Source: Gaeumannomyces sp. JS-464
Taxonomy: Eukaryota; Ascomycota; Sordariomycetes; Magnaporthales; Magnaporthaceae
Length of the DNA stretch: 64,000 nucleotides
NCBI GenBank assembly: GCA_002197995.1
Contig: NGZR01000004.1
Location: forward strand, 124,001 to 188,000
Reading direction: 5' to 3'
Shown here: piece by piece, positions 1 to 64,000 of the stretch
How the letters are laid out: each line of letters begins with the position of its first letter
Numbering within the stretch: the stretch's first letter is position 1
Program-made: the position numbers and the translations under genes
The notes under the pieces: model-generated
Databases searched by the model: none
Seen by the model: the letters and a program-made list of their open reading frames with translations, nothing else
What the model was told of the DNA's origin: nothing

Positions 1-2885
1 ACAACTCCCGTGGGACCCCCACGTCCCTTTAAAGGAATGCCGGAAGTGCACCGTTGGCACGGCAAACACGGCCCCGGGCGTCGATTCCCTAACGGTTAAG
101 CTACTTACAGCGGCGTGGCCGGCAATAGGGGAATACGTTAGGGCCCTTTTCGAGGCTTGCTTAGGGCCGGGCACCACCCAGCCCCTTTCCGCACAGCGGA
201 AGTGGTTATGCTGAAAAAGCCGAATAAAACGGATTTAACGGACCCAAAATCCTACCGCCCGATAGCTTTACTCCCGTGCTTAGGGAAAGGGCTGGAGCGG
301 CTGGTGGCTTCGCGGATGGCATCCCTCGCATTACAACACGGGCTTATAGCCCCGCAACACGCCGGGGCTACCCCGAAAAAGGCCGCCATCGATTTAACGG
401 CATGCGTGGCCCACGAGGTGGAACGGGCCTTCCAAAAGCATAAAACGGCCGCCCTCGTTACCATGGATGTACAAGGGGCTTTCGACGCCGTACTTCGCCG
501 GAGGCTCCTTTAAAGGCTTTTAAACCAAGGCTGGGATCCAACGTTAGTACGATGGTATCATCTTTTGCAGGAAACAGGGTGGTTAAAGTGCGTTTGGAGG
601 ACGCCACGGCACCCCCTTTTTCCCCGGACTGCGGGCTACCCCAAGGGTTACCGGCGTCACCGGTCCTATTTATGCTTTATATGGCCGAAATCCTACCCAA
701 AGCAAAAGCGATTAGGTACGGATACGCGGACGATATAGGCATTTGCGTAACGGGTAGCACTCCGGAGGAGTGCTCCCGTAAAGCAGGGGCTACGGTTACG
801 GAAATCCTACGTTGGGCAGGGCTAATAAGGTTGCTTTCGACCCGGGGAAGTGCGAGCTTATGCATTTTTCCAAACGGAGAAATCCCACAACCCCAGCGGT
901 TACGGCGGAGGGCCTTACCATACAACAAGCTACAGGAGCTTTACGGTGGTTAGGGGTCCTTTTCGACCAAAGGCTTAATTTTAAAGCCCACGTGGAAAAC
1001 AGGGCTGCAAAAGCCCAAAGCGTTGCCAACCACCTCCGAAGGCTTACGAATTCGATAGGGGGATACCGGCACATTCGGTTTACAAAGCCGTCACAACGGT
1101 TATAATCCCTACGGCTTTATACGGGGCCGAGGTATGGTATAGGGGTAAAACTAAACCACACCCGTACAAGCCGGCACAACAGCAAATTATCCGCCAAGGC
1201 CATTTAATCGATCGGGTCGATAAAGCCTTAACCGCGTCCCTTAAGCAGTGGTCCCAGCTTGGAAAACCACACCGATAAACGCATTGCATTACGAATCCGG
1301 CATCCCAACGCCCAGGCGCTTTTGGAACAAGCCCGCCTCCGTTTTGCGGCCCGTATAAATACGGTTCCGGAAAACACCCCCTGGCCGCAGCGGCCAAGCC
1401 GGCCCTTAACGCCCGAGGGCCTAGGGCAGGCTTACCCGGCAGGCTTGCAACCTTTGCAAAGGACGGCCGGACTTCTTCCGGCTTGCACCCGCCCGGCCTA
1501 CCTCCCTTATAAATATACGGGGCTTACGGTGGCCATACAAAAAAGCAAGCAGCCGCTAAAGCATTTACGGCGTGGCTTTGCACCCTCCCACCCACCGACG
1601 TTATAATATATAGCGACGGGTCCAAAGCAAAAACGGAGCAGTTGGATACGGCTGGGTAATATACCAAGCCGGCCAACGCAAACTTTCCGGGCACGGCCGG
1701 CTGGCGCATCCCGCGGAAGTATTCGACGGCGAGGCGGAAGGGGCCCGGATGGGCCTCCGTAAAGCCGTTTGGAGCTTCCGCAATTGCACTTTCCACTTGT
1801 GCCTCGATAACACCTCGGCGGCCAACGGCTGTTTAAGCACGGCCCCTGATAGTTCACAAAGGGGCCTTTAAAAAATCCATTGCCTTATGGATAAACACCA
1901 GGTATACGTACGCTGGTCCCCGGGCCATATGGGAATCCCCGGAAACGAAAAGGCAAACGCCGAAGCAAAGTTGGGATCGGCCCTGCCAATACCCCAACAT
2001 TTTAAACCAACGGTGGCCGGAGTAAAGGCTTTAGCCCGGAAAACGGCCCGGGACGCCCGGAACGCATGGTTTAAACAACTTTCCGGATCGGTATAAGGCT
2101 ATAGGCCTCCCGCCGGCACCACAACATACGCCCGAAGCGTTGCAGCTGCACCGGAGGTACTGCAACGGCTAATAGCCGCACGCACCGGTTACGGGGATTT
2201 CGACTGGTACCACCGAAAGTTCCAGCACGAAGACGATAACCCGTGCCGCTGCGGAAAAAACAAATCCCCTTCCCACCCTGTATTTTGCAGGTTGGCTAAA
2301 ACGGCAGAAAATAAATGGCCTATAGCGGACCCCTCCCCGGCTTCCGACAGGCCCGGATATTGGAAACGGCTACTTTAAAAGCCTTTCCTTTTTGCTTCGT
2401 TCGCCGAAGCTACCAATTATTACACTATCGCTGGACGATAACAACAGGCCTAAAAAGCCCGCATACATCCTTTTCCTTGTTCTCCTACACCTTTTACCTT
2501 TTTCCTTTGTACCACCAGGACTAACAGTAGGCTCGTTGGTCCCCCGCACCTCCGGCCGGGCCCTGGGGGTCCCGAGGACCTTCCAGCCTAAAACCCGGCC
2601 CCACCCTTTACCGGCATACTCGCCGGCCGAACGCACTACTACCACCCGCAGCGCTTTACAACGCCCTGGCGTATATATATACGCCCTACCGCCGATTGCC
2701 CGCTCACTAACAAGGAGCGCTGGAACGCGGCCCGACCTTCGTGTGCCTTCGGGTTTAATTCTGCTAGCCGCCGGATAGCAACATGTAGCCTAATGTTTAG
2801 CTTAGGTAGCGCTAGCACGTCATATGCCCCTTGGGAGGCAGGGACTGGTAGATCCCGACTTACTGACGTTAAATATACTCACTCA
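1..2885 (+). mobile_element. Degenerate LINE-type (non-LTR) retrotransposon, 5' end outside window
   Basis: The reading frames encode pieces of a non-LTR retrotransposon polyprotein in the expected order. Reverse transcriptase fingers and palm lie at about 200-515 (YRPIALL, then a palm segment with AFDAV). The GLPQGLPASP segment is near 625-660 and the catalytic YADD box is at about 723-734. RNase H follows at about 1610-1990, with YSDGSK, a D-containing LDNTSA and HMGIPGNEKAN. A Cys-rich tail (CRCGKNK...) lies near 2240-2290. Stops and frame changes break the polyprotein many times, so this copy is dead. There are no LTRs. The 3' untranslated end runs to about 2880, where it meets a TTAC/CT-rich tail. 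The same 3' end recurs inverted near 9.7-10.0 kb. The order RT then RNase H recalls the fungal Tad1-like group, which is inference. Confidence 0.9.
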
Positions 2886-5377
2886 CTTACTTACTCTCTC
2901 TCTCCTCCCAATCCGACGAGTCGTTATCATCGTCGATCGCGCTTTTTTCGACATCGTCGGCTGTCGTCTTAAGCTGCTCGTTATTAATGGCCGGCGCCGG
3001 GGTGGTTTTATTTTGCGAAGGGAATACGCCGCTTTTGGCCGAATGTATCGCACTTTTAAGAGAGTTTTGTAGATGAGGATGGAAGGGAGTCGGCGGCCAG
3101 GGGTTCTTTGGTGTGGACGATGGAGACGACCAGCTTTTGCTTTTCGAAATCGCCTGGTAAGGACCTCGAGGACCGCAAGTGGGATGGGTGGTTGGGTTAA
3201 ACTAAAACCTTAGCTAGGGTTGGTGGCGACATTTTATCCGTCGTAAAGCAGCGTGCTAGGATTAAACATACATGGAAACCCATTTTAAAAACACTCCCAC
3301 GGATCGGCGGGAAGACAGAAAGAAGTGTGGGTGCAAGGGGGTTAGGGGTCGGCCAGGTGTGGGTTCCGGTCCCCTGGTAGTTAAAAGAGCCGACCTCGGC
3401 CTGAAAGGCTCAAACTTGACCGGCGGCTGCACGGAAAGGTCACCCCCGACGGCGCGATCACCCCTTAAAAACCTCGCCTGAGACGCCTGGCTGGTTGAAG
3501 ACACTGGGACCACCGAACCCGGGCGAGCAGCAGCACGCCTGTAGTGCAATTTCCAAAGGAGTAGGGAGCTCCCGTCTGGTCCCTTCCCGTTGACGCACCG
3601 CCCGTTGTGGACCCACCAGCCATGGAAGACCAAGACTTCTCTTGCGCAACCAGGTGTGGGGAAGACTCGCACAAGCGTTGCTTTAGGGCTAGGCCAGGTT
3701 GTGTGTAATAGCGCGAAGTGCCTCATTAAAGAGTCACCTGCGACGTAGAAAATACCGACCGCACAATTGGATAGGTACCTATGGAGAGAATTTTAGGTTC
3801 GTTAAAACCCTAATAGGGTTAAGCTATTCGTATGTATTGCCCGCGAATAGCTTGGTTGCCCAGGGTTCTAACGTGGTTTTTTGACATGTTAAATGCTAAA
3901 AATTCAAAAGCCCCAGGCCTGCCTCACCCCACTGAACAAAAACAATCAAGCTCTTTTTTAAAAGATTCACTAGCATCAAATCTGGCAAACGTGTGCTTCC
4001 GGCTGCTAAACAATACTATAATTGCACTGTAAGAGGGGCTGTAAATGGCAGCCCAGACAGTGTCGCGTTCGCAGGATGCACGTTCCATTGGCGCACCTTC
4101 GGGTAGCCCGCTCGCGTCAGCGGTGCGCTGTCATGTCGCAGTCGCACCACTCCCACGCCTTTTTTGAGCCTCAGGAAACGGTTCGATAGTGGCGCACGAT
4201 GCGCAGGATAGAGACTTGAGAGAATTGAGCGCAACCCTACGCATGCCACCCATCTCTCCGCTGTACGCTCGCCTTCTTTTTTATACCTGCCTGGGACGAC
4301 GTCAATGGCGGTAGAAATCCAAACCAGGGACCCGGGACGGAAGTGATATTCTTAATAACTGGTGGCTGTCACTTGATACACCCTTAACACAACACTGTGT
4401 GGAGGAAATCTCAAATGCGCCCTGCGTCTCATCCGGGGCCATTTTTAATATGGATTGCGGTGTAGTGCTGCCAACGCCCGGAAACTCCGGGAGTCATCCC
4501 CGGTCCCGTGGTCTTCCGCCGCAGCGTGTAATGAGCTGCGTACACCTGGCCGAGGGGCGAGGCGGCCACAGCTGTCCCGACGCTAAATTTGAGTCAGGAC
4601 GGTGGTAGCATCCCGTTGTTCGCGCTCTCCGACTGGTCGTCTTTTTGCCTTGTTTGATCTCTGTGACCCTAAAATACTCTCAGGAACTCCTTTTTCGAGC
4701 TTTTATCTTCTAGAACAAAAGCGTCTGGGAGATGACAGCCTTCCCTCCAACAATCTTTCCCCAGCTACCCACAGGCGCTCGGGCCTCCCACAGGCAGGTA
4801 GGCCGGATCAGTCCTCGATTGGCACGCCTCCTCCGAAAGACCCAGCATTCGGCCGACAAACGAGTCGAGCCGATGGTCCTCATGTTTTCGGCAAAGCTAG
4901 GGTCTCAAATGACTCCCGGGGAATTTTGATATGGGGCCGACAGGTGACGAAACTGCCACTGAAATGGGCTCGACGACAAGGTACATTAGATAATAGGATA
5001 TGGGGACGTAACGTAAAATTGAAGCTCGAACCCCCTAGGTTCCGATATTACCAGTAATATCTTCAAATTAAACCCTTGCAAATAATGAAGAGAATCTGGC
5101 CAGCTTAGTTTTCCTTCCAACATTATAACCGAGACCAAGCTCCTGCTGGGACAACGCCAACCGGGAGTGATATCTAAACAAAAGCGACATTTATTAGCCA
5201 GGGAAAATGAAATAACAGCCCGAAAATTGCACGAAAACCTTACAATTTCAGTATCAAATGCCGCCAGGCCGGGTGGCAGGGGACGGCGAGTAGCTCGGGC
5301 CGGTTAGTGGGTGCTTCCTGCTACGAACGCCTGCTGGCGATGCTGCCATCCACCGACCGGGAGCGAGGGGTTGCGCC
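2886..5377. other. Intergenic stretch without a supported gene
   Basis: About 2.5 kb between the retrotransposon and the receptor gene. It holds only short overlapping frames with no recognisable motif, no convincing splice pattern and no match to families I know. It may be decayed repeat DNA. The last few hundred bases are probably the 3' flank of the receptor gene. Confidence 0.5.
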
Positions 5378-6852
5378 TTAACGCTGCGGCGCGGGCTGAG
5401 GAGGAGGCGACGCCAGAGAATATGTGGTGGCCCCAACCTGCATCGGAGACGGGTTTTCGATCTTTGGGTCCTCTCCCCAGGCCCCTGTTCCACTGCCTGC
5501 CTTGGTAGAACCCTGAAGGCTGTTCGCGGACACCGTGCCAAGCTCCACGTCATCAGGAGCGGCTAGGGCTCGGGCGCTGTCAATGCCTACCGACAAAGGG
5601 TTGTTGCGGTGCCGGGGCTTCTGTCCTTGCGGTTCCACCTGCGGCGATTCGGCTTGGCCTGCGCTGGAAAGCCATCGCCATCGACTGAACAGCGGCCTCA
5701 GCGTAACGACGCACGCACAGGCAATGCCTATATTCGTTTCGGTTACACCATAAAGGCTGCTTGGGACGGTATCCCATGTTATGTCGGGCGAAGTGGCCAC
5801 ACGTAACAGACTTAGCAGCCGCAAAACGGAAACAATACTAGCCCTGGAAAAGAGAAAAGGCGTGCGAAGATGCGTAAGTCAACGGTGTTATTTTACCCGA
5901 TATACCCAAAAGGAAGGGTGGAAAAGGAATATGTAAACTTACATAGCGCCAAGGGCTAAAACAAGGCCGAGAAGTACCCGTTGTGGCCAGGGGATAGTGA
6001 GATGCCGAAGAATAAAGAGTGGGCCAATGAGAATGATAAAGTCCATGACGATAATCCAAGACAAAGATGCGATATCCCAGGCGGGGCTGATGCATTCGGC
6101 TCCTGGAACGTTAGGGGTCCATAGAGCGTAAATAGGCACACAGCTTCTTAGGGAAACAATAACAAAAGTACATAACCCGCAACCTGTCATCGCCATAAGG
6201 ATGTAGCAAAACCATTTTTCGAAAGACATGACGGTAATCCGGAGGTACTGGAGTAGAATGGATAGTTTGAGAAGCGCATGTGTCGTTATGTAGCCAATGC
6301 AAATGGCAGGCATAAACTGCCCGAAAATATCAGCTGTGGTTCGGGGTGCGCAGTAGGAGTCGTCCTGGTGAAGTTAAACCTTTCGACATACCTTCAGAAT
6401 CAGAGTAAATTCGGCGGGGCTAACCGTTTCGAAGTGCCGTCCAGCTCCATTGGTAAACCCTAGGAACATTTGCATACCGAGGTGTTAAATGTCGAATAAA
6501 TAACGAATTTCCCTGGTTAAAAAGAAATGTACATTAAAACGTACCAATTATAACAAACACGGAAAAGAAGATGGAGAAAGCCTGTATATTTCGAGGTAAG
6601 CATAATTTGCGCTTTAGTCGGGATTTAAAGTTTAACCTATAAAGCGTGGAAATGGGAAATTCTATCACGCACCAGAGCTGCAACGATGGTGTAGTCTTCC
6701 CAAGAAACTTTCCCAACTAGGAAAGCCCGTGTGTAAATGCGCAACGCGACGAAAAGAAGCGCGATAGCTGAGCAGACAACGGTGACCGGGATGCCATAGC
6801 TGGCTCGATCTTCGTTCCGGCGGTACGCCAAGTCGGTCGAGTTGGATGCCAT
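5378..6852 (-). CDS. Fungal rhodopsin-domain (PTH11-like) seven-helix membrane protein, 5 exons
   Basis: Exons join at 6852-6673, 6581-6545, 6459-6392, 6316-5943 and 5843-5378, giving 1125 nt (374 residues) with GT-AG introns and no frame break. The start is the ATG at 6852 (MASNSTDLAYRR). Hydrophobic helices occur in the family order. The first (IPVTVVCSAIALLFVALRIY) is followed by the typical VSWEDYTIVAAL loop. Later come LLKLSILLQYLRI and a loop ending in ISPAWDIASL, two more helices, and the conserved last block TWDTVPSSLYGVTETNIGI ending CACVVTLRP. A hydrophilic tail of about 100 residues follows. Such proteins sit in the plasma membrane. Some PTH11-type members sense surface or nutrient cues and signal through G proteins, but the ligand here is unknown. 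There is no N-terminal CFEM domain. The gene lies in repeat-rich DNA beside G-alpha remnants. Confidence 0.85.
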
Positions 6853-8196
6853 GGTGGGCAACTGGCGAATGTGCAGAAAGCCTGGGACTCGAGCGGCTGG
6901 ATGCTGTATTTCATTCCGCTGCATGAAGAAAGAAGACCAAAGCAGTTTATATATTGCCAGCAGTGCTGCATTTAAACACTGCTGTCATTCAACATTCGAC
7001 ATTCTGCCTACTGCATGCAATTCATCGCAAAAGGAAATTCGTACCACAGCATCCAGGGGAAGGTCATTGGTTCCACGCCCTTGGGACCGCAAAGAGCCAA
7101 GCAGTTGCAAGGGGGAGGGCTTAGCGCTACCGGGGCTTGCTTTTGCGCATCCGCTCGTTCACACCTCCAACCCGATCTCCCTTTGGGGCTGAACATCGTG
7201 CGCCACCACCAACCGTGCACCAGGTCAGCCCGCGAGAAACTGCAACGCGTAATTGGCCGACTTTCCTCGATCACCACAATAGCGCGCCACAGCTGCAGCC
7301 ATCGCGAGCGTCACATTCCTACACAAGGAATTTTCCCTTAGTTTCCTGCAAGTTGTGATTGAACGAAAGCCGGAATACTTAACCACAATATCCGGTCGCC
7401 CATATTTGCTTTTTTAAGTGGCTTTCCCCATTTTCCTCTCGCCCTTTTTCCTTTTCTTCTCCCCAACTATTTTTACGTTTGTGACAGTTGAAAGATGTCC
7501 GAAATTGCTGGCTGTCTTCTGCGGCGGAATTTGCCGGATTTCGGCGATGCTCCCCCTGGTGGCGCCGCCAAGGCAGCGGTGGCACACAGCGTGACGCCGT
7601 CGTACTACCAGACTCAGAGGGCGCCTTCCTGTTACTGAGCTTTGGGCGTCGGCGAGAAGACGGCGAGCAGCAGGTGCGCCTCCCTCGGAGTCATGTCGGC
7701 GCTTCAGCAAAATCCGCGCCACATTCGGACTCATCATACGCCACCACACCCACTTCGCACGTTTTCGGTCTACCAGTGCCAGAGCAGGATATGGTGTCGT
7801 TGTTCCCACCAGGGCAGCTTGTATCTGTACGTACGAGGGCCACAGCCCTTGGTGAACGCTACGAATGCCGTATTGCAGTTACGCGGTAGGTATATATACC
7901 AGACAGAATTTGTCCAGCACAGTCCTCCCTGCGAGTTCATCAATCGCGGGGTATTTTCTATGAACCTAGCCCGCGCTCTCAGAATCGTGCACTTGCCATA
8001 CCTCGCGGCCCACATCCATCTCCATTTTCTGCGCACGGATGTCCGATTCCTCCCTGAGCTTAACCAAAGCGTCGGGCTAGCCTAGGGGCTCCCGAATCCC
8101 GGAGCAATGGGGCAGCGATATATAGGGATGGGCGCCGAGCTGCAGTAAATCTAGGTTTTGGAGGCAGAGAAAGGCAGGGTGGGGTGGAATCTCAAA
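6853..8196. other. Intergenic stretch, no confident gene
   Basis: This holds the promoter side of the receptor gene. Beyond it are only short frames. One minus-strand stretch near 8090-7980 reads as a short hydrophilic helix-like peptide (ALVKLREESDIRAQK) followed by a possible GT donor. I cannot attach it to a gene or a family. Confidence 0.4.
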
Positions 8197-8280
8197 TCAC
8201 TCCTTAATATCTAAAAAGACGAAACGGACATTGGAAGTATCGGTCCCTTGTGTGACGCTGAACAAAACGTACCTCGCCAT
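8197..8280 (-). pseudogene. G-protein alpha subunit remnant (C-terminal beta6/alpha5 segment)
   Basis: The frame beginning ATGGCGAGG on the minus strand reads VTQGTDTSNVRFVFLDIKE and then stops. This matches the near-invariant end of G-alpha proteins, where a (T/S)xATDT(S/T)N(I/V)xxVF..VK(E/D) segment binds the guanine base and precedes the last helix. The final helix and C-terminus are missing, and the stop comes right after the KE. No upstream G-alpha sequence is joined to it. It is a fragment, not a gene. Confidence 0.65.
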
Positions 8281-8429
8281 TACGCCCCATGCAAAGGAGC
8301 CGCTTTTAATTCCGCGACGCCGCGGGTAATGCACTGAGCTTTATCAAGCTATTTCCGGTGCTTGTATCTCTCGTGTCATGTGCAGGCTCCTTGAACTGAT
8401 CCGCGGCCTTGGCTCGGCATTCATTTAGC

Positions 8430-8533
8430 TTGCAGAGGTCAATCCTGGTCGTTGTCATTCATTTTAGGTTGCGGAGGTCAATCCTGGTCGTTGTCGTTCA
8501 TTTTAGGTTGCGGAGGTCAATCCTGGTCGTTGT
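8430..8533. repeat. 39-bp tandem repeat, about 2.7 copies
   Basis: The unit starts TTGCAGAGGTCAATCCTGGT and continues through CGTTGTC to a CATTTTAGG end. Copies run 8430-8468, 8469-8507 and a partial third copy 8508-8533. Copies differ by only one or two transitions, so the array is young. It lies between the two G-alpha remnants. Confidence 0.9.
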
Positions 8534-8722
8534 GCCTTCGAGCCTTCCCAGCTAAGATAGAAGAAAAAGAAAAGGGGCCAACTGGGATGGGAAATGCGGT
8601 CTTAGGCAAAGACATCGAAACGGAAAAAAAGAAAAGGAGGCAGAAGCAGAGGTTTAAAAAACCGTAATAAACCATATCATATCTTAGGAGCATATAGGGA
8701 GGCTCCTAGGCGCAGCTGTGGA

Positions 8723-9109
8723 TCAGATCAGAATCCCCGAGTCTTTTAACACATTGTTCAGGATCGAGGGATTCGGGAGCCATATCACGTGCTGTGGGTA
8801 CACGTTCTGGTGGGCCCGTTTCACCTGATTGAATCGCCAGAAAAGGCATTTGCCAGCCTTGTTTACGTCATTGCCGCCCGAATGGTCCGAGAAGTAATTC
8901 TCGGTGACCAGACCAATTTCTGTTTGAAGATGTCGGCTTTGTTGAGGAAACAGGATGATGCTAGTTTGCACGAACCACCTCGAGTTCACCACCGAGTCGA
9001 AGAGCCGCAAGCTTTCTATCATCCGGTTCTGGCAGACACGAATAGAGTCAGCTAGAAGATTGCCGCTGGCTAGGCCCAGGGATTCTGGGGGGCAGCTCGC
9101 GTTTGCCAT
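8723..9109 (-). pseudogene. Truncated and rearranged G-protein alpha subunit
   Basis: A 128-residue frame contains clear G-alpha helical and Ras-like blocks. [19 protein letters not shown] (about residues 28-46) is followed by TSIILF, then [14 protein letters not shown], then [17 protein letters not shown], and near the end [13 protein letters not shown]. The N-terminal half of a G-alpha (P-loop GAGESGKST and switch I/II) is absent. The NKxD base-binding segment after IILF is replaced by unrelated residues. The TQATDTSN segment expected before the last helix is missing here but turns up 440 bp away at 8197-8280. This cannot be a working GTPase. It is either a decayed duplicate or a rearranged copy. 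The DSGIL ending differs from the CGLI/CGLF type of Gi-like members. Confidence 0.75.
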
Positions 9110-9663
9110 CTAGGGTCATGCTGGCGCTCGTGGTTGCCCCATCGCGTTTAACCGAGCTCAGATTTGCGAAAGACGGGTTGCGCTAGGTCCAGGAGGAAAC
9201 AAACAAATTGCTCGAAAGTCGTCGGATTGCTCAGCCGCACCAGAGGGTTGATTTGCCCGAAAGAGGAGCCTTTACACAATTAGGGAAGGTGCGACATCGC
9301 GACGCGGACTAGCCAGGATCATCGCTTGGCTGGTTGCGGGGTTGCAGGCCTAACTCCAGGATTGAGGACATTATAAGCCCCCTTTGCAAACGTAGCGTGG
9401 GCGGTGGCGTTCGCCATCTTTCTCAGCCTGAGCTGTACCAGCGGCGGCACCGGGGGGCGCAGCTGCTGCTTGGCCTGGCCGCCTTTTGCGGCGCCAGCCT
9501 GCTCGGAGCACTGGCGGAGGACTCCTCGACCACCCTCGACCTGATCAAGAACTGAGGGCCCCTTGGCCCTCAGCCTCAGCCTCTGGACCGTGCCGGAGTG
9601 GATCCAGGTCACGGGCGCTCGTCACGTGGCCTATGCGGTTGCGGGAGGGTGAAGGGGGCCCGG

Positions 9664-9667
<4 letters not shown>

Positions 9668-9700
<33 letters not shown>
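9668..9700. repeat. (GA)n microsatellite at retrotransposon 3' tail
   Basis: About 16 AG units. It lies directly beside the inverted retrotransposon 3' fragment and corresponds to the CT-rich tail of the copy at 2880-2905, so it probably grew from that element's simple-sequence 3' tail. Confidence 0.85.
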
Positions 9701-9704
<4 letters not shown>

Positions 9705-10000
9705 ATTTAACGTCGGTAAGTCGGGATTTACCAGTCCCTGCCTCCCAAGGGCATACGACGTGCTAGCGCTACCTAAGCTAAACATTAGGCTACATGTTGC
9801 TATCCGGCGGCTAGCAGAACTAAACCCGAAGGCACACGGAGGTCGGGCCGCATTCCGGCGCTCCTTGTTAGTAAGCGGGCAATCGGCAGTAGGGCGTATA
9901 AAACGCCAGGGCGTTGAAAGCGCTGCGGGTGGTGGTAGTAAAAGCAGTCGGCCGGCAAGGTGCCGGAGTAAAGTGAGGCCGGGCGGGCGGAGGCGCCGCA
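9701..10000 (-). mobile_element. Inverted 3' fragment of the same LINE family
   Basis: The reverse complement of about 9703-9942 aligns with 2649-2880 at roughly 95 percent identity by eye. Shared landmarks are GCTAGCCGCCGGATAGCAAC and CCTAATGTTTAGCTTAGGTA. Beyond about 9945 the two copies diverge quickly. No coding part of the element is recognisable here. The observed differences are almost all transitions. This copy faces the opposite way to the one at the left edge. Confidence 0.85.
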
Positions 10001-10279
10001 ATGGTCCCCTTTGGGCCCGGCCAAAGAAAGAAAGTTCGGGGGCTGGAGGGCCTAATTCCAACCCGGTGTGCTCCTTCCGCGTCGCGTATCGAACGATAGG
10101 CTGCGCGGTTTGCCAAACGTGTTGTGTTACGCTGGCAAACAGAGCCGCGTACAGCGCGTGCTGAAAGCAATTAATACGCGTGCGTGCTTAACAGGCAAAA
10201 TGAGTGCTAAAGCAGGCCAATCTTGCGCCGTGTGTGTCGTTGGGATGCGTCGACCGAGGAGGAGTCGCGGTGTAGTGGG

Positions 10280-10313
<34 letters not shown>

Positions 10314-11146
10314 GGCGGCGGCCGGTACCAGGTTGTGCTGGGGGAGGTGCTGTGAAAGGGATACCGGCGGCGGAAGGGTGCCACGCTGGCTCGCTGCGCG
10401 AGATTGGGCCTTGTATTGTGCGCCTCTATGCGGGAGGCGCGCCGAGCCACCGAACGGACTCTATCTTCACCGCGATCGATGGAAAACTCGTCAAAGGAGG
10501 TCTGCCGATTAAATGTGTCGCGAAGGAAGGCGTTGCGTGCAGTGGTGGTGATTGAGGGCGGCAGGTTGAAGAGATTTTCGTTGTGGGCGACTGTTAGGAC
10601 TACAGGCGGAAGTCCCGCCCAAACCTTAACAACATGGTCCGTGCACACATGCTGCGAAGTTGTGAACGGAGAGAGTTGGGGCCCGGAAAAAGACTTCTCT
10701 CGATGGGATTGGTTTTTCCGAGGGGCAGAGGAAAGTTTTGCGTTTTACCAGTAAGAATCTAGATGGGCTAAAACGGCTGCGGATAGTACTTGGGACGTGT
10801 CTTTGCGTATTTTCTGTGGCGTTGTCTACCTCACTAGGTAGGTAGGTGGGTAGCTTAGAGATGGGGGGCGTTGCAAAGTCTTGGTCACGGAGTTAAGACG
10901 CGGAGAGATCGGGTAGTCGCGACGAGGCTCGAGTGGTATCGTATTGATCGTGCGCCGAGACGCTTACTCATGAAGATTAAATAGCAGAATTAGGTATATC
11001 CTTCCCTCAAAACATTACCACTTCCACGGGCTGCCCCGAGGAAGGCCATTGATCGTTACCCATTAAAAACTATCACACCAACGCGTCATCCGATTTGTTT
11101 TTTTCTTTTCTGGTTTATTCGATTTGAAGCATCCGGAAAACCCATT
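10001..11146. other. Intergenic stretch with a 30-base G run
   Basis: No supported gene. It contains the long G run at 10283-10312 and short Gly/Pro-coding frames caused by it. A GGTAGGTAGGTGGGTAG stretch lies near 10840-10855. Motifs of the ACCTACCTAGGTAGGT kind also occur near 30965, 31055 and 32375. Confidence 0.5.
10283..10312. repeat. Homopolymer run of 30 G
   Basis: An uninterrupted run of 30 guanines. The true length is uncertain because long homopolymers are poorly measured by sequencing. Confidence 0.8.
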
Positions 11147-11813
11147 TTACAGGGCAGCAGCAAACACGGCAGCGCGAGCGCCAGGACGCCGCCGGCGTTG
11201 ACGGCCAGGTCGGTGGCGGCGCCGTTGGTCTTGGCAGGATTGGCGGCGGTCGAGGTGGAGGAGCCGGCGGTGGCAGCGCCAGCCGGGGGCGTGGTGGTGG
11301 CGACGGCGGCAGCACCACCGGAGGGAGCCGAGGTCTTGGCGGCGGCGGCGGGCGTCGACGAGGGGAACTGCGAGGCGTAGCCGCAGAAGATCTTCTGCTG
11401 GCCCTGCTGGGTCTCGCGGCGGCTGTCGTTGGGGCACTGGCGGTGTATGAATGCGGTCAGAAAGATGGACTCATGGCGGGAGGTGTGTTGAGAAGAAAGC
11501 CTAGAACTCACGTTGTTGAAGCAGGTCATGATGGCGTGTATGCCGCGCACTTGCAGTTCCAGTCGCCATCAGAGCAGGCGGCGAAACTTGGCGTTTCTCG
11601 GTGGTCAGCACGCTTCCAGCTGTTGAAGAGAAAATTGAGCAAGTTAGTTTTCTGAGCCGCTCCAAGGAGAGGTGATCTGACCAAGAGCGGCAGCCTTGTC
11701 AAAACAAGCTTTCCTCGGCCGGAATCGTGACGTACAATGTAGTCGGCACCAGGCAGAGGACTGGGCAGCGGCCAGCGAGGCCGTGAAGGCGAGGGGGAGC
11801 AGGAAGACTTCAT
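11147..11813 (-). CDS. Short secreted Cys-containing GPI-type wall protein (frame broken)
   Basis: Starts at the ATG at 11813. A signal peptide becomes readable (about LLPLAFTASLAAAQS) only after one base near 11802 is allowed for. The middle has a compact Cys motif, CSDGDWNCKC, then IMTCFNN. An intron follows (11511-11437, GT-AG), then CPNDSRRETQQGQQKIFCGYA. A Ser/Thr/Ala-rich stalk of about 60 residues leads to a hydrophobic C-terminus, GGVLALA, that reads AVFAAAL and stop at 11147 after a second frame step near 11170. A further step lies near 11543, and the joint of the first exons is unclear. This layout is that of small GPI-anchored fungal surface proteins. The frame steps match the indel pattern seen elsewhere in the window. 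The function is unknown. Confidence 0.6.
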
Positions 11814-14150
11814 CTTGTCGATATTTTGTTCGAGGTCGTGCGGGATCGGTGAGCGAACGTGGTGAGACGATGGGCACAGGTGATAACCGGCTGGAAGGTG
11901 CTAGGCTTTCCTGGTATTGAGATATTACACGGCGGTGAAGACGAGGAAGAGCGAGTGACTTTATAGATACACACGAACGAATGGATGTGCTTCGGTGGTG
12001 AAGGCTGGGGAAAGAAGTGGGAAAGAGAGAGAAAGGGGAACAGGGGGAGAAGAGATCCACGGCAGCAAAAAAGGGCCGCGATGGCGGGCTTTTTGGGTAT
12101 AAAAACATAAAAACATTTAAGATATGCAGAGCTAGGCTAGCTCTGGACCAGGGGCACCCCGACTAGGGGATGCCCCCATGCATGAATAGAGACGGGGAAT
12201 TGCCCACTACTTTCGCTACCAGGGTTCGAACGGGACGGTGACGGCCAGAGTCACACCAGCGACTGACCAGCCGGTGCCAGCGAACCAGGTCCTTGCCCGG
12301 ATTTCCCATCGCTGGTCGTCTCCATCCTCTTCGCGGAGCAGGAGGAGCTCGCTGTCCGTCGCAGGCGAGGCCAAGGGGTGGCGCCCAGGGCGTTTGGGCC
12401 GTCACGGACGAGATTAAAACAATTAAACGGCAGGGTGGAGAGGCACGACGGTGGGAAATTTCAATCAGCCAGGACGCGGGCGGGTGGCTCCGATGCGACG
12501 AGGGGGCCTGCGGTGGTGCTCCAGTCTGCGGATTGGCTCGGGGCATTTTAATCCACGGCGGGCTGCTGCACGGCTGCAAGCCATGGATGGGCAATTTCGC
12601 TATCCAGGACCTAGGGCTGCACAACCCGGCATTTTGTTCAACAGCCGGTTGAGCACTCAATTGCTGCAGCTGAAAACCGAGGGCTGGTGTTGGTTCGGTT
12701 GCCGTCCGAGCCTGTAGTGCAGTCAGTCCCCTTTCTTGGGCCAAAACAAGCCCGACATGGTGGAGTCCCATGTCCAACAATCATCGGAGCCGAGTCGCCC
12801 ACCAGCAAATCACCAGGAACAACAGCATGAGGTCGCTGTGCTGCTCGAGACCCTGCCTCCAGGCCGGGAGATTGTCGCCGGGCCGCATACCACCACACCA
12901 AACCACACCACAACACTACAGCGACCCCAGCCACTCACATGCAGCAAACAGCTCACGACCGATGCTACTGCCGGTCTCGGCCCGCCCAGCAGGCCAGCGA
13001 ATCACTGTCGACCGCTGCTGGTGGCCTGGGATGGATGTGTATGCCCGCCAGCCTCAACGCCGTTTTGTTATTTTCTGTCCCCCAAGCTGAAAGCACCGTG
13101 TTGTCGTCATGGCTTCGTGTGGCTGCATGTGCCCGACGTGTTTCTCTCGTTCTGGACAACATCTCCGCTCGTGGCGTGCGACCATGGTCCTCAAGTAGGT
13201 GCTGGCGCAGTAAAAGGCCTGGCTCAGCCGCACCTGCGAGGCCATTACGACCATCAGCCTGGCTGCGTTGTTCAGCTGCGTGCTTGTGTCTAGGCTGGAT
13301 CTATCATTTGCGTTGGGTGTAAGACGTACGACCTATTATTGTGTTCCATCCTTGCTTTCCATCATGGAGACCTCTTTTACCTCTCCCGCTTGACCGGAGA
13401 TAAGCCGGTGAAAGTCCACCGTCGCCGCTGGTCCTACACGTAAACCCTGCCTCCCTCCACCCGGCCCGTCTGGTGCAACGTCTCTTGCGCTTGCACAATC
13501 ACATGTGCAAGGCCATACCTAGTCTCCTTGATAGGAGGCACATCGGTCACGAATCCTTCGAAGCCGGTATTCCGAGGGACGACGCCATCTAGAACGAGAG
13601 TTCATATAATCTATAAGCCAGGAGTTGAAGACGGACGATGAGATGTGAAGTGTGTATCAACCTCAATTGTTTTATGAAATTGAGCACCTAGTTCTTCGGA
13701 TATACCTCAGTGCATACAAAGTCTCCGCTCAGCACGTTTCTAACCCCGACATTGAAGCCCTCCCTAAAAATGAACCATCTAATAAGAGAGAAAGAGAGAC
13801 GCCGAGGACAGAGGGAGAGAAAAAAAAATCACCAAAAACCAAAGACCCCATTTCCAGCCGGTTAGTCATCGAGAGATATGAACCGTGCCATGATGCCTTA
13901 GGTACAGCAGGTAACAATCGCGACTATGACGGCTGATGCGTGCGCTGATAATGATGTCGTTCTGGCATATGCATAACCACCCGCAAGCTCAATGCGCCGC
14001 CTCCAACATAACCCAAGCGAAGGGAAATTGAAAGAGGAAGAAGAGAAGAAAAGCAACCACAAATTAACGCCCCAAGGTATGCTGGCTTGATCAGAATGCT
14101 TCGTGAAAGTACCCTCTTCTTGTACGGTCGTGCCACATATTCATATCCCA
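11814..14150. other. Long intergenic stretch, nothing recognisable
   Basis: About 2.3 kb with many overlapping short frames on both strands but no motif, no consistent splice sites and no family resemblance. The part near 13.5-14.1 kb is likely the 3' flank of the next gene. Decayed repeat sequence is possible. Confidence 0.45.
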
Positions 14151-14975
14151 TTAGGCGTGTTTGCTTCGCTTCCCCCCACCGAAGAAGTCTTTGCCGTTGT
14201 AGCCCAGACTCCCAATGTTGAAGATGTCGGCGAGGTCGTCTCCCATCCTCCTCTTCTGGCCTGCCCCTTTTCCCAACCGAGTGGGCGCCCTCCCCGGGTT
14301 CCTGCCAGCACCGCCGCTGTGCCGTGTCCTTGATAGTCGCCCTGGCAGCGGTACCGCAGAAGATAGAAATGATTGTTTTGCTGTTGCTGACTACCATCCT
14401 GGGGTCGTGAGTCGGAAAGGTCGAGGCTTGCCAGGTTCAAGTTGGGCTCCTGGGGATACGGAATTGAAGACTGAAAGTTGAATGTGTCCTGTGTCGGAAC
14501 TGATATCACAGGCACGTCGTCGACCTCCGTCGAGTCTGTTGCGGTCGTGGATGGCGACGTCGAGGTTTGTATGGTGGACGGCGGCGTGCCGAGTCTGTCC
14601 GCATCTGGGGGCAGCGGGGTAGCTGGTGACGGTCGCGAGGGTTGGGCGGTGCAGTTCCGGGGAAGAGGCCGTCTCAGCCTTGTCGACGTCATCCTCACTT
14701 TCAGGACCTTGCGAGGAAGCCTCCCGGGCACCACCTTCAAGCCGTTCCGTGGCCCAGCGCCGTATCTTCCAGCCCTCACCGTCGCCCAGTCCGATGCTCT
14801 CACGGTCGAGGAAGGCGAGCAGGTCGTCCAAGCAGTCCTGGTAACCGTCGGTTCGCGCCTTGGCCTGCGCCCGGCTGACGTCTTGTACAGTCGAGTGACC
14901 GACAAGGCCGCCGCCTTGAAGGCGTCGAGCAACTGCTCAGGCGGACTGCACTCATCGTGGTGGTTGCAGGATTCT
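14151..14975 (-). CDS. Conserved protein, probably C16orf72/HAPSTR1-like (5' end unresolved)
   Basis: Conserved blocks lie in order but in different frames: FKAAALSVTRLYK, then GYQDCLDDLLAFLD, then GEGWKIRRWATERL, a low-complexity Ser/Thr/Pro stretch, FNFQSSIPYPQEPNLNLA, and a C-terminal DLADIFNIGSLGYNGKDFF followed by GGGKRSKHA and stop at 14151. A frame step is needed near 14871 (after YKTSA), and others lie in the linker. I recognise the first blocks as a widely conserved fungal family that I believe belongs with human C16orf72 (HAPSTR1), a stress-response partner of the HUWE1 ubiquitin ligase. That assignment is from memory and moderate. An exon probably begins near 14975, and earlier exons were not resolved. 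The gene is divergent from ISW1. Confidence 0.5.
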
Positions 14976-16024
14976 GCAGTCTATCGACTGTTACGGTTGT
15001 TCTGGTCTGTCGGCCGTTTCGTTGGTCAGGGACCTGGGCTGTAGAGTACGAGCCGGTGCAGGGTGTCCTTGCAGGACACCTCGCGAGGCGAAGGAATGAA
15101 GGTCGGCGTGGATGACGGTCTGGCCTTGCCCGTCTTGTTCTTTCGCAGCCTTTCTGTTGCCCCGGGACAAGGCGAGGGTTTTCCCCGTGCCGGCTCCGTA
15201 AACAGTGGGATAGTGGGTCGCAGAGGCTGCAGAGGGGAGCCCAACCGGGCGTCGTGAGAACAGGCTGGTGGGTATCGCCAGGCGGTCGGAGTCGTTTGCG
15301 TGGCCGATTGTGGTTCGCCGTGGGATTTCCAATCTTCAAATGAGCGACAAGTAATAGACAGACGGATGCGTGCAGAGCCGGCTGAAACAAATAAGAATAA
15401 CGGAATTGAGCCCAAGTGACTGTGGCAACGCTGCGTTGTTATGGTGGTGATGGTGAAGGCGGCAGCTCTCATGCGTCTTCCAGATCCGAGTCGTTATTAG
15501 TGTTTGGGACCGGCTAGACGGGAAGCCGGAACAAAGATGTTCAAGCCAGGGATAGGTGATGATGCCTCTGCCTGCTGGCCTGCCTTGGCTTGGGCTTCAG
15601 GGACCTGATCAAAGCGGGCACCTGACTGACGCTTGGCTGCGTGGGGCTATTGTTGTCAGCGCGCGCCTTGGAGTCTGCTGAATCAGCATGCCTCGCACCA
15701 TCACGACAGGGAGGTGGGGAGCTGCTTGCACGTGACACCACTTTACGGATCAATTTGACGCGTTGGGTGGGTCTCTCGACCTCCCGGCGCCGCTTGAAGA
15801 CTTTCTTTGCTCGGCATCCCAACCCTCCTGCTAGACACGACCACCTCCGCACCAACCTGCCACCATTCGCAACCTGTCCTGTAGCTGCACGGCGCGGAGC
15901 AAACGTCGCAACCGCGGAACTTGTATCAAACCGGGAATCTACAGTGGCCGACTGGAGCTCTATAAAAGCGCGTCTCAGTCGCGTGTAAGTGAGCACACCT
16001 TAATCGCACTTCAACACCGCCAAG
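14976..16024. promoter_or_regulatory. Divergent region between HAPSTR1-like gene and ISW1
   Basis: Probably contains unresolved first exon(s) of the minus-strand gene and the promoter of ISW1. A TATAAAAG box stands at 15961-15968, 57-64 bases before the ISW1 start codon. No other gene is supported. Confidence 0.4.
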
Positions 16025-19000
16025 ATGCCTCCTCGCTCTTCGCGAGTGAGCGGCCACAACACCGACGCGTCCATGCCAGACGCCACAGCCAGCAAAGCCC
16101 CTCAGGGCGGCGACTCAATGGTGAGTCTGACAACGTACATGCGTGCCCGGCAATGCCCTGGGTCGCATTCCTCTTGTGCATGCCACGACTTACAAGAGAT
16201 TAGGACGTGGACGAGACCCCTGACATGACCGATTCGGACACGAACCCAAACACCACGGCCAGCAGTGTGATGGGCGATTCGACCGTCGATGGCCGGAAAC
16301 GTCGCTCGGAAGCAAACCAGCTGCGTCGGAGCATCTTGGTCGCAAACATGATCGACTCGGCGAGTCAAAGGTAGGAGCTGCTTTGCGCCCCTCACCAAGG
16401 GGCTACGGCTTCGCGGCCCCGGCGCGTCTACTGCCAATGATGGATCGCGGTACTGACAGCGCACCGCCTCGTATAGGAGGATGATACTCTGCGCAGATTC
16501 AGGTATCTTCTCGGCCTCACAGACCTGTTCCGGCACTTTATCGAGACGAACCCCGACCCCAAGATCCGCGAGATCATGGAGCGAATCGACGCACAGAACG
16601 CCGAGGCGGCCAAGTCAAAAAAGAGCTCAAGTCGCCAGGGCGGCGCTGCTAGCGGCAAGCTCCGCAAGACCGAAGCCGAGGAGGATGCAGAACTTCTTAA
16701 AGACGAGAAGTACGGCGGCTCGGCTGAGACTGTTTTCCGCGAGTCGCCCGCCTTCATCCAAGGAACGATGCGAGACTACCAGATTGCGGGTCTGAACTGG
16801 CTGATCTCGCTGCACGAGAACGGTATTTCTGGCATTTTGGCAGACGAGATGGGCCTTGGCAAAACACTGCAGACTATTTCGTTCCTGGGTTATCTCCGGC
16901 ACATCATGGACATCACCGGCCCGCACCTGGTCATCGTGCCCAAGTCCACGCTCGACAACTGGAAGCGCGAGATTGCCAAGTGGACGCCAGAAGTCAACGT
17001 CCTTGTCCTGCAGGGACCAAGGACGAGCGCGCCGCGCTCATCAACGACCGGCTCGTTGACGAGGATTTCGACGTCTGCATCACCAGTTATGAGATGATTC
17101 TGCGCGAGAAGAGCCATCTCAAGAAGTTCGCCTGGGAGTACATCATCATCGACGAGGCACACCGCATCAAGAATGAAGAGTCGTCGCTGGCACAGGTCAT
17201 CAGGCTTTTCAACTCTCGCAACCGGCTACTTATTACAGGCACGCCGCTCCAGAACAACATCCACGAGCTCTGGGCCCTGCTGAACTTCCTGCTACCCGAT
17301 GTGTTTGGCGACTCTGAGGCCTTTGACCAGTGGTTCTCTGGAGAGGGCAAGGACTCGGACACAGTCGTCCAGCAGCTGCATCGTGTACTGCGCCCCTTCC
17401 TGCTACGGCGTGTCAAGAGTGACGTGGAGAAGAGCCTTCTTCCCAAGAAGGAGGTCAACCTCTACCTCAAGATGTCGGAGATGCAGCGTAACTGGTACCA
17501 GAAGATTCTCGAGAAGGATATTGACGCCGTCAACGGCGCAAACGGGAAACGCGAGTCCAAGACACGACTTTTGAACATTGTCATGCAGCTGCGCAAATGC
17601 TGCAACCACCCCTACCTGTTTGAGGAGCCGAGCCCGGCCCTCCCTATACAACCGACGAGCATCTGGTCTACAACGCCGGCAAGATGGTCATCCTGGACAA
17701 GCTCCTCAAGCGTCTCCAGAGCCAGGGGAGCCGCGTGCTCATTTTCTCGCAGATGAGCAGAGTACTTGACATCCTGGAAGACTACTGCGTTTTCCGCGAG
17801 TACAAGTACTGCCGTATTGATGGAAGCACGGCCCATGAGGATCGTATTGCCGCCATCGACGATTACAACAAGCCAGGGTCGGAGAAGTTCGTCTTCCTGC
17901 TTACGACGAGGGCCGGTGGCCTCGGAATTAACCTCACCACCGCGGACATTGTGATCCTCTACGACAGCGACTGGAATCCCCAGGCCGACCTGCAAGCCAT
18001 GGATCGTGCCCACCGTATCGGACAGACCAAGCAGGTCGTGGTCTACCGCTTCCTCATTGACAACACCATCGAGGAGAAGGTGCTGGAGCGAGCGGCGCAG
18101 AAGCTGCACCTCGACCGTCTGGTTATTCAGCAGGGAAGAGCTCAAGTCGCCGCCAAGGCTGCGGCCAACAAGGACGAGCTGCTGTCCATGATCCAGCACG
18201 GAGCCGAGTCCGTCTTCAACAGGGAAGCTGGCAAGAGCTCCATCACAACCGGCGATGACCTGAACGATGATGATATCGACAAGATGCTTGCCTCGGGCGA
18301 GAGCCGCACGCGCGAGCTCAACGCCCGTTACGAGAAGCTTGGAATCGACGATCTGCAGAAGTTCTCCTCTGAGTCGGCATACGACTGGAACGGCGAAAAC
18401 TTTGCCAAGAAGAAGGATATCGGCGCCACATGGATCAACCCGGCTAAGCGAGAGCGCAAGGAACAGACGTACTCGGTGGACAAGTACTACCGACAGGCCA
18501 TCTATGGACACACGGGAGCGCCCAAGGAGGTCAAGCCCAAGGCTCCTCGCGCTCCCAAGCAGTACCACATCCAGGACTACCAGTTCTTCCCGCCGGAGCT
18601 CCGCGACCTGCAGGATCGCGAGACGGCGTACTACCGTAAGGAGATCGGCTACAAGGTTCCTCTGCCGGATGGCGACGAGTCCACTCTTTCCGAGCGGGAA
18701 GCGGAGCAGGCACTCGACCAGCAAGAGATCGACAATGCCACTCCGCTGACAGAGGAGGAGCAGGAGCGCAAGCAGCAGCTCTCGCAGGAGGGATTCTACG
18801 AGTGGAACAGGAGGGATTTCCAGCAGTTCGTCAACGGTTGCCACAAGTTCGGCCGTCACGACTACGATGGCATTGCTACGAGGTCGGCAGCAAGACGGCG
18901 GCCGAGATCAGGGCGTACTCCAAGGTCTTTTGGCAGCGGTACACGGAGATTGCCGACTACCCCAAAGCCATCAAGACGATTGAGGACGGCGAGGAGAAGC

Positions 19001-19661
19001 TCCGCAAGATCGAGCACCAGCGCAAGATGCTGCGCAAGAAGATGGGCCAGTACCGCGTCCCGCTCCAGCAGCTCAAGATCAACTACTCGGTCTCGACGAC
19101 GAACAAGAAGGTGTACACGGAGGAGGAGGACCGGTTCCTCCTCGTCATGCTCGACAAGCACGGCATCGACTCGGAGGGCATCTTTGAGAAGATACGCGAC
19201 GAGATCCGCGAGAGCCCGCTCTTCCGATTCGACTGGTTCTTCCTGAGCAGGACGTCGACGGAGCTCAGCCGTCGCTGCACCACCCTACTCACCACCATTG
19301 TCAAGGAGTTTGATGACGTCAACACGACCACCAAGGGCGCCAATGGCGTTAACGGCCGCGCGAAGCGTGAGGTCGAGGACGAGGAGAACGACGAGGATAG
19401 TATCCTTGGAATGGCCCCGCCCAAGAAGAAGTCCAAGAACGGAGTCAAGGTATATTCCATCCCAGCCGAGGTTTCCACCATTATGTCCATGGGAACTATT
19501 GCTGACGTGTCTTGCGCAATCTAGAACAAGGCACTCGATAATGTCAAGTCGGGCCCTGCCAGCAAGGCCACCTCGGCGGCGCCGTCCCGCGCGTCAAGCG
19601 TAATTTCCAACACGTCTCCTGCCCCATCCGCCAAGGGCAAGTCGAAGGGCAAAAGAAATGA
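16025..19661 (+). CDS. ISW1: ISWI-family chromatin-remodelling ATPase
   Basis: Nuclear SNF2-type motor that slides nucleosomes. Exons are 16025-16120, 16204-16370, 16477-19449 and 19525-19661. The helicase core carries DEMGLGKT (about 16846), DEAHRIK (about 17152), then [17 protein letters not shown] and [21 protein letters not shown]. The last third has the HAND-SANT-SLIDE part, including [13 protein letters not shown] and [18 protein letters not shown]. The frame breaks at about 16370, 17015, 17625, 18879 and 19654, each by one missing base. With these allowed for, the coding length is 3378 nt (1125 residues), normal for fungal ISW1. As printed, the last exon would run on to a stop at 19710. 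One more A in the AAAA run near 19654 gives a lysine-rich end and TGA at 19659-19661, as expected. Five independent lesions in such a conserved gene point to assembly error. Confidence 0.93.
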
Positions 19662-20399
19662 ATCAAGCCATCTCGCAGTTCGTAATATCGCATCCTCTAT
19701 TGTAATATAGAAAAGAGATGGGGCCAATGATGGAGAGTTTAAAAAAATATGTGGCGTTTGGTGCGCTGTTAATTGGGAAACTGGCTGGCTTGCTTTTTTC
19801 TTTTCTTTTCAGTGTATTGGGTTTGGGGGCTTCTCAGCCGTACCGGGGCCCGGTATCTCGCCGAGCAAATGCGTCACTGAGGGAAAATGTGGAGACACTC
19901 TGATAGAAAGGGAGCGTCGGATTATTATGCATCTTTCTTCTCCGCGGCGAGGGGGATATGAGTCTGTTTCTCCTTGGCTTACGGGCTTGGTATTCCTTCA
20001 ATAGTCTTTAGTAGCTTCTAGGTCAGAGTAGCCAGCTGGCCAAAAGATATCGCTTGCTTTAGATATTTTGATCCCGTGAACCTATACCTCCCGTCTGGAT
20101 ACTATATGCGCTTGTCGTCATCGGTTGTATGTCTAATATCAAAATACAATGTCCTACCAAGTCCGCCGGGATCACTCGTGGCAGCTGCACGGCACAGCGG
20201 ACGCTTTCTGTAGGGGGTAGGGTGTTCAAAAAAAAACGCCGTTTATTAAGCCCACCCTTTTTGGTCCGGACTCGGACGCACACACACACACACACACACA
20301 CACAAAAGTCCCAAAACGCCTTAGATGCCCCCTTTAGGAAAGAACCCGCCGCAAATGAAAAGAGCCACCTCTTACCGCCGCCACTACCAGACCTCACAA
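19662..20399. other. Convergent intergenic region with CA microsatellite
   Basis: 3' flanks of ISW1 and eIF3i. It contains a (CA)13 run at about 20279-20304. No gene is seen. Confidence 0.6.
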
Positions 20400-21848
20400 T
20401 CATTGTTGTGCTGCCAGCCTGTTTGCGCGTTCTCTCTCCACCTCGTACATGAAGTCAAAGTAGCCCTTATCAAACATGTGTACGCGGACGTAGCCGTCCT
20501 CACCGCCACTGGCGTAGCCCTTGCCGTTGGGCTCTGCGGCGACGGTGTTCTAGAGCAAGGCATTTTCCAGTTAGCGAACGGGCCAGAGTAGGGAAAAAAA
20601 AAACGGGGGCGTCGAAGGGGGCAGTCTTTCTCACCAAAGGACCGAAGTGACCCCTCACACGGCCAATCTCATCCTCAAAGATCTTGTGGTAAAAGCGAGC
20701 CTCAAACTTGCCCTGGCGCGCCGAGGTGGTGGTGACGTCCATGGCGGCCTGGCCACCTCCCAGGATGACAAAGTCCTTCTTGGGGGTTATGGATGCGCTG
20801 TTCAGAGGGGTGTCTGCAACGTAGGTCTTGAGGACCTCGAGATCCCTGGCTGTCACCAGCTTGGAGGTCTTGTCCTTGGAGGCGGTAATGAAGTAGGTGC
20901 GGTCCTGCGACCACTGCAGGTCGGTGAGCTGCATGCCGAGGTCGTGGATCTGGACCGAGTGGATTTGCTCGCCGGTCTTTTGATTCGGTTGTTAGCTAGT
21001 TCGGCCGTGCTTCTATCAGGTACTGGCTTGTCCGTAATCGCAAACTCACCTTGCCGTCGTACTGCGACACGGAGCCGTCCTCGTGGCCGGCAATGATGTA
21101 CTTGGACATGTAGCTCCACCCGGCGACTGTGGCCTTGCTCTCGTCGCAGACGATGGTCATGGCCCTCTCAGGGTTCTGCTCGGCGTTGACGTCGACCTTG
21201 ATGTCGAGGACGACAATGGTACCCAGATGACCCATGCGCTTCTCGGTGACGCCCAGCAGGCGGGTGCCGTCCTCGTTGAACTCGACGCGCTTGACGGCGG
21301 TGGGGAATTCCCAGGTGGCCAGGCAGCGGCCCGTCTTGACCTCCCACAGCTTGATGGTGTTGTCTGCGGACCCGGTGGCGATGACGGGCTCGTGGGGTCG
21401 ACGTCGACGGTCCAGATGGCGCCGACGTGGCCGTGGTAAGTGCCTAGCCGCTCGCCGTTGTGGGCGTACCAGACGCAGATCTGCTGGTCCTTTGCGACGG
21501 AGAAGATGAGGTCGCCATCGGGGTTGAACCTGTGTTTGCGCAACAGCAGCAACCCCAAGGGTCAGCCGGACGTGTCCATTCGATCCGTTCTGGTCTTGAT
21601 CCACGCTTCACCCTGCATGCGGGGAACTTTTTCTGATATTCGTCGCGAACAACACCCTCCCTATACGCGCTGCCCTATGCGTTTTCTTGCCATTGACCCC
21701 TCCCGCCCTCCTCTTTCTATCCTCCTCTTGACCAGCTCACACGCGCAACAAGCTGTGCAGCGGAAAAACGACGACGTAAGACGGGCAAGGGTCTGTACTT
21801 AATCTGAGTGAGGGCACGCTCGTGGCCCGCCAGGAGAACAGGCCTCAT
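20400..21848 (-). CDS. TIF34: Translation initiation factor eIF3 subunit I
   Basis: WD40-repeat scaffold of the cytoplasmic eIF3 complex, which loads the 43S complex onto mRNA. Exons are 21848-21799, 21529-21050, 20976-20635 and 20549-20400, and all introns are GT-AG. The protein opens [17 protein letters not shown] and continues with [75 protein letters not shown] and [13 protein letters not shown], and ends [10 protein letters not shown]... with stop at 20400. This is the canonical eIF3i order. One base is missing near 21387, where VDVDPTS should run into VIATGSADN. With that base the CDS is 1023 nt (340 residues), the usual family length. The gene is essential in yeast, so the break is probably an assembly error. 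Confidence 0.95.
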
Positions 21849-23182
21849 CTTGACGGATTTCTTGGTTGCCGAACCAAGAAACTGACTGGCACGATTATCG
21901 GTAGGGACGTCGGCGGAGGTCTCGGTCGTTTAATAGCTGGGCGTCGAGGCTCGCTCGGTCCGTCTAATTCGTCGAAGGTTGCCGTCGCCTTTTTACTGAG
22001 GCCAAATTTTTTGACAAGGCGGCGTGGATTGTGCGCGGGCGGCAAACAGCGCTTGTGGAGGGGCAGCAGGGGGCTCGGGGAAGGTGCCGCGCCCTCCAAG
22101 CAATCCTCCGCACACATTTGACTCATTTGTCCATGATTCACCGCCTTTGCCCAGTGGCGCACGGACCATTTAATGACTGGTGAGATTTCTTTTATCCGTC
22201 GAGAAACACCCTGCCCGAACACCATCTGGGTGACCACACTCGTCATCGTGCCTTGAGGTGGCAGTGGTGGTGCTAGAGGTACCTACCAAGCTCGCGCCAC
22301 CGGGAACCCAGTCTTTTCCTGGCAGTTTCTTCAAATTCTAGAAAACACAAAGGGCTCCTAATCTCAACTGTTTCCCCGAGGTCTTGGAGGGGCATGGCTG
22401 TGTCTGTAAACCGTCTCAAGACGCTCTTTGGATCACAGAGCAGGTCACATAAGCCGACTATTACTCCCAATTTGGTACCTGGTTGTTGACCCGACTCGAA
22501 AGGAGAGGGATAAGACGCATTTCATGACAGGAGTTGCCGAGGCTCCGCTTTTTTGAGTCACTTCAATTCGCCATCCGCTCCTTTGTCCGAGTTCTGTCGT
22601 CCGTTTGCCCGTCGGGCAAGTGCGAGGGCAAGAGACGGGAGACTGAGGGATGTAAAGGGTATTGGGATTGATGGGCAGTTTAATCGCAGTTGGTTCCGGC
22701 TGTCCTGTGAAGGCGCTCTGAGGGGTATGTCCAGGTGTGTACGCAGCCCGGCACGTCTTCAGTGGTCGGGGCTAGGGGCTTTCGTGAGGAACAGCACCCG
22801 ACGGCTTTCTGGACCGGGCCGCGACACAGGGCCAACGCCTATTGACGAGCTCGGGACTGACCGAGTGACTCGGCCCCACAGCGCCAGCAGTATCAGCGAC
22901 AGCAGCAGTAGCCGATACCACCAGCACCGCGCTGCCGCCGTAACGTCTTCTGCTGCTCTGTGTTTCGAGTCTACCGTTTCCCCCGCCGTCGCCGCCTCCT
23001 CGGCTTCCTCCCCACCGCCTCCGTTGCTGCTGCTGCCCGCCGTCCGCGCATTCGCCCAACACGCCCCGCGCGCATTCTGCTGGAGCTGCAGCAGTATTTC
23101 TCGCCCGCCTCCACGGCGACCTCGAGTCTGCTCCGGCCATCTTCCCTATTCCACAAGACTTTTCTCATCCTTACGCTGCACT
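21849..23182. promoter_or_regulatory. Divergent region between eIF3i and C1-THF synthase
   Basis: About 1.3 kb holding both promoters and 5' leaders. A long plus-strand frame from 22553 crosses into the first exon of the next gene but looks like GC-rich leader: it has no motif and is rich in Ser/Arg/Pro. Direct CGC/CTC-rich tracts lie at 22870-23150. No separate gene is supported. Confidence 0.5.
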
Positions 23183-26100
23183 ATGGCGGCGACCAAGATT
23201 GGCGGCACGGCCATTGCTAAGAAGATCCGGGAGCGCCTGCGGTCCGAGATCGAGGAGAAGCAGGCCACAAACCCTCTGTATAAGCCTTGTCTCAAAATCA
23301 TCCAAGGTGGGTGCTTTTCTCTCTTTTTACCTGTACACCTCTCCGTGTTCAGCCAGGCTAACCTTCGTCTATCCCAGTTGGTGATCGATCCGACTCTAGT
23401 AGGTCGCTCCCTTCGGGAATGGCCATCCACTCCGTCTGCCCGCCGAGGATCACGATGAGGCGAGAGCCACTCGATGCCCGCCAGAAGCTGGCGCTCGCTC
23501 TGATCACTAACAATGAATTCCCTCTCGTCTTTGTGTAGCCCTCTATGTTGAAATGAAGCTCAAGGCCGCCCTCGAGGTAACCACGCCTCTTTCACCCTGC
23601 TAGTTGTGTCGGCCCTCCGCTCACCCTGATCTCTAGGTTGGCATACAATGTGAAATATCCCGCTATCCCGAGAACGTCTCGGAGGGAGAGCTTCTCACCA
23701 AGCTATACGACCTTAACAGCGACCCCAAGGTCCATGGCATTCTCGTTCAGCTGCCTCTACCCAAGCACCTTAACGAGAACACCATCACCTCGGCCATTGC
23801 TGACGAGAAGGATGTCGATGGTCTTGGCACCTACAACGTTGGCGAGCTGGCCAAGCGTGGCGGTCACCCATTCTTTGTCCCCTGCACTCCCAAAGGCGTC
23901 ATGGTCCTGCTCCAGGAGACGGGCGTCGATCTCAAGGGCAAGAATGCCGTCGTCGTTGGCCGCAGCGACATTGTCGGCATCCCCGTCAGCCACCTGCTCA
24001 GGAACGCCGATGCCACCGTCACTATCTGCCACTCGAAGACGACCAACCTCCAGGAGCACCTGAAGGCAGCCGACGTCGTCGTTGCCGCCATTGGCCGGCC
24101 ACAGCTCATCAAGGGAGAGTGGCTGAAGCCCGGCGTCATTGTCATCGACGTCGGCACCAACTACATCCCTGATTCCACCAAGCCTTCGGGTCAGCGCCTG
24201 GTTGGCGACGTCGACGCCGAGTCCTCTTCACAGGTCGCTTCCTTCCGCACTCCCGTGCCGGGAGGTGTCGGTCCCATGACCGTGGCCATGCTGCTGCAGA
24301 ATGTCACAGACTCGGCCACCATGTACTTTCAGCGGCAAAAGAATCGTAAGATTGCACCGCTATCTTTGAAGTTGATGGAGCCCGTTCCCTCAGATATTGC
24401 AATCTCCATGGCCCAGGTGCCCAAGCACGTGACTAAGATCGCCAGCGAGGTCGGCATCGCCAGCTCGGAGCTGGAGCCGTACGGGGCGTACAAGGCCAAG
24501 GTCGATCTTAGCCTCCTTAATCGCCTCGAGCACCGCCGCAACGGCCGCTACGTCGTCGTTACTGGCATCACCCCGACGCCGCTGGGCGAGGGCAAGTCCA
24601 CGACCACGATGGGCCTGGCCCAGGCTCTCGGCGCCCACTTGGGGCGTCCGACGTTTGCAAACGTGCGCCAGCCCAGCCAAGGCCCGACCTTTGGCATCAA
24701 GGGCGGAGCTGCCGGCGGTGGCTACAGCCAGGTTATCCCCATGGAGGAGTTTAACCTCCACCTCACAGGCGACATCCATGCTATCACGGCTGCCAACAAT
24801 CTGCTCGCCGCCGCCATTGATACGCGCATTTTCCACGAAAACACACAGAAGGATGCTGCGCTGTATAAGCGCCTGGTGCCTGTGAAGAACGGCAAGAGGG
24901 AGTTCGCGCCTATCATGTTCCGTCGCCTGCAGAAGCTGGGCATCACCAAGACCAACCCGGACGAGCTGACCGAGGAGGAGATAACCCGGTTCGCACGGCT
25001 GGATATCGACCCTGAGACCATCACCTGGAGGCGCGTCCTGGACGTGAACGATCGTCACTTGCGAGGAATTACGATCGGTACCGCGCCGACTGAGCGTGGC
25101 CAGACACGCGCAACGGGCTTTGACATCTCAGTTGCTAGCGGATGCATGGCCATCCTAGCCCTGAGTACGAGCCTTGCCGATATGCGAGATCGTCTGGGTC
25201 GTATGGTTGTTGCTACGTCCCGCAGCGGCGACCCGGTCACCTGCGACGACATTGGCGCCAGCGGAGCCCTGGCCGCCCTGATGCGCGACGCCATCAAGCC
25301 CAACCTTATGCAGACACTTGAGGGCACGCCTGTTTTCGTCCACGCCGGGCCCTTTGCCAACATCAGCATCGGCAACAGCTCCATCCTGGCCGACAAGATG
25401 GCGCTCAAGCTGGTCGGCACTGAGCCCGACGAGGACCACGCGTCCAACACGGGCTTCGCCGTTACCGAGGCCGGTTTCGACTTCACCATGGGTGGTGAGC
25501 GCTTCTTCAACATCAAGTGTCGGGCTTCCGGTCTGGTGCCCGACGTGGTCGTCGTCGTGGCGACCGTCAGGCTCTCAAGTGCACGGGGGCGGTCCACCCA
25601 TCGCCCCTGGCGCGCCGCTGGACCCGGTCTACAAGAAGGAGAACGTCGAGGTACTGCGGGCGGGCTGCACCAACCTGCGAAAGCACATCGCCAACGCGCG
25701 CCGATACGGCGTCCCGGTTGTTGTTGCTATCAACAAGTTCGCGACCGACACAGCCGCCGAGGTGGCCGTTGTGCGCGAGGAGGCTCTCGCGGCGGGCGCC
25801 GTCGACGCCGTGCTCTCCAACCACTGGGCCGAGGGCGGCGCGGCGCAGTCGAGCTCGGCAAAGCTGTCATCGCGGCTAGCGAGCTTCCCAAGCCCGACTT
25901 TGGGTTGCTCTACGGTCTCGAAGGCACGGTGCAGGAGCGCCTCGAGACGATCGCCCGCGAGATGTACGGCGCGGCCGCCGTCGAGCTGTCAGAGCTGGCG
26001 CAGAAGAAGGTCGACACGTACACGAAGCAGGGCTACGGAAACCTGCCTATCTGCGTGGCCAAGACGCAGTACTCGCTCTCGCACGACCCGGACCTCAAGG

Positions 26101-26273
26101 GCGCCCCCACGGGCTTCACGGTTCCAATCCGCGACGTCAGGATGGCGGCAGGAGCCGGGTACCTGTACGCCCTCGCTGCCGATATCCAGACCATCCCCGG
26201 TCTTCCGACGGCGCCGGGATATCTCAAGGTCGATGTGGACGCTGAGACTGGCGAGATCGATGGCCTGTTCTAG
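23183..26273 (+). CDS. ADE3: C1-tetrahydrofolate synthase, trifunctional
   Basis: One protein joins methylene-THF dehydrogenase/cyclohydrolase (about residues 1-310) and formyl-THF synthetase (about 320-940). It supplies one-carbon units for purines, thymidylate and methionine. Exons are 23183-23306, 23378-23398, 23539-23576 and 23637-26273. The second is only 21 nt. Motifs in order are VGDRSDS, LVQLPLPKHLNE, DVDGLGTYNVGEL, PCTPKGVM, VVGRSDIVGIPV, TPVPGGVGPMTVAMLL, the synthetase P-loop TPLGEGKSTTT, and near the end YGNLPICVAKTQYSLSHD. The ending DAETGEIDGLF has no organelle signal, and neither does the N-terminus, so cytosol is likely. Single bases are missing near 25570, 25579 and 25842. 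Together they restore the frame, leaving about 90 garbled residues inside an apparently open gene. Corrected length is 940 residues. Confidence 0.95.
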
Positions 26274-27333
26274 AGGCGTTCTTTTTTTTCAGCCATGTTG
26301 CGTTTCCATTTGAGTATAAAGGACACGCACCGACTGCCGATTCCCTCCTTCCTTTTTTTTCTTCTCTTTATCTGGTTTTTTTTTCGTTTTCTCCAATTCA
26401 GGCACGGTATCGCATTTGAAGAAGCAGACTAGAGAGCAGGGAATGTAGTGTTTTCAACAACTGGCGCTTATAACAGAGGGGTTAGGAGGCATGCAAAGAC
26501 AGGGGGGTTTGATTGCCGTATGCATGGTATCTGGTTCGTTTTAACGCGGGCCAACAAAAGGCAGCGGGAGTTTCGGTATCTTTTCATTTCATCATGAAAC
26601 GATATCACCAGACAGAGATAGGCGCAAGAGCACTGTTCAGGGGTGAATAAATACCAACCTAAGCACATGGAGCAATACGAGGTTGCAGCCGTGGATTTCA
26701 GCCCGGCCTCTGCCGCTCACCGTTTGAGTATTATTCTGGCTAGAGCATCCACCTGGAGGAGCAGGTGGTATCCGGTTATTCTCTTGGTATTTGCTAGAAA
26801 CAGCCCTGTCCCCGCCTCCGCCTCCCTCCCTTCCGTCTCCTCCATTCCACCGACGACAATCGGCCCCTGCAGATAGTTCGCCGGCTCCTTTTGGGGTCCA
26901 GTTGCCGCCATCAGCCTTAATATGCATATTATTATGGTTCGTCGGTGCCGCCGTCCCTGGTCCGTTGGTCTTACGCCATCTCCCCTGCTCCCCCCTCCCT
27001 CCCACCGCCGTGCTTTTGCATGCGGGCAAACGCTGTTGGTAGGGGGCCCGCCTCACTTGGTACGATATCTGCATGTAGCCGAGCAATTGAAACCCTGTAT
27101 TCGTGATTTGATTGAAAAAAAGGGAGCGGGCAGCTGAGGAAACCCGTGCGGGCCAGGTGGTCAGCAAGTTTAACGGCATCTACCCCTGGTCTCCCGCTTT
27201 CCCGTCAAGTAAATAGAATGCCGCCTCACTCTCGCCTAAGGGCTAAACAGGACATTCGCCTCCTTCCCCTCCAGTCCTGCCCCCGCATCCCTTCCCTCTT
27301 CAGAAATCTAAAGCCCGGGAACGTATTTTCACG
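26274..27333. other. Intergenic stretch, no gene seen
   Basis: A T-rich tract just after 26280 is likely the 3' flank of the C1-THF synthase gene. The remainder carries only short frames and is presumably the promoter of the secreted-protein gene. Confidence 0.55.
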
Positions 27334-28236
27334 ATGCGGACCGCGACACTAGCCCTCCTGGCCGCCCTCTCCTCCTCGGGAGCGAGCCCGCGCTGGCGGC
27401 CCCGTCCCCACAGACACACCAGGGCGGCAGACGGAACGCGCTCCTAACGCCGCGGCCCAGGGCGCACGTCGCCGTGGCGGGCCCGCCCGTGCACGTCGGC
27501 GACCGGGCGGCCGACATGGTCGGCATGCTCACGTCGGACCTCCGGCTCCTGTGCGCCAACGACCGGCAGCGGTGCGACGAGCAGCTGCTGGCCCTGACGT
27601 GGGTCCCGCAGCGGCCGGCGGCGTCGAGCGACAGGCTGGCGAGGAAGGAGCTCAAGGTCTGGTACTCGGGGCCTGGACCGAGTATTCCATCTTCTCCGCG
27701 CTCGTGGACCTTATCGGGCAGACGTTTAACGCGACGGCGTTTGGGGGCGCTGCTGGCAACAGCAACTGTGTACGCGGCAGTGCATTTTTGCTTCTTCCTC
27801 TTTTCTGCTGTCATGATCCCCTTTCTCCCTGTCCCGAGGCTGACTTCCCCCGGTCGGAATACCGCCGTCACAATAACAGTGGGTGCAACCATACCAAGCC
27901 GACGACGGCTCGAAAGCCGAGATGGAAATGTGCGAAACAGGGCAGTACCTCCACGCGCAGTACGACGCGGACCCGGACGTGGAGGCGCAGCGCGCGAGGG
28001 AGGGCAAGCGGCCGTCCAACTACCTCCGGATCGGGCTGGGCTACGCCGAGGGCGCGCTGGGCCGCAGCGAAGAGGTCGGCTGCGACTGGAAGACGGGCCA
28101 GGGCGGCGCGCTGGACAGCGGCATCGAGTCGTTCAAGAAGATCCTCCGGGCCGCCGGCATCTCGAGGCCGAACCGGGTGGATTCCGAATGCTGCCAGGAA
28201 AGGGACCGCTGCATCAAGATGCCCCTGCCTTTGTGA
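27334..28236 (+). CDS. Secreted Cys-containing protein of unknown function
   Basis: Starts MRTATLALLAALSSSG, a good signal peptide. After a frame step near 27380 it reads on as SEPALAAPSPQ, and then GPPVHVGDRAADMVGMLTSD. A second step near 27671 joins KVWYSG to WTEYSIFSALVDLIGQTF. An intron (27770-27879, GT-AG) separates NSNC from WVQPYQADDGSK. Exon 2 runs to the stop at 28236 and contains ETGQYLHAQY, GLGYAEGALGRSEEVGCDW and a terminal SECCQERDRC. With two bases restored the CDS is 795 nt (264 residues), with about nine cysteines, an even-to-odd count compatible with disulfides. I do not recognise the family. It could be an apoplastic effector-like or wall-associated protein. That is inference only. 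Confidence 0.6.
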
Positions 28237-28549
28237 GGAGGGGAAATGTACAGATATCAAACTCCCTCGAAGGGAGAATGGGGGTTGGCTGCATGGCGAA
28301 ACCGAATGGGAAAGGATCGACGATCGGAATCGGGCGATCTTTTGATATTATTGGGTTTTACGGAGATCCCATCCCAGGAGAAAGCGGCAATCTGGGTGAG
28401 GTTTGTGCACCAAAAGCGTCCAACGTAGCTTTGGCTGATATGAATCGGAAAGGCCGGATGGGAAACTTCATGTCGTTCAACATGGCGCGGTCGCCGCTAC
28501 ACAACAGAGAGCAAGGGAGGGCTACACGAGCCAAGAAACCCCTCGGTAG
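28237..28549. other. Convergent intergenic region
   Basis: 3' flanks of the secreted-protein gene and the deaminase gene. Nothing else is seen. Confidence 0.5.
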
Positions 28550-29098
28550 CTACCTGGGGCCGGCCGTCGCTGCAGCCTCTGCTGGGACATGACCAGCCGT
28601 GGCCACTTTCAATATGTCTTCCTCGAGTCCCTCAACGTGGATGACCTTGATGCCCGCATCCTCAAGCGTCTGCCTGCCCGTGTTGTTGGCCACGAACTTC
28701 CTGGGCTCAACGAGCCCGACGTAGACCTCGGCAATGAGCCCACGCAGGCGGAGGATGCGCTGGACGCACGGCAGATTCCCGCTCAGGCGCTCCGAGCAGG
28801 GCTCCATGGTGGTGTAGAGTGCCAGCCGCGGCGGTTGCTGCCGCTGCCGCTGGAGGGCGTCGGCCAGGGCCTCCTCGGCGACGCCGTGCCGCTGGGCCAG
28901 CTTGACGAAGCAGCACTGCTCGGCGTGGGTGTTGCCTGGCAGCTCGAGCGAGAAGCCCGTCGCCAGCACGCTGTCCGTCGACGCATCCACCAGCACCGCC
29001 CCGACCCTGTAGTTGGACGGTTTGGGCGGCGACAGGCGCGCCTGCGCGAGAGCCTGCTCCATGAGCGCCCGGCGATCCCTGGGTGTTCCCTGCGACAT
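28550..29098 (-). CDS. CMP/dCMP-type deaminase, Rib2-like (DRAP deaminase)
   Basis: Single-exon frame of 182 residues from ATG at 29098 (MSQGTPRDRR). The zinc site of the cytidine deaminase superfamily is complete: HAE at residues 58-60 (general-base Glu60) and PC..(9)..C with Cys101 and Cys111 in MEPCSERLSGNLPC. The RLSGN...C spacing is typical of fungal enzymes related to the C-terminal deaminase domain of yeast Rib2, which deaminates the pyrimidine intermediate of riboflavin synthesis. No pseudouridine-synthase domain is fused here, unlike yeast Rib2, so it is a stand-alone deaminase. A role in riboflavin synthesis is likely but not certain. Divergent from the DnaJ gene with a 331-bp shared promoter. 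The frame is intact. Confidence 0.85.
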   Translation of the reverse strand: MSQGTPRDRRALMEQALAQARLSPPKPSNYRVGAVLVDASTDSVLATGFSLELPGNTHAEQCCFVKLAQRHGVAEEALADALQRQRQQPPRLALYTTMEPCSERLSGNLPCVQRILRLRGLIAEVYVGLVEPRKFVANNTGRQTLEDAGIKVIHVEGLEEDILKVATAGHVPAEAAATAGPR

Positions 29099-29429
29099 GT
29101 TTGTTTTGAGGCTGTGATGTGTTCCTGATGAGTGGCCGAGATCGCTTTCAATCTTTGGTCGATATGATGAGCGCATATGAGATTGACCGCCGTAAGAATT
29201 ACCCCACAGCGCATCCCTCCACTGCAGGCCCCACTACCCCGTCTCGGCCACTGAACCACAGGGGGCAGTAGGGGGCTCTGAATTTCGTCACAGCACCCAA
29301 TTGGAACATGAAGCCATTAAACTCAAGTCGCAGGACGCGTCCGACGCGTCGTCCACCAAGCCCATCAGGACCACCACTCCTGCCATCGGCACTTCCACCA
29401 CAACAACAAACTCAACCGCAGCGAACACC
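29099..29429. promoter_or_regulatory. Shared promoter of deaminase and DnaJ genes
   Basis: 331 bp between two divergent start codons. The frame upstream of the DnaJ ATG at 29430 is open back to 29301 but is Ser/Thr-rich and precedes the family's normal start, so I treat it as leader. No clear TATA box was picked out. Confidence 0.5.
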
Positions 29430-30398
29430 ATGGCGGACTCCTCTGACGAGCTCGAGGTCGGCGAGCCGCCCGTGATCGACCCGTACGAGGAGCTCGGGCT
29501 CGAACGATCGGCCACGGCCGACCAGGTCAAGGCGGCCTACCGGAAAGCGGCGCTTAAGCATCACCCGGACAAGGTGGCCGCCGACAAGAAGGCCGAGGCG
29601 CACGAGAAGTTCCAGTCCATCGCCTTCGCGTACGCGATCCTGTCGGACCCGGCGCGGCGCAAGCGCTACGACGAGACGGGCTCGACGTCCGAGTCCATCG
29701 TCGACTCGGACGGCTTCAGCTGGTCCGACTACTTCGCCGAGCAGTTCCGCGACGCCGTCTCGTCCGACGCCATCGAGATGTTCGCGAGCGCGTACAGGCG
29801 CTCGGACGAGGAGACGGCCGACCTGCTGGCCGCCTACGAGGAGGGCGAGGGCGACATGGAGCACGTCTACGAGGTCGTCATGCTCAGCAGCGTGCTCGAG
29901 GACGACGAGCGGTTCCGCGCCACCATCGACGCCGCCATCGCCGCCGGCACCGTCGCCAGGTACGACGCCTACGCCAAGGAGACCAAGGCGTCGAGGCGCG
30001 CGCGCGCCAAGAGGGCGAGCAGGGAGCAGGAGGAGGCCGAGGACTACGCCAAGGAGCTCGGCGTCCACGACAAGCTGTTTGGGAGCGGCAGCAGCAGCGG
30101 CAACAAGGCGGCAGGCGGCAAGGGAAAAGCGGGCAAGGGCAAGGGCAAGGGCAAGTCGGGCGAGGCGGACGAGAGCGCCCTGGCCGCCCTCATCATGAAG
30201 CGCCAGGCCGACCGCGGCTCCGACTTCCTGGACCGCCTGGCCGAGAAGTACGGCGCCCAGCCCAAGCGCGGCAAGAAGCGCGGCAGCGCCGACATGGACG
30301 AGCCCCCTGAGGAGGCCTTCCAGGCAACCGCCGCCCGCAAGGAGAAGAAGCAGACCGCAGCTCCCAAGGCGAGCAGATCCAAGAGGGCCAAGCGTTGA
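29430..30398 (+). CDS. DnaJ co-chaperone, DNAJC9-like
   Basis: Intact single exon, 322 residues, starting MADSSDELEVGEPP. The J domain covers residues 17-85 and includes the HPD tripeptide (45-47) that stimulates Hsp70, in KHHPDKVAADKK, and the end SDPARRKRYDETG. After it comes the DNAJC9-type segment (SWSDYFAEQF, then IEMFASAYRRSDEETADLL), followed by a coiled, charged region and a Lys/Gly-rich basic tail ending KASRSKRAKR. DNAJC9 relatives are nuclear histone chaperone partners that recruit Hsp70 to H3-H4. The basic tail fits a nuclear location. A start at 29301 would add 43 Ser/Thr-rich residues and is less likely. Confidence 0.88.
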   Translation: MADSSDELEVGEPPVIDPYEELGLERSATADQVKAAYRKAALKHHPDKVAADKKAEAHEKFQSIAFAYAILSDPARRKRYDETGSTSESIVDSDGFSWSDYFAEQFRDAVSSDAIEMFASAYRRSDEETADLLAAYEEGEGDMEHVYEVVMLSSVLEDDERFRATIDAAIAAGTVARYDAYAKETKASRRARAKRASREQEEAEDYAKELGVHDKLFGSGSSSGNKAAGGKGKAGKGKGKGKSGEADESALAALIMKRQADRGSDFLDRLAEKYGAQPKRGKKRGSADMDEPPEEAFQATAARKEKKQTAAPKASRSKRAKR

Positions 30399-31709
30399 GG
30401 AGCTGCGGGCTCCAAAGTGCATGAGTACAGACAACCTATCACATAACACGGCGTTCTGGATTTTATGGCGTTGGTTTTGGTTTTTTTCTTTTTTTTTCTT
30501 ATGATCGGAAGGGTTCATGCCAGATGGATATCGGAGTTTTCGCCTTTGGTTTTCTGTTTTTATGGAGCGATGTGAGGATGTTCCACCTATGTAGAAGACG
30601 TTCGATAATCAGCCCTGATCAAACTTGATCGATTACTTCATCCATCACCCTCCGTGTGCCAGCCGGCCCAATGGTTTGCCTTGGCAGACCACGTCCTGGC
30701 CAAAAAGGGCATCCGGGATGCGTGGATCTCGACCTCGTGCTCCAAAAAGTTTTGCGCCAGCGGCGCCAGTCCCCGCTTGGCTTGGCCTGCTACGTTTACA
30801 CCATCTCGGTCCTAAAATGACTATTGAAGACGCTAAGCAGGAGTTCGAAAAGATCGAGCTGGAGTATCCTAGGCAAGCCGAGATACACTGCCTGGGCATT
30901 TCCTCGCCTTCCTGTATCTTGGTTGTGGCATCGTATCAGCCTCTTTGAACCCGTTCTTTTAGCTGGGACCTACCTAGGAAGTAGGTCTGCCTCAGAACAG
31001 GGGCTTCGCCAACAAGCCTCAAAACACACTTCTGGCCTTGTCCGGTGATGAAGTATAGGTAGGTAACTGGGGCAGCCACTGGGTTTGAAGACGGAAGCCG
31101 CAAGTACTGGGCCTGCAAGCAGAACAAGGGTTGTGTTTGTTATGAGTTGATGCAGTTTCCACGGCTATGATGAAGTACAGTTGTACCCTTCCAGCAAGCA
31201 TTGATTTTAACCCACTTAGTACAGACTCTGAAATCATCATACAAAACAACGCATTAGTCGCAGTTCATGTGGATGAGGTGTTGACCTTGGGCCCATCTCT
31301 AAACGAAATCTAGAAGATCAGGCGACAGCTGAGCAAAAGGCTCAACATGACAGATTTAGGGGTTGGCAAAAACCCATCTCCTTGGCCAGCGAGTATACAC
31401 CGAGAATACGTCAAGGACGTCGATACATGGGAATGCAAACGGTGGCTACGCCCGTGTACCTAGCGCTGAGGCCGCGCTATGTTTAGAGAAGGATCGCGGG
31501 AGCCTGCCCAAGCGGATGCACTCTTAGCGGGCCGGTGGTCCGAGCCGGCACTGGGCCGCCTCCAACTTCGGTCGCGCAGCAGCCAGCTGCGTCCGCCCTG
31601 CCTGCTGCAACCCAACCCTCACCGACGCCATCGCCACCACCTGCCTCAACCGCCCGGCGACAACAGGTTCATCGCCTTGCGGACAACAAAAAATAATAAG
31701 AACAAAAAA
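30399..31709. other. Intergenic stretch, no confident gene
   Basis: T-rich 3' flank of the DnaJ gene to about 30550, then short frames without motifs. TAGGTAGG-type motifs occur near 30965 and 31058. The last 250 bases are the leader of the next gene, ending in an A-rich tract at its ATG. Confidence 0.5.
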
Positions 31710-32324
31710 ATGCCACATAGCAACAAGACCCTTGTCGAGGAGTCGGACTCGGAGTCTGACATAGAGTTCCTTCCTACGGAGCCGTCGTCCCCAAGCTCCC
31801 CCGTGGAGGAGGGACCGATGGGCCCGCCGCCAACCGAGGAGGAGATCAGGGAATTCTACAAGCCTGTGTACGACCGCGCGAGAGAGACAAGGATCCACGA
31901 TATGAAGGCGCCGCTCATGGCATCGTGGGGCGTGGAAATCACCAACGAGGACGTGGAAAAGCTCAAGGTCGGGTTCAAGTCCCGCTCCATGGACGACAAG
32001 TGGGACCTGCTGGTCGAGGATCCAGACTCCAGGGGCGGCGGCGGCTGGTCCCTCCACATCATCCGGAACTGGGGGTACGACGATTGCTACGTCCTCCACA
32101 TCGTCCCCAATAAGCCGGTGGACGGCAAAGGCGCGGCTGGCGCGAGGATCGAAAGCATCACTTGGGAGGGTGACAGGTCGGGGCTGCGGCCGCCCGAGGA
32201 GCAGGCCAAAATCGAGGCCGTCCTTGTTTCCAGGGGCTGGCTCGGCGCCGAATTGGCGAACCTTCCCAAGTATTCATGGGATTTGATGTGGAAGAATTAC
32301 AGGGAGCTGGACGTTGTCGAGTAG
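31710..32324 (+). CDS. Unknown acidic protein, 204 residues
   Basis: Intact single exon. The start at 31710 (MPHSNKTLVEES) follows an A-rich leader. The N-terminal 45 residues are Ser/Glu/Asp/Pro-rich and disordered. The remainder looks folded: EEEIREFYKPVYDRA, then a segment with several tryptophans (SWGVEI, DDKWDLL, WSLHIIRNWGYDDCYVLHIV), then EEQAKIEAVLVSRGW and a final WDLMWKNYRELDVVE. There is no signal peptide, membrane helix or known motif. Codon use matches the neighbours, so it is probably a real cytosolic or nuclear protein. I do not recognise the family. Confidence 0.65.
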   Translation: MPHSNKTLVEESDSESDIEFLPTEPSSPSSPVEEGPMGPPPTEEEIREFYKPVYDRARETRIHDMKAPLMASWGVEITNEDVEKLKVGFKSRSMDDKWDLLVEDPDSRGGGGWSLHIIRNWGYDDCYVLHIVPNKPVDGKGAAGARIESITWEGDRSGLRPPEEQAKIEAVLVSRGWLGAELANLPKYSWDLMWKNYRELDVVE

Positions 32325-32764
32325 ATTGTCGGGCCCGGGGGATCCGTTTTTCCTCGCGGTGGACATGGCGAACAACTAGGTAGGTAGGCAGTAGGTAGGG
32401 TGCTTATATGTGTGACCACTTGGAATTCTCGGTGTTGAATATATGGTTTCTTGCTGCTTTCTGTCGCGAATAATCCAAAGCACAGAGGTGTCCGGTTCAT
32501 TCGCATTGTTTGCACATGGCCGCTTTTGGAGAGGCTGTTGCCGAGCAACGTTTGGTGCCTGGGTGGCGGGGCCAGGTCAGCTGAGTCCGTGTAAATTCCG
32601 CTCCATCTTGCCGCGTCCATGTCGCGTCATCCCTTCGGACAATCACCAACCAGCCGTCTGCAACCTCATTAAAGCAACGGGAGCGGCAGCACAAAGCCGG
32701 ATGGATCTCGGTGCTCTCTAACTACAGCTTGGCATGAAGCCATTCTATTGTCACTGGCCATGCC
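32325..32764. other. Intergenic region before STN1
   Basis: 3' flank of the unknown gene and promoter of STN1. It includes a TAGGTAGGTAGG motif near 32378. No gene is seen. Confidence 0.5.
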
Positions 32765-33773
32765 ATGGCAAGTACTCCAGCGCATGAGATCTACCCCAGT
32801 ACTGCTTCCACAAATCCCCCACCATAACCGCATGGTGCCGCCTGCGCAACTCGGACATCGCGAAGCTCTGGAGCCCCCCGGCTTTGAGGGCCAGGATGTG
32901 TTTTTCTACAATAACCATCCCATCAAGTGGGTGCGCATAGCCGGCGTCGTCGTCGCCGTCGATGAATACACGGTCGACGAGTCCTCAGTCAGGCGCGTCT
33001 ACACGATCGACGACAGTAGCGGCATAAATGTTGAGTGTGTCGCACAGCTGGCGGCCAAGCAGCCGCAGCAGCTAGCTCTCGACGCTCCCTCGACGGATTT
33101 TGTTGCGCAACGGCCGCAGAAGCAGCAGCGGGAGCAGCAGGAGCAGCAGAACGACCCCCTCGACCTCGACGTTGGCCAGGTCGTAGACATCCGGGGCGGC
33201 CTCAAATTGTACCGCACGAGATATGACGCCCGGCTGCAGATCAAGATCGAGAAGGTCAAGCCCCTCCTGTCTACGCAGCAGGAAGTCGACTTCTGGAAGG
33301 AGACGGCGAAGCTTCACGAGGAGACGCTGAGCCGTCCGTGGGTTCTGGAGGAGCGGGTGCTGCGCCGCTGCCGGCGCAAGGCCGAGGAGGACGAATTTCG
33401 GGCCAAGAAGAAGAAGAAAACGGAAAAGGCCAGTGACCATGTCCCCAAAGTTTCTTCGACCCGCGAGGGTGTCGAGAAGGCTTCTGGAAGCAAAGGTGAT
33501 GATGGTATTCGTCGCATTCACAAACCCGCTGTCCCAGTTGCCGATAGGGGCGTCCCGCGGCTCATCAAAGGCCTAGAGAGGAAGCGGGACGTCAAGCACG
33601 CTTCTAGCAGCAGCTCGGGCGATGGCATGTATCACAAGCATAACAACCTCGTTGTCGTCCCGGCCGCCAACAGCGCGGTTCCCAAGCTTCTCACAGGCCT
33701 GGAGAAGAAACAGCGGCACCCGAAAGCGGAACATGCGACGAATCGAGAAGGGCGTTCCATGTCGCGTGCTTGA
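32765..33773 (+). CDS. STN1: Telomere capping CST subunit Stn1
   Basis: Single-stranded telomere DNA-binding protein of the CST complex, nuclear. The open frame from about 32760 holds the OB-fold signature GFEGQDVFFYNNHPIKWVRI, then GVVVAVDEY, then VYTIDDSSGINVEC. Further on come VVDIRGGLKLYRTRYD and the end of the OB fold, VDFWKETAKLHEETLSRPW. A Lys-rich disordered tail with two similar PRLIKGLERK/PKLLTGLEKK repeats follows. The correct N-terminus is in other frames: ATG at 32765 reads MASTPAHEIYP, then (one base missing near 32797) YCFHKSP and WCRLRNSDIAKL, then (one more near 32870) PPGFEGQDV. These blocks are typical of fungal Stn1. No separate wH domain is recognised in the tail. Confidence 0.85.
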
Positions 33774-35235
33774 CGGTTGAAGTCGTGTTTAGGGAGGAGA
33801 GCCTGGCTCGGTACAGACACCGCAAGGCCAGAAGATATCAGCTCATTGGCAATATCTACCTAGACATGTCTTGCGATTGTTTTTATGGCTGCCTTTGCCT
33901 GCCTATCATGTCGTGTCACTCCCTGCCTTGGCTTCTGCTGGCACGAATCCCGTCTCCCTTTGATTTTTATCTTGCAGGTTTTGATATTACAAAAGCACCC
34001 CCCGCGAAATTTAATTACTGGGCATCTTCAATTTTATAAAAAAAAAAAAAAAAACGAAGAATTTCCCTCTACTCTTTTTCATCCTGTAGGGCGTCGAATT
34101 GCAGCAGAGGGGATCCCGGTAGGGGCCTGGTGAGGATTACGTCTCCATGTGTGGGGCTTCCAAGCCTTATTTCGTCACCGCTCGTGGGAGGTCAACGGGT
34201 CAAGCTGCTTCAGTTTTGAGAATCTATCCAAGACCTGAACTCAACAGTTGGAAGTCGTTCTTGCCTGGACGGCTAATATTACGCTCTTTCAATCGTCAGG
34301 AGCAATCGTTCACACGACTTCGAACAAAAAAGCAATCTATTCCCACGCTCTCAACGACGGCTCCTTCTGTCTCGTTGCCACTGACCCAACGCCACTCCTG
34401 AAGTGGAAGGCCCACTGTCGCTTCCTTGTCACGGAGTCGACAACCAGGCTGCTCTTGCCCCTGAATTGAATTGACCACGAATCGATCACGCAACCCTTCC
34501 GCAGTGTTTGGAAGACTGCGAAGAAAGGGCCGGCGAATTTGGGGCTGGAGGAATTCCCAGAATATAAACCTGAACCTCGACCCATCTCCCGTCACCAGAC
34601 ACTCTCCAACTTTGGTCGTCACCAGAGCCACCTGGATCCTCATTCTAATACTCATCGCCCTAAGAACCTCGTTTTTCTTTCTTACTCGGTATAAATTTCA
34701 ATCGCATTCCCTTGCAGCCCCTAACAGTCTCACATCTCTTAGCCCTCCTTGGCATCCCTCCCGTCTTCTAGTCTCTAGTCACCTAGCCCTGCTTGGCTTG
34801 ACTCTGTCTCGGAGCCTCTGCATTCCAGATTCAACAGGTATTGACCTCTTCTACCACTGCCATCACCGTTGCCGTCCCAGCCACGGGTCCCACGGCTCAA
34901 GCGAGCTTATGGTGCCGAAACCTTTAGCCTGGGTAGCCGCCGCTTCATGCCAGCACGCCGCCAGACATGTTTCAGTGCCTCACCAGGCGACGAGCAACCA
35001 CCGAGCCCCTCAATATATCTATCAACCCTTCGCAGTCATGTCTGTCCCCAGGATGACCTATGGGGATGCGCAGTCTCCCTGCTTTTCGAGAGACTCTGCC
35101 TCCTTTTTTTGCCGTCTAGTTGCTTTTAAGTTTGAGCCTCCTAAGCCTCACAACAGCCTATTCCCTCACGCTCCCAAATTTGAAGCCCCTGTTTTGTGTG
35201 CCCCAAAGACACTCGGGCTTCATGATACTGACAAG
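33774..35235. other. Intergenic stretch before GH81 gene
   Basis: About 1.4 kb. It includes an A run at about 34040-34054. A frame is open from 34471 into the GH81 gene, but its first 255 codons show no signal peptide or motif, so I regard it as leader or promoter sequence rich in CT tracts. Confidence 0.5.
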
Positions 35236-38200
35236 ATGCTGTGGCACATCGGGCTAATTTTGCTGCAGGCAGCTAGCTGTTCGGCTGAACCGGCTCTCAA
35301 CCACCGGGGCCACCACCGACATCAGCACGCGGCGCGAGGCACTCCTCCTGAATACACAAGCCCCGACCCGGTCGACGTGCTCTCAAGCACAGCTCCTTCG
35401 GCACAACCCCTAGAAACAGCTTTACCGGCTCATATTACAACCCCCGGCGAGAGCACTAAGAGCAGCTCTCTTGACACCTCCTTGCCGACATCTACCGTCC
35501 CCGTGATAACGAGGCTCGTCGAGGCCGGAATCGAGCAGATTGCGCTTAATCCCACCCCTGGGCCTCCGCTTGGAGCGTCTGGTACTATCATCACCACCCT
35601 GAACACCACCGGCCAGGCCACACAGCCTCGCCTCCTGCCCCCGTGCTAACAGCAGAATCCACCATGGTCTTCTCATTCTTGAACCATTCCTCAAAGCAAC
35701 CCGCGAATCGGGTTGAATCTGGACCTGAGCCAGAGTCTGGACCCCCTGAGAGCGAGCCTGACCTCGAATCCCTATCCCTTGACTCTGAGTCCCAGTTTGA
35801 AGACGCCGAATCCGAACCTGGGTTTAGCCCTGTGATGGCCTTCACTGCTGAAAGGATGGCATCGTCAAACATCTTCGCCCAACCCATCTCTGGGGGTGCG
35901 GCGCCACCGGCCTTTTTCAAGCGACGCCAGGATCATCCAGTGCCACGAACTGGCATTGCGTCACCAACTCCGCTTGCCACCAACAAGTTCTACAGCAACC
36001 TTTACCTAGGAGGCCTAAGGAGCCCAGCCTAATCTTCACCCTTACGCTGTTCACTGGGTCAAGGGACAAGGAGTGTCCAAGAGCTGGGGCTTGTCCATCT
36101 CGCATGTTGAAGCCTCCCAGAGGGTATTTGGGCCTAAGGAGCCCACGACGGGGGCCTCACGGTTCTTCATCAACCCCATATACATCGAGTCTCTCATCCT
36201 CTCGGCCACCAACCTGGGCGGAACAACTGCCCTGACAATGGCACAGATGACGGCATTCAGCGCCATGGCAGAGCTGCGGCCTAACAGCCGGGCGCTGCCC
36301 TCGGTCCGGATCCCTCTGGTGCAGGGCTCCGCCTTCATCACCGGAGTATATCAGGGCGCTATCCCCGTGATAGGCACTGGCGTTCACTTCAGGACCATTA
36401 CTCGTGCTCTAAAGGCGCCAAAGCCTGGGGTCGTCAAGTTCAAGATCGTCCTCGAGAACGGCGCCACGTGGCTGTTGTACGCCAGAAACACGGCTGGCTC
36501 CCCCCTGGACCTCCAGATTCGCGACAGTAAGATGGCGGTATCGAGGAACGCTTTCCACGGCACTATACAGATCGCGAAAGACCCCGGCCGTAGAGAGGCC
36601 ATCTACGACCAAGCCTGTGGCGCCTATGCCACCTCCACCGAGCTGTCGGGGACAGTTACGGGCACGGTGGGGTCATATACGCTCACGTTCAAGAAGCAGG
36701 GCCTGACCTCTTCGCCACTGCTCATGTTCGCACTACCGCACATGGTCGCTTCGTTCAGCAGCGCGACGGCACGGGAAGTTACCTCGCTGCGGCTCCAAAC
36801 GACAACAAAGGGGATCGCGACAGGCGTGCTGGGTGACTCGTGGACTATGGAAGAGAAGAATCTACCCACCAACATGGGCTTCCTTCCATGGCTTCCTGGC
36901 AAGGGCACTCTCACCATTTCTTCTAAGGCCAAGGCAGCGATCCTCCCAATCGCTCGAAGTGAGATCGCTCAGGACATGTCGGCACAGTCAAACCTCGACT
37001 CCATGTACTTCAGTGGGAAGGTGAGAGCTCCCTTCCTCTGTCAACCTAACCCCAGCACCCAAAAGAGGTGTCGGGTGGCTAACGCACAAGGGGCACTCTT
37101 GTTTGGCAGGCACTCGCCAAGTTCGCCACGATATTGGTCGCCGTCAACGACATGCTGGGTGACAAACAGCTTGCTCAGACCGGGCTTAGGAAGCTCAAGG
37201 ACGCGTATGAGCGGTTTGCCGAGAACAAGCAAAAATTTCCACTCTTCTACGAGTCGGCATGGGGCGGCGTTGTTTCGTCGGCCTCGTACGTGACAGGTAA
37301 CGCGGGTATGGACTTCGGCAACACGTACTACAACGACCACCACTTCCACTATGGCTACTTTGTCTACACGGCGGCCGTTATCGCCAAGCTTGACAAGGCC
37401 TGGGGCGCTAAGAACCGTGACTTTGTCAACACGCTGGTGCGTGACTACGCGAATCCGAGCCCGAGAGATAAGTTCTTCCCGGTCTATCGCAACTTCGACT
37501 GGTTCCACGGCCACAGCTGGGCCCACGGTCTTTACGATACGCTGGACGGAAATGTGAGTGACAGCCCCATCGCAGGCGTGGACGGGCAATTTGGATGATG
37601 ATGACCCAGGGACGAGGACGGCTTTGCTGATAGCTCATACTCGCGCGCTTCTAGGACCAAGAATCCAGCTCCGAGGATGCCATGTCTGCGTACGCCATCA
37701 AGATGTGGGGATGGGCGATAGGCGACCGTAACATGGAGGCGAGGTAAGTCTGCCTACGTCATCTGTGGCAGTGTCACTTTGGGCAATGGCCCGCTGACGA
37801 TTGATTGCTTGTTTGGGGCAACAGAGGCAACCTGCAGCTGGCGACTCTTGCGCGGTCGTTGAGGTACTACTACCTGTACACGAGCGACAACAATGTGCAG
37901 CCGGCCAACTTCATCGGCAACAAGGTGGCGGGATCCTGTTTGAGAACAAGATCGACCACACGACCTTCTTTGGGAACAACATCGAGTACATACAGGGCAT
38001 CCACATGATCCCGCTCCTGCCGTTCTCGCCGCTCTGCCGGAGCAATAAGTTTGTGGACGAGGAGTGGCAGGCGTACTTTAGCAAAGGCCGCATCGACTCG
38101 GTGCCTGGCGGCTGGAGGGGCATATTGATAGGAAACCTGGCCCACATCGACGCTAAGAGGGCATTTGGGTTCTTTTCGGCGAACAGCTTCGATGCTGGGC

Positions 38201-38398
38201 ACCTGGACGGCGGCGCATCGAGGACATGGTACATGGCGTACTCTGCTGGTAAGTCGGCCTTGGATTTGAGCAGCTTGCCTGCTATGCCCTGCTATCTGCC
38301 GCCTAGCGCTTTACCTACCCCTCCCGCCTTACAAAGCCCTCTGCATGTGCTGACTGTTTGATGGTGCGAACCCAACCATAGCTCTTGGCGGGTTGTAA
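35236..38398 (+). CDS. Endo-1,3-beta-glucanase, GH81, secreted
   Basis: Hydrolyses beta-1,3-glucan, in fungi often for cell separation or wall turnover. Exons are 35236-37020, 37110-37553, 37655-37743, 37825-38248 and 38382-38398; the last codes only the end ALGGL. The start MLWHIGLILLQAASCSAEP is a signal peptide. A Ser/Thr/Pro-rich and Glu-rich linker of about 230 residues precedes the catalytic module: NKFYSNLYLGG, HPYAVHWVKGQGVSKSWG, DFGNTYYNDHHFHYGYFVY, NFDWFHGHSWAHGL and the catalytic DQESSSEDAMSAYAIKMWG. Then IEYIQGIHMIPLLPFS and MAYSA|ALGGL follow. Frame steps lie near 35641 (missing base in a C run), 36016 (one extra T) and 37932 (missing G). Corrected length is 2760 nt, 919 residues. 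The linker probably allows wall attachment. Confidence 0.93.
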
Positions 38399-41300
38399 AC
38401 TTTTGGGGAGAGGGTTGGGACTGTGGCGCAGTCCCCGGGATCTGATTCGGGTGAGATGCGATGATAAATCCGTTGAGAGATGGCATTGCCCGATGAGTGG
38501 GTGGGTGAGGCACTTTTTCCTACTTACGACACGAGCAGGATAGACAGATAGCAAAGAGGCAGTGTCATCGCGACCTACCCGAACAACTCATGATGCATGC
38601 GTGGGGGGAGGTAGCCTCCCGCCACGGTGCGGGAAATAGATGAAAATGAAGCAGCCATTCAGGACCTTACTCCGGCGGAGTTGTTCATTTCACCCGGGCC
38701 CGGTGTTGTTGGTCGTGACCCCTAAAGCAGCTCACCCCGATAGTGCTAACCCGAGAACGCCCCGGTTCTTGGCCCTTGGACCAGCTGATCAGAAGAAACA
38801 CAGCCCGGCTCGGCGGAAAGACAGCAGAAGGGGGGACACAAGGGATGATGATCATCAGATCGGTTACGGCGCGAGGATGGCGGCGGACCCATCGGTCAAG
38901 CAAATGCCTAGCACAACAGCCGATACGGTATCGCGCTGTGACAGTGGAGTTGTATGCAGGGGAGCTGGGGGGCGGTTGATTTGAGGTCTCGCGCGCGCGA
39001 GTCGATGGTGGTCGTTGAGGGGGTCGGGTTCGTTGGGTCGAGGGGGCAACCAAGGTTTTTCTTGCTTCTGCCAAGACGCCGCCGGTTGCCGCCGCAGAGT
39101 TTTGCTTTTTTGTCGTTTGTGAGAGGCGGACGAAAAAAGAAAAAAAAAAAAAATTTCACGCCCAACTGGACTGGGCCGGGACGGGGCATTCATTGCATCA
39201 GTTTTCCATCCTTGTCGATCTTGAGGGCGGATCATGACCCTTTTTCTAGGGTTTCCGGTTTCCGAGAGATGTTTTCGCCTCGTTCTTCTCCCCCCTGCTA
39301 TTTCATCGCTGGTTTCACGCCGTGACGCCCCCCCCACGCTAGAGTTGTTTGGTGGCGCTGGGAGATTTGTTCTATCAAACAGGGCAAGGAACAAGTTTAA
39401 GAAGATCATAGCAAAATAAAATATGTAGCGCTTTTTCCCACCCTCCCTGTCTCCTCTCTCTCTTTCGACGTGGAAACAGGTTTCAAGGGGAGCTCGTGGG
39501 TTTGGGTGGGGCGCGTAGGTGGTCGCAGGGGTCGGAGGTCTGCGCCGTCAACCCAAAGATCCCTGTTCATAATGTGCGTGCAGGGCAGCGGTGGGTCGCA
39601 ACTCTCCACACGTGCGGAGGGAAAGGCCGCTAAAACAAACATCTTGGCAATTAGGTAGGGCTTGGCGCAGCTAATGTCTGGCGGTGTTGCAGGTCGAGCG
39701 TGCAGTGACATCCATTGATTTGAGGGTTTTCTGGTTTTCTGTCTGCTCGGGTCCCGGCGCGCGCTAGCGGAAGCTTGCCTTTGCACTGCCACTCTTTGCA
39801 CGACGATGCAGGACGGATGTCTGGTGCGACTTTTTTTTCTTTTTCTTTTTTTTTTTCTTTCGTCCATACTTTTTTGCTTGCCGCGAGGTTTGTCCCAATC
39901 CGCAAAGTTCCTGGTCCTGACTTGCCGCATGCAATGACAGGGGGTCGGGTTTCTTGGCCGGCGTCACGCTTGGCGCCCGTGGGAATCTCTCTGGCCACTC
40001 CATCAATGGGTTGGGAGAGACATATCGGTGTGCAAATGCCAACGACGAGCGGGTGAAGCTGTCCCGACAAAGGAGAAGTTGGGAGGAAAAAAAGAAAAAA
40101 GAAAAAAAGAATACGGTGTAGGCGTCAAGGTGAAGGAATCCACACCCTGGAACGGCCACTATGGAGGGAAAAGATACTTAAAACCCAATTGCTATCTCCT
40201 ATGTTCGTTCCGCCGGGTAAATAGCACGTGTCATGGGATTGGCTCGATCAGGAAGAGGGGGGCTGAGCGGGCTGGGTATGTAGGTGGGCATCCCTGGGAC
40301 GAATGTCGGGCGACGTTTTGATACTGCACCTTTTCGCCCGAGGCGACGACGATGACGATTGCCGCGCGCTGCTAGGGAGGCAGAGCACACAAAGCGCACA
40401 AGAAGAGGGCGGCAGTCCGCAATCCATGGCCGCTGATGTGTGACATGTGTCCTGTGCCCACCCCACAGACGTGCGTGCATCTCCAACGACTTCTTATCGA
40501 GCCAAGCGTAACACATGCAGTGCATCTGTGTAAGTAACACATGTGGTCAGTCCGAGATGCACAGAATACAGAATCCGGGGCCAACAGCAACCTCTTCCTC
40601 GATGGGGCAAGCGGTAGAGCTTGACTGGTGCTCTGTCGTCATGGGAGGCCGCCCGTGCCAAGAGGTCGGGTTGGTCGTCTGGCCAGATACTGCAGAGCCA
40701 CCCTTGGCACGCCATACAGAGTGGGTTGATCCCGTCTCCCGGCCCAATCCTAGAGGGGTAGCATTGGCGGGTAGAAAAGAAAAAAGATTACCGTGTCGTC
40801 TCTGGGCGGTGCTCGCTAATTCAATTCCGTCGCGTCGCATGCGCGCACAAATCGCTCGTTTCTCTCTTTTCCATCTTATCCCGTTTGTTCTGGAGCAGGG
40901 GTAGTGCCCGGGTTTGATGACAAGGAAACTGGAATGCGGGGACCCGATTCGGGTTCCAGAGAGGTTGCTGTCCGTGTGTGTTCTGTGTTGTGGCAAAACA
41001 AAAAAGGGGAGCGAGGGAACAGGGCGGGAAAAAGGGGAAATTTTGGCGCTCGTCTCGCGATCAGATTTTCGTTTGTTCCCTCTTCTTCCGCTTTTTTCGC
41101 CGGTCTAAGCAATTTCTCACACACTCTCTTACTTACACAGCCACCGCTCCGTTCGAACTCTCTCTTGCCGTCTCTTTCTTTTCACACCCTGCTGTCGGAT
41201 TGCTCGGGCTCGCGTTTACTCGGTACTGTGCTTTTGCATTCTGCAAAGAAGCTGCGCTACCCACACAAACCCAAACACCACAGCGTTGGGTCCCGAATAT

Positions 41301-41894
41301 TACCTCATAGGTCGGTCCAGGCTGGGATTGGTCGACCGTCGTGAGAACTACCTAGAGCTCCAGCCAGACTGGGAAACCACGACCTCGGCCCGGGTCAATA
41401 ATCAATCCATCACCAAAAGCTCGGATACCGCCAACAACTGCCCAGCTACACTGCCCAGCTAGGCTGAGGCGTGCCCAATCCACTCGCTGTCAGTCGTCGG
41501 TCTCGCTGTGCCTCGATCGTCTTGACGCGCCCGCAGTCCAGTACATCTTTGTTTGTTCCCGCCCAATTCTGGGGCTGCCTGCGTTCTGCCCTTGGCCAAG
41601 TATTGCCCAGTCGACTCTAGGGCGTCATCGCCATCCGCAAAACAAGCGCGCACAAGAACCAAGCCCTCCGCCCCCAGACCCGTCTCGTCCAAGAACGCCT
41701 CCCATTTTCCCTTTCTTGTCGCCCCGTTTCTGCCTGTGCAGGACAGTTACATATCGCCCACCTTCGGTCTGGGTGGCTGAGTTAGAGCGCCAGGTACCTG
41801 CCTGCTGGGGCACTCGCTGCACGCGGCAGTTCACCCCATCTCTGATAACCGCAGAGGCAAGCCGTCTATCCTAGGTGTGCGCACCAAGCAGGCA

Positions 41895-41934
41895 CACACG
41901 CCCACACGCCCACACGCCCACACGCCCACACGCC
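41895..41934. repeat. (CACACGCC)x5 minisatellite
   Basis: Five perfect 8-bp units in the upstream region of the VCX1-type gene. Confidence 0.9.
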
Positions 41935-42198
41935 TCCTCGTCCCTTCATTCACGTCCAGTCCAGTCCACGGCCGAGATTCGGCAGCCAGCAACCTAGCTG
42001 CTCCTGCCCGCCGAGTCGACGGACGCTTCGTTTCCACCTCGTCCTTTCTCTGTCCGCCCGGCTCTCCGCCCGGGACCAGCTCGTCTAACGGCCGTGTGTG
42101 CTGCGCCCGGTGATCATGGTGGGTACGTTGTCGACATCCCCATGCCCCATCGGCCTTTTTTTCTGCGACGGCATCAGCATTTGTCTTTTTGTCCGTCA

Positions 42199-42221
42199 CC
42201 CCCCCCCCCCCCCCCCCCCCC
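42199..42221. repeat. Homopolymer run of 23 C
   Basis: Uninterrupted C run about 370 bp before the exchanger start codon. The length is uncertain, as for any long homopolymer. Confidence 0.8.
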
Positions 42222-42593
42222 TCCCGCAAAGACCGCACTGCCGGACTAAGGTTGCGGGTGCGGAGAAAGCCAAACCCTTCGCCGGTCCCTTATTTTCTGC
42301 ACTTTCCCATCTTTCCTTGACGCCGTTTTCCTCCAGCTCCACCTCCCAAGCCTCTTCTCCCCATCTATGTGTTCCCCTTTTTTCTACTTCCCCGCGTGTG
42401 CAGCCAGCTTGCCAATCGGTGCCACCCACACTCCAGAATTAGCTGTTCTGCTTTGGCTCTAGCTCCAGCTCCGGCCCCCCACCATCGCTACCTTCATCAT
42501 CCTGCAGTGCGACAGTGGCGCAAAGGGAGCTATCACCCCCCCCATAATAGAACCCCCTGGACCCCCTCCTAGACATAGAAGTCTCGTGGTGTT

Positions 42594-44944
42594 ATGCATT
42601 CCTCATCTGCTCCCAGGTCATGGGTGTGGGTGCCCTGGAAATCTCGGGCCCTTCCAAATCAACAGAGCCAGCCGTCGCCACCGAATGCTAACTCTACGAA
42701 CGCCAACTCGGCGCTCGGCGGACTAGCTGCTGTATCTTTCGCCAAACAGGTCCGCCAGATGTCAGGCTTGCTGCGGGGAAACGGTGCCGTACCTGGCGGC
42801 CACCGCCATCACCACAACCACGTCGACTCCGAGAGTGGGCCCGACGAGACCACTCCACTCACCGGCCGGATTCGCCGCTCCTCCGAATCTAGCCAGCGCC
42901 GCTCCGCATGGGTGAACTTTTTGTGCGATGTCCACCACACCCCCGGAAACCACGACGAGAGGATACTCGTCAGGGCAGCCGCCAACACGTGGCACGTTAT
43001 CAAGATCTCGCTTCTAAGCAGTACGTTCTTTTGCCTTCGAGTGCTTGATATGGACGTGCATGATACATACTTCCCCTTGGTTCTGTTCCTGGTCCCAAAC
43101 CCAAGGCTCTCTGCTTCGAGATGGCCCGCCCGTCACCACAGCATGGGCCATCCATCCGACGGATGCTCAGCTCTGTCTCATAGGCCTAGCATTGTGTCGA
43201 GCTTTTCCGCCTTCCGCGTGGGAGCCTGTCTTCCATGGCGACAACAGTCTTTTTCTTCTTTCTTTCCCACCTGTGCCCAAGCCCCAATTACCAGTTGCTT
43301 CAATTCCTAGTCGCGGCCCACTAACACAAGGCTATCATCACAGGTCCTGTTAATATTCTAATTTTCTTCGTCCCTGTCGGCCTGGCCGCCGGTATCCTGG
43401 GCTGGTCCCCGACATGGATCTTCACGCTGAATTTTCTCGCTATTATCCCATTGGCTGCCATTCTCTCATTTGCGACCGAGGAGATATCCGTCAAGCTGGG
43501 CGAGACGGTTGGAGGCCTGGTGAATGCAACCTTTGGAAACGCTGTCGAGTTGATCGTGAGTGCAGCCCTAACCCTGAACCCCTGAATCGACGCGACTCGA
43601 GTCCTCGGGCTGACAAGACTGGCGCTTTGCCTATCTCACCACACTACAGGTCAGCGTTATTGCTCTGAGGCAAGGCCAGATCGAGGTCGTGCAGGCCTCT
43701 ATGTTGGGTTCCATTCTGTCGAATCTCCTTCTGGTTATGGGAATGTGCTTCCTTCTCGGCGGCGTCGCCAACATGCGAGCTTCCAACGGTGACGGCCAGG
43801 AGCAGGAGTTCTCGTCGGGAACGGCCCAGACCACGTCCTCTCTGATGACTCTGTCTGCTGCCTCCATGATCATACCCGCAACCGTGAGATTTCACCTTTC
43901 TCTTGCTGGACCTCTGAAACTCGTGGATCTGCAGGAAAACAATGCTTTGTGATGTATTCGCTGACTCCTTTGCTCCAATTTATAGCTTTACGGTGTGCTC
44001 GATGGCAACGATGCGGACCCCGAAGAGAAGGAACAGTCGATCCTCGTTCTCTCGCGCGGAACATCCATCATCCTCCTCATGCTATACTGCCTCTACCTGT
44101 GGTTCCAGCTCAACACGCACAAGAACCTGTTCATATCCAAGGCAGAGACTCAGCGTGCCAACAGCGTCAACGGCTCTGCCAGCCCCAACGGCGTCAACAG
44201 CACCACCAGCACCGTTGTCTCGGACGAGGAATCCCAGAGTGTGGAGTCTGAGGAAGAGGAGGAGGAGCACATGCTCTGGTGGGCCGCTGCCCTGGTTCTG
44301 ATCGGAACCACCGTTGTGATCTCATTCTGCGCAGACTATCTCGTTGAGAGCATCGAGCCCATTGTTGAGACAGGCATCCTCAGCCGCGCCTTCATCGGTC
44401 TGATCTTGATCCCCATCGTGGGAAATGCCGCCGAGCACGTCACGGCCTGCGTGGTCGCGGTCCGCAACAAGATGGATCTTGCTCTGGGTGTGGCTGTTAG
44501 TGGCTTTCCTCCCCTCCAACCAATTATGCATTCTATACCAGAATGGCGGCAAAGCTGACACGAACAACTGCAGATCGGTTCGAGCATCCAGATCGCACTG
44601 CTGGTGACCCCGGCCCTTGTCATCACGGGCTGGCTCATTCTCGACCAGCCCATGAGCCTGCGGTTTGAGACGTTCCAGACTGTCGCTTTTGCGCTCTCGG
44701 TCCTTGTCGTCACTTTTACTGGTATGGAAATCCGCGTCTCTCCACTGTCATGCAGATGAAATTGCACCTGAGGCTAACAGGTCCGAAAGTGAACGACGGT
44801 AAATCCAACTACCTGGAGGGCGCCATGCTTCTCGGTCTATACATCATCATTGCTCTCGCCTTCTACGCGAGCCCGACGAACGGCCTTGACGCCATGCCTG
44901 GCTCCCACAAGGCGATTCCTAGCATCGTGGGATCTTCAAGCTAG
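42594..44944 (+). CDS. VCX1: Vacuolar Ca2+/H+ exchanger (CaCA family)
   Basis: Moves calcium into the vacuole in exchange for protons. Exons are 42594-43020, 43344-43555, 43650-43883, 43986-44495, 44574-44721 and 44781-44944; they sum to 1695 nt (564 residues) with no frame break. A His/Ser/Asp-rich cytosolic N-terminus precedes the first helix ([19 protein letters not shown]). The two ion-binding alpha repeats are both present: [13 protein letters not shown] and [14 protein letters not shown]. The acidic loop between the two halves (EEEEEEH) is the usual feature of this group. The ending [19 protein letters not shown] and a last helix are typical. The start could lie in an upstream exon, because the first 40 residues are not conserved. 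The frame supports the ATG at 42594. Confidence 0.92.
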
Positions 44945-45837
44945 TCGGGGCTAAGACAGCGGCCGACTGGCGTTCCCCCTCACCCCAGTGCTCCTGAAAG
45001 CACGGTCCCCGACGTGAAGACAGTTTCACACGTGTCCGGCCGACGTGGCGGGGGTCATTACCCCCGCATACAATTACGTTTTTGCGCAGTGGCTTCTCCA
45101 ACAGGAAGAGAAAGCCCATCCGCAATTATTGGGATCCTTGAGCAGCACGCTTGGAAGCCATAGTGTAACAGTACGGTATCACTGGTTCCGCCAGAAAAGT
45201 GCGGCGCCATTTTTCCTTGTATATTTTTCTTTGTAACGTTGTTTTCTTTTCAAAAATTTCTTCTTTCATGCCGACTACGCTCAGCACCATCGTTTTACGT
45301 TTCTTACATCTTCGTATTGAGTCCTGCTATTTCACTCACACGGGCTCATCATACCACTCGCTACATTTTCTTGCGTCGATTAATCATATCCCGAAAACAT
45401 CAGGAGTGTGGGGAGAGCAGTGCAGAAAAAATACTGGAGCTTGGGGTGGCTTCCTTTGAAGGGGTCTAACGCGTCCATCAGAGCGTTGTCTACTTTTTCT
45501 CCTTTTCTCCTCTTGATTTTCTCATTCCTGGCGTTTCGTTTTTTCCGGGAGGTTGTTGAGGATGCGGTGTCTCTGCTTGGGTATCCCATGGGCATCTTGC
45601 GGTGGAAATGGGATGCCAACCGAACATGACCGAGGCGTGAAAGACATTTGTGTCATCTGGGTTGTCTGGCGAGTTCTTGTATTACTAAAATTTTCGGCTG
45701 GCGGTCGATACCTCGCTTTTTACCGATCAGTCATGCGCCTGTATCTTTTTTTCTCTATAGGATCTATCAAATGACTTCAAAGACGCTGTGTATGGCTATT
45801 CTAGTATTGTGTTCATCGAGAGGCTACGTGTCGGTTT
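44945..45837. other. Convergent intergenic region
   Basis: 3' flanks of the exchanger and UTP14 genes, T-rich from 45190. No gene is seen. Confidence 0.55.
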
Positions 45838-48816
45838 TTACCGGGCCATGGGCTTCGCCATGGGCGCAATGATGCCCTGCTTCATGAGGATCCTGGGCTT
45901 AGTGGCGTCCTGGAAGGTCTGCTTGGTCGTCCACTCGGGCCCGACGGGAAGGCGGAGCGAACGTTCGTACTGGTCCTTGTTCTCGAAGACGTGCGGCAGC
46001 TGAGCGGCGAGGTACTTGTCGTTCTGAGTTTTGTTTTCGGAGTGTTAGTGGGCAAAAAGGAAGGAGGCAGAAAGAAGAGCGATAAGACAGAAGAAAAAAA
46101 AAAAAAAAAAAAAAAAGGGAAAAAGAATGGCAAAAATGGGTTACCTTTCTGACGCGCTTCTCGCTGATAATGACGCGCTCGAGCTTGGCGTCCTTGCGGT
46201 CCTTCTTCTTGACGCCCTCAATCTTGGTCAGGAACTTGCCGTGGCTCTTCTTCTTCTGGCGGTTGCTGACGCCCTCGCCGCCCCAGCTGCCCCAGCCGGG
46301 GAGCGTGTTGTCTACCACCTTGTCGTCGTCCTCGGACTCGACCGCCGCCTTCTCGCGCTCGAAGGAGCCGACAACGTCGTCGCCCGCGAACGCGCGGTCC
46401 GCCAGCTCCCTGTCGCGGATCTGGAGCGGCAGGTGCACGTCGGCGTCATCGTCCTCGGATCCGGACTCGCCGCCGGCCGGGACCGTGGTGCCGTTGGTCT
46501 TGCTGCCACTGCCGCCGCCAGCCTGGGAATCCCCTGCGCGTGGGGGTGGCGGCTTTCTGGCGGCCTTTTCGGACGCCTTTGCCGTACCCGAGACGAGGCT
46601 GTTGGAGAGGTCGATAGTGGCGTCATCCTTGCTGGCCCCTGACCCCTTTTTGCCCTTGGTAGATCCTCCTTCCGCCTTCCGAGCTCCAGGCCTGGACCAG
46701 CTTCCAGCAATGCCTGGGACAGCCTCGGCAGCCTCGGCGGCCTGAGAGGTGAAAGATGATGTTGCTGCCCCTGACCTGGAGGTGTCAGTCTTTTTCAGTG
46801 CCGATGTCAACGCCCGTAGAGTGCCTGCCTCAGGGGCGCTGGTCTTGGTTTTTGGCTTCTTAGCATCGGGCACGCCGTAGGTCCTGCGCCCCACCTCCCC
46901 GACCTCTTCTTCCTCGTCATCGTTGCCATCCTCCTCGTCCGAGTTTAGTTCCCGGCGGATCTGGGCGACGAGGGCGTCGTTGGCCTGCTTGCGCACGGCC
47001 TCGGCGCGCTGCATGAACTTCATCTTCATCAGGTTCGACTGGGACTCATCCTGCCCGGCCTCAGCCAGCTCCAGCTCCCGCAGGAGTCTTCTGCGCTCGC
47101 TCCGTTCGTCTTCGGATCCGCTCGCAGCCTCGGAGCCGCTGTCGCCGTCGTCGTCGTCGTTGTCGTTACCGCCAGCTCGCCCACCGACGGCCTTGCCCTC
47201 GACACGCCTGCGCAACTCCTCGTCGCGGCGGGCCATCTCGGTCAGGCCCGCGCGGACGCCCTCGTCCCAGGCGGCGAGGCCGGCCCTCTTGGCCGATTTC
47301 GCCCACTTGCTGTCGCGGTGCTTTGCGCCCACGCGCTCGAGCGCGCGCTGCCGGTGCTGTGCCTCGCGCTCCTCCTCCGAGTCGGCGGCACCGCCCTCCT
47401 CGTCCATCTCGGCCTCGAGCTTCTGGCGCTCCCGGCGGTGGACACGGCGGTATGCCTTGCTCTTGATCTTTTTGATACGAGCCGCGCGCGCCTGCTCGCG
47501 TGACTTTTCCTCCCGCTCCCGGCGCCGCTGGGCCCAGATCTCCTGCATCTCCTCGCGCGACACCCCCGGCTCGCCGCCCGAGCCAGCCTCTCCTTCCTTT
47601 GGCTTAGAGCTGGGGCTGAGGCCGCTCTCCTCCATGATAGACATGATTGTTTGCTCCAGCTCGTTTCCGGCGCTCTTGCGGTCCAGAGGTGCCAGCTCGC
47701 CCTTGTCGAGGCCGGCATCGTGTAGGGTGTCTGGGAGCGGGAAGACGAGATGCTCGGCGCGACGGTTGTGTTTGACCGTGTCCTGCCACCTGTCCAGCGT
47801 CTTGTTGGCCTTTTCTGCAGCGGCGGTCCGCAGGAGCTTGTCCTGCTGCCGCCTTGCCAGCGGCACGTCTAGCTTCTGCGAGGTGCCAGGCTTAGCTGCC
47901 GCCTTCTCCTCCTTGTTCATAAGCTTCAGCGATTTTTTGATATTCGCATCTTTGACGCCGAACAGCGCCAGATCCTTCAGCTCAACCTTTGTCTTGGTGT
48001 TGGCCACAGGTGTATCCTGGTCGTCGCCGTTGCCCGCAAACCCGGCAGCGAGGCTTTGTAGTGCGTCCAGCTTGGATGGGTCGTCATCTTCCACGTCGTC
48101 ATCATCTGATAATGAGGACTCGGGCTGGAATCTTCGTCGTCCTCCGATCCCGACTCTGTGTCGCCCGCGGAGCCTTCGTCATCGTCATCGTCGTCGGAAA
48201 CCTGGTCCAATGCCTGCGCCAAGTCTATTGCGTCCTCCCCCAGCGATGACCCGTCATCATCGTCATCCTTCTCGTCCCCCTCTTCCTCATCGCCGTCGCT
48301 GTCCCCCGCCTTGCGATTCTTTTTCTTGGCTTGTCTTTTGTTGGAACTGCTGCCCCTGAACGCGAAACCGTCGAACTTGTCCTCGTCACTCTCCCCGAAC
48401 GCCTCGTCGCTGTCAAGCTCCGAATCGTCGTCTTCGCCGACCCCTATGCGCCACTCGTTACCGTCGCTATCGCTGCCAAATTCGTCGTCGTCATCGTCGT
48501 CATCGTCGTCCCCGCCGTTCCTTGCCCGTTTGTTCCTCGGGCGGGGATCCTCCTCGTCGTCATCGCCGTCGTCTTCGTCCTCATCCTCCCCGTCGCCTCC
48601 GCCGCGCGGCCGTTTTCTCTGATTGGGCTCAAAGTCCAGGTCGCGGGCCCGGGTGCCTCTGATCCCGGACTTATTCGGGAGGTCTTTGGCGGCGAGGGCA
48701 AAGGCGTCGAGCGCCGCGGCCCGGGAACCGGCCTTGCCCTTCTGGGGCCGTTTTCCGCTGCCTTTGCCTTTGGCCTGGCCCAGGAGCGGGCGGCCATGTG
48801 ACTGTCGGCCGGGCAT
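45838..48816 (-). CDS. UTP14: U3 snoRNP / SSU processome protein Utp14
   Basis: Nucleolar factor for 18S rRNA processing that activates the helicase Dhr1. Exon 1 is 48816-46145 and exon 2 is 46023-45838. The start is MPGRQSHGRPLLGQAKGKG, followed by long acidic tracts. Family blocks include PLARRQQDKLLRTAA, KANKTLDRWQDTVKHNRRAEHL, KIKSKAYRRVHRRER and LPGWGSWGGEGV, and across the intron VIISEKRVRK|NDKYLAAQLPHVFENKDQYERSL, split here only to show the joint. It ends with PEWTTKQTF and a short MAKPMAR. One base is missing near 48123 inside the acidic tract. Allowing for it the CDS is 2859 nt (952 residues). The intron has a 23-T polypyrimidine run. The gene is divergent from MRPL27. Confidence 0.93.
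46094..46116. repeat. A23 run inside the UTP14 intron
   Basis: On the coding strand this is a T23 tract between donor and acceptor, forming an extreme polypyrimidine tract. Confidence 0.8.
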
Positions 48817-49240
48817 GTTGCGTTGTTCCTTGAACGGCGTCCAATTCGGATCCTTTCTTTCCCGAAGTGTTTTTCTTTTTTTTCTTCTCCTCCAACCCTG
48901 TCAGGCAAGGCTGGGGGACTTCAGGGTCGCTACTTTTTTTTCTGCCGAGGTGGGATGAGGGCGGTGGACAGCTTTTTTTGTGGAGAGTCCTCCTGCAAAG
49001 TGGGGTATAATGGCGTGCTGCCGCCAAAAAGCGCGGCACACCCCTGTCCGCCGCCAGCGAAGGAAGGAGGCAGAAGCTGTGAATGCCCTCCACCGCGAAA
49101 ACCTGAAGCGACGCAGAAAACCCAGCGCTCCTGCCGCCACTCCCTCGGGTGCGTGTAAATCGAAGCCCGGAGGGCACCCTGGAGCGACAGCCTACAGATA
49201 CGACCACCCCTCCCTCGCCCACCGTCGATCGAATTTCGCG
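48817..49240. promoter_or_regulatory. Bidirectional promoter UTP14 / MRPL27
   Basis: 424 bp between divergent start codons of a nucleolar and a mitochondrial ribosome gene. An open frame from 49008 joins the MRPL27 exon, but the family start is the later ATG at 49241. Confidence 0.6.
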
Positions 49241-49674
49241 ATGCAGCCGTCCAAGGCCCTCCAGGGCATCTACCGCAAGCTGCGATTGACCACCAAGGAC
49301 GTCAACAAGGGCTTCTACAAGGGGACAGGGTCCGGCTCCATGGGCAGCCACACCAAGTACGGCACATACGTGATCGACTACAACAAAGTCAGGACATATG
49401 TGGTGCCGGACAGCCTGGCCGAGACCAAGGTTCGTTGGTTCCTGTTAGCCCCTCCTCTCTCGGGCGGGATCGTTTGACACTACGTCCGAGTCTACAAGAA
49501 GCATACTAAGAGACTTCCTTGCGGCGCTCGCATGTATAGCTCACCCCCTTTGTCACAAAGAAGATGGATCCCACAAGCGGGTTCGGGCAATACCAGGGCC
49601 AAGGTGACTGCGCCGGCCCCAAGAGTCCTCAGCTATATCTGAACAGGTGGAAGGCTGAGAACGGCGTTGACTGA
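49241..49674 (+). CDS. MRPL27: Mitochondrial large ribosomal subunit protein L27/mL41
   Basis: Two exons, 49241-49429 and 49540-49674, encode 107 residues. The start [19 protein letters not shown] matches the family, whose members begin close to the LRLTTK segment. It continues [35 protein letters not shown] and, after the intron, LTPFVTKKM. The basic N-terminus serves as the mitochondrial targeting region and is probably only lightly trimmed. The frame is intact. A longer N-terminus from 49008 is possible in frame but is Arg/Pro-rich and not family-like. Confidence 0.9.
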
Positions 49675-50229
49675 GGAGGTAGAGTAAGAGGAATAATAAA
49701 AAGACCATTGGTCAACCGCGACTGTATGGAACTGACTAGCCTGGATCAGCCTGCTATTCTACCCTGCCCATATGGCTTCGTTGTGACATCTAGGAATGAT
49801 AGATAGCCAGCTGCTTGCGCGCAAGTGGTCTCGTCGTCAGGGCAAAGGTTGGCCATACACAGTGGCCACGCGGCCGCTCAAAGGCTACTTACGGATCCGA
49901 GTTCGTCTAGGAGTCACAGGATAGTCTGTCTGGTTTGGCCTGGCTCAACCGGATGTCATGTATTACACCAGGGAACGACTTTATGTATGAATAACTGTAC
50001 AGACAAAATAGACCCTCGGATAGACTTGGGTATGCGATATTCCAAACTTAGCGTCCTTGCGCTTCCTTGCCTCAGGAGAACCAGGAGGTAAAATCCGGAC
50101 TGGCGCGACACATCTCTAACGAAACAGGGGACAAAGTTGATGAAAAGTGATAAGGAAACGAATGGCGTTTAGCACAAATTCTTCGGACAAAGGACACAGG
50201 GGTGAATGTGGGTAAGAATAGCTAGAAAG
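49675..50229. other. Convergent intergenic region
   Basis: 3' flanks of MRPL27 and the hydrolase gene. No gene is seen. Confidence 0.55.
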
Positions 50230-53200
50230 CTACGCGTTCGTGTTTGCTGTCGCTTTGGGTAGCTCTTCGTCTGCGGTGATGAACCTATCCAGGGTCGGCC
50301 GAGGCGACGAGAGGGGTGTCTCATAGATGCCGGGTGACAAGGGCGTAGGGGCATCGAGAATATCTCCCGAGGCGCTGGTGGTGGCATTGACGTTTGGGGT
50401 AAGGTCTTCCGCGTCCTCGGGTCCGGTGCCCGTTTTGGTGTCCTCCCGGATACCCTTCTCGGCCTTCTTCTGATCGAAATACCCAACATCCTGGCTCGCC
50501 TGCTTGCCGGTTTCCTCAGCATTCTTCTTTTCAATCTCGGACGCCTCCATGCTCATCGGCCGACTAGAAGGTCCGGGGGTCGCGGCGCCCGAGGGATCGA
50601 CCGTAGATGTCAAGGTGACCATACTCGCGGTCTCGGCCTCCTTCTTGATGCTGAACGGCACCGATATCCCATCCACGTGCGGCCGCTTGCCAGTAGCGCC
50701 AGTCTCGGGAACGTGGTTCGGACCCAGTAGATCCTCCGACTCGGCAGCCTTGGCCTCCCTCCCTCGCCTCTGGGCGATCAGCTCCGCAACGGGCGTCGCG
50801 TCCTGGTCGGTGTCGCCCTCGACCTGAACCGCGACGTTGGGCCCGGCCTGGTTTTCGTCCCTGACGAATCTCATCCGGGCCGGGCTGCGGCTCGGACCCG
50901 GAGATGTGACCGGCCGCGCGGCCTCCTGCTCCTGGATGTCCAAGAAGGAACGCGCGCCCGCGCCCTCGCCGGGCTGCGGGGCCCTGGACTCGGGCTGCTT
51001 GTCGGCCTGCTGCTCGCGGTTGAGCGTCATCTCATCATGCTTTGAGCCCCAGAGCGACCAGAGGGCTAGGCCCATGCTGCGGCGGCGCTTCCTCTGGCCC
51101 TTTTGCTCCGCCCCAAGCTTCCTTCTGCCCGCCAGCGCGCTGGGTGGCGGGTGCTCGCCTGCACCAAAGGACTCGTACCCGACGGCCGCGTTTTTAAGCC
51201 GCTTTTTGTGGACGCTCTTATGCGTGCTGGCATATCGGGTATCCCACTGTTTTCTCGCTTCGAGCCACCTGCGGACCTGGGTCTCCTTCGCCACGCCGAT
51301 GTGCTCGGGAGCAACGCAGCACCCGGGGAGATCCGAGGGAGTAGCCAGCGGGAAGACGTCGCCATGTCGGGTGACTCGCTGTCGGATCATGTGCGCCTTG
51401 AACTCGGGTAGAGGATCGCCAGCCTTACCAACCTTGCCCTGGGAGTCTTTCGGCTTCTCATCAGACGTTTCGTCTGGGACAGTGTTTTGTCCTTCCTCTC
51501 CGCTGTCAGAGCCCGAGGACGAGATGACGGAGATATCATCGTCATCCAAAATGTCTATCTCTGTCCGTTGGGCCCGAGCCAAAGCCCATGCGCCGAACTG
51601 GGCGATGGAGCGGTACATGTACTTGGCAGGGCGGGTGAAAGCCAGCGTCGGTCCCACGTGGCACATGTCATCCCACACCTGAAGCTGGACGTCGGTGGGC
51701 TTAAACTGCTTTACCAGCTCCCGCGCGGCATCGTTGAGTAAAGAGTCGGCTGGCAGGTACTTTTCTGGGTCGGCGCATTTGTGGGCAAGGTATATTTGCT
51801 CATCTCGCAAGATCTCGCCGCCTCCCGTCATTATGAACAACGGGGGCAGACCGCCTAGCGTGGGCTGCATGATGGGGCTAACAAGAGGGTGCGACAGGAG
51901 GTCGTTGGTGGTATACATCTAAAGACATCTGTTAGCCCTCTGCACCTTTGAGCCTCGGCGGGGAACAAGGTTACCTGAATCTGCTCCTCCACTTCCACCA
52001 GCTCGCCGTCAATCGTGACTGACAGAAGCACCTCGTTATTCTCAGCCGCCTTGATCTCAGGGGCACCTGGGGCATCTACAAGCTGTGTTAGCGAGTACCG
52101 TCCATGTGGCTTCGTGTGAGATAACGAGATGGGTCATGGCCAATTGCAGCGACACTCATACCTTGAGCTGCCTTCTTAGTGTCCATTCTGTGATTGTTCA
52201 TTTCTTTGAGCTGCTCGGCCGTCGGGGGTGGCCACACCTCCGAGGGCTTGTGGTGAAAGCCGTTCTGAGGAATGTAGTCGAAGGGGGCATCACCGCCAAC
52301 ACTGGGGAACGAATGCGTGAGGTCGACCCAGGGGCTAATGAGGACAGCGCCGGCCGGCAACGGGATGCCGCGATCTCTAAGGGTCACGAGGAGCGACAGA
52401 GCCATGCCTCCGCCTGCAGAGTCACCGGCAATGATTATGGTATTTGGCTCATGGCCCGACTCCAGGAGGTGCAGGTAGGTGGCCAGGCAGTCGTGCAAGC
52501 CGCACGGGAAAGGGAACTGCGGGGACAGACGGTAGCGAGGTGCGATGACGCGGGCCTTGAGCTTGCGGGCGTGTCTCTGGAGCTGATACCGGTGCTCGTC
52601 AACGCTGCCAAAGTAATACGCGCCTCCGTGAATGTACAGCATGATGCGCTTACACGGCTGGCCGGACTTCTTGCGCTCGTTATGGTCCGCACGCATCTCG
52701 ATCCACTCGGCGCGGAGGGGAGTGTCGGGCTTGCGCCACTGCCACCACTTGGAGCCGCCAACCCTGCGGATGCCCTCGGGCCCCAGCTGCTCCTCGAGGA
52801 GGGATGCCGCGCGGACGATCTGGTCCTCCGGGACCTTGATCTCCTGGACCTTGACCCATTGTGGATGAGGTACCCATTGGGCAGTGAAGGCCTGGAGCTC
52901 CTCAACGGTGTGATGCGAGGCGTAGAGGAGGAAGGATCTGATGAGGTGGAGGCCTTCGTGGTAGGGCAGGTGGGCAGTCGGCCGCTGCCGGAGGGGCTTC
53001 CGGTTCAGGTACTGAAAGTTGAGGCGTTGTTAGCGTTGCCGGTCTTCCGAAATATCGGGGAGCGTCATTGGCTGGGGGAGGGCCTGGATTGGCAGGCGAC
53101 CGATGGAGCTCCTGCGCGCTGCTGGATCTGCTGTCCCGTTCTGTATATTCTCCCTGTGCCTAGACGGTGGTATCTGTGTTGGTCGTGTATGTCGAGCCTG

Positions 53201-53273
53201 TTGGACTCACATGGGTTACGAGCGTTGAAACCACAGTCGGCGTGACCGCCAAGGACACTGTTGCCGTGTTCAT
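50230..53273 (-). CDS. Alpha/beta hydrolase (lipase/esterase, steryl-acetyl-hydrolase-like) with very long disordered tail
   Basis: Four exons, 53273-53211, 53011-52162, 52075-51975 and 51918-50230, give 2703 nt (900 residues) with no frame break. After a short N-terminal exon (MNTATVSLAVTPTVVSTLV) the alpha/beta hydrolase-3 fold begins: oxyanion loop LYIHGGAYYFGS near residue 150, nucleophile elbow AGDSAGGGMALSLL with Ser at about 219, PPLFIMTGGGEILRDEQ, and the probable catalytic His in WDDMCHVGPTL near 415. These features resemble fungal steryl acetyl hydrolases and HSL-type lipases that act on small esters or acylated sterols. From about residue 480 the protein is acidic and Ser/Pro/Lys-rich for some 420 residues with no domain. 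Such a tail is unusual. It may be a regulatory or membrane-contact region, which is inference. The N-terminal hydrophobic stretch could insert in the ER. Confidence 0.85.
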
Positions 53274-55079
53274 TGCGCCCGTTTGTTTGAGGTACGGGCC
53301 AGCAGCACCAGCACAGATGCTCAGCGCAGTGCCAATCGGAAATGAAGGCCTTCCCTGTCGCGTACAGACTGAGCCAGACTCCCTCGTCTTCCCTGCTACT
53401 GAAAAAAAGTGCTCAGAAGGTCTGAGACGGGGAAAATATCTGATGAGAGGACGAAAGCATTGCCACCGGGATCAGGCGCCAAAGTAATGCCGTTAGGTAC
53501 CCAAATGCCTGTAGGATCCGGAGTGAAGGAGGTCGCACGCGAAGCGAGGTGATGTCATTTCCGGCCATCTGCCGCAGCCAACAGGGGCTTTGGTTAGGCG
53601 AAAGGACGGGCAGCTTCGGTTGCTGTCACTGCCATTAGATCTCCCAAAGGCAGCGCACCAGCGACGAATTATCATGGGGTGCACTAGAGACTAGAGACAC
53701 AGCAGCCAATTCTCGCTGAACACATGGGAGCGAAAGCCAAGTTGACGGAAGCAAAGGCAGATTGGCTGGAGCGGCGGCAAGTCAAAATCGGCGAAAACCA
53801 CAGATATATGCATGCACAAGTCAGATCAATTCCATTCTTGGCAGTTTGTACAGCCGTCTCCTCGCGATCGATCTCGCGTTGGACAGTTGTTGGTGCCACT
53901 TGGGAAAGGCGAGGCGCCAGGCAGTGTATCCTGCGCATCTTCGATTGTGTTCAGTCAATCAGTCGTGTGTCCGGAATGGAAGGGGCGGCAGTTGCCTTCT
54001 TCCAGGGTCTGTGATGGGGCCGTGATTTCCACGTAATGTCTTCGCTTGGTGTGCCCACTCCCATCGTCACATGATATTTTTGCGATTCTCTTCGCGACAG
54101 TGACTCCAGCTCTCTCGTATCCATTTCGCCCAGAGCAGCCCACCTCTCCACGTGGAGTCTGCAAAGCACACCTCCCGAAGAAACTATCGATTCCGTCGCC
54201 CACTCACCGCCCCTCCTGTCGTGAACAAGGGTGTGTTATCGCGACATTGCGGATAAAGGCATGAAAGCGGCGGGTGGTGGGTTGGGTGTGGTGTCCAGCC
54301 TGCCCCCTCAGCGTCAGCGCGGCCTGTCCGGCGCAGTTTTTCGAGCCTTCGTCTTACCAGTCATCATCCATGCCGATTTCCATCCCGCCCTGTCCCTTTC
54401 CAGCCACCTTCTCGTGCTTTCCCCGCAGTATCGACAGACTGCCGGGGACATCGATGTTGCGCTGATGGGTCCTTGCGGATCGAGAGTCATTTATTTACAC
54501 TTTTCTCTCTTATTCTTACCATGACCGCGTTAGATAAGCGCAGAGCCCACCTGGAAGTCCTACTGGAAGCTGCAGGGAATGTCTGCAGCCTACCAGCGCC
54601 GAGTGGCAACCCTCACACACCCATAACCGCGCTCCCGTGGGGACACAATCCAGTTTTGGTCCCCGCCCCGGCCGCGCCAGCTCCCTCTTGTACCTCTGCA
54701 AGTGCTGCTCAACACCCCATTCTGGCATCGAGGTCACCAGCGGGTCATGTTACGCATACGAACCCGGCCCCCCCTCCCGTGTCGGGACAAGCCTGCCAGG
54801 ACAGGCTATCGGATCTTTCATGCACACCGTACCCTTAAAGGTGCCGTCCAGCATTCCTGATTTGCAAGCCGCAGGTCCCGTCCCTCTATGCCATCGGCTA
54901 GCTATTTCCAACGTCATCTCTCTCAAACACGCCAGATCGTCCGTCTGGCCGTTTTATATGTTATATGACTGTCAACTTGGCCCAACCCAACCGCCCTCGA
55001 CCTGCCGTGTCCGCCGTATAGTATTTCGATCCTGCAGACCGCCCGTTCTCTCGCCTAAATAGCATCTGGCTCGAATTTT
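53274..55079. other. Intergenic stretch, no gene seen
   Basis: 1.8 kb between divergent genes. Only short overlapping frames with Ser/Pro composition and no motif. The last part (about 54250-55079) is CT-rich and likely promoter of the next gene. Confidence 0.5.
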
Positions 55080-56330
55080 ATGGCAATGGACCGGACAACC
55101 GGGCCGTCACTGGTTGCGACGCATACCCCCCTTGGTCCTGAAGGCACCCTAGGGACCGCGCGGCCGAGGAAACGGCTACAGAAGCCATGCACAAACCTAC
55201 CGAAACAACAACAACCGTTGCAGCAGCGACATCAGCAGCAGCTTCCAACCCGACAACTACAAGTCACGTTTGATGATGAATCTACCGAAAACAGACCCGC
55301 CACCCGCGGCGCCTTGCACGGCCAGGCGCCGCCGTCCCGGCCGACGCCACGTCTACAGCCTCCAGATCTAAGCGATTCCAAATGGGCCGCGTACCTGGGA
55401 AAGGGGAAAGGGGGAATCATTGGCTCCATGGACTCGGTAGCGGTATCTAAAGATTCCTTGAGCGTCCCCTCCCCAACTTTTCCCGAATTCGCCCATCTCG
55501 CGCCGGGGACTGCGCAGCCACGGCTTTCCATCGATAGCTGCAGCACGCCCGCCTCCACCACCTCATCAGAGTCGGCCAGGGCCAGGATCAGGCGACAAGC
55601 GAAGACTCCGGTTTCACGTATAGGTCAGCTCGAGAGCAGGTCGTCACTGCATAGCACATCATCAAGTGAAAGCCGGCCAAAGAGGCAGAGCGCTGAGGCA
55701 ATGGCGAAGGAGTACCGGGAGCTGCTGGACGCCCCTGAGCCGAGTATCTCAGAGGCGCGCTCAGAGCAGCCCTCTTCCCGCCGCCATTCAGACCATCGTC
55801 GCTCGCCAACGCCACCAAGGCATAGTCCGGCTGGTTCAGAACGAAGCGCTACGCCCCCACCGGCTGTCGACCTGGCAAGATGCTCGCCGACTTCGGACGA
55901 CGGGACTTTGGTGTCGTTCGAGGAGGAGACTATTTACTTCAAGCCCTTATCCTTCGGAGCCGAGCCCGAGTCGCCATCATCAGCGTATTACGATTTCGCC
56001 GTGCCACCACAGCGCTCCATCACCCCGGCGGCGCCCAAGAGCCTCGGCCTACAAATATGTCTCGAGCTCCTCGCGCGCGAGCTCTCGTCTGCTATATTCA
56101 ACCGGCCGAACCGGCCCGGCAACGGCGTCTCGCCGCTGCAGATTTGGGTCATGATCGAGGCTTACGAGAGACTGCGGGATCAGCTGCGCGACTCAGTGAG
56201 CATGCCGACCGAGGAGATGCAGTCGGTCGAGCTGATGCTTGACACATGGCTGCAGGCTCTGTACAAAATCCACGACTCGCTGGCTTTAGAGACGCAGAAT
56301 GATGCGAGTCGGGGATCTCGACGGTCTTGA
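55080..56330 (+). CDS. Unknown Ser/Pro-rich protein with conserved-looking C-terminal helical region
   Basis: Intact single exon, 416 residues, starting MAMDRTTGPSL. Residues 30-60 are Gln-rich. Residues 60-300 are Ser/Thr/Pro/Arg-rich and disordered, with many SP and TP sites and a basic run (RPKRQS). The last 110 residues are predicted folded: GLQICLELLARELSSAIF, then LQIWVMIEAYERLRDQL, then EEMQSVELMLDTWLQALYKIHDSL. These form three amphipathic helices with Leu/Trp cores. There is no signal peptide. Proteins of this layout are common in filamentous ascomycetes and are mostly unstudied. I cannot name a family. It lies 460 bp before RAD10 on the same strand, which need not mean linked function. 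Confidence 0.65.
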   Translation: MAMDRTTGPSLVATHTPLGPEGTLGTARPRKRLQKPCTNLPKQQQPLQQRHQQQLPTRQLQVTFDDESTENRPATRGALHGQAPPSRPTPRLQPPDLSDSKWAAYLGKGKGGIIGSMDSVAVSKDSLSVPSPTFPEFAHLAPGTAQPRLSIDSCSTPASTTSSESARARIRRQAKTPVSRIGQLESRSSLHSTSSSESRPKRQSAEAMAKEYRELLDAPEPSISEARSEQPSSRRHSDHRRSPTPPRHSPAGSERSATPPPAVDLARCSPTSDDGTLVSFEEETIYFKPLSFGAEPESPSSAYYDFAVPPQRSITPAAPKSLGLQICLELLARELSSAIFNRPNRPGNGVSPLQIWVMIEAYERLRDQLRDSVSMPTEEMQSVELMLDTWLQALYKIHDSLALETQNDASRGSRRS

Positions 56331-56792
56331 GAGCGAGGAGCTTGACTAGAAATACCCCTTGGATGGTGCGGCGTTATTTTCTATGTCTTAGTTCAAGGAG
56401 CGATGGTTTACGGTAGCTGGGCTCATTTCGAAATGGAATTATTGGTGGCATCCAATCAGCGGTAGCATGATTTCTGTTCCCCTTTAAATGATCCTCACGA
56501 TGATTATCTTTCTTCAAAGATGGCCTGCGATCGATGGGCTCATGGTAATTGCCCGTATGCATACTATGCACGGCACCTGTCATACTTGGCATATTTAATC
56601 TTCGTTGAATGTTAGCATCTTCTGCGGAACCAAAGCAGCATTTTTCGACTTGCTGTCGCCTGTGAACTTCTCGGCATGATGAGGTCATTATGTTATGGTC
56701 GATGGTCCGTGCACCAACGCTCTGTAGCCTTAAATCCGAAGCTCCGAGACCGTCTCCTCCAGCTCAGCATCTACACTTACCTCGCGCATACG
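56331..56792. other. Intergenic region before RAD10
   Basis: Contains AT-richer sequence than its surroundings and no supported gene. It is the probable promoter of RAD10. Confidence 0.5.
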
Positions 56793-58090
56793 ATGGACGA
56801 CGACGACGACTTCGGGGCCGACGCCGACTTTATACAGGCGCTGGCCGCCGCGTCGCCTGAGGTCAGCGTTCCATCGCGTGCCCGACAGCCCGCGGCGCAG
56901 GCGATCCAGCAGCCCACACCCCAGCGCATTCAACAACCAACGCCCCAGCGCATCCAGCAGCCCACGCCCCAGCGGGTAGAAAGGGGAGCAGTCCGGGAAG
57001 CTGGATCCTCATCGGGTGGCGGTTCCTCCTCTGCAGCAGGCCCCGCCGCGGCACCGGGCAAGATCGTGCAGCCCACTCCACAGGCGTTGCCGACTCGAGG
57101 ATCCGGGTCGGCCATCCTCGTGTCGCCGCGCCAGAAGAACAACCCGGTGCTGAGCTGGGTCAAATCTATCCCGTGGGAGTACAGCGACATCCCCGCCGAC
57201 TACGGCCTGGGGCTCACGACGTGCGCCCTGTTCCTGAGGTACGTTTGTGGCCATGCGCATCCATTGTGCAAGTCACTCGGCGGCTAATGCTCTGCGGCCC
57301 TCGCCGCCGCCATCAGCCTCAAGTACCACCGGCTCCACCCGAGTACATCACACGCGCATCCGGAACCTGCAGGGCAAGTACACGCTCCGGGTCCTGCTCA
57401 CGATGGTGGACGTGCCGAGCCACGAGGACGCGCTCCGGGAGCTGTCCAAGACGTCGCTGGTCAACAACGTGACGCTGGTGCTGTGCTGGTCGGCGCAGGA
57501 GGCGGCGCGCTATCTGGAGCTGTACAAGTCGTACGAGCACGCAAACTTCTCGGCCATCCGCGCCGCCCAGGCCACGGGCTACGCCGAGCGCCTCGTCGAG
57601 TTCGTCACGGTCCCCCGCGCCATCAACAAGGCCGACGCCGTCGCGCTCGTCAGCACCTTTGGCAGCCTCCGCAACGCCGTCAACGCCGACCCGGAGCAGG
57701 TCGCGTCCGTCGGCGGGTGGGGGGAGAGGAAGGTCAAGAGCTGGTGCAAGGTCGTCGAGCAGCCCTTTCGCGTCAGGAAGGCTGGCGCCGCCGCCGCCAG
57801 AAAGCGCGGGACGACGGCCACGCCGCTGCGCGAGGCTGCCGGTGGCACGCAACGTGCGGGGAAAGCGGCAGCGCAAACGCAGATCTGGAACCCCAACATC
57901 GCCGACGAGTACGATGAAGATGCGGCGCTGCAGGCTGCTCTTGCCGAGTCCAGTAGGATGGCCGGAGGCTGGGCAGGGTGCCGGCGCTGGTAGCAGCAAC
58001 GAAACCGGTGCCAGGCAGCCAGCGCCGGAGAAAGAACAGCTTAGCGAGGGCATTGCTGCCGCGCTGGCAAAGCTGCGCGAGAACAGCTAA
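56793..58090 (+). CDS. RAD10: ERCC1/Rad10 DNA repair nuclease subunit
   Basis: Non-catalytic partner of XPF/Rad1 in the structure-specific endonuclease used for nucleotide excision and interstrand crosslink repair. Exon 1 is 56793-57238 and exon 2 begins at 57317. The N-terminus has an imperfect repeat, IQQPTPQR three times. The central ERCC1 domain reads ILVSPRQKNNPVL, DYGLGLTTCALFL, SLKYHRLHP, RIRNLQGKYTLRVLLTMVD and NNVTLVLCWSAQEAARYLE. The tandem helix-hairpin-helix part follows (YAERLVEFVTVPRAINK, then FGSLRNAVNADPEQV). Bases are missing near 57341 and 57350, where HPEYIYTRIRN is expected. A third frame change near 57965-57985 precedes a C-terminal LSEGIAAALAKLRENS with stop at 58090. 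Without it the frame ends at 57993. Confidence 0.9.
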
Positions 58091-59974
58091 CTCACGGTGC
58101 CTGGCCACAGAGCTTTACCCAGGAGTCCACTGATAATCTACCTGGTATCTAGCTATGGCCAAAATCACCGAATCGGCCCAATACTGTGTAGTAACTGCTG
58201 GTCCGCTCCAAATTACCTTTTACCACCACCTTGCTCCTCGAAAAGCACCCGCCCAGTAGGCCGGTGTGTCTGTATGTCCCGGGACCAGCATTCCAAAGTC
58301 ACGACGCCCGAGTCGTTTTTGATTACTTAGCCCCCGGTGCCGAAGTGGCATTTGGCGAGCCGAGCCGGGATGGCGAGGGTGGGCGTGGTACGGTGTAGCG
58401 CTTCGCTATTTGAGTTCAAAATGGCCGAGTCGCTCACTCTCGCTGCAACGTCCCGGCAGTGGCGCTCAGGGGCCCCGAAATGAAGCGCACAATAGGATGG
58501 CCCTGGCCGCACTCCCAGAGCCATGCCGTAAGGAAAGTAAAAGAACAAAAAACAAATGACCACGGCCCTGTTTTTTGTGCGTCGACATGGCGGCCTGCCC
58601 GTGCTGCCCATCGAAGTCAATGCCTGATTGCCAACAAGCCGAGGTCAAGACCTCCCGTCGTATATTGCTTTGGCCCTGTTCCACAACATCAGAATCGTCT
58701 CTCATCTTTCGGACGATCAACAGGCCTAAGGCGGAGAAGGCTGCTCTTGCGAAGTCGTCAGTGGCCAGGTCAGGCCTGGGCAGCAGGCGGGGAAGCCCAA
58801 CGTGCGTCCTCTGCGCTGCACTGCACTTCGTATGCATCACGCTGGCAATATCGGCCCTGCAAGCAACTGATTGCTTTTGTTTGCCTGGCATTGGCCGAGA
58901 AAGACCATGTCTCTCCAGCGCCGCTGTGTTTTTTTCTTTCTGACGCGAGCATGATTCTATTGTTTTCACATGTTTGTTTCCCTTTTCTTTTTTTTTTTCT
59001 TTTTTCATTCCCTGCCCGACTTTTACCCATGTCCTCGGAACCCGGCTATTTGATTGTAGCACAAGTCAGGACGTGCTATGGATTTAGCAATACCTGGCAC
59101 CTGGAACATGTTGAATGTTTCCCCTCAATGTTTACAAAAACAACGTGCTGCCATTCACCCACGATCAGATGACGGTAAACAGTGAGACAGAGCACCATCC
59201 AGGTCGTATCCTGACCCGTGCCAACAGAGGGCTCGCTACAGTCTGCCTTGGTCAGGTGCAGAATGCATGCAACCCGCGCAAAGAGCTACTGGGGGAAAGC
59301 GTCCTGATCATTCCTCCTTTAGGCAGGTCGCCGCCCCTCCCGCCCAATCGGAGCCCCTGCTGCCCGGCCTTGCCAGCAGCGTTTCCCCGAGTCACTCCCG
59401 ATCGCCGCTACAAACGAATGCCGTGTGCCCGCCGAGGGGATGCTTGGCAATGCCAGGCATGGGCCGCTTACACCCTCCGTGGGGCGCCATATCCAGGCCC
59501 GGGAATGCTACTATAGCACTGCAACATGCAGGCACGCCGCGCTGTCATACGTTGCAGAGGCCGAGCCCGGGATGAGGGGAAAACGGACAACCGGTGACAG
59601 AATCATGTTCGCTGCCCCCGTTCCAGACCTGCCTCTTTCGTTGGGCCTCTCCTAACGGCCTCGGCAAAGTCCTGCCCGAGGCCCTATGTGCCATATGTGC
59701 CCTATGGCACGGGGCAAGGGATATCCTTGTCCCTCCCGGTCAGGCACAGGAGGGACCCGTTCGTATAACATTGACGTTATCCGAAGCTTTCTTTTGATCT
59801 TTTCTCTCTCTCCCTCTCTCTCCCCTTCTGGTTCATCTGCCTTTTCTGCAGCTCCTTTTCTTAGGCCCGGTTCAGCCAATTTGGGTTGGATTCCGCGCGG
59901 CAACTCTCCTGCGCCCCTCCCCAACGGTCTCTACTGCAAGCGCGCCCGCGCGCGGGGAAAGACTTCACACAGCC
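58091..59974. other. Intergenic stretch, no gene seen
   Basis: 1.9 kb with short frames only. Pyrimidine tracts occur near 58980-59005 and 59795-59830, the latter about 150 bp before the mannosidase start and likely part of its leader. Confidence 0.5.
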
Positions 59975-61829
59975 ATGCGCTGCATGCGGCCCGCGCACAT
60001 AGCGTCCCTCCTGCTGGGGTTCGCTTCATCGGGCGTCCTGGCGTCGCCGGCGCCGGTGCGGAGGGGCGTCACCTACCAGCCGAACCCGGAGAGGGCGGCC
60101 GCGGTCAAGGCGGCGTTCCGCCGGAGCTGGGACGGCTATTACAAATATGCCTTCCCCCACGACAGCCTCAAGCCGATCTCGAGGTCGTTTGACGACGATC
60201 GGTAGGTGGTTTTGGGCTCTGTCTTGGTGTCTTGCCATCCCGGTACTGACTACTGGCATGTGCAGCAATGGCTGGGGTGCCAGCGCCATCGACGCGCTCA
60301 GCACGGGGCTGTTGATGTCTGAGGACGACATCGTCCAGCAGATACTGGACTTTGTCCCCACCATCAACTTTGATACCACCAAGACGGAGGTCAGCCTCTT
60401 CGAGACAACCATCCGCTACCTCGGCGGGCTCGTATCAGGTAAGACGGCTGTGGCAAACACCTGGACTCAGGGGGAGAGATGAAGTCAATCGTGGCTTCTA
60501 TGTCCACCAGAGAGGATTAGGAGGGAGAAATGCAGATACTGACAATTTCCGGCAGCCTACGATCTCCTGACAGACCCGTCGGGCAAGTACAAGCCCGCAA
60601 ACGCCAGCGCGGCCAAGGCGGTCCTGGCGCAGGCAGAGCGACTTGCGACGAACCTCAAGTTCGCCTTCGGCACGCCCAGCGGCGTGCCCGACAACTCAAT
60701 CTTCCTGGACCCGCCGCGGCTGTCGGGCAGCCAGACCAACGGCATCGCCACCATCGGCACGCTGGTGCTCGAGTGGACGCGTCTCAGCGACCAGACGGGC
60801 AATCCGGTCTTTGGCGCCCTTGCCCAAAAGGCCGAGTCGTACCTGCTTGACCCCAAGCCCGCCCTGGGCGAGCCGTTCCCGGGCCTGATCGGGCTTGATG
60901 TTAACCTCACCACAGGCCTGTTTATCGACGGCCGCGGAGGCTGGGGTGGTGGAAGCGACAGCTTCTACGAGTACCTCATCAAGATGTACTTGTACGACCC
61001 GGAGCGTTTTTCCGGCTACAGAGACCGCTGGATCCTCGCCGCCGACTCGAGCATCAAGTATTTGGCGTCACACCCGTCCACGCGGCCCGACCTGACCTTC
61101 CTGGCCTTTTATCGGAACACGACCCCGCGCTACATCTCACAGCACCGTATGTAACGGGATCTTTTTTTTTGTGCAACTGATCACGAACGGCAGGTTTCGA
61201 ATAAATGAACCTAGCTAACCTCCTATTCACCCATCACAGTGGCCTGCTTCGCCGGCGGAAACTTCACTTGGCGGCCTGACCCTCAGCCAGAAAAAGTACG
61301 TCGACTTCGGCCTCGAGCTAACCCACGCCTGCCGCGAGACGTACGTGCAGACCGCGACGGGCATCGGGCCCGAGGTCTTCCGGTGGCAGGTCGCGGGCGA
61401 GACGACGACCGGCAACCCGGCGCCGCCCGCCAACCTGAAGACCTTCTACGAGCGCTCCGGCTTCTGGATCCCGCCCGAGGACGGCGGCGCGGCCAGCTAC
61501 CAGCTGCGGCCCGAGGTGATCGAGTCGTACTACTACGCCTACCGCGCCACGGGCGACCCCAAATACCAGGAGTGGGCCTGGCAGGCTTTCCTGGCCATCA
61601 ACACCACCTGCGCCCAGGGGGTGGGGTACACGGCGCTGGGCAACGTCAACGCGCCGGGAGGGGCACGCCGCAGGACACGCAGGAGAGCTTCTGGTTCGCC
61701 GAGACGCTCAAGTACTCGTACCTCATCCACGCCGAGGACGCGCCGTGGCAGCTCAAGCCCGACAGGACCAACGGCTGGGTTTACAACACCGAGGCGCACC
61801 CTGTCAGGGTTGCTGGGCGCCCGGGTTAA
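59975..61829 (+). CDS. Alpha-1,2-mannosidase, GH47, secreted type
   Basis: Trims Man9 N-glycans. Exons are 59975-60201, 60266-60438, 60556-61146 and 61240-61829. The start MRCMRPAHIASLLLGFASSG is a signal peptide. The N-terminal PNPERAAAVKAAFRRSWDGYYKYAF and NGWGASAIDALSTGLLM are characteristic. Catalytic-region motifs follow: GGWGGGSDSFYEYLIKMY with the acidic E, RPEVIESYYYAYRATGDPKY, and a terminal TEAHP near 61800. Conserved cysteines are seen in ACFAGGNF and LTHACRETY. There is no Golgi membrane anchor, so it resembles the secreted 1B class of fungi. Frame steps are needed at about 61268 (two bases) and 61661 (one base, G run). The corrected CDS is 1584 nt, 527 residues, normal for the family. 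Confidence 0.93.
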
Positions 61830-62203
61830 AGACTTCAGTAGGTAATATGACTAGCCTCTTGGTATCCGGGCATGTGGAGAGATGTTGTGAACGCAGTCAA
61901 GGGACGAATCATGACGTACAGGAGATGTCTGAGATACATATAATGCATTATATGTGTACCTACTTAATGTTCTTGTCTAATTTCCACGCCTTTTAAAACA
62001 AAAACACAATGCTGTATCCCTTGTGCTCGCTTTTGCTCCCCATGTTGGATGCGCCAGATAGGAGAGGGGAATTCGTCCATAACGCCCAAATACTCCAGCC
62101 GATGCTGATATACGACCGTGGACGGTGATACGTGGTCCAGAAACAAGGGGAGATAAAAGAAAAGAGGAGAAAGCCCCCACCAGACATGAAAATCATGAGC
62201 CGC
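61830..62203. other. Convergent intergenic region
   Basis: 3' flanks of the mannosidase and transporter genes. Nothing else is seen. Confidence 0.55.
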
Positions 62204-63468
62204 TCAAGCAGACGACGGACCAGGCCCGTCCCCGTCCGCAAAAGAGTTGAACAGCTTGACGAGCAGCATGGCGGACGCGGCGGCCGCGCCGCCGACGACG
62301 ACCATCTGGAGGCCGCCCACGAGCCCCTGGCGGACGGAGCGGGGGCCGCGCCAGCCGCAGACCATGCACGTCTTCGCGTAGCCGAACGAGAAGAGCGCGA
62401 CGGCCATGACGGCGACGCTGATGGCGAAGCCCGCGGCGAGGTCGTCGCGCGGCACGCACAGGTACGGCAGCAGCGGGAGCAGGCCGCCCAGGAAGTAGCC
62501 CATCGCAATGGTCAGGCCCGACAGGAAGGCGCGCGAGGGCGAGTGCTCGGCCTCGCAGTCTGTTGTTTGGTTGTTGTGGTGTTAATACAAGGAGGGAGAA
62601 GAAGAAAAGAAAAAGAGAGAAAAGAAGGGGAAAAGGAAAAACTTGCGTTGAAACTTCATCAAAAAGCCCGCCAGATCAGGCGATGCAGTGATGTGGTCCG
62701 TCAGCCCGTCTAGTGTCGCCTTGGGCAGGTCGTAGGGCTCAAAGACGGAGCGGACCGCAGCAGCCGTGCCTTGTGGATCTGTCTCGATCAAGGCGTTTGT
62801 CTGTGCCAGCGTCTCGTCATATGAAGCACTGAGACAGGAGGAAGTTAGCATACGATTATTCTGAATACAAAAAGAGGACCATCACGGCAGGCGATGAAAG
62901 TAAAACTTACGCTTCGCTCTTTGCCCCGAGATAGCCACCTATACAAGGACAAAACACCACCCTTCCAGTCAGCACAACATGTCTTTGAAAACTACCACAA
63001 ACAAAAGCGTGGGCCAGCACTGCCGTCCCACTCACCCAAGCCCATAGAAATAGCACCCGCGATCAGCTCGGCCATGCCGCCATAAATCACGATCCTGGTA
63101 TCACTCAGCGCCGAGAGGCCCGCGGTGAGGGCAAACGGCACCGTCAGGCCGTCCGAAAGGCCGATGGTGGCGTCCGAGATGAAACGGGCGCTGATGCGCG
63201 GCCGGGCCGTGCCGGACGCGCCGCTGCAGCACGAAGCGAGGGTGCTGGTCTGGGACTCAAGATCGTCGTCGTCGTCGTCGTTGTCATAGTTTTCCCCATT
63301 GCTCCTGCTGCTGCCGACACCATGGTCGTTGGCGTTGTTGGCGTTACTATTTAATAGGGGCGCCTGCTCGTTGGGTGTGATGGTGGTAGGAGGCGTTGCC
63401 CTTTGGCCGCCCCTGCTGCCGCCGCGCAGCAGCGCCAGGAGGCCGTTTTTTGCTGATACGAGAGACAT
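62204..63468 (-). CDS. CCC1/VIT1-family vacuolar iron/manganese transporter
   Basis: Sequesters Fe2+ or Mn2+ in the vacuole. Exons are 63468-63036, 62938-62911, 62828-62647 and 62559-62204, in total exactly 999 nt (332 residues) without frame break. The second exon has only 28 nt. The third intron uses a GC-AG pair (GCAAGT donor at 62646). The start is MSLVSAKNGLL. A disordered Asn/Asp-rich N-terminus leads to TM1 with FISDATIGLSDGLTVPFAL, then TRIVIYGGMAELIAGAISMG, the GGYLGAKSE motif coded across the microexon, a cytosolic metal-binding helix region, AFLSGLTIAMGYFLGGLLPL and two last helices. The Asp/Met positions in TM1 and TM2 fit metal transporters of this family. An upstream in-frame ATG at 63699 would add a non-family extension. 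Confidence 0.9.
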
Positions 63469-64000
63469 GGTGTGTGGTTGATTGTCCTCCAGAGCACAGC
63501 TGAGCGCGACCTCGAGATCAAAAGTGCCCCCGAGCCCCGCTTTTTCAGGTTCACAGAATGTTGTTGTTCCCGTAAGTCCTTCCAGCACGAACGTCAGGCC
63601 GTGGTATGCTGCCTTGATGCAATTTCCCGTATAAGTCTGTCGTCGAGAGAAGTCTGTCGTCGAGAGACGATCCTTTGAATATCTATCCTCGTTCCACAAA
63701 CCACCGGGCGAGTCCCGCTCTTAATAGACGACATGATAGGTAAAAAGCCTTAAAAAAACGACTAAGCAGACACCGAAACGACCCCGTATTTCAACCAGGA
63801 TCCATCAAAGAAGGAGGAGGGACCTCAAAGAAGCCTCTTTCTCGCAGGTCCAAGCACGCCAGCGGCGCAAGACCCGTCCAATGGGCTCCTTCCCGGGGTG
63901 TAAGCAGCATATAGGCACTGTCCTATTGGCTGCAACTCCTAGTGTCCAGGCAGGAGGCCAGGGTCTCAACAACGGCCGTCACTGTCGCCCAGGTTGTTGG
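63469..64000. promoter_or_regulatory. Upstream region of the CCC1/VIT1 gene
   Basis: A minus-strand frame is open back to 63699 but has no family match, so it is probably leader. The rest is promoter or unassigned DNA at the window edge. Confidence 0.45.

What the first reader, a model, noticed from the sequence alone, without database searches (positions are those of the whole stretch)
11147..61829. Recurrent one-base frame breaks in conserved genes: probably uncorrected assembly indels
I see about two dozen single-base steps, nearly all missing bases, in genes that should be intact. They include ISW1 (16370, 17015, 17625, 18879, 19654), eIF3i (21387), ADE3 (25570, 25579, 25842), STN1 (32797, 32870), GH81 (35641, 36016, 37932), UTP14 (48123), RAD10 (57341, 57350) and GH47 (61268, 61661). 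Allowing for them, whole-codon lengths typical of each family result. Essential genes such as eIF3i and UTP14 cannot all be dead, so the source is most likely the sequence. Any gene count or pseudogene call from this window needs this in mind.
Basis: partly seen in the sequence, partly recalled or inferred. Interest (0 to 1): 0.75.

Follow-up and report, generated by a model that had tools for sequence, protein, structure and literature searches.

The report
Sequencing indels mimicking broken fungal genes
The broken reading frames in this stretch of a fungal genome are almost certainly small base-count mistakes left in the assembly, not dead genes or new biology; they matter because they make healthy genes look broken.

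Summary
The window lies in a 53-Mb, 34-contig fungal assembly whose proteins are closest to Gaeumannomyces and Magnaporthiopsis. 16370 is an intron donor, with the real break 33 bases upstream. 19654 and 32870 have weak support; 32797 and 35641 have none. In net terms there are 11 firm frame changes, 9 of them one base short. Utp14 and eIF3i are single copy. The breaks are not special to the window: 18 gap-free frame changes lie elsewhere, on six contigs, in CCT, HSP70, SNF2, tRNA-synthetase, RNA-polymerase and kinase genes. A coding-frame HMM gives 0.97 missing bases per coding kb in the window and 0.87 in 20 other samples of the contig. Best explanation: residual, deletion-biased indels of an under-polished, probably long-read, assembly. 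This is a known kind of artefact of low biological interest; reads and platform could not be checked.

The parts
16330..16345 (+).
   Evidence: Alignment to P0241, break at 16337, intron 16371-16476
17007..17022 (+). ISW1-type gene, SNF2 domain: frame break, one base short
   Evidence: Overlapping SNF2 matches in two frames, profile 1-88 then 84-290
17618..17630 (+). ISW1-type gene: frame break, one base short
   Evidence: the two frames match chain 5jxr_A 188-399 and 392-723
18872..18884 (+). ISW1-type gene: frame break, one base short
   Evidence: HAND in one frame, SLIDE in the next; HMM 0.99 at 18877
19650..19660 (+). ISW1-type gene, last codons: probable break just before the stop (weak)
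   Evidence: Alignment ends at residue 1124 of 1125 at 19656; relative's ending lies in another frame
21380..21392 (-). eIF3i: frame break, one base short
   Evidence: EIF3I profile 15-64 and 66-182 in two frames with 2 bases between; HMM 0.99 at 21391
25565..25620 (+). C1-THF synthase (ADE3): net frame change, one extra or two short
   Evidence: 25578; FTHFS profile switches frame
25836..25860 (+). C1-THF synthase: frame break back, one base short
   Evidence: 25841; HMM 0.97 at 25858
32790..32875 (+). STN1: two proposed breaks, not settled
   Evidence: Only one Stn1 profile stretch; HMM supports one near 32869
36016..36034 (+). GH81 N-terminal domain: frame change, one extra or two short
   Evidence: Profile 1-31 and 35-322 in two frames, 10 bases apart
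37925..37935 (+). GH81 C-terminal domain: frame break, one base short
   Evidence: Profile 212-249 and 249-349 in overlapping frames; HMM 0.99 at 37925
48118..48130 (-). UTP14: frame break, one base short
   Evidence: tblastn frames abut; (48125); HMM 0.98
57335..57352 (+). RAD10: net frame change after a 78-base intron, one extra or two short (less secure; an alternative 70-base intron would join the frames)
   Evidence: Rad10 profile 2-45 and 56-115 in two frames; intron candidates
61250..61275 (+). GH47: net frame change after a 93-base intron, one extra or two short (less secure; an alternative 64-base intron would join the frames)
   Evidence: GH47 profile 89-268 and 291-411 in two frames; intron candidates
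61656..61665 (+). GH47: frame break, one base short
   Evidence: Profile 291-411 and 410-455 in two abutting frames; HMM 0.98 at 61657

Best explanation
The frame breaks are residual single-base (sometimes two-base) length errors of an under-polished, probably long-read, assembly, at roughly one per kilobase of coding sequence and mostly one base too few. Shown: the breaks are in the printed sequence; relatives' proteins run through them; similar breaks lie in essential genes on other contigs; the window's estimated rate is like that of the rest of its contig. Inferred: that the living genome lacks them, and that the platform was long-read (34 contigs for 53 Mb, one of 15.65 Mb).
For: 7 breaks in 9,312 aligned nt of three genes against relatives (one further call dropped) versus 0 in 34,941 nt of controls. 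18 gap-free frame changes outside the window in seven families, 13 of them one short; nine read in DNA in CCT subunits, an HSP70 and an RNA polymerase second-largest subunit. HMM: 0.97 missing bases per coding kb in the window, 0.87 in 20 samples of the contig; simulated intact genes refit to 0.00. Single copy: Utp14 and eIF3i. The published error profile of long-read assemblies fits: most errors indels, most of those false deletions, falsely broken genes (passages of PMC12007338).
Against: No reads or second assembly were available. Long-run context is absent and short-run enrichment is weak: mean longest run 2.9 versus 2.6, reached by 3% of draws; two other run measures by 24% and 8%. MCM genes show 0 breaks in 4.0 kb, so not every gene is hit. 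The HMM gives 0.13-0.14 false deletions per kb on intact simulated genes when the genome's parameters are held.
Confidence: 0.96

Rival explanations
1. The breaks are real pseudogenising mutations in this segment, for example a redundant or decaying copy of a region that is intact elsewhere, or indels of a strain with a repair defect.
For: The frames are broken as printed.
Against: Utp14 and the 1.6-kb eIF3i region have no second copy. Breaks also hit CCT, HSP70 and RNA polymerase genes elsewhere, which cannot all be dead (established yeast genetics, recalled). Protein identity to relatives remains 90-97% outside the breaks, so the genes are not decaying.
Confidence: 0.015
2. Part of the listed breaks are unrecognised introns.
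For: True for one listed position: 16370 is the donor of a 106-base intron. It stays open for RAD10 and GH47 at 61268, where an alternative intron of fitting length exists.
Against: At the 11 firm breaks the two frames abut, overlap or lie at most about 10 bases apart, or were scored with introns allowed, so there is no room for an intron.
Confidence: 0.02
3. The organism reads through the breaks by ribosomal frameshifting or transcript repair.
For: Would reconcile broken frames with essential genes without invoking sequence error.
Against: Breaks occur in both directions (13 one short, 5 one extra or two short, outside the window). Relatives' proteins run through the same places from uninterrupted gene models. 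The 21 contexts printed look unalike by eye; no motif statistic was run.
Confidence: 0.005

Closest known systems
Residual indel errors of long-read assemblies (profiled in Kastor, PMC12007338, passages read; homopolymer-length errors in the start of the Polypolish abstract, PMC8812927, listing only)
   Same: Frame breaks in genes that should be intact, indels dominated by false deletions, genome-wide
   Different: Published profiles tie deletions strongly to runs of two to eight bases; here the run association is weak in the residual sequence. Those papers treat bacterial genomes; this is a fungus.
Apparent frameshifts from collapsed haplotypes (Trypanosoma brucei, PMC8445201, title and start of abstract seen in the listing)
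   Same: Frame breaks created by assembly and not by biology
   Different: That case needs two alleles; no second copy of Utp14 or eIF3i was found here, though ploidy was not tested

Membership tests
Residual long-read assembly indels | Frame breaks in essential, conserved genes that relatives carry intact | tested here: met
Residual long-read assembly indels | Spread over the assembly, not local | tested here: met
   18 gap-free frame changes on six contigs outside the window; similar rate along C29
Residual long-read assembly indels | Bias to missing bases | tested here: met
   9 of 11 firm net changes in the window one short; 13 of 18 elsewhere
Residual long-read assembly indels | Association with equal-base runs | tested here: inconclusive
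   Weak: 3%, 24% and 8% of 5,000 random draws reach the three observed run measures
Residual long-read assembly indels | Absent from accurate reads of the same strain | not testable with these tools
   No reads held
Pseudogene segment | An intact functional copy elsewhere | tested here: not met
   Utp14 and eIF3i only; other genes not tested
Programmed frameshifting | One direction of shift at all sites | tested here: not met
   Both directions
Programmed frameshifting | Break conserved in relatives | tested here: not met
   Three genes only: ISW1-type, C1-THF synthase, UTP14

The most novel reading that the evidence does not exclude
The breaks are real and the fungus expresses a large share of its essential genes through frameshifting or transcript repair, a decoding habit unknown in fungi. 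Without reads or transcripts this is not formally excluded.
Probability: 0.005. Interest if true: 0.95.

Novelty: not a real feature. Interest (0 to 1): 0.1.

Why it matters
It matters for users of this assembly. At about 0.9 missing bases per coding kb, a 2-kb coding sequence carries almost two on average, so gene models, pseudogene counts and lost-gene claims will often be wrong. Any finding from this window that rests on a broken frame should be discounted until the assembly is polished.

Tried and rejected
Rejected: the aligner's break at 23540 in the C1-THF synthase gene; tblastn with other relatives shows a mini-exon and introns there, so I dropped it as an intron-edge artefact. I first doubted 37932, because one profile match seemed to run through it; separate pieces showed a true break. 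Intron explanations were examined for RAD10 and GH47 and remain possible there.

Led nowhere: Rfam on the window and eight samples (144 kb) and ARAGORN in bacterial mode on the window and 20 samples found no RNA gene, so no non-coding test was possible. The rRNA request to the genome search did not complete. Two paper searches (two papers listed each, none opened) did not identify the assembly. Structure searches for eIF3i and GH47 added little beyond Pfam.

Full report
What the window is. It is C29:124001-188000 of a 53.0-Mb genome in 34 contigs; the longest contig seen is 15.65 Mb. Its UTP14 is 80-81% identical to Magnaporthiopsis poae and Gaeumannomyces proteins and 56-59% to named Pyricularia ones. 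Its C1-THF synthase is 86% identical to G. tritici. It is therefore most likely a fungus of the Magnaporthaceae outside Pyricularia; the species is not identified.

Testing against relatives. I wrote a frame-aware protein-to-DNA aligner that allows GT-AG introns and short or long codon steps. Against one relative's protein each, it gives four breaks in ISW1 (about 16337, 17018, 17623, 18879; each one base short), two in C1-THF synthase (a net 'one extra or two short' at about 25578, one short at about 25841) and one in UTP14 (48125, one short). A further call at 23540 was dropped as an intron-edge artefact (compare). The 7 kept breaks lie in 9,312 aligned nt, at 90-97% protein identity. On twelve control pairs the aligner made 0 false breaks in 34,941 nt, and it found 24 of 24 planted deletions, within nine bases.

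Testing with profiles. Pfam matches that continue in another frame with no or almost no gap confirm breaks in the SNF2 domain of ISW1 and in eIF3i (eIF3i), in GH81 at 36016 and 37932, and in GH47 at 61661. That makes 11 firm net changes, 9 of them one base short. Two more, in RAD10 (57341/57350) and GH47 (61268), are less secure: an intron lies beside each, the frames do not join with the intron I prefer (78 and 93 bases), but another GT-AG pair at each place (70 and 64 bases) would join them. My preference rests on motifs recalled, not on a call.

16370 is the edge of a normal 106-base intron; the break it reflects is 33 bases upstream. 35641 lies upstream of the likely GH81 start codon and has no support. 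32797 has none beyond my reading of the frames, and 32870 only the HMM. 19654 is plausible from the displaced ending. 11147 was not verified. The HMM alone has a shift within 25 bases of 12 of the 19 positions, one of the 12 being the intron edge at 16370, and none near the other seven.

Is it special to this window? No. The 1.6-kb eIF3i region matches only itself in the genome, and Utp14 has one locus, so for these two genes there is no second copy. I searched the genome with seven families and counted adjacent matches whose profile positions continue, whose gap is under 40 bases and whose frames differ: 19 cases in 132.5 kb of matched sequence. Of these, 18 lie outside the window, on C1 (4), C12 (2), C23 (8), C29 (2), C30 (1) and C32 (1); 13 of the 18 are one short (from the tables). 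It is a lower bound, since both sides must be detected and the kinase table was cut (123 of 243 candidates scored). By family the 19 are CCT 7 in 13.4 kb, HSP70 2 in 12.1, SNF2 5 in 25.3 (one of them the window's own), tRNA synthetases 1 in 6.4, RNA polymerase 1 in 3.4, kinases 3 in 67.9, MCM 0 in 4.0. Nine of the 18 were read in the DNA, in CCT subunits, an HSP70 and an RNA polymerase second-largest subunit: in eight the two frames abut or overlap, in one they lie 19 bases apart.

Rate inside and outside. A seven-state coding-frame HMM, started from the window's own coding pieces of three genes and fitted to the window and twenty 10-kb samples of C29, gives 28.3 expected missing bases in 29.3 kb of coding sequence for the window (0.97 per kb) and 66.7 in 76.9 kb for the samples (0.87 per kb) (sums of the rows). 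Fitting was stopped at seven rounds; the deletion estimate had nearly settled, the insertion estimate was still rising. On simulated intact genes the refit is 0.00 per kb, but with the genome's parameters held it is 0.13-0.14; planted rates near 0.5 and 1.0 per kb are recovered. The simulation is drawn from the same model, so it tests the fitting and not the model's realism.

Sequence context. Around 21 break places (13 in the window, two of them the less secure ones, and 8 of the 9 read elsewhere) the longest equal-base run within eight bases averages 2.9, against 2.6 at random coding positions; 3% of 5,000 draws reach that, and 24% and 8% reach two other run measures. The association with runs is weak in what remains of them. 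That would be expected if short runs lost one base, but it does not prove it.

Mechanism. The simplest account is an under-polished assembly, probably from noisy long reads, whose consensus drops, and less often adds, single bases. Passages of the Kastor paper (PMC12007338) describe the pattern: indels are 69% of errors passing thresholds in one assembly, most are false deletions, deletions go with runs of two to eight bases, and genes are falsely broken. The platform is inferred. A living cell with eIF3i, UTP14, CCT subunits and an RNA polymerase subunit broken as printed is not credible on established yeast genetics (recalled). Genome-wide frameshift decoding would need shifts in both directions, absent from the relatives compared; I give it about half a percent.

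Verdict. It is a useful warning about this assembly, not a biological discovery.

Noticed in passing
window 10283-10312 (30 G), 42199-42221 (23 C), 46094-46116 (23 A, in the UTP14 intron); L014 7438-7534 (59 C, one G, 37 C); L023 2044-2082 (39 G); L022 6762-6794 (33 T): Very long equal-base runs. The run-length spectrum is two-humped: in the C29 samples G/C runs number 283, 57, 5, 2, 1 at lengths 5 to 9, none at 10-14, and 6 at 15 or more. Real tracts or over-called runs cannot be told apart here.
   Followed up: partly
   Followed up: no
window 29196-30395 (+): An intact 400-codon frame with DnaJ and DNAJC9 HTH domains, an example of a gene without an evident break.
   Followed up: no
window 8418-8533: Three tandem copies of a 39-base unit; the first 16 kb of the window holds little coding sequence by the HMM (2.9 kb).
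   Followed up: no
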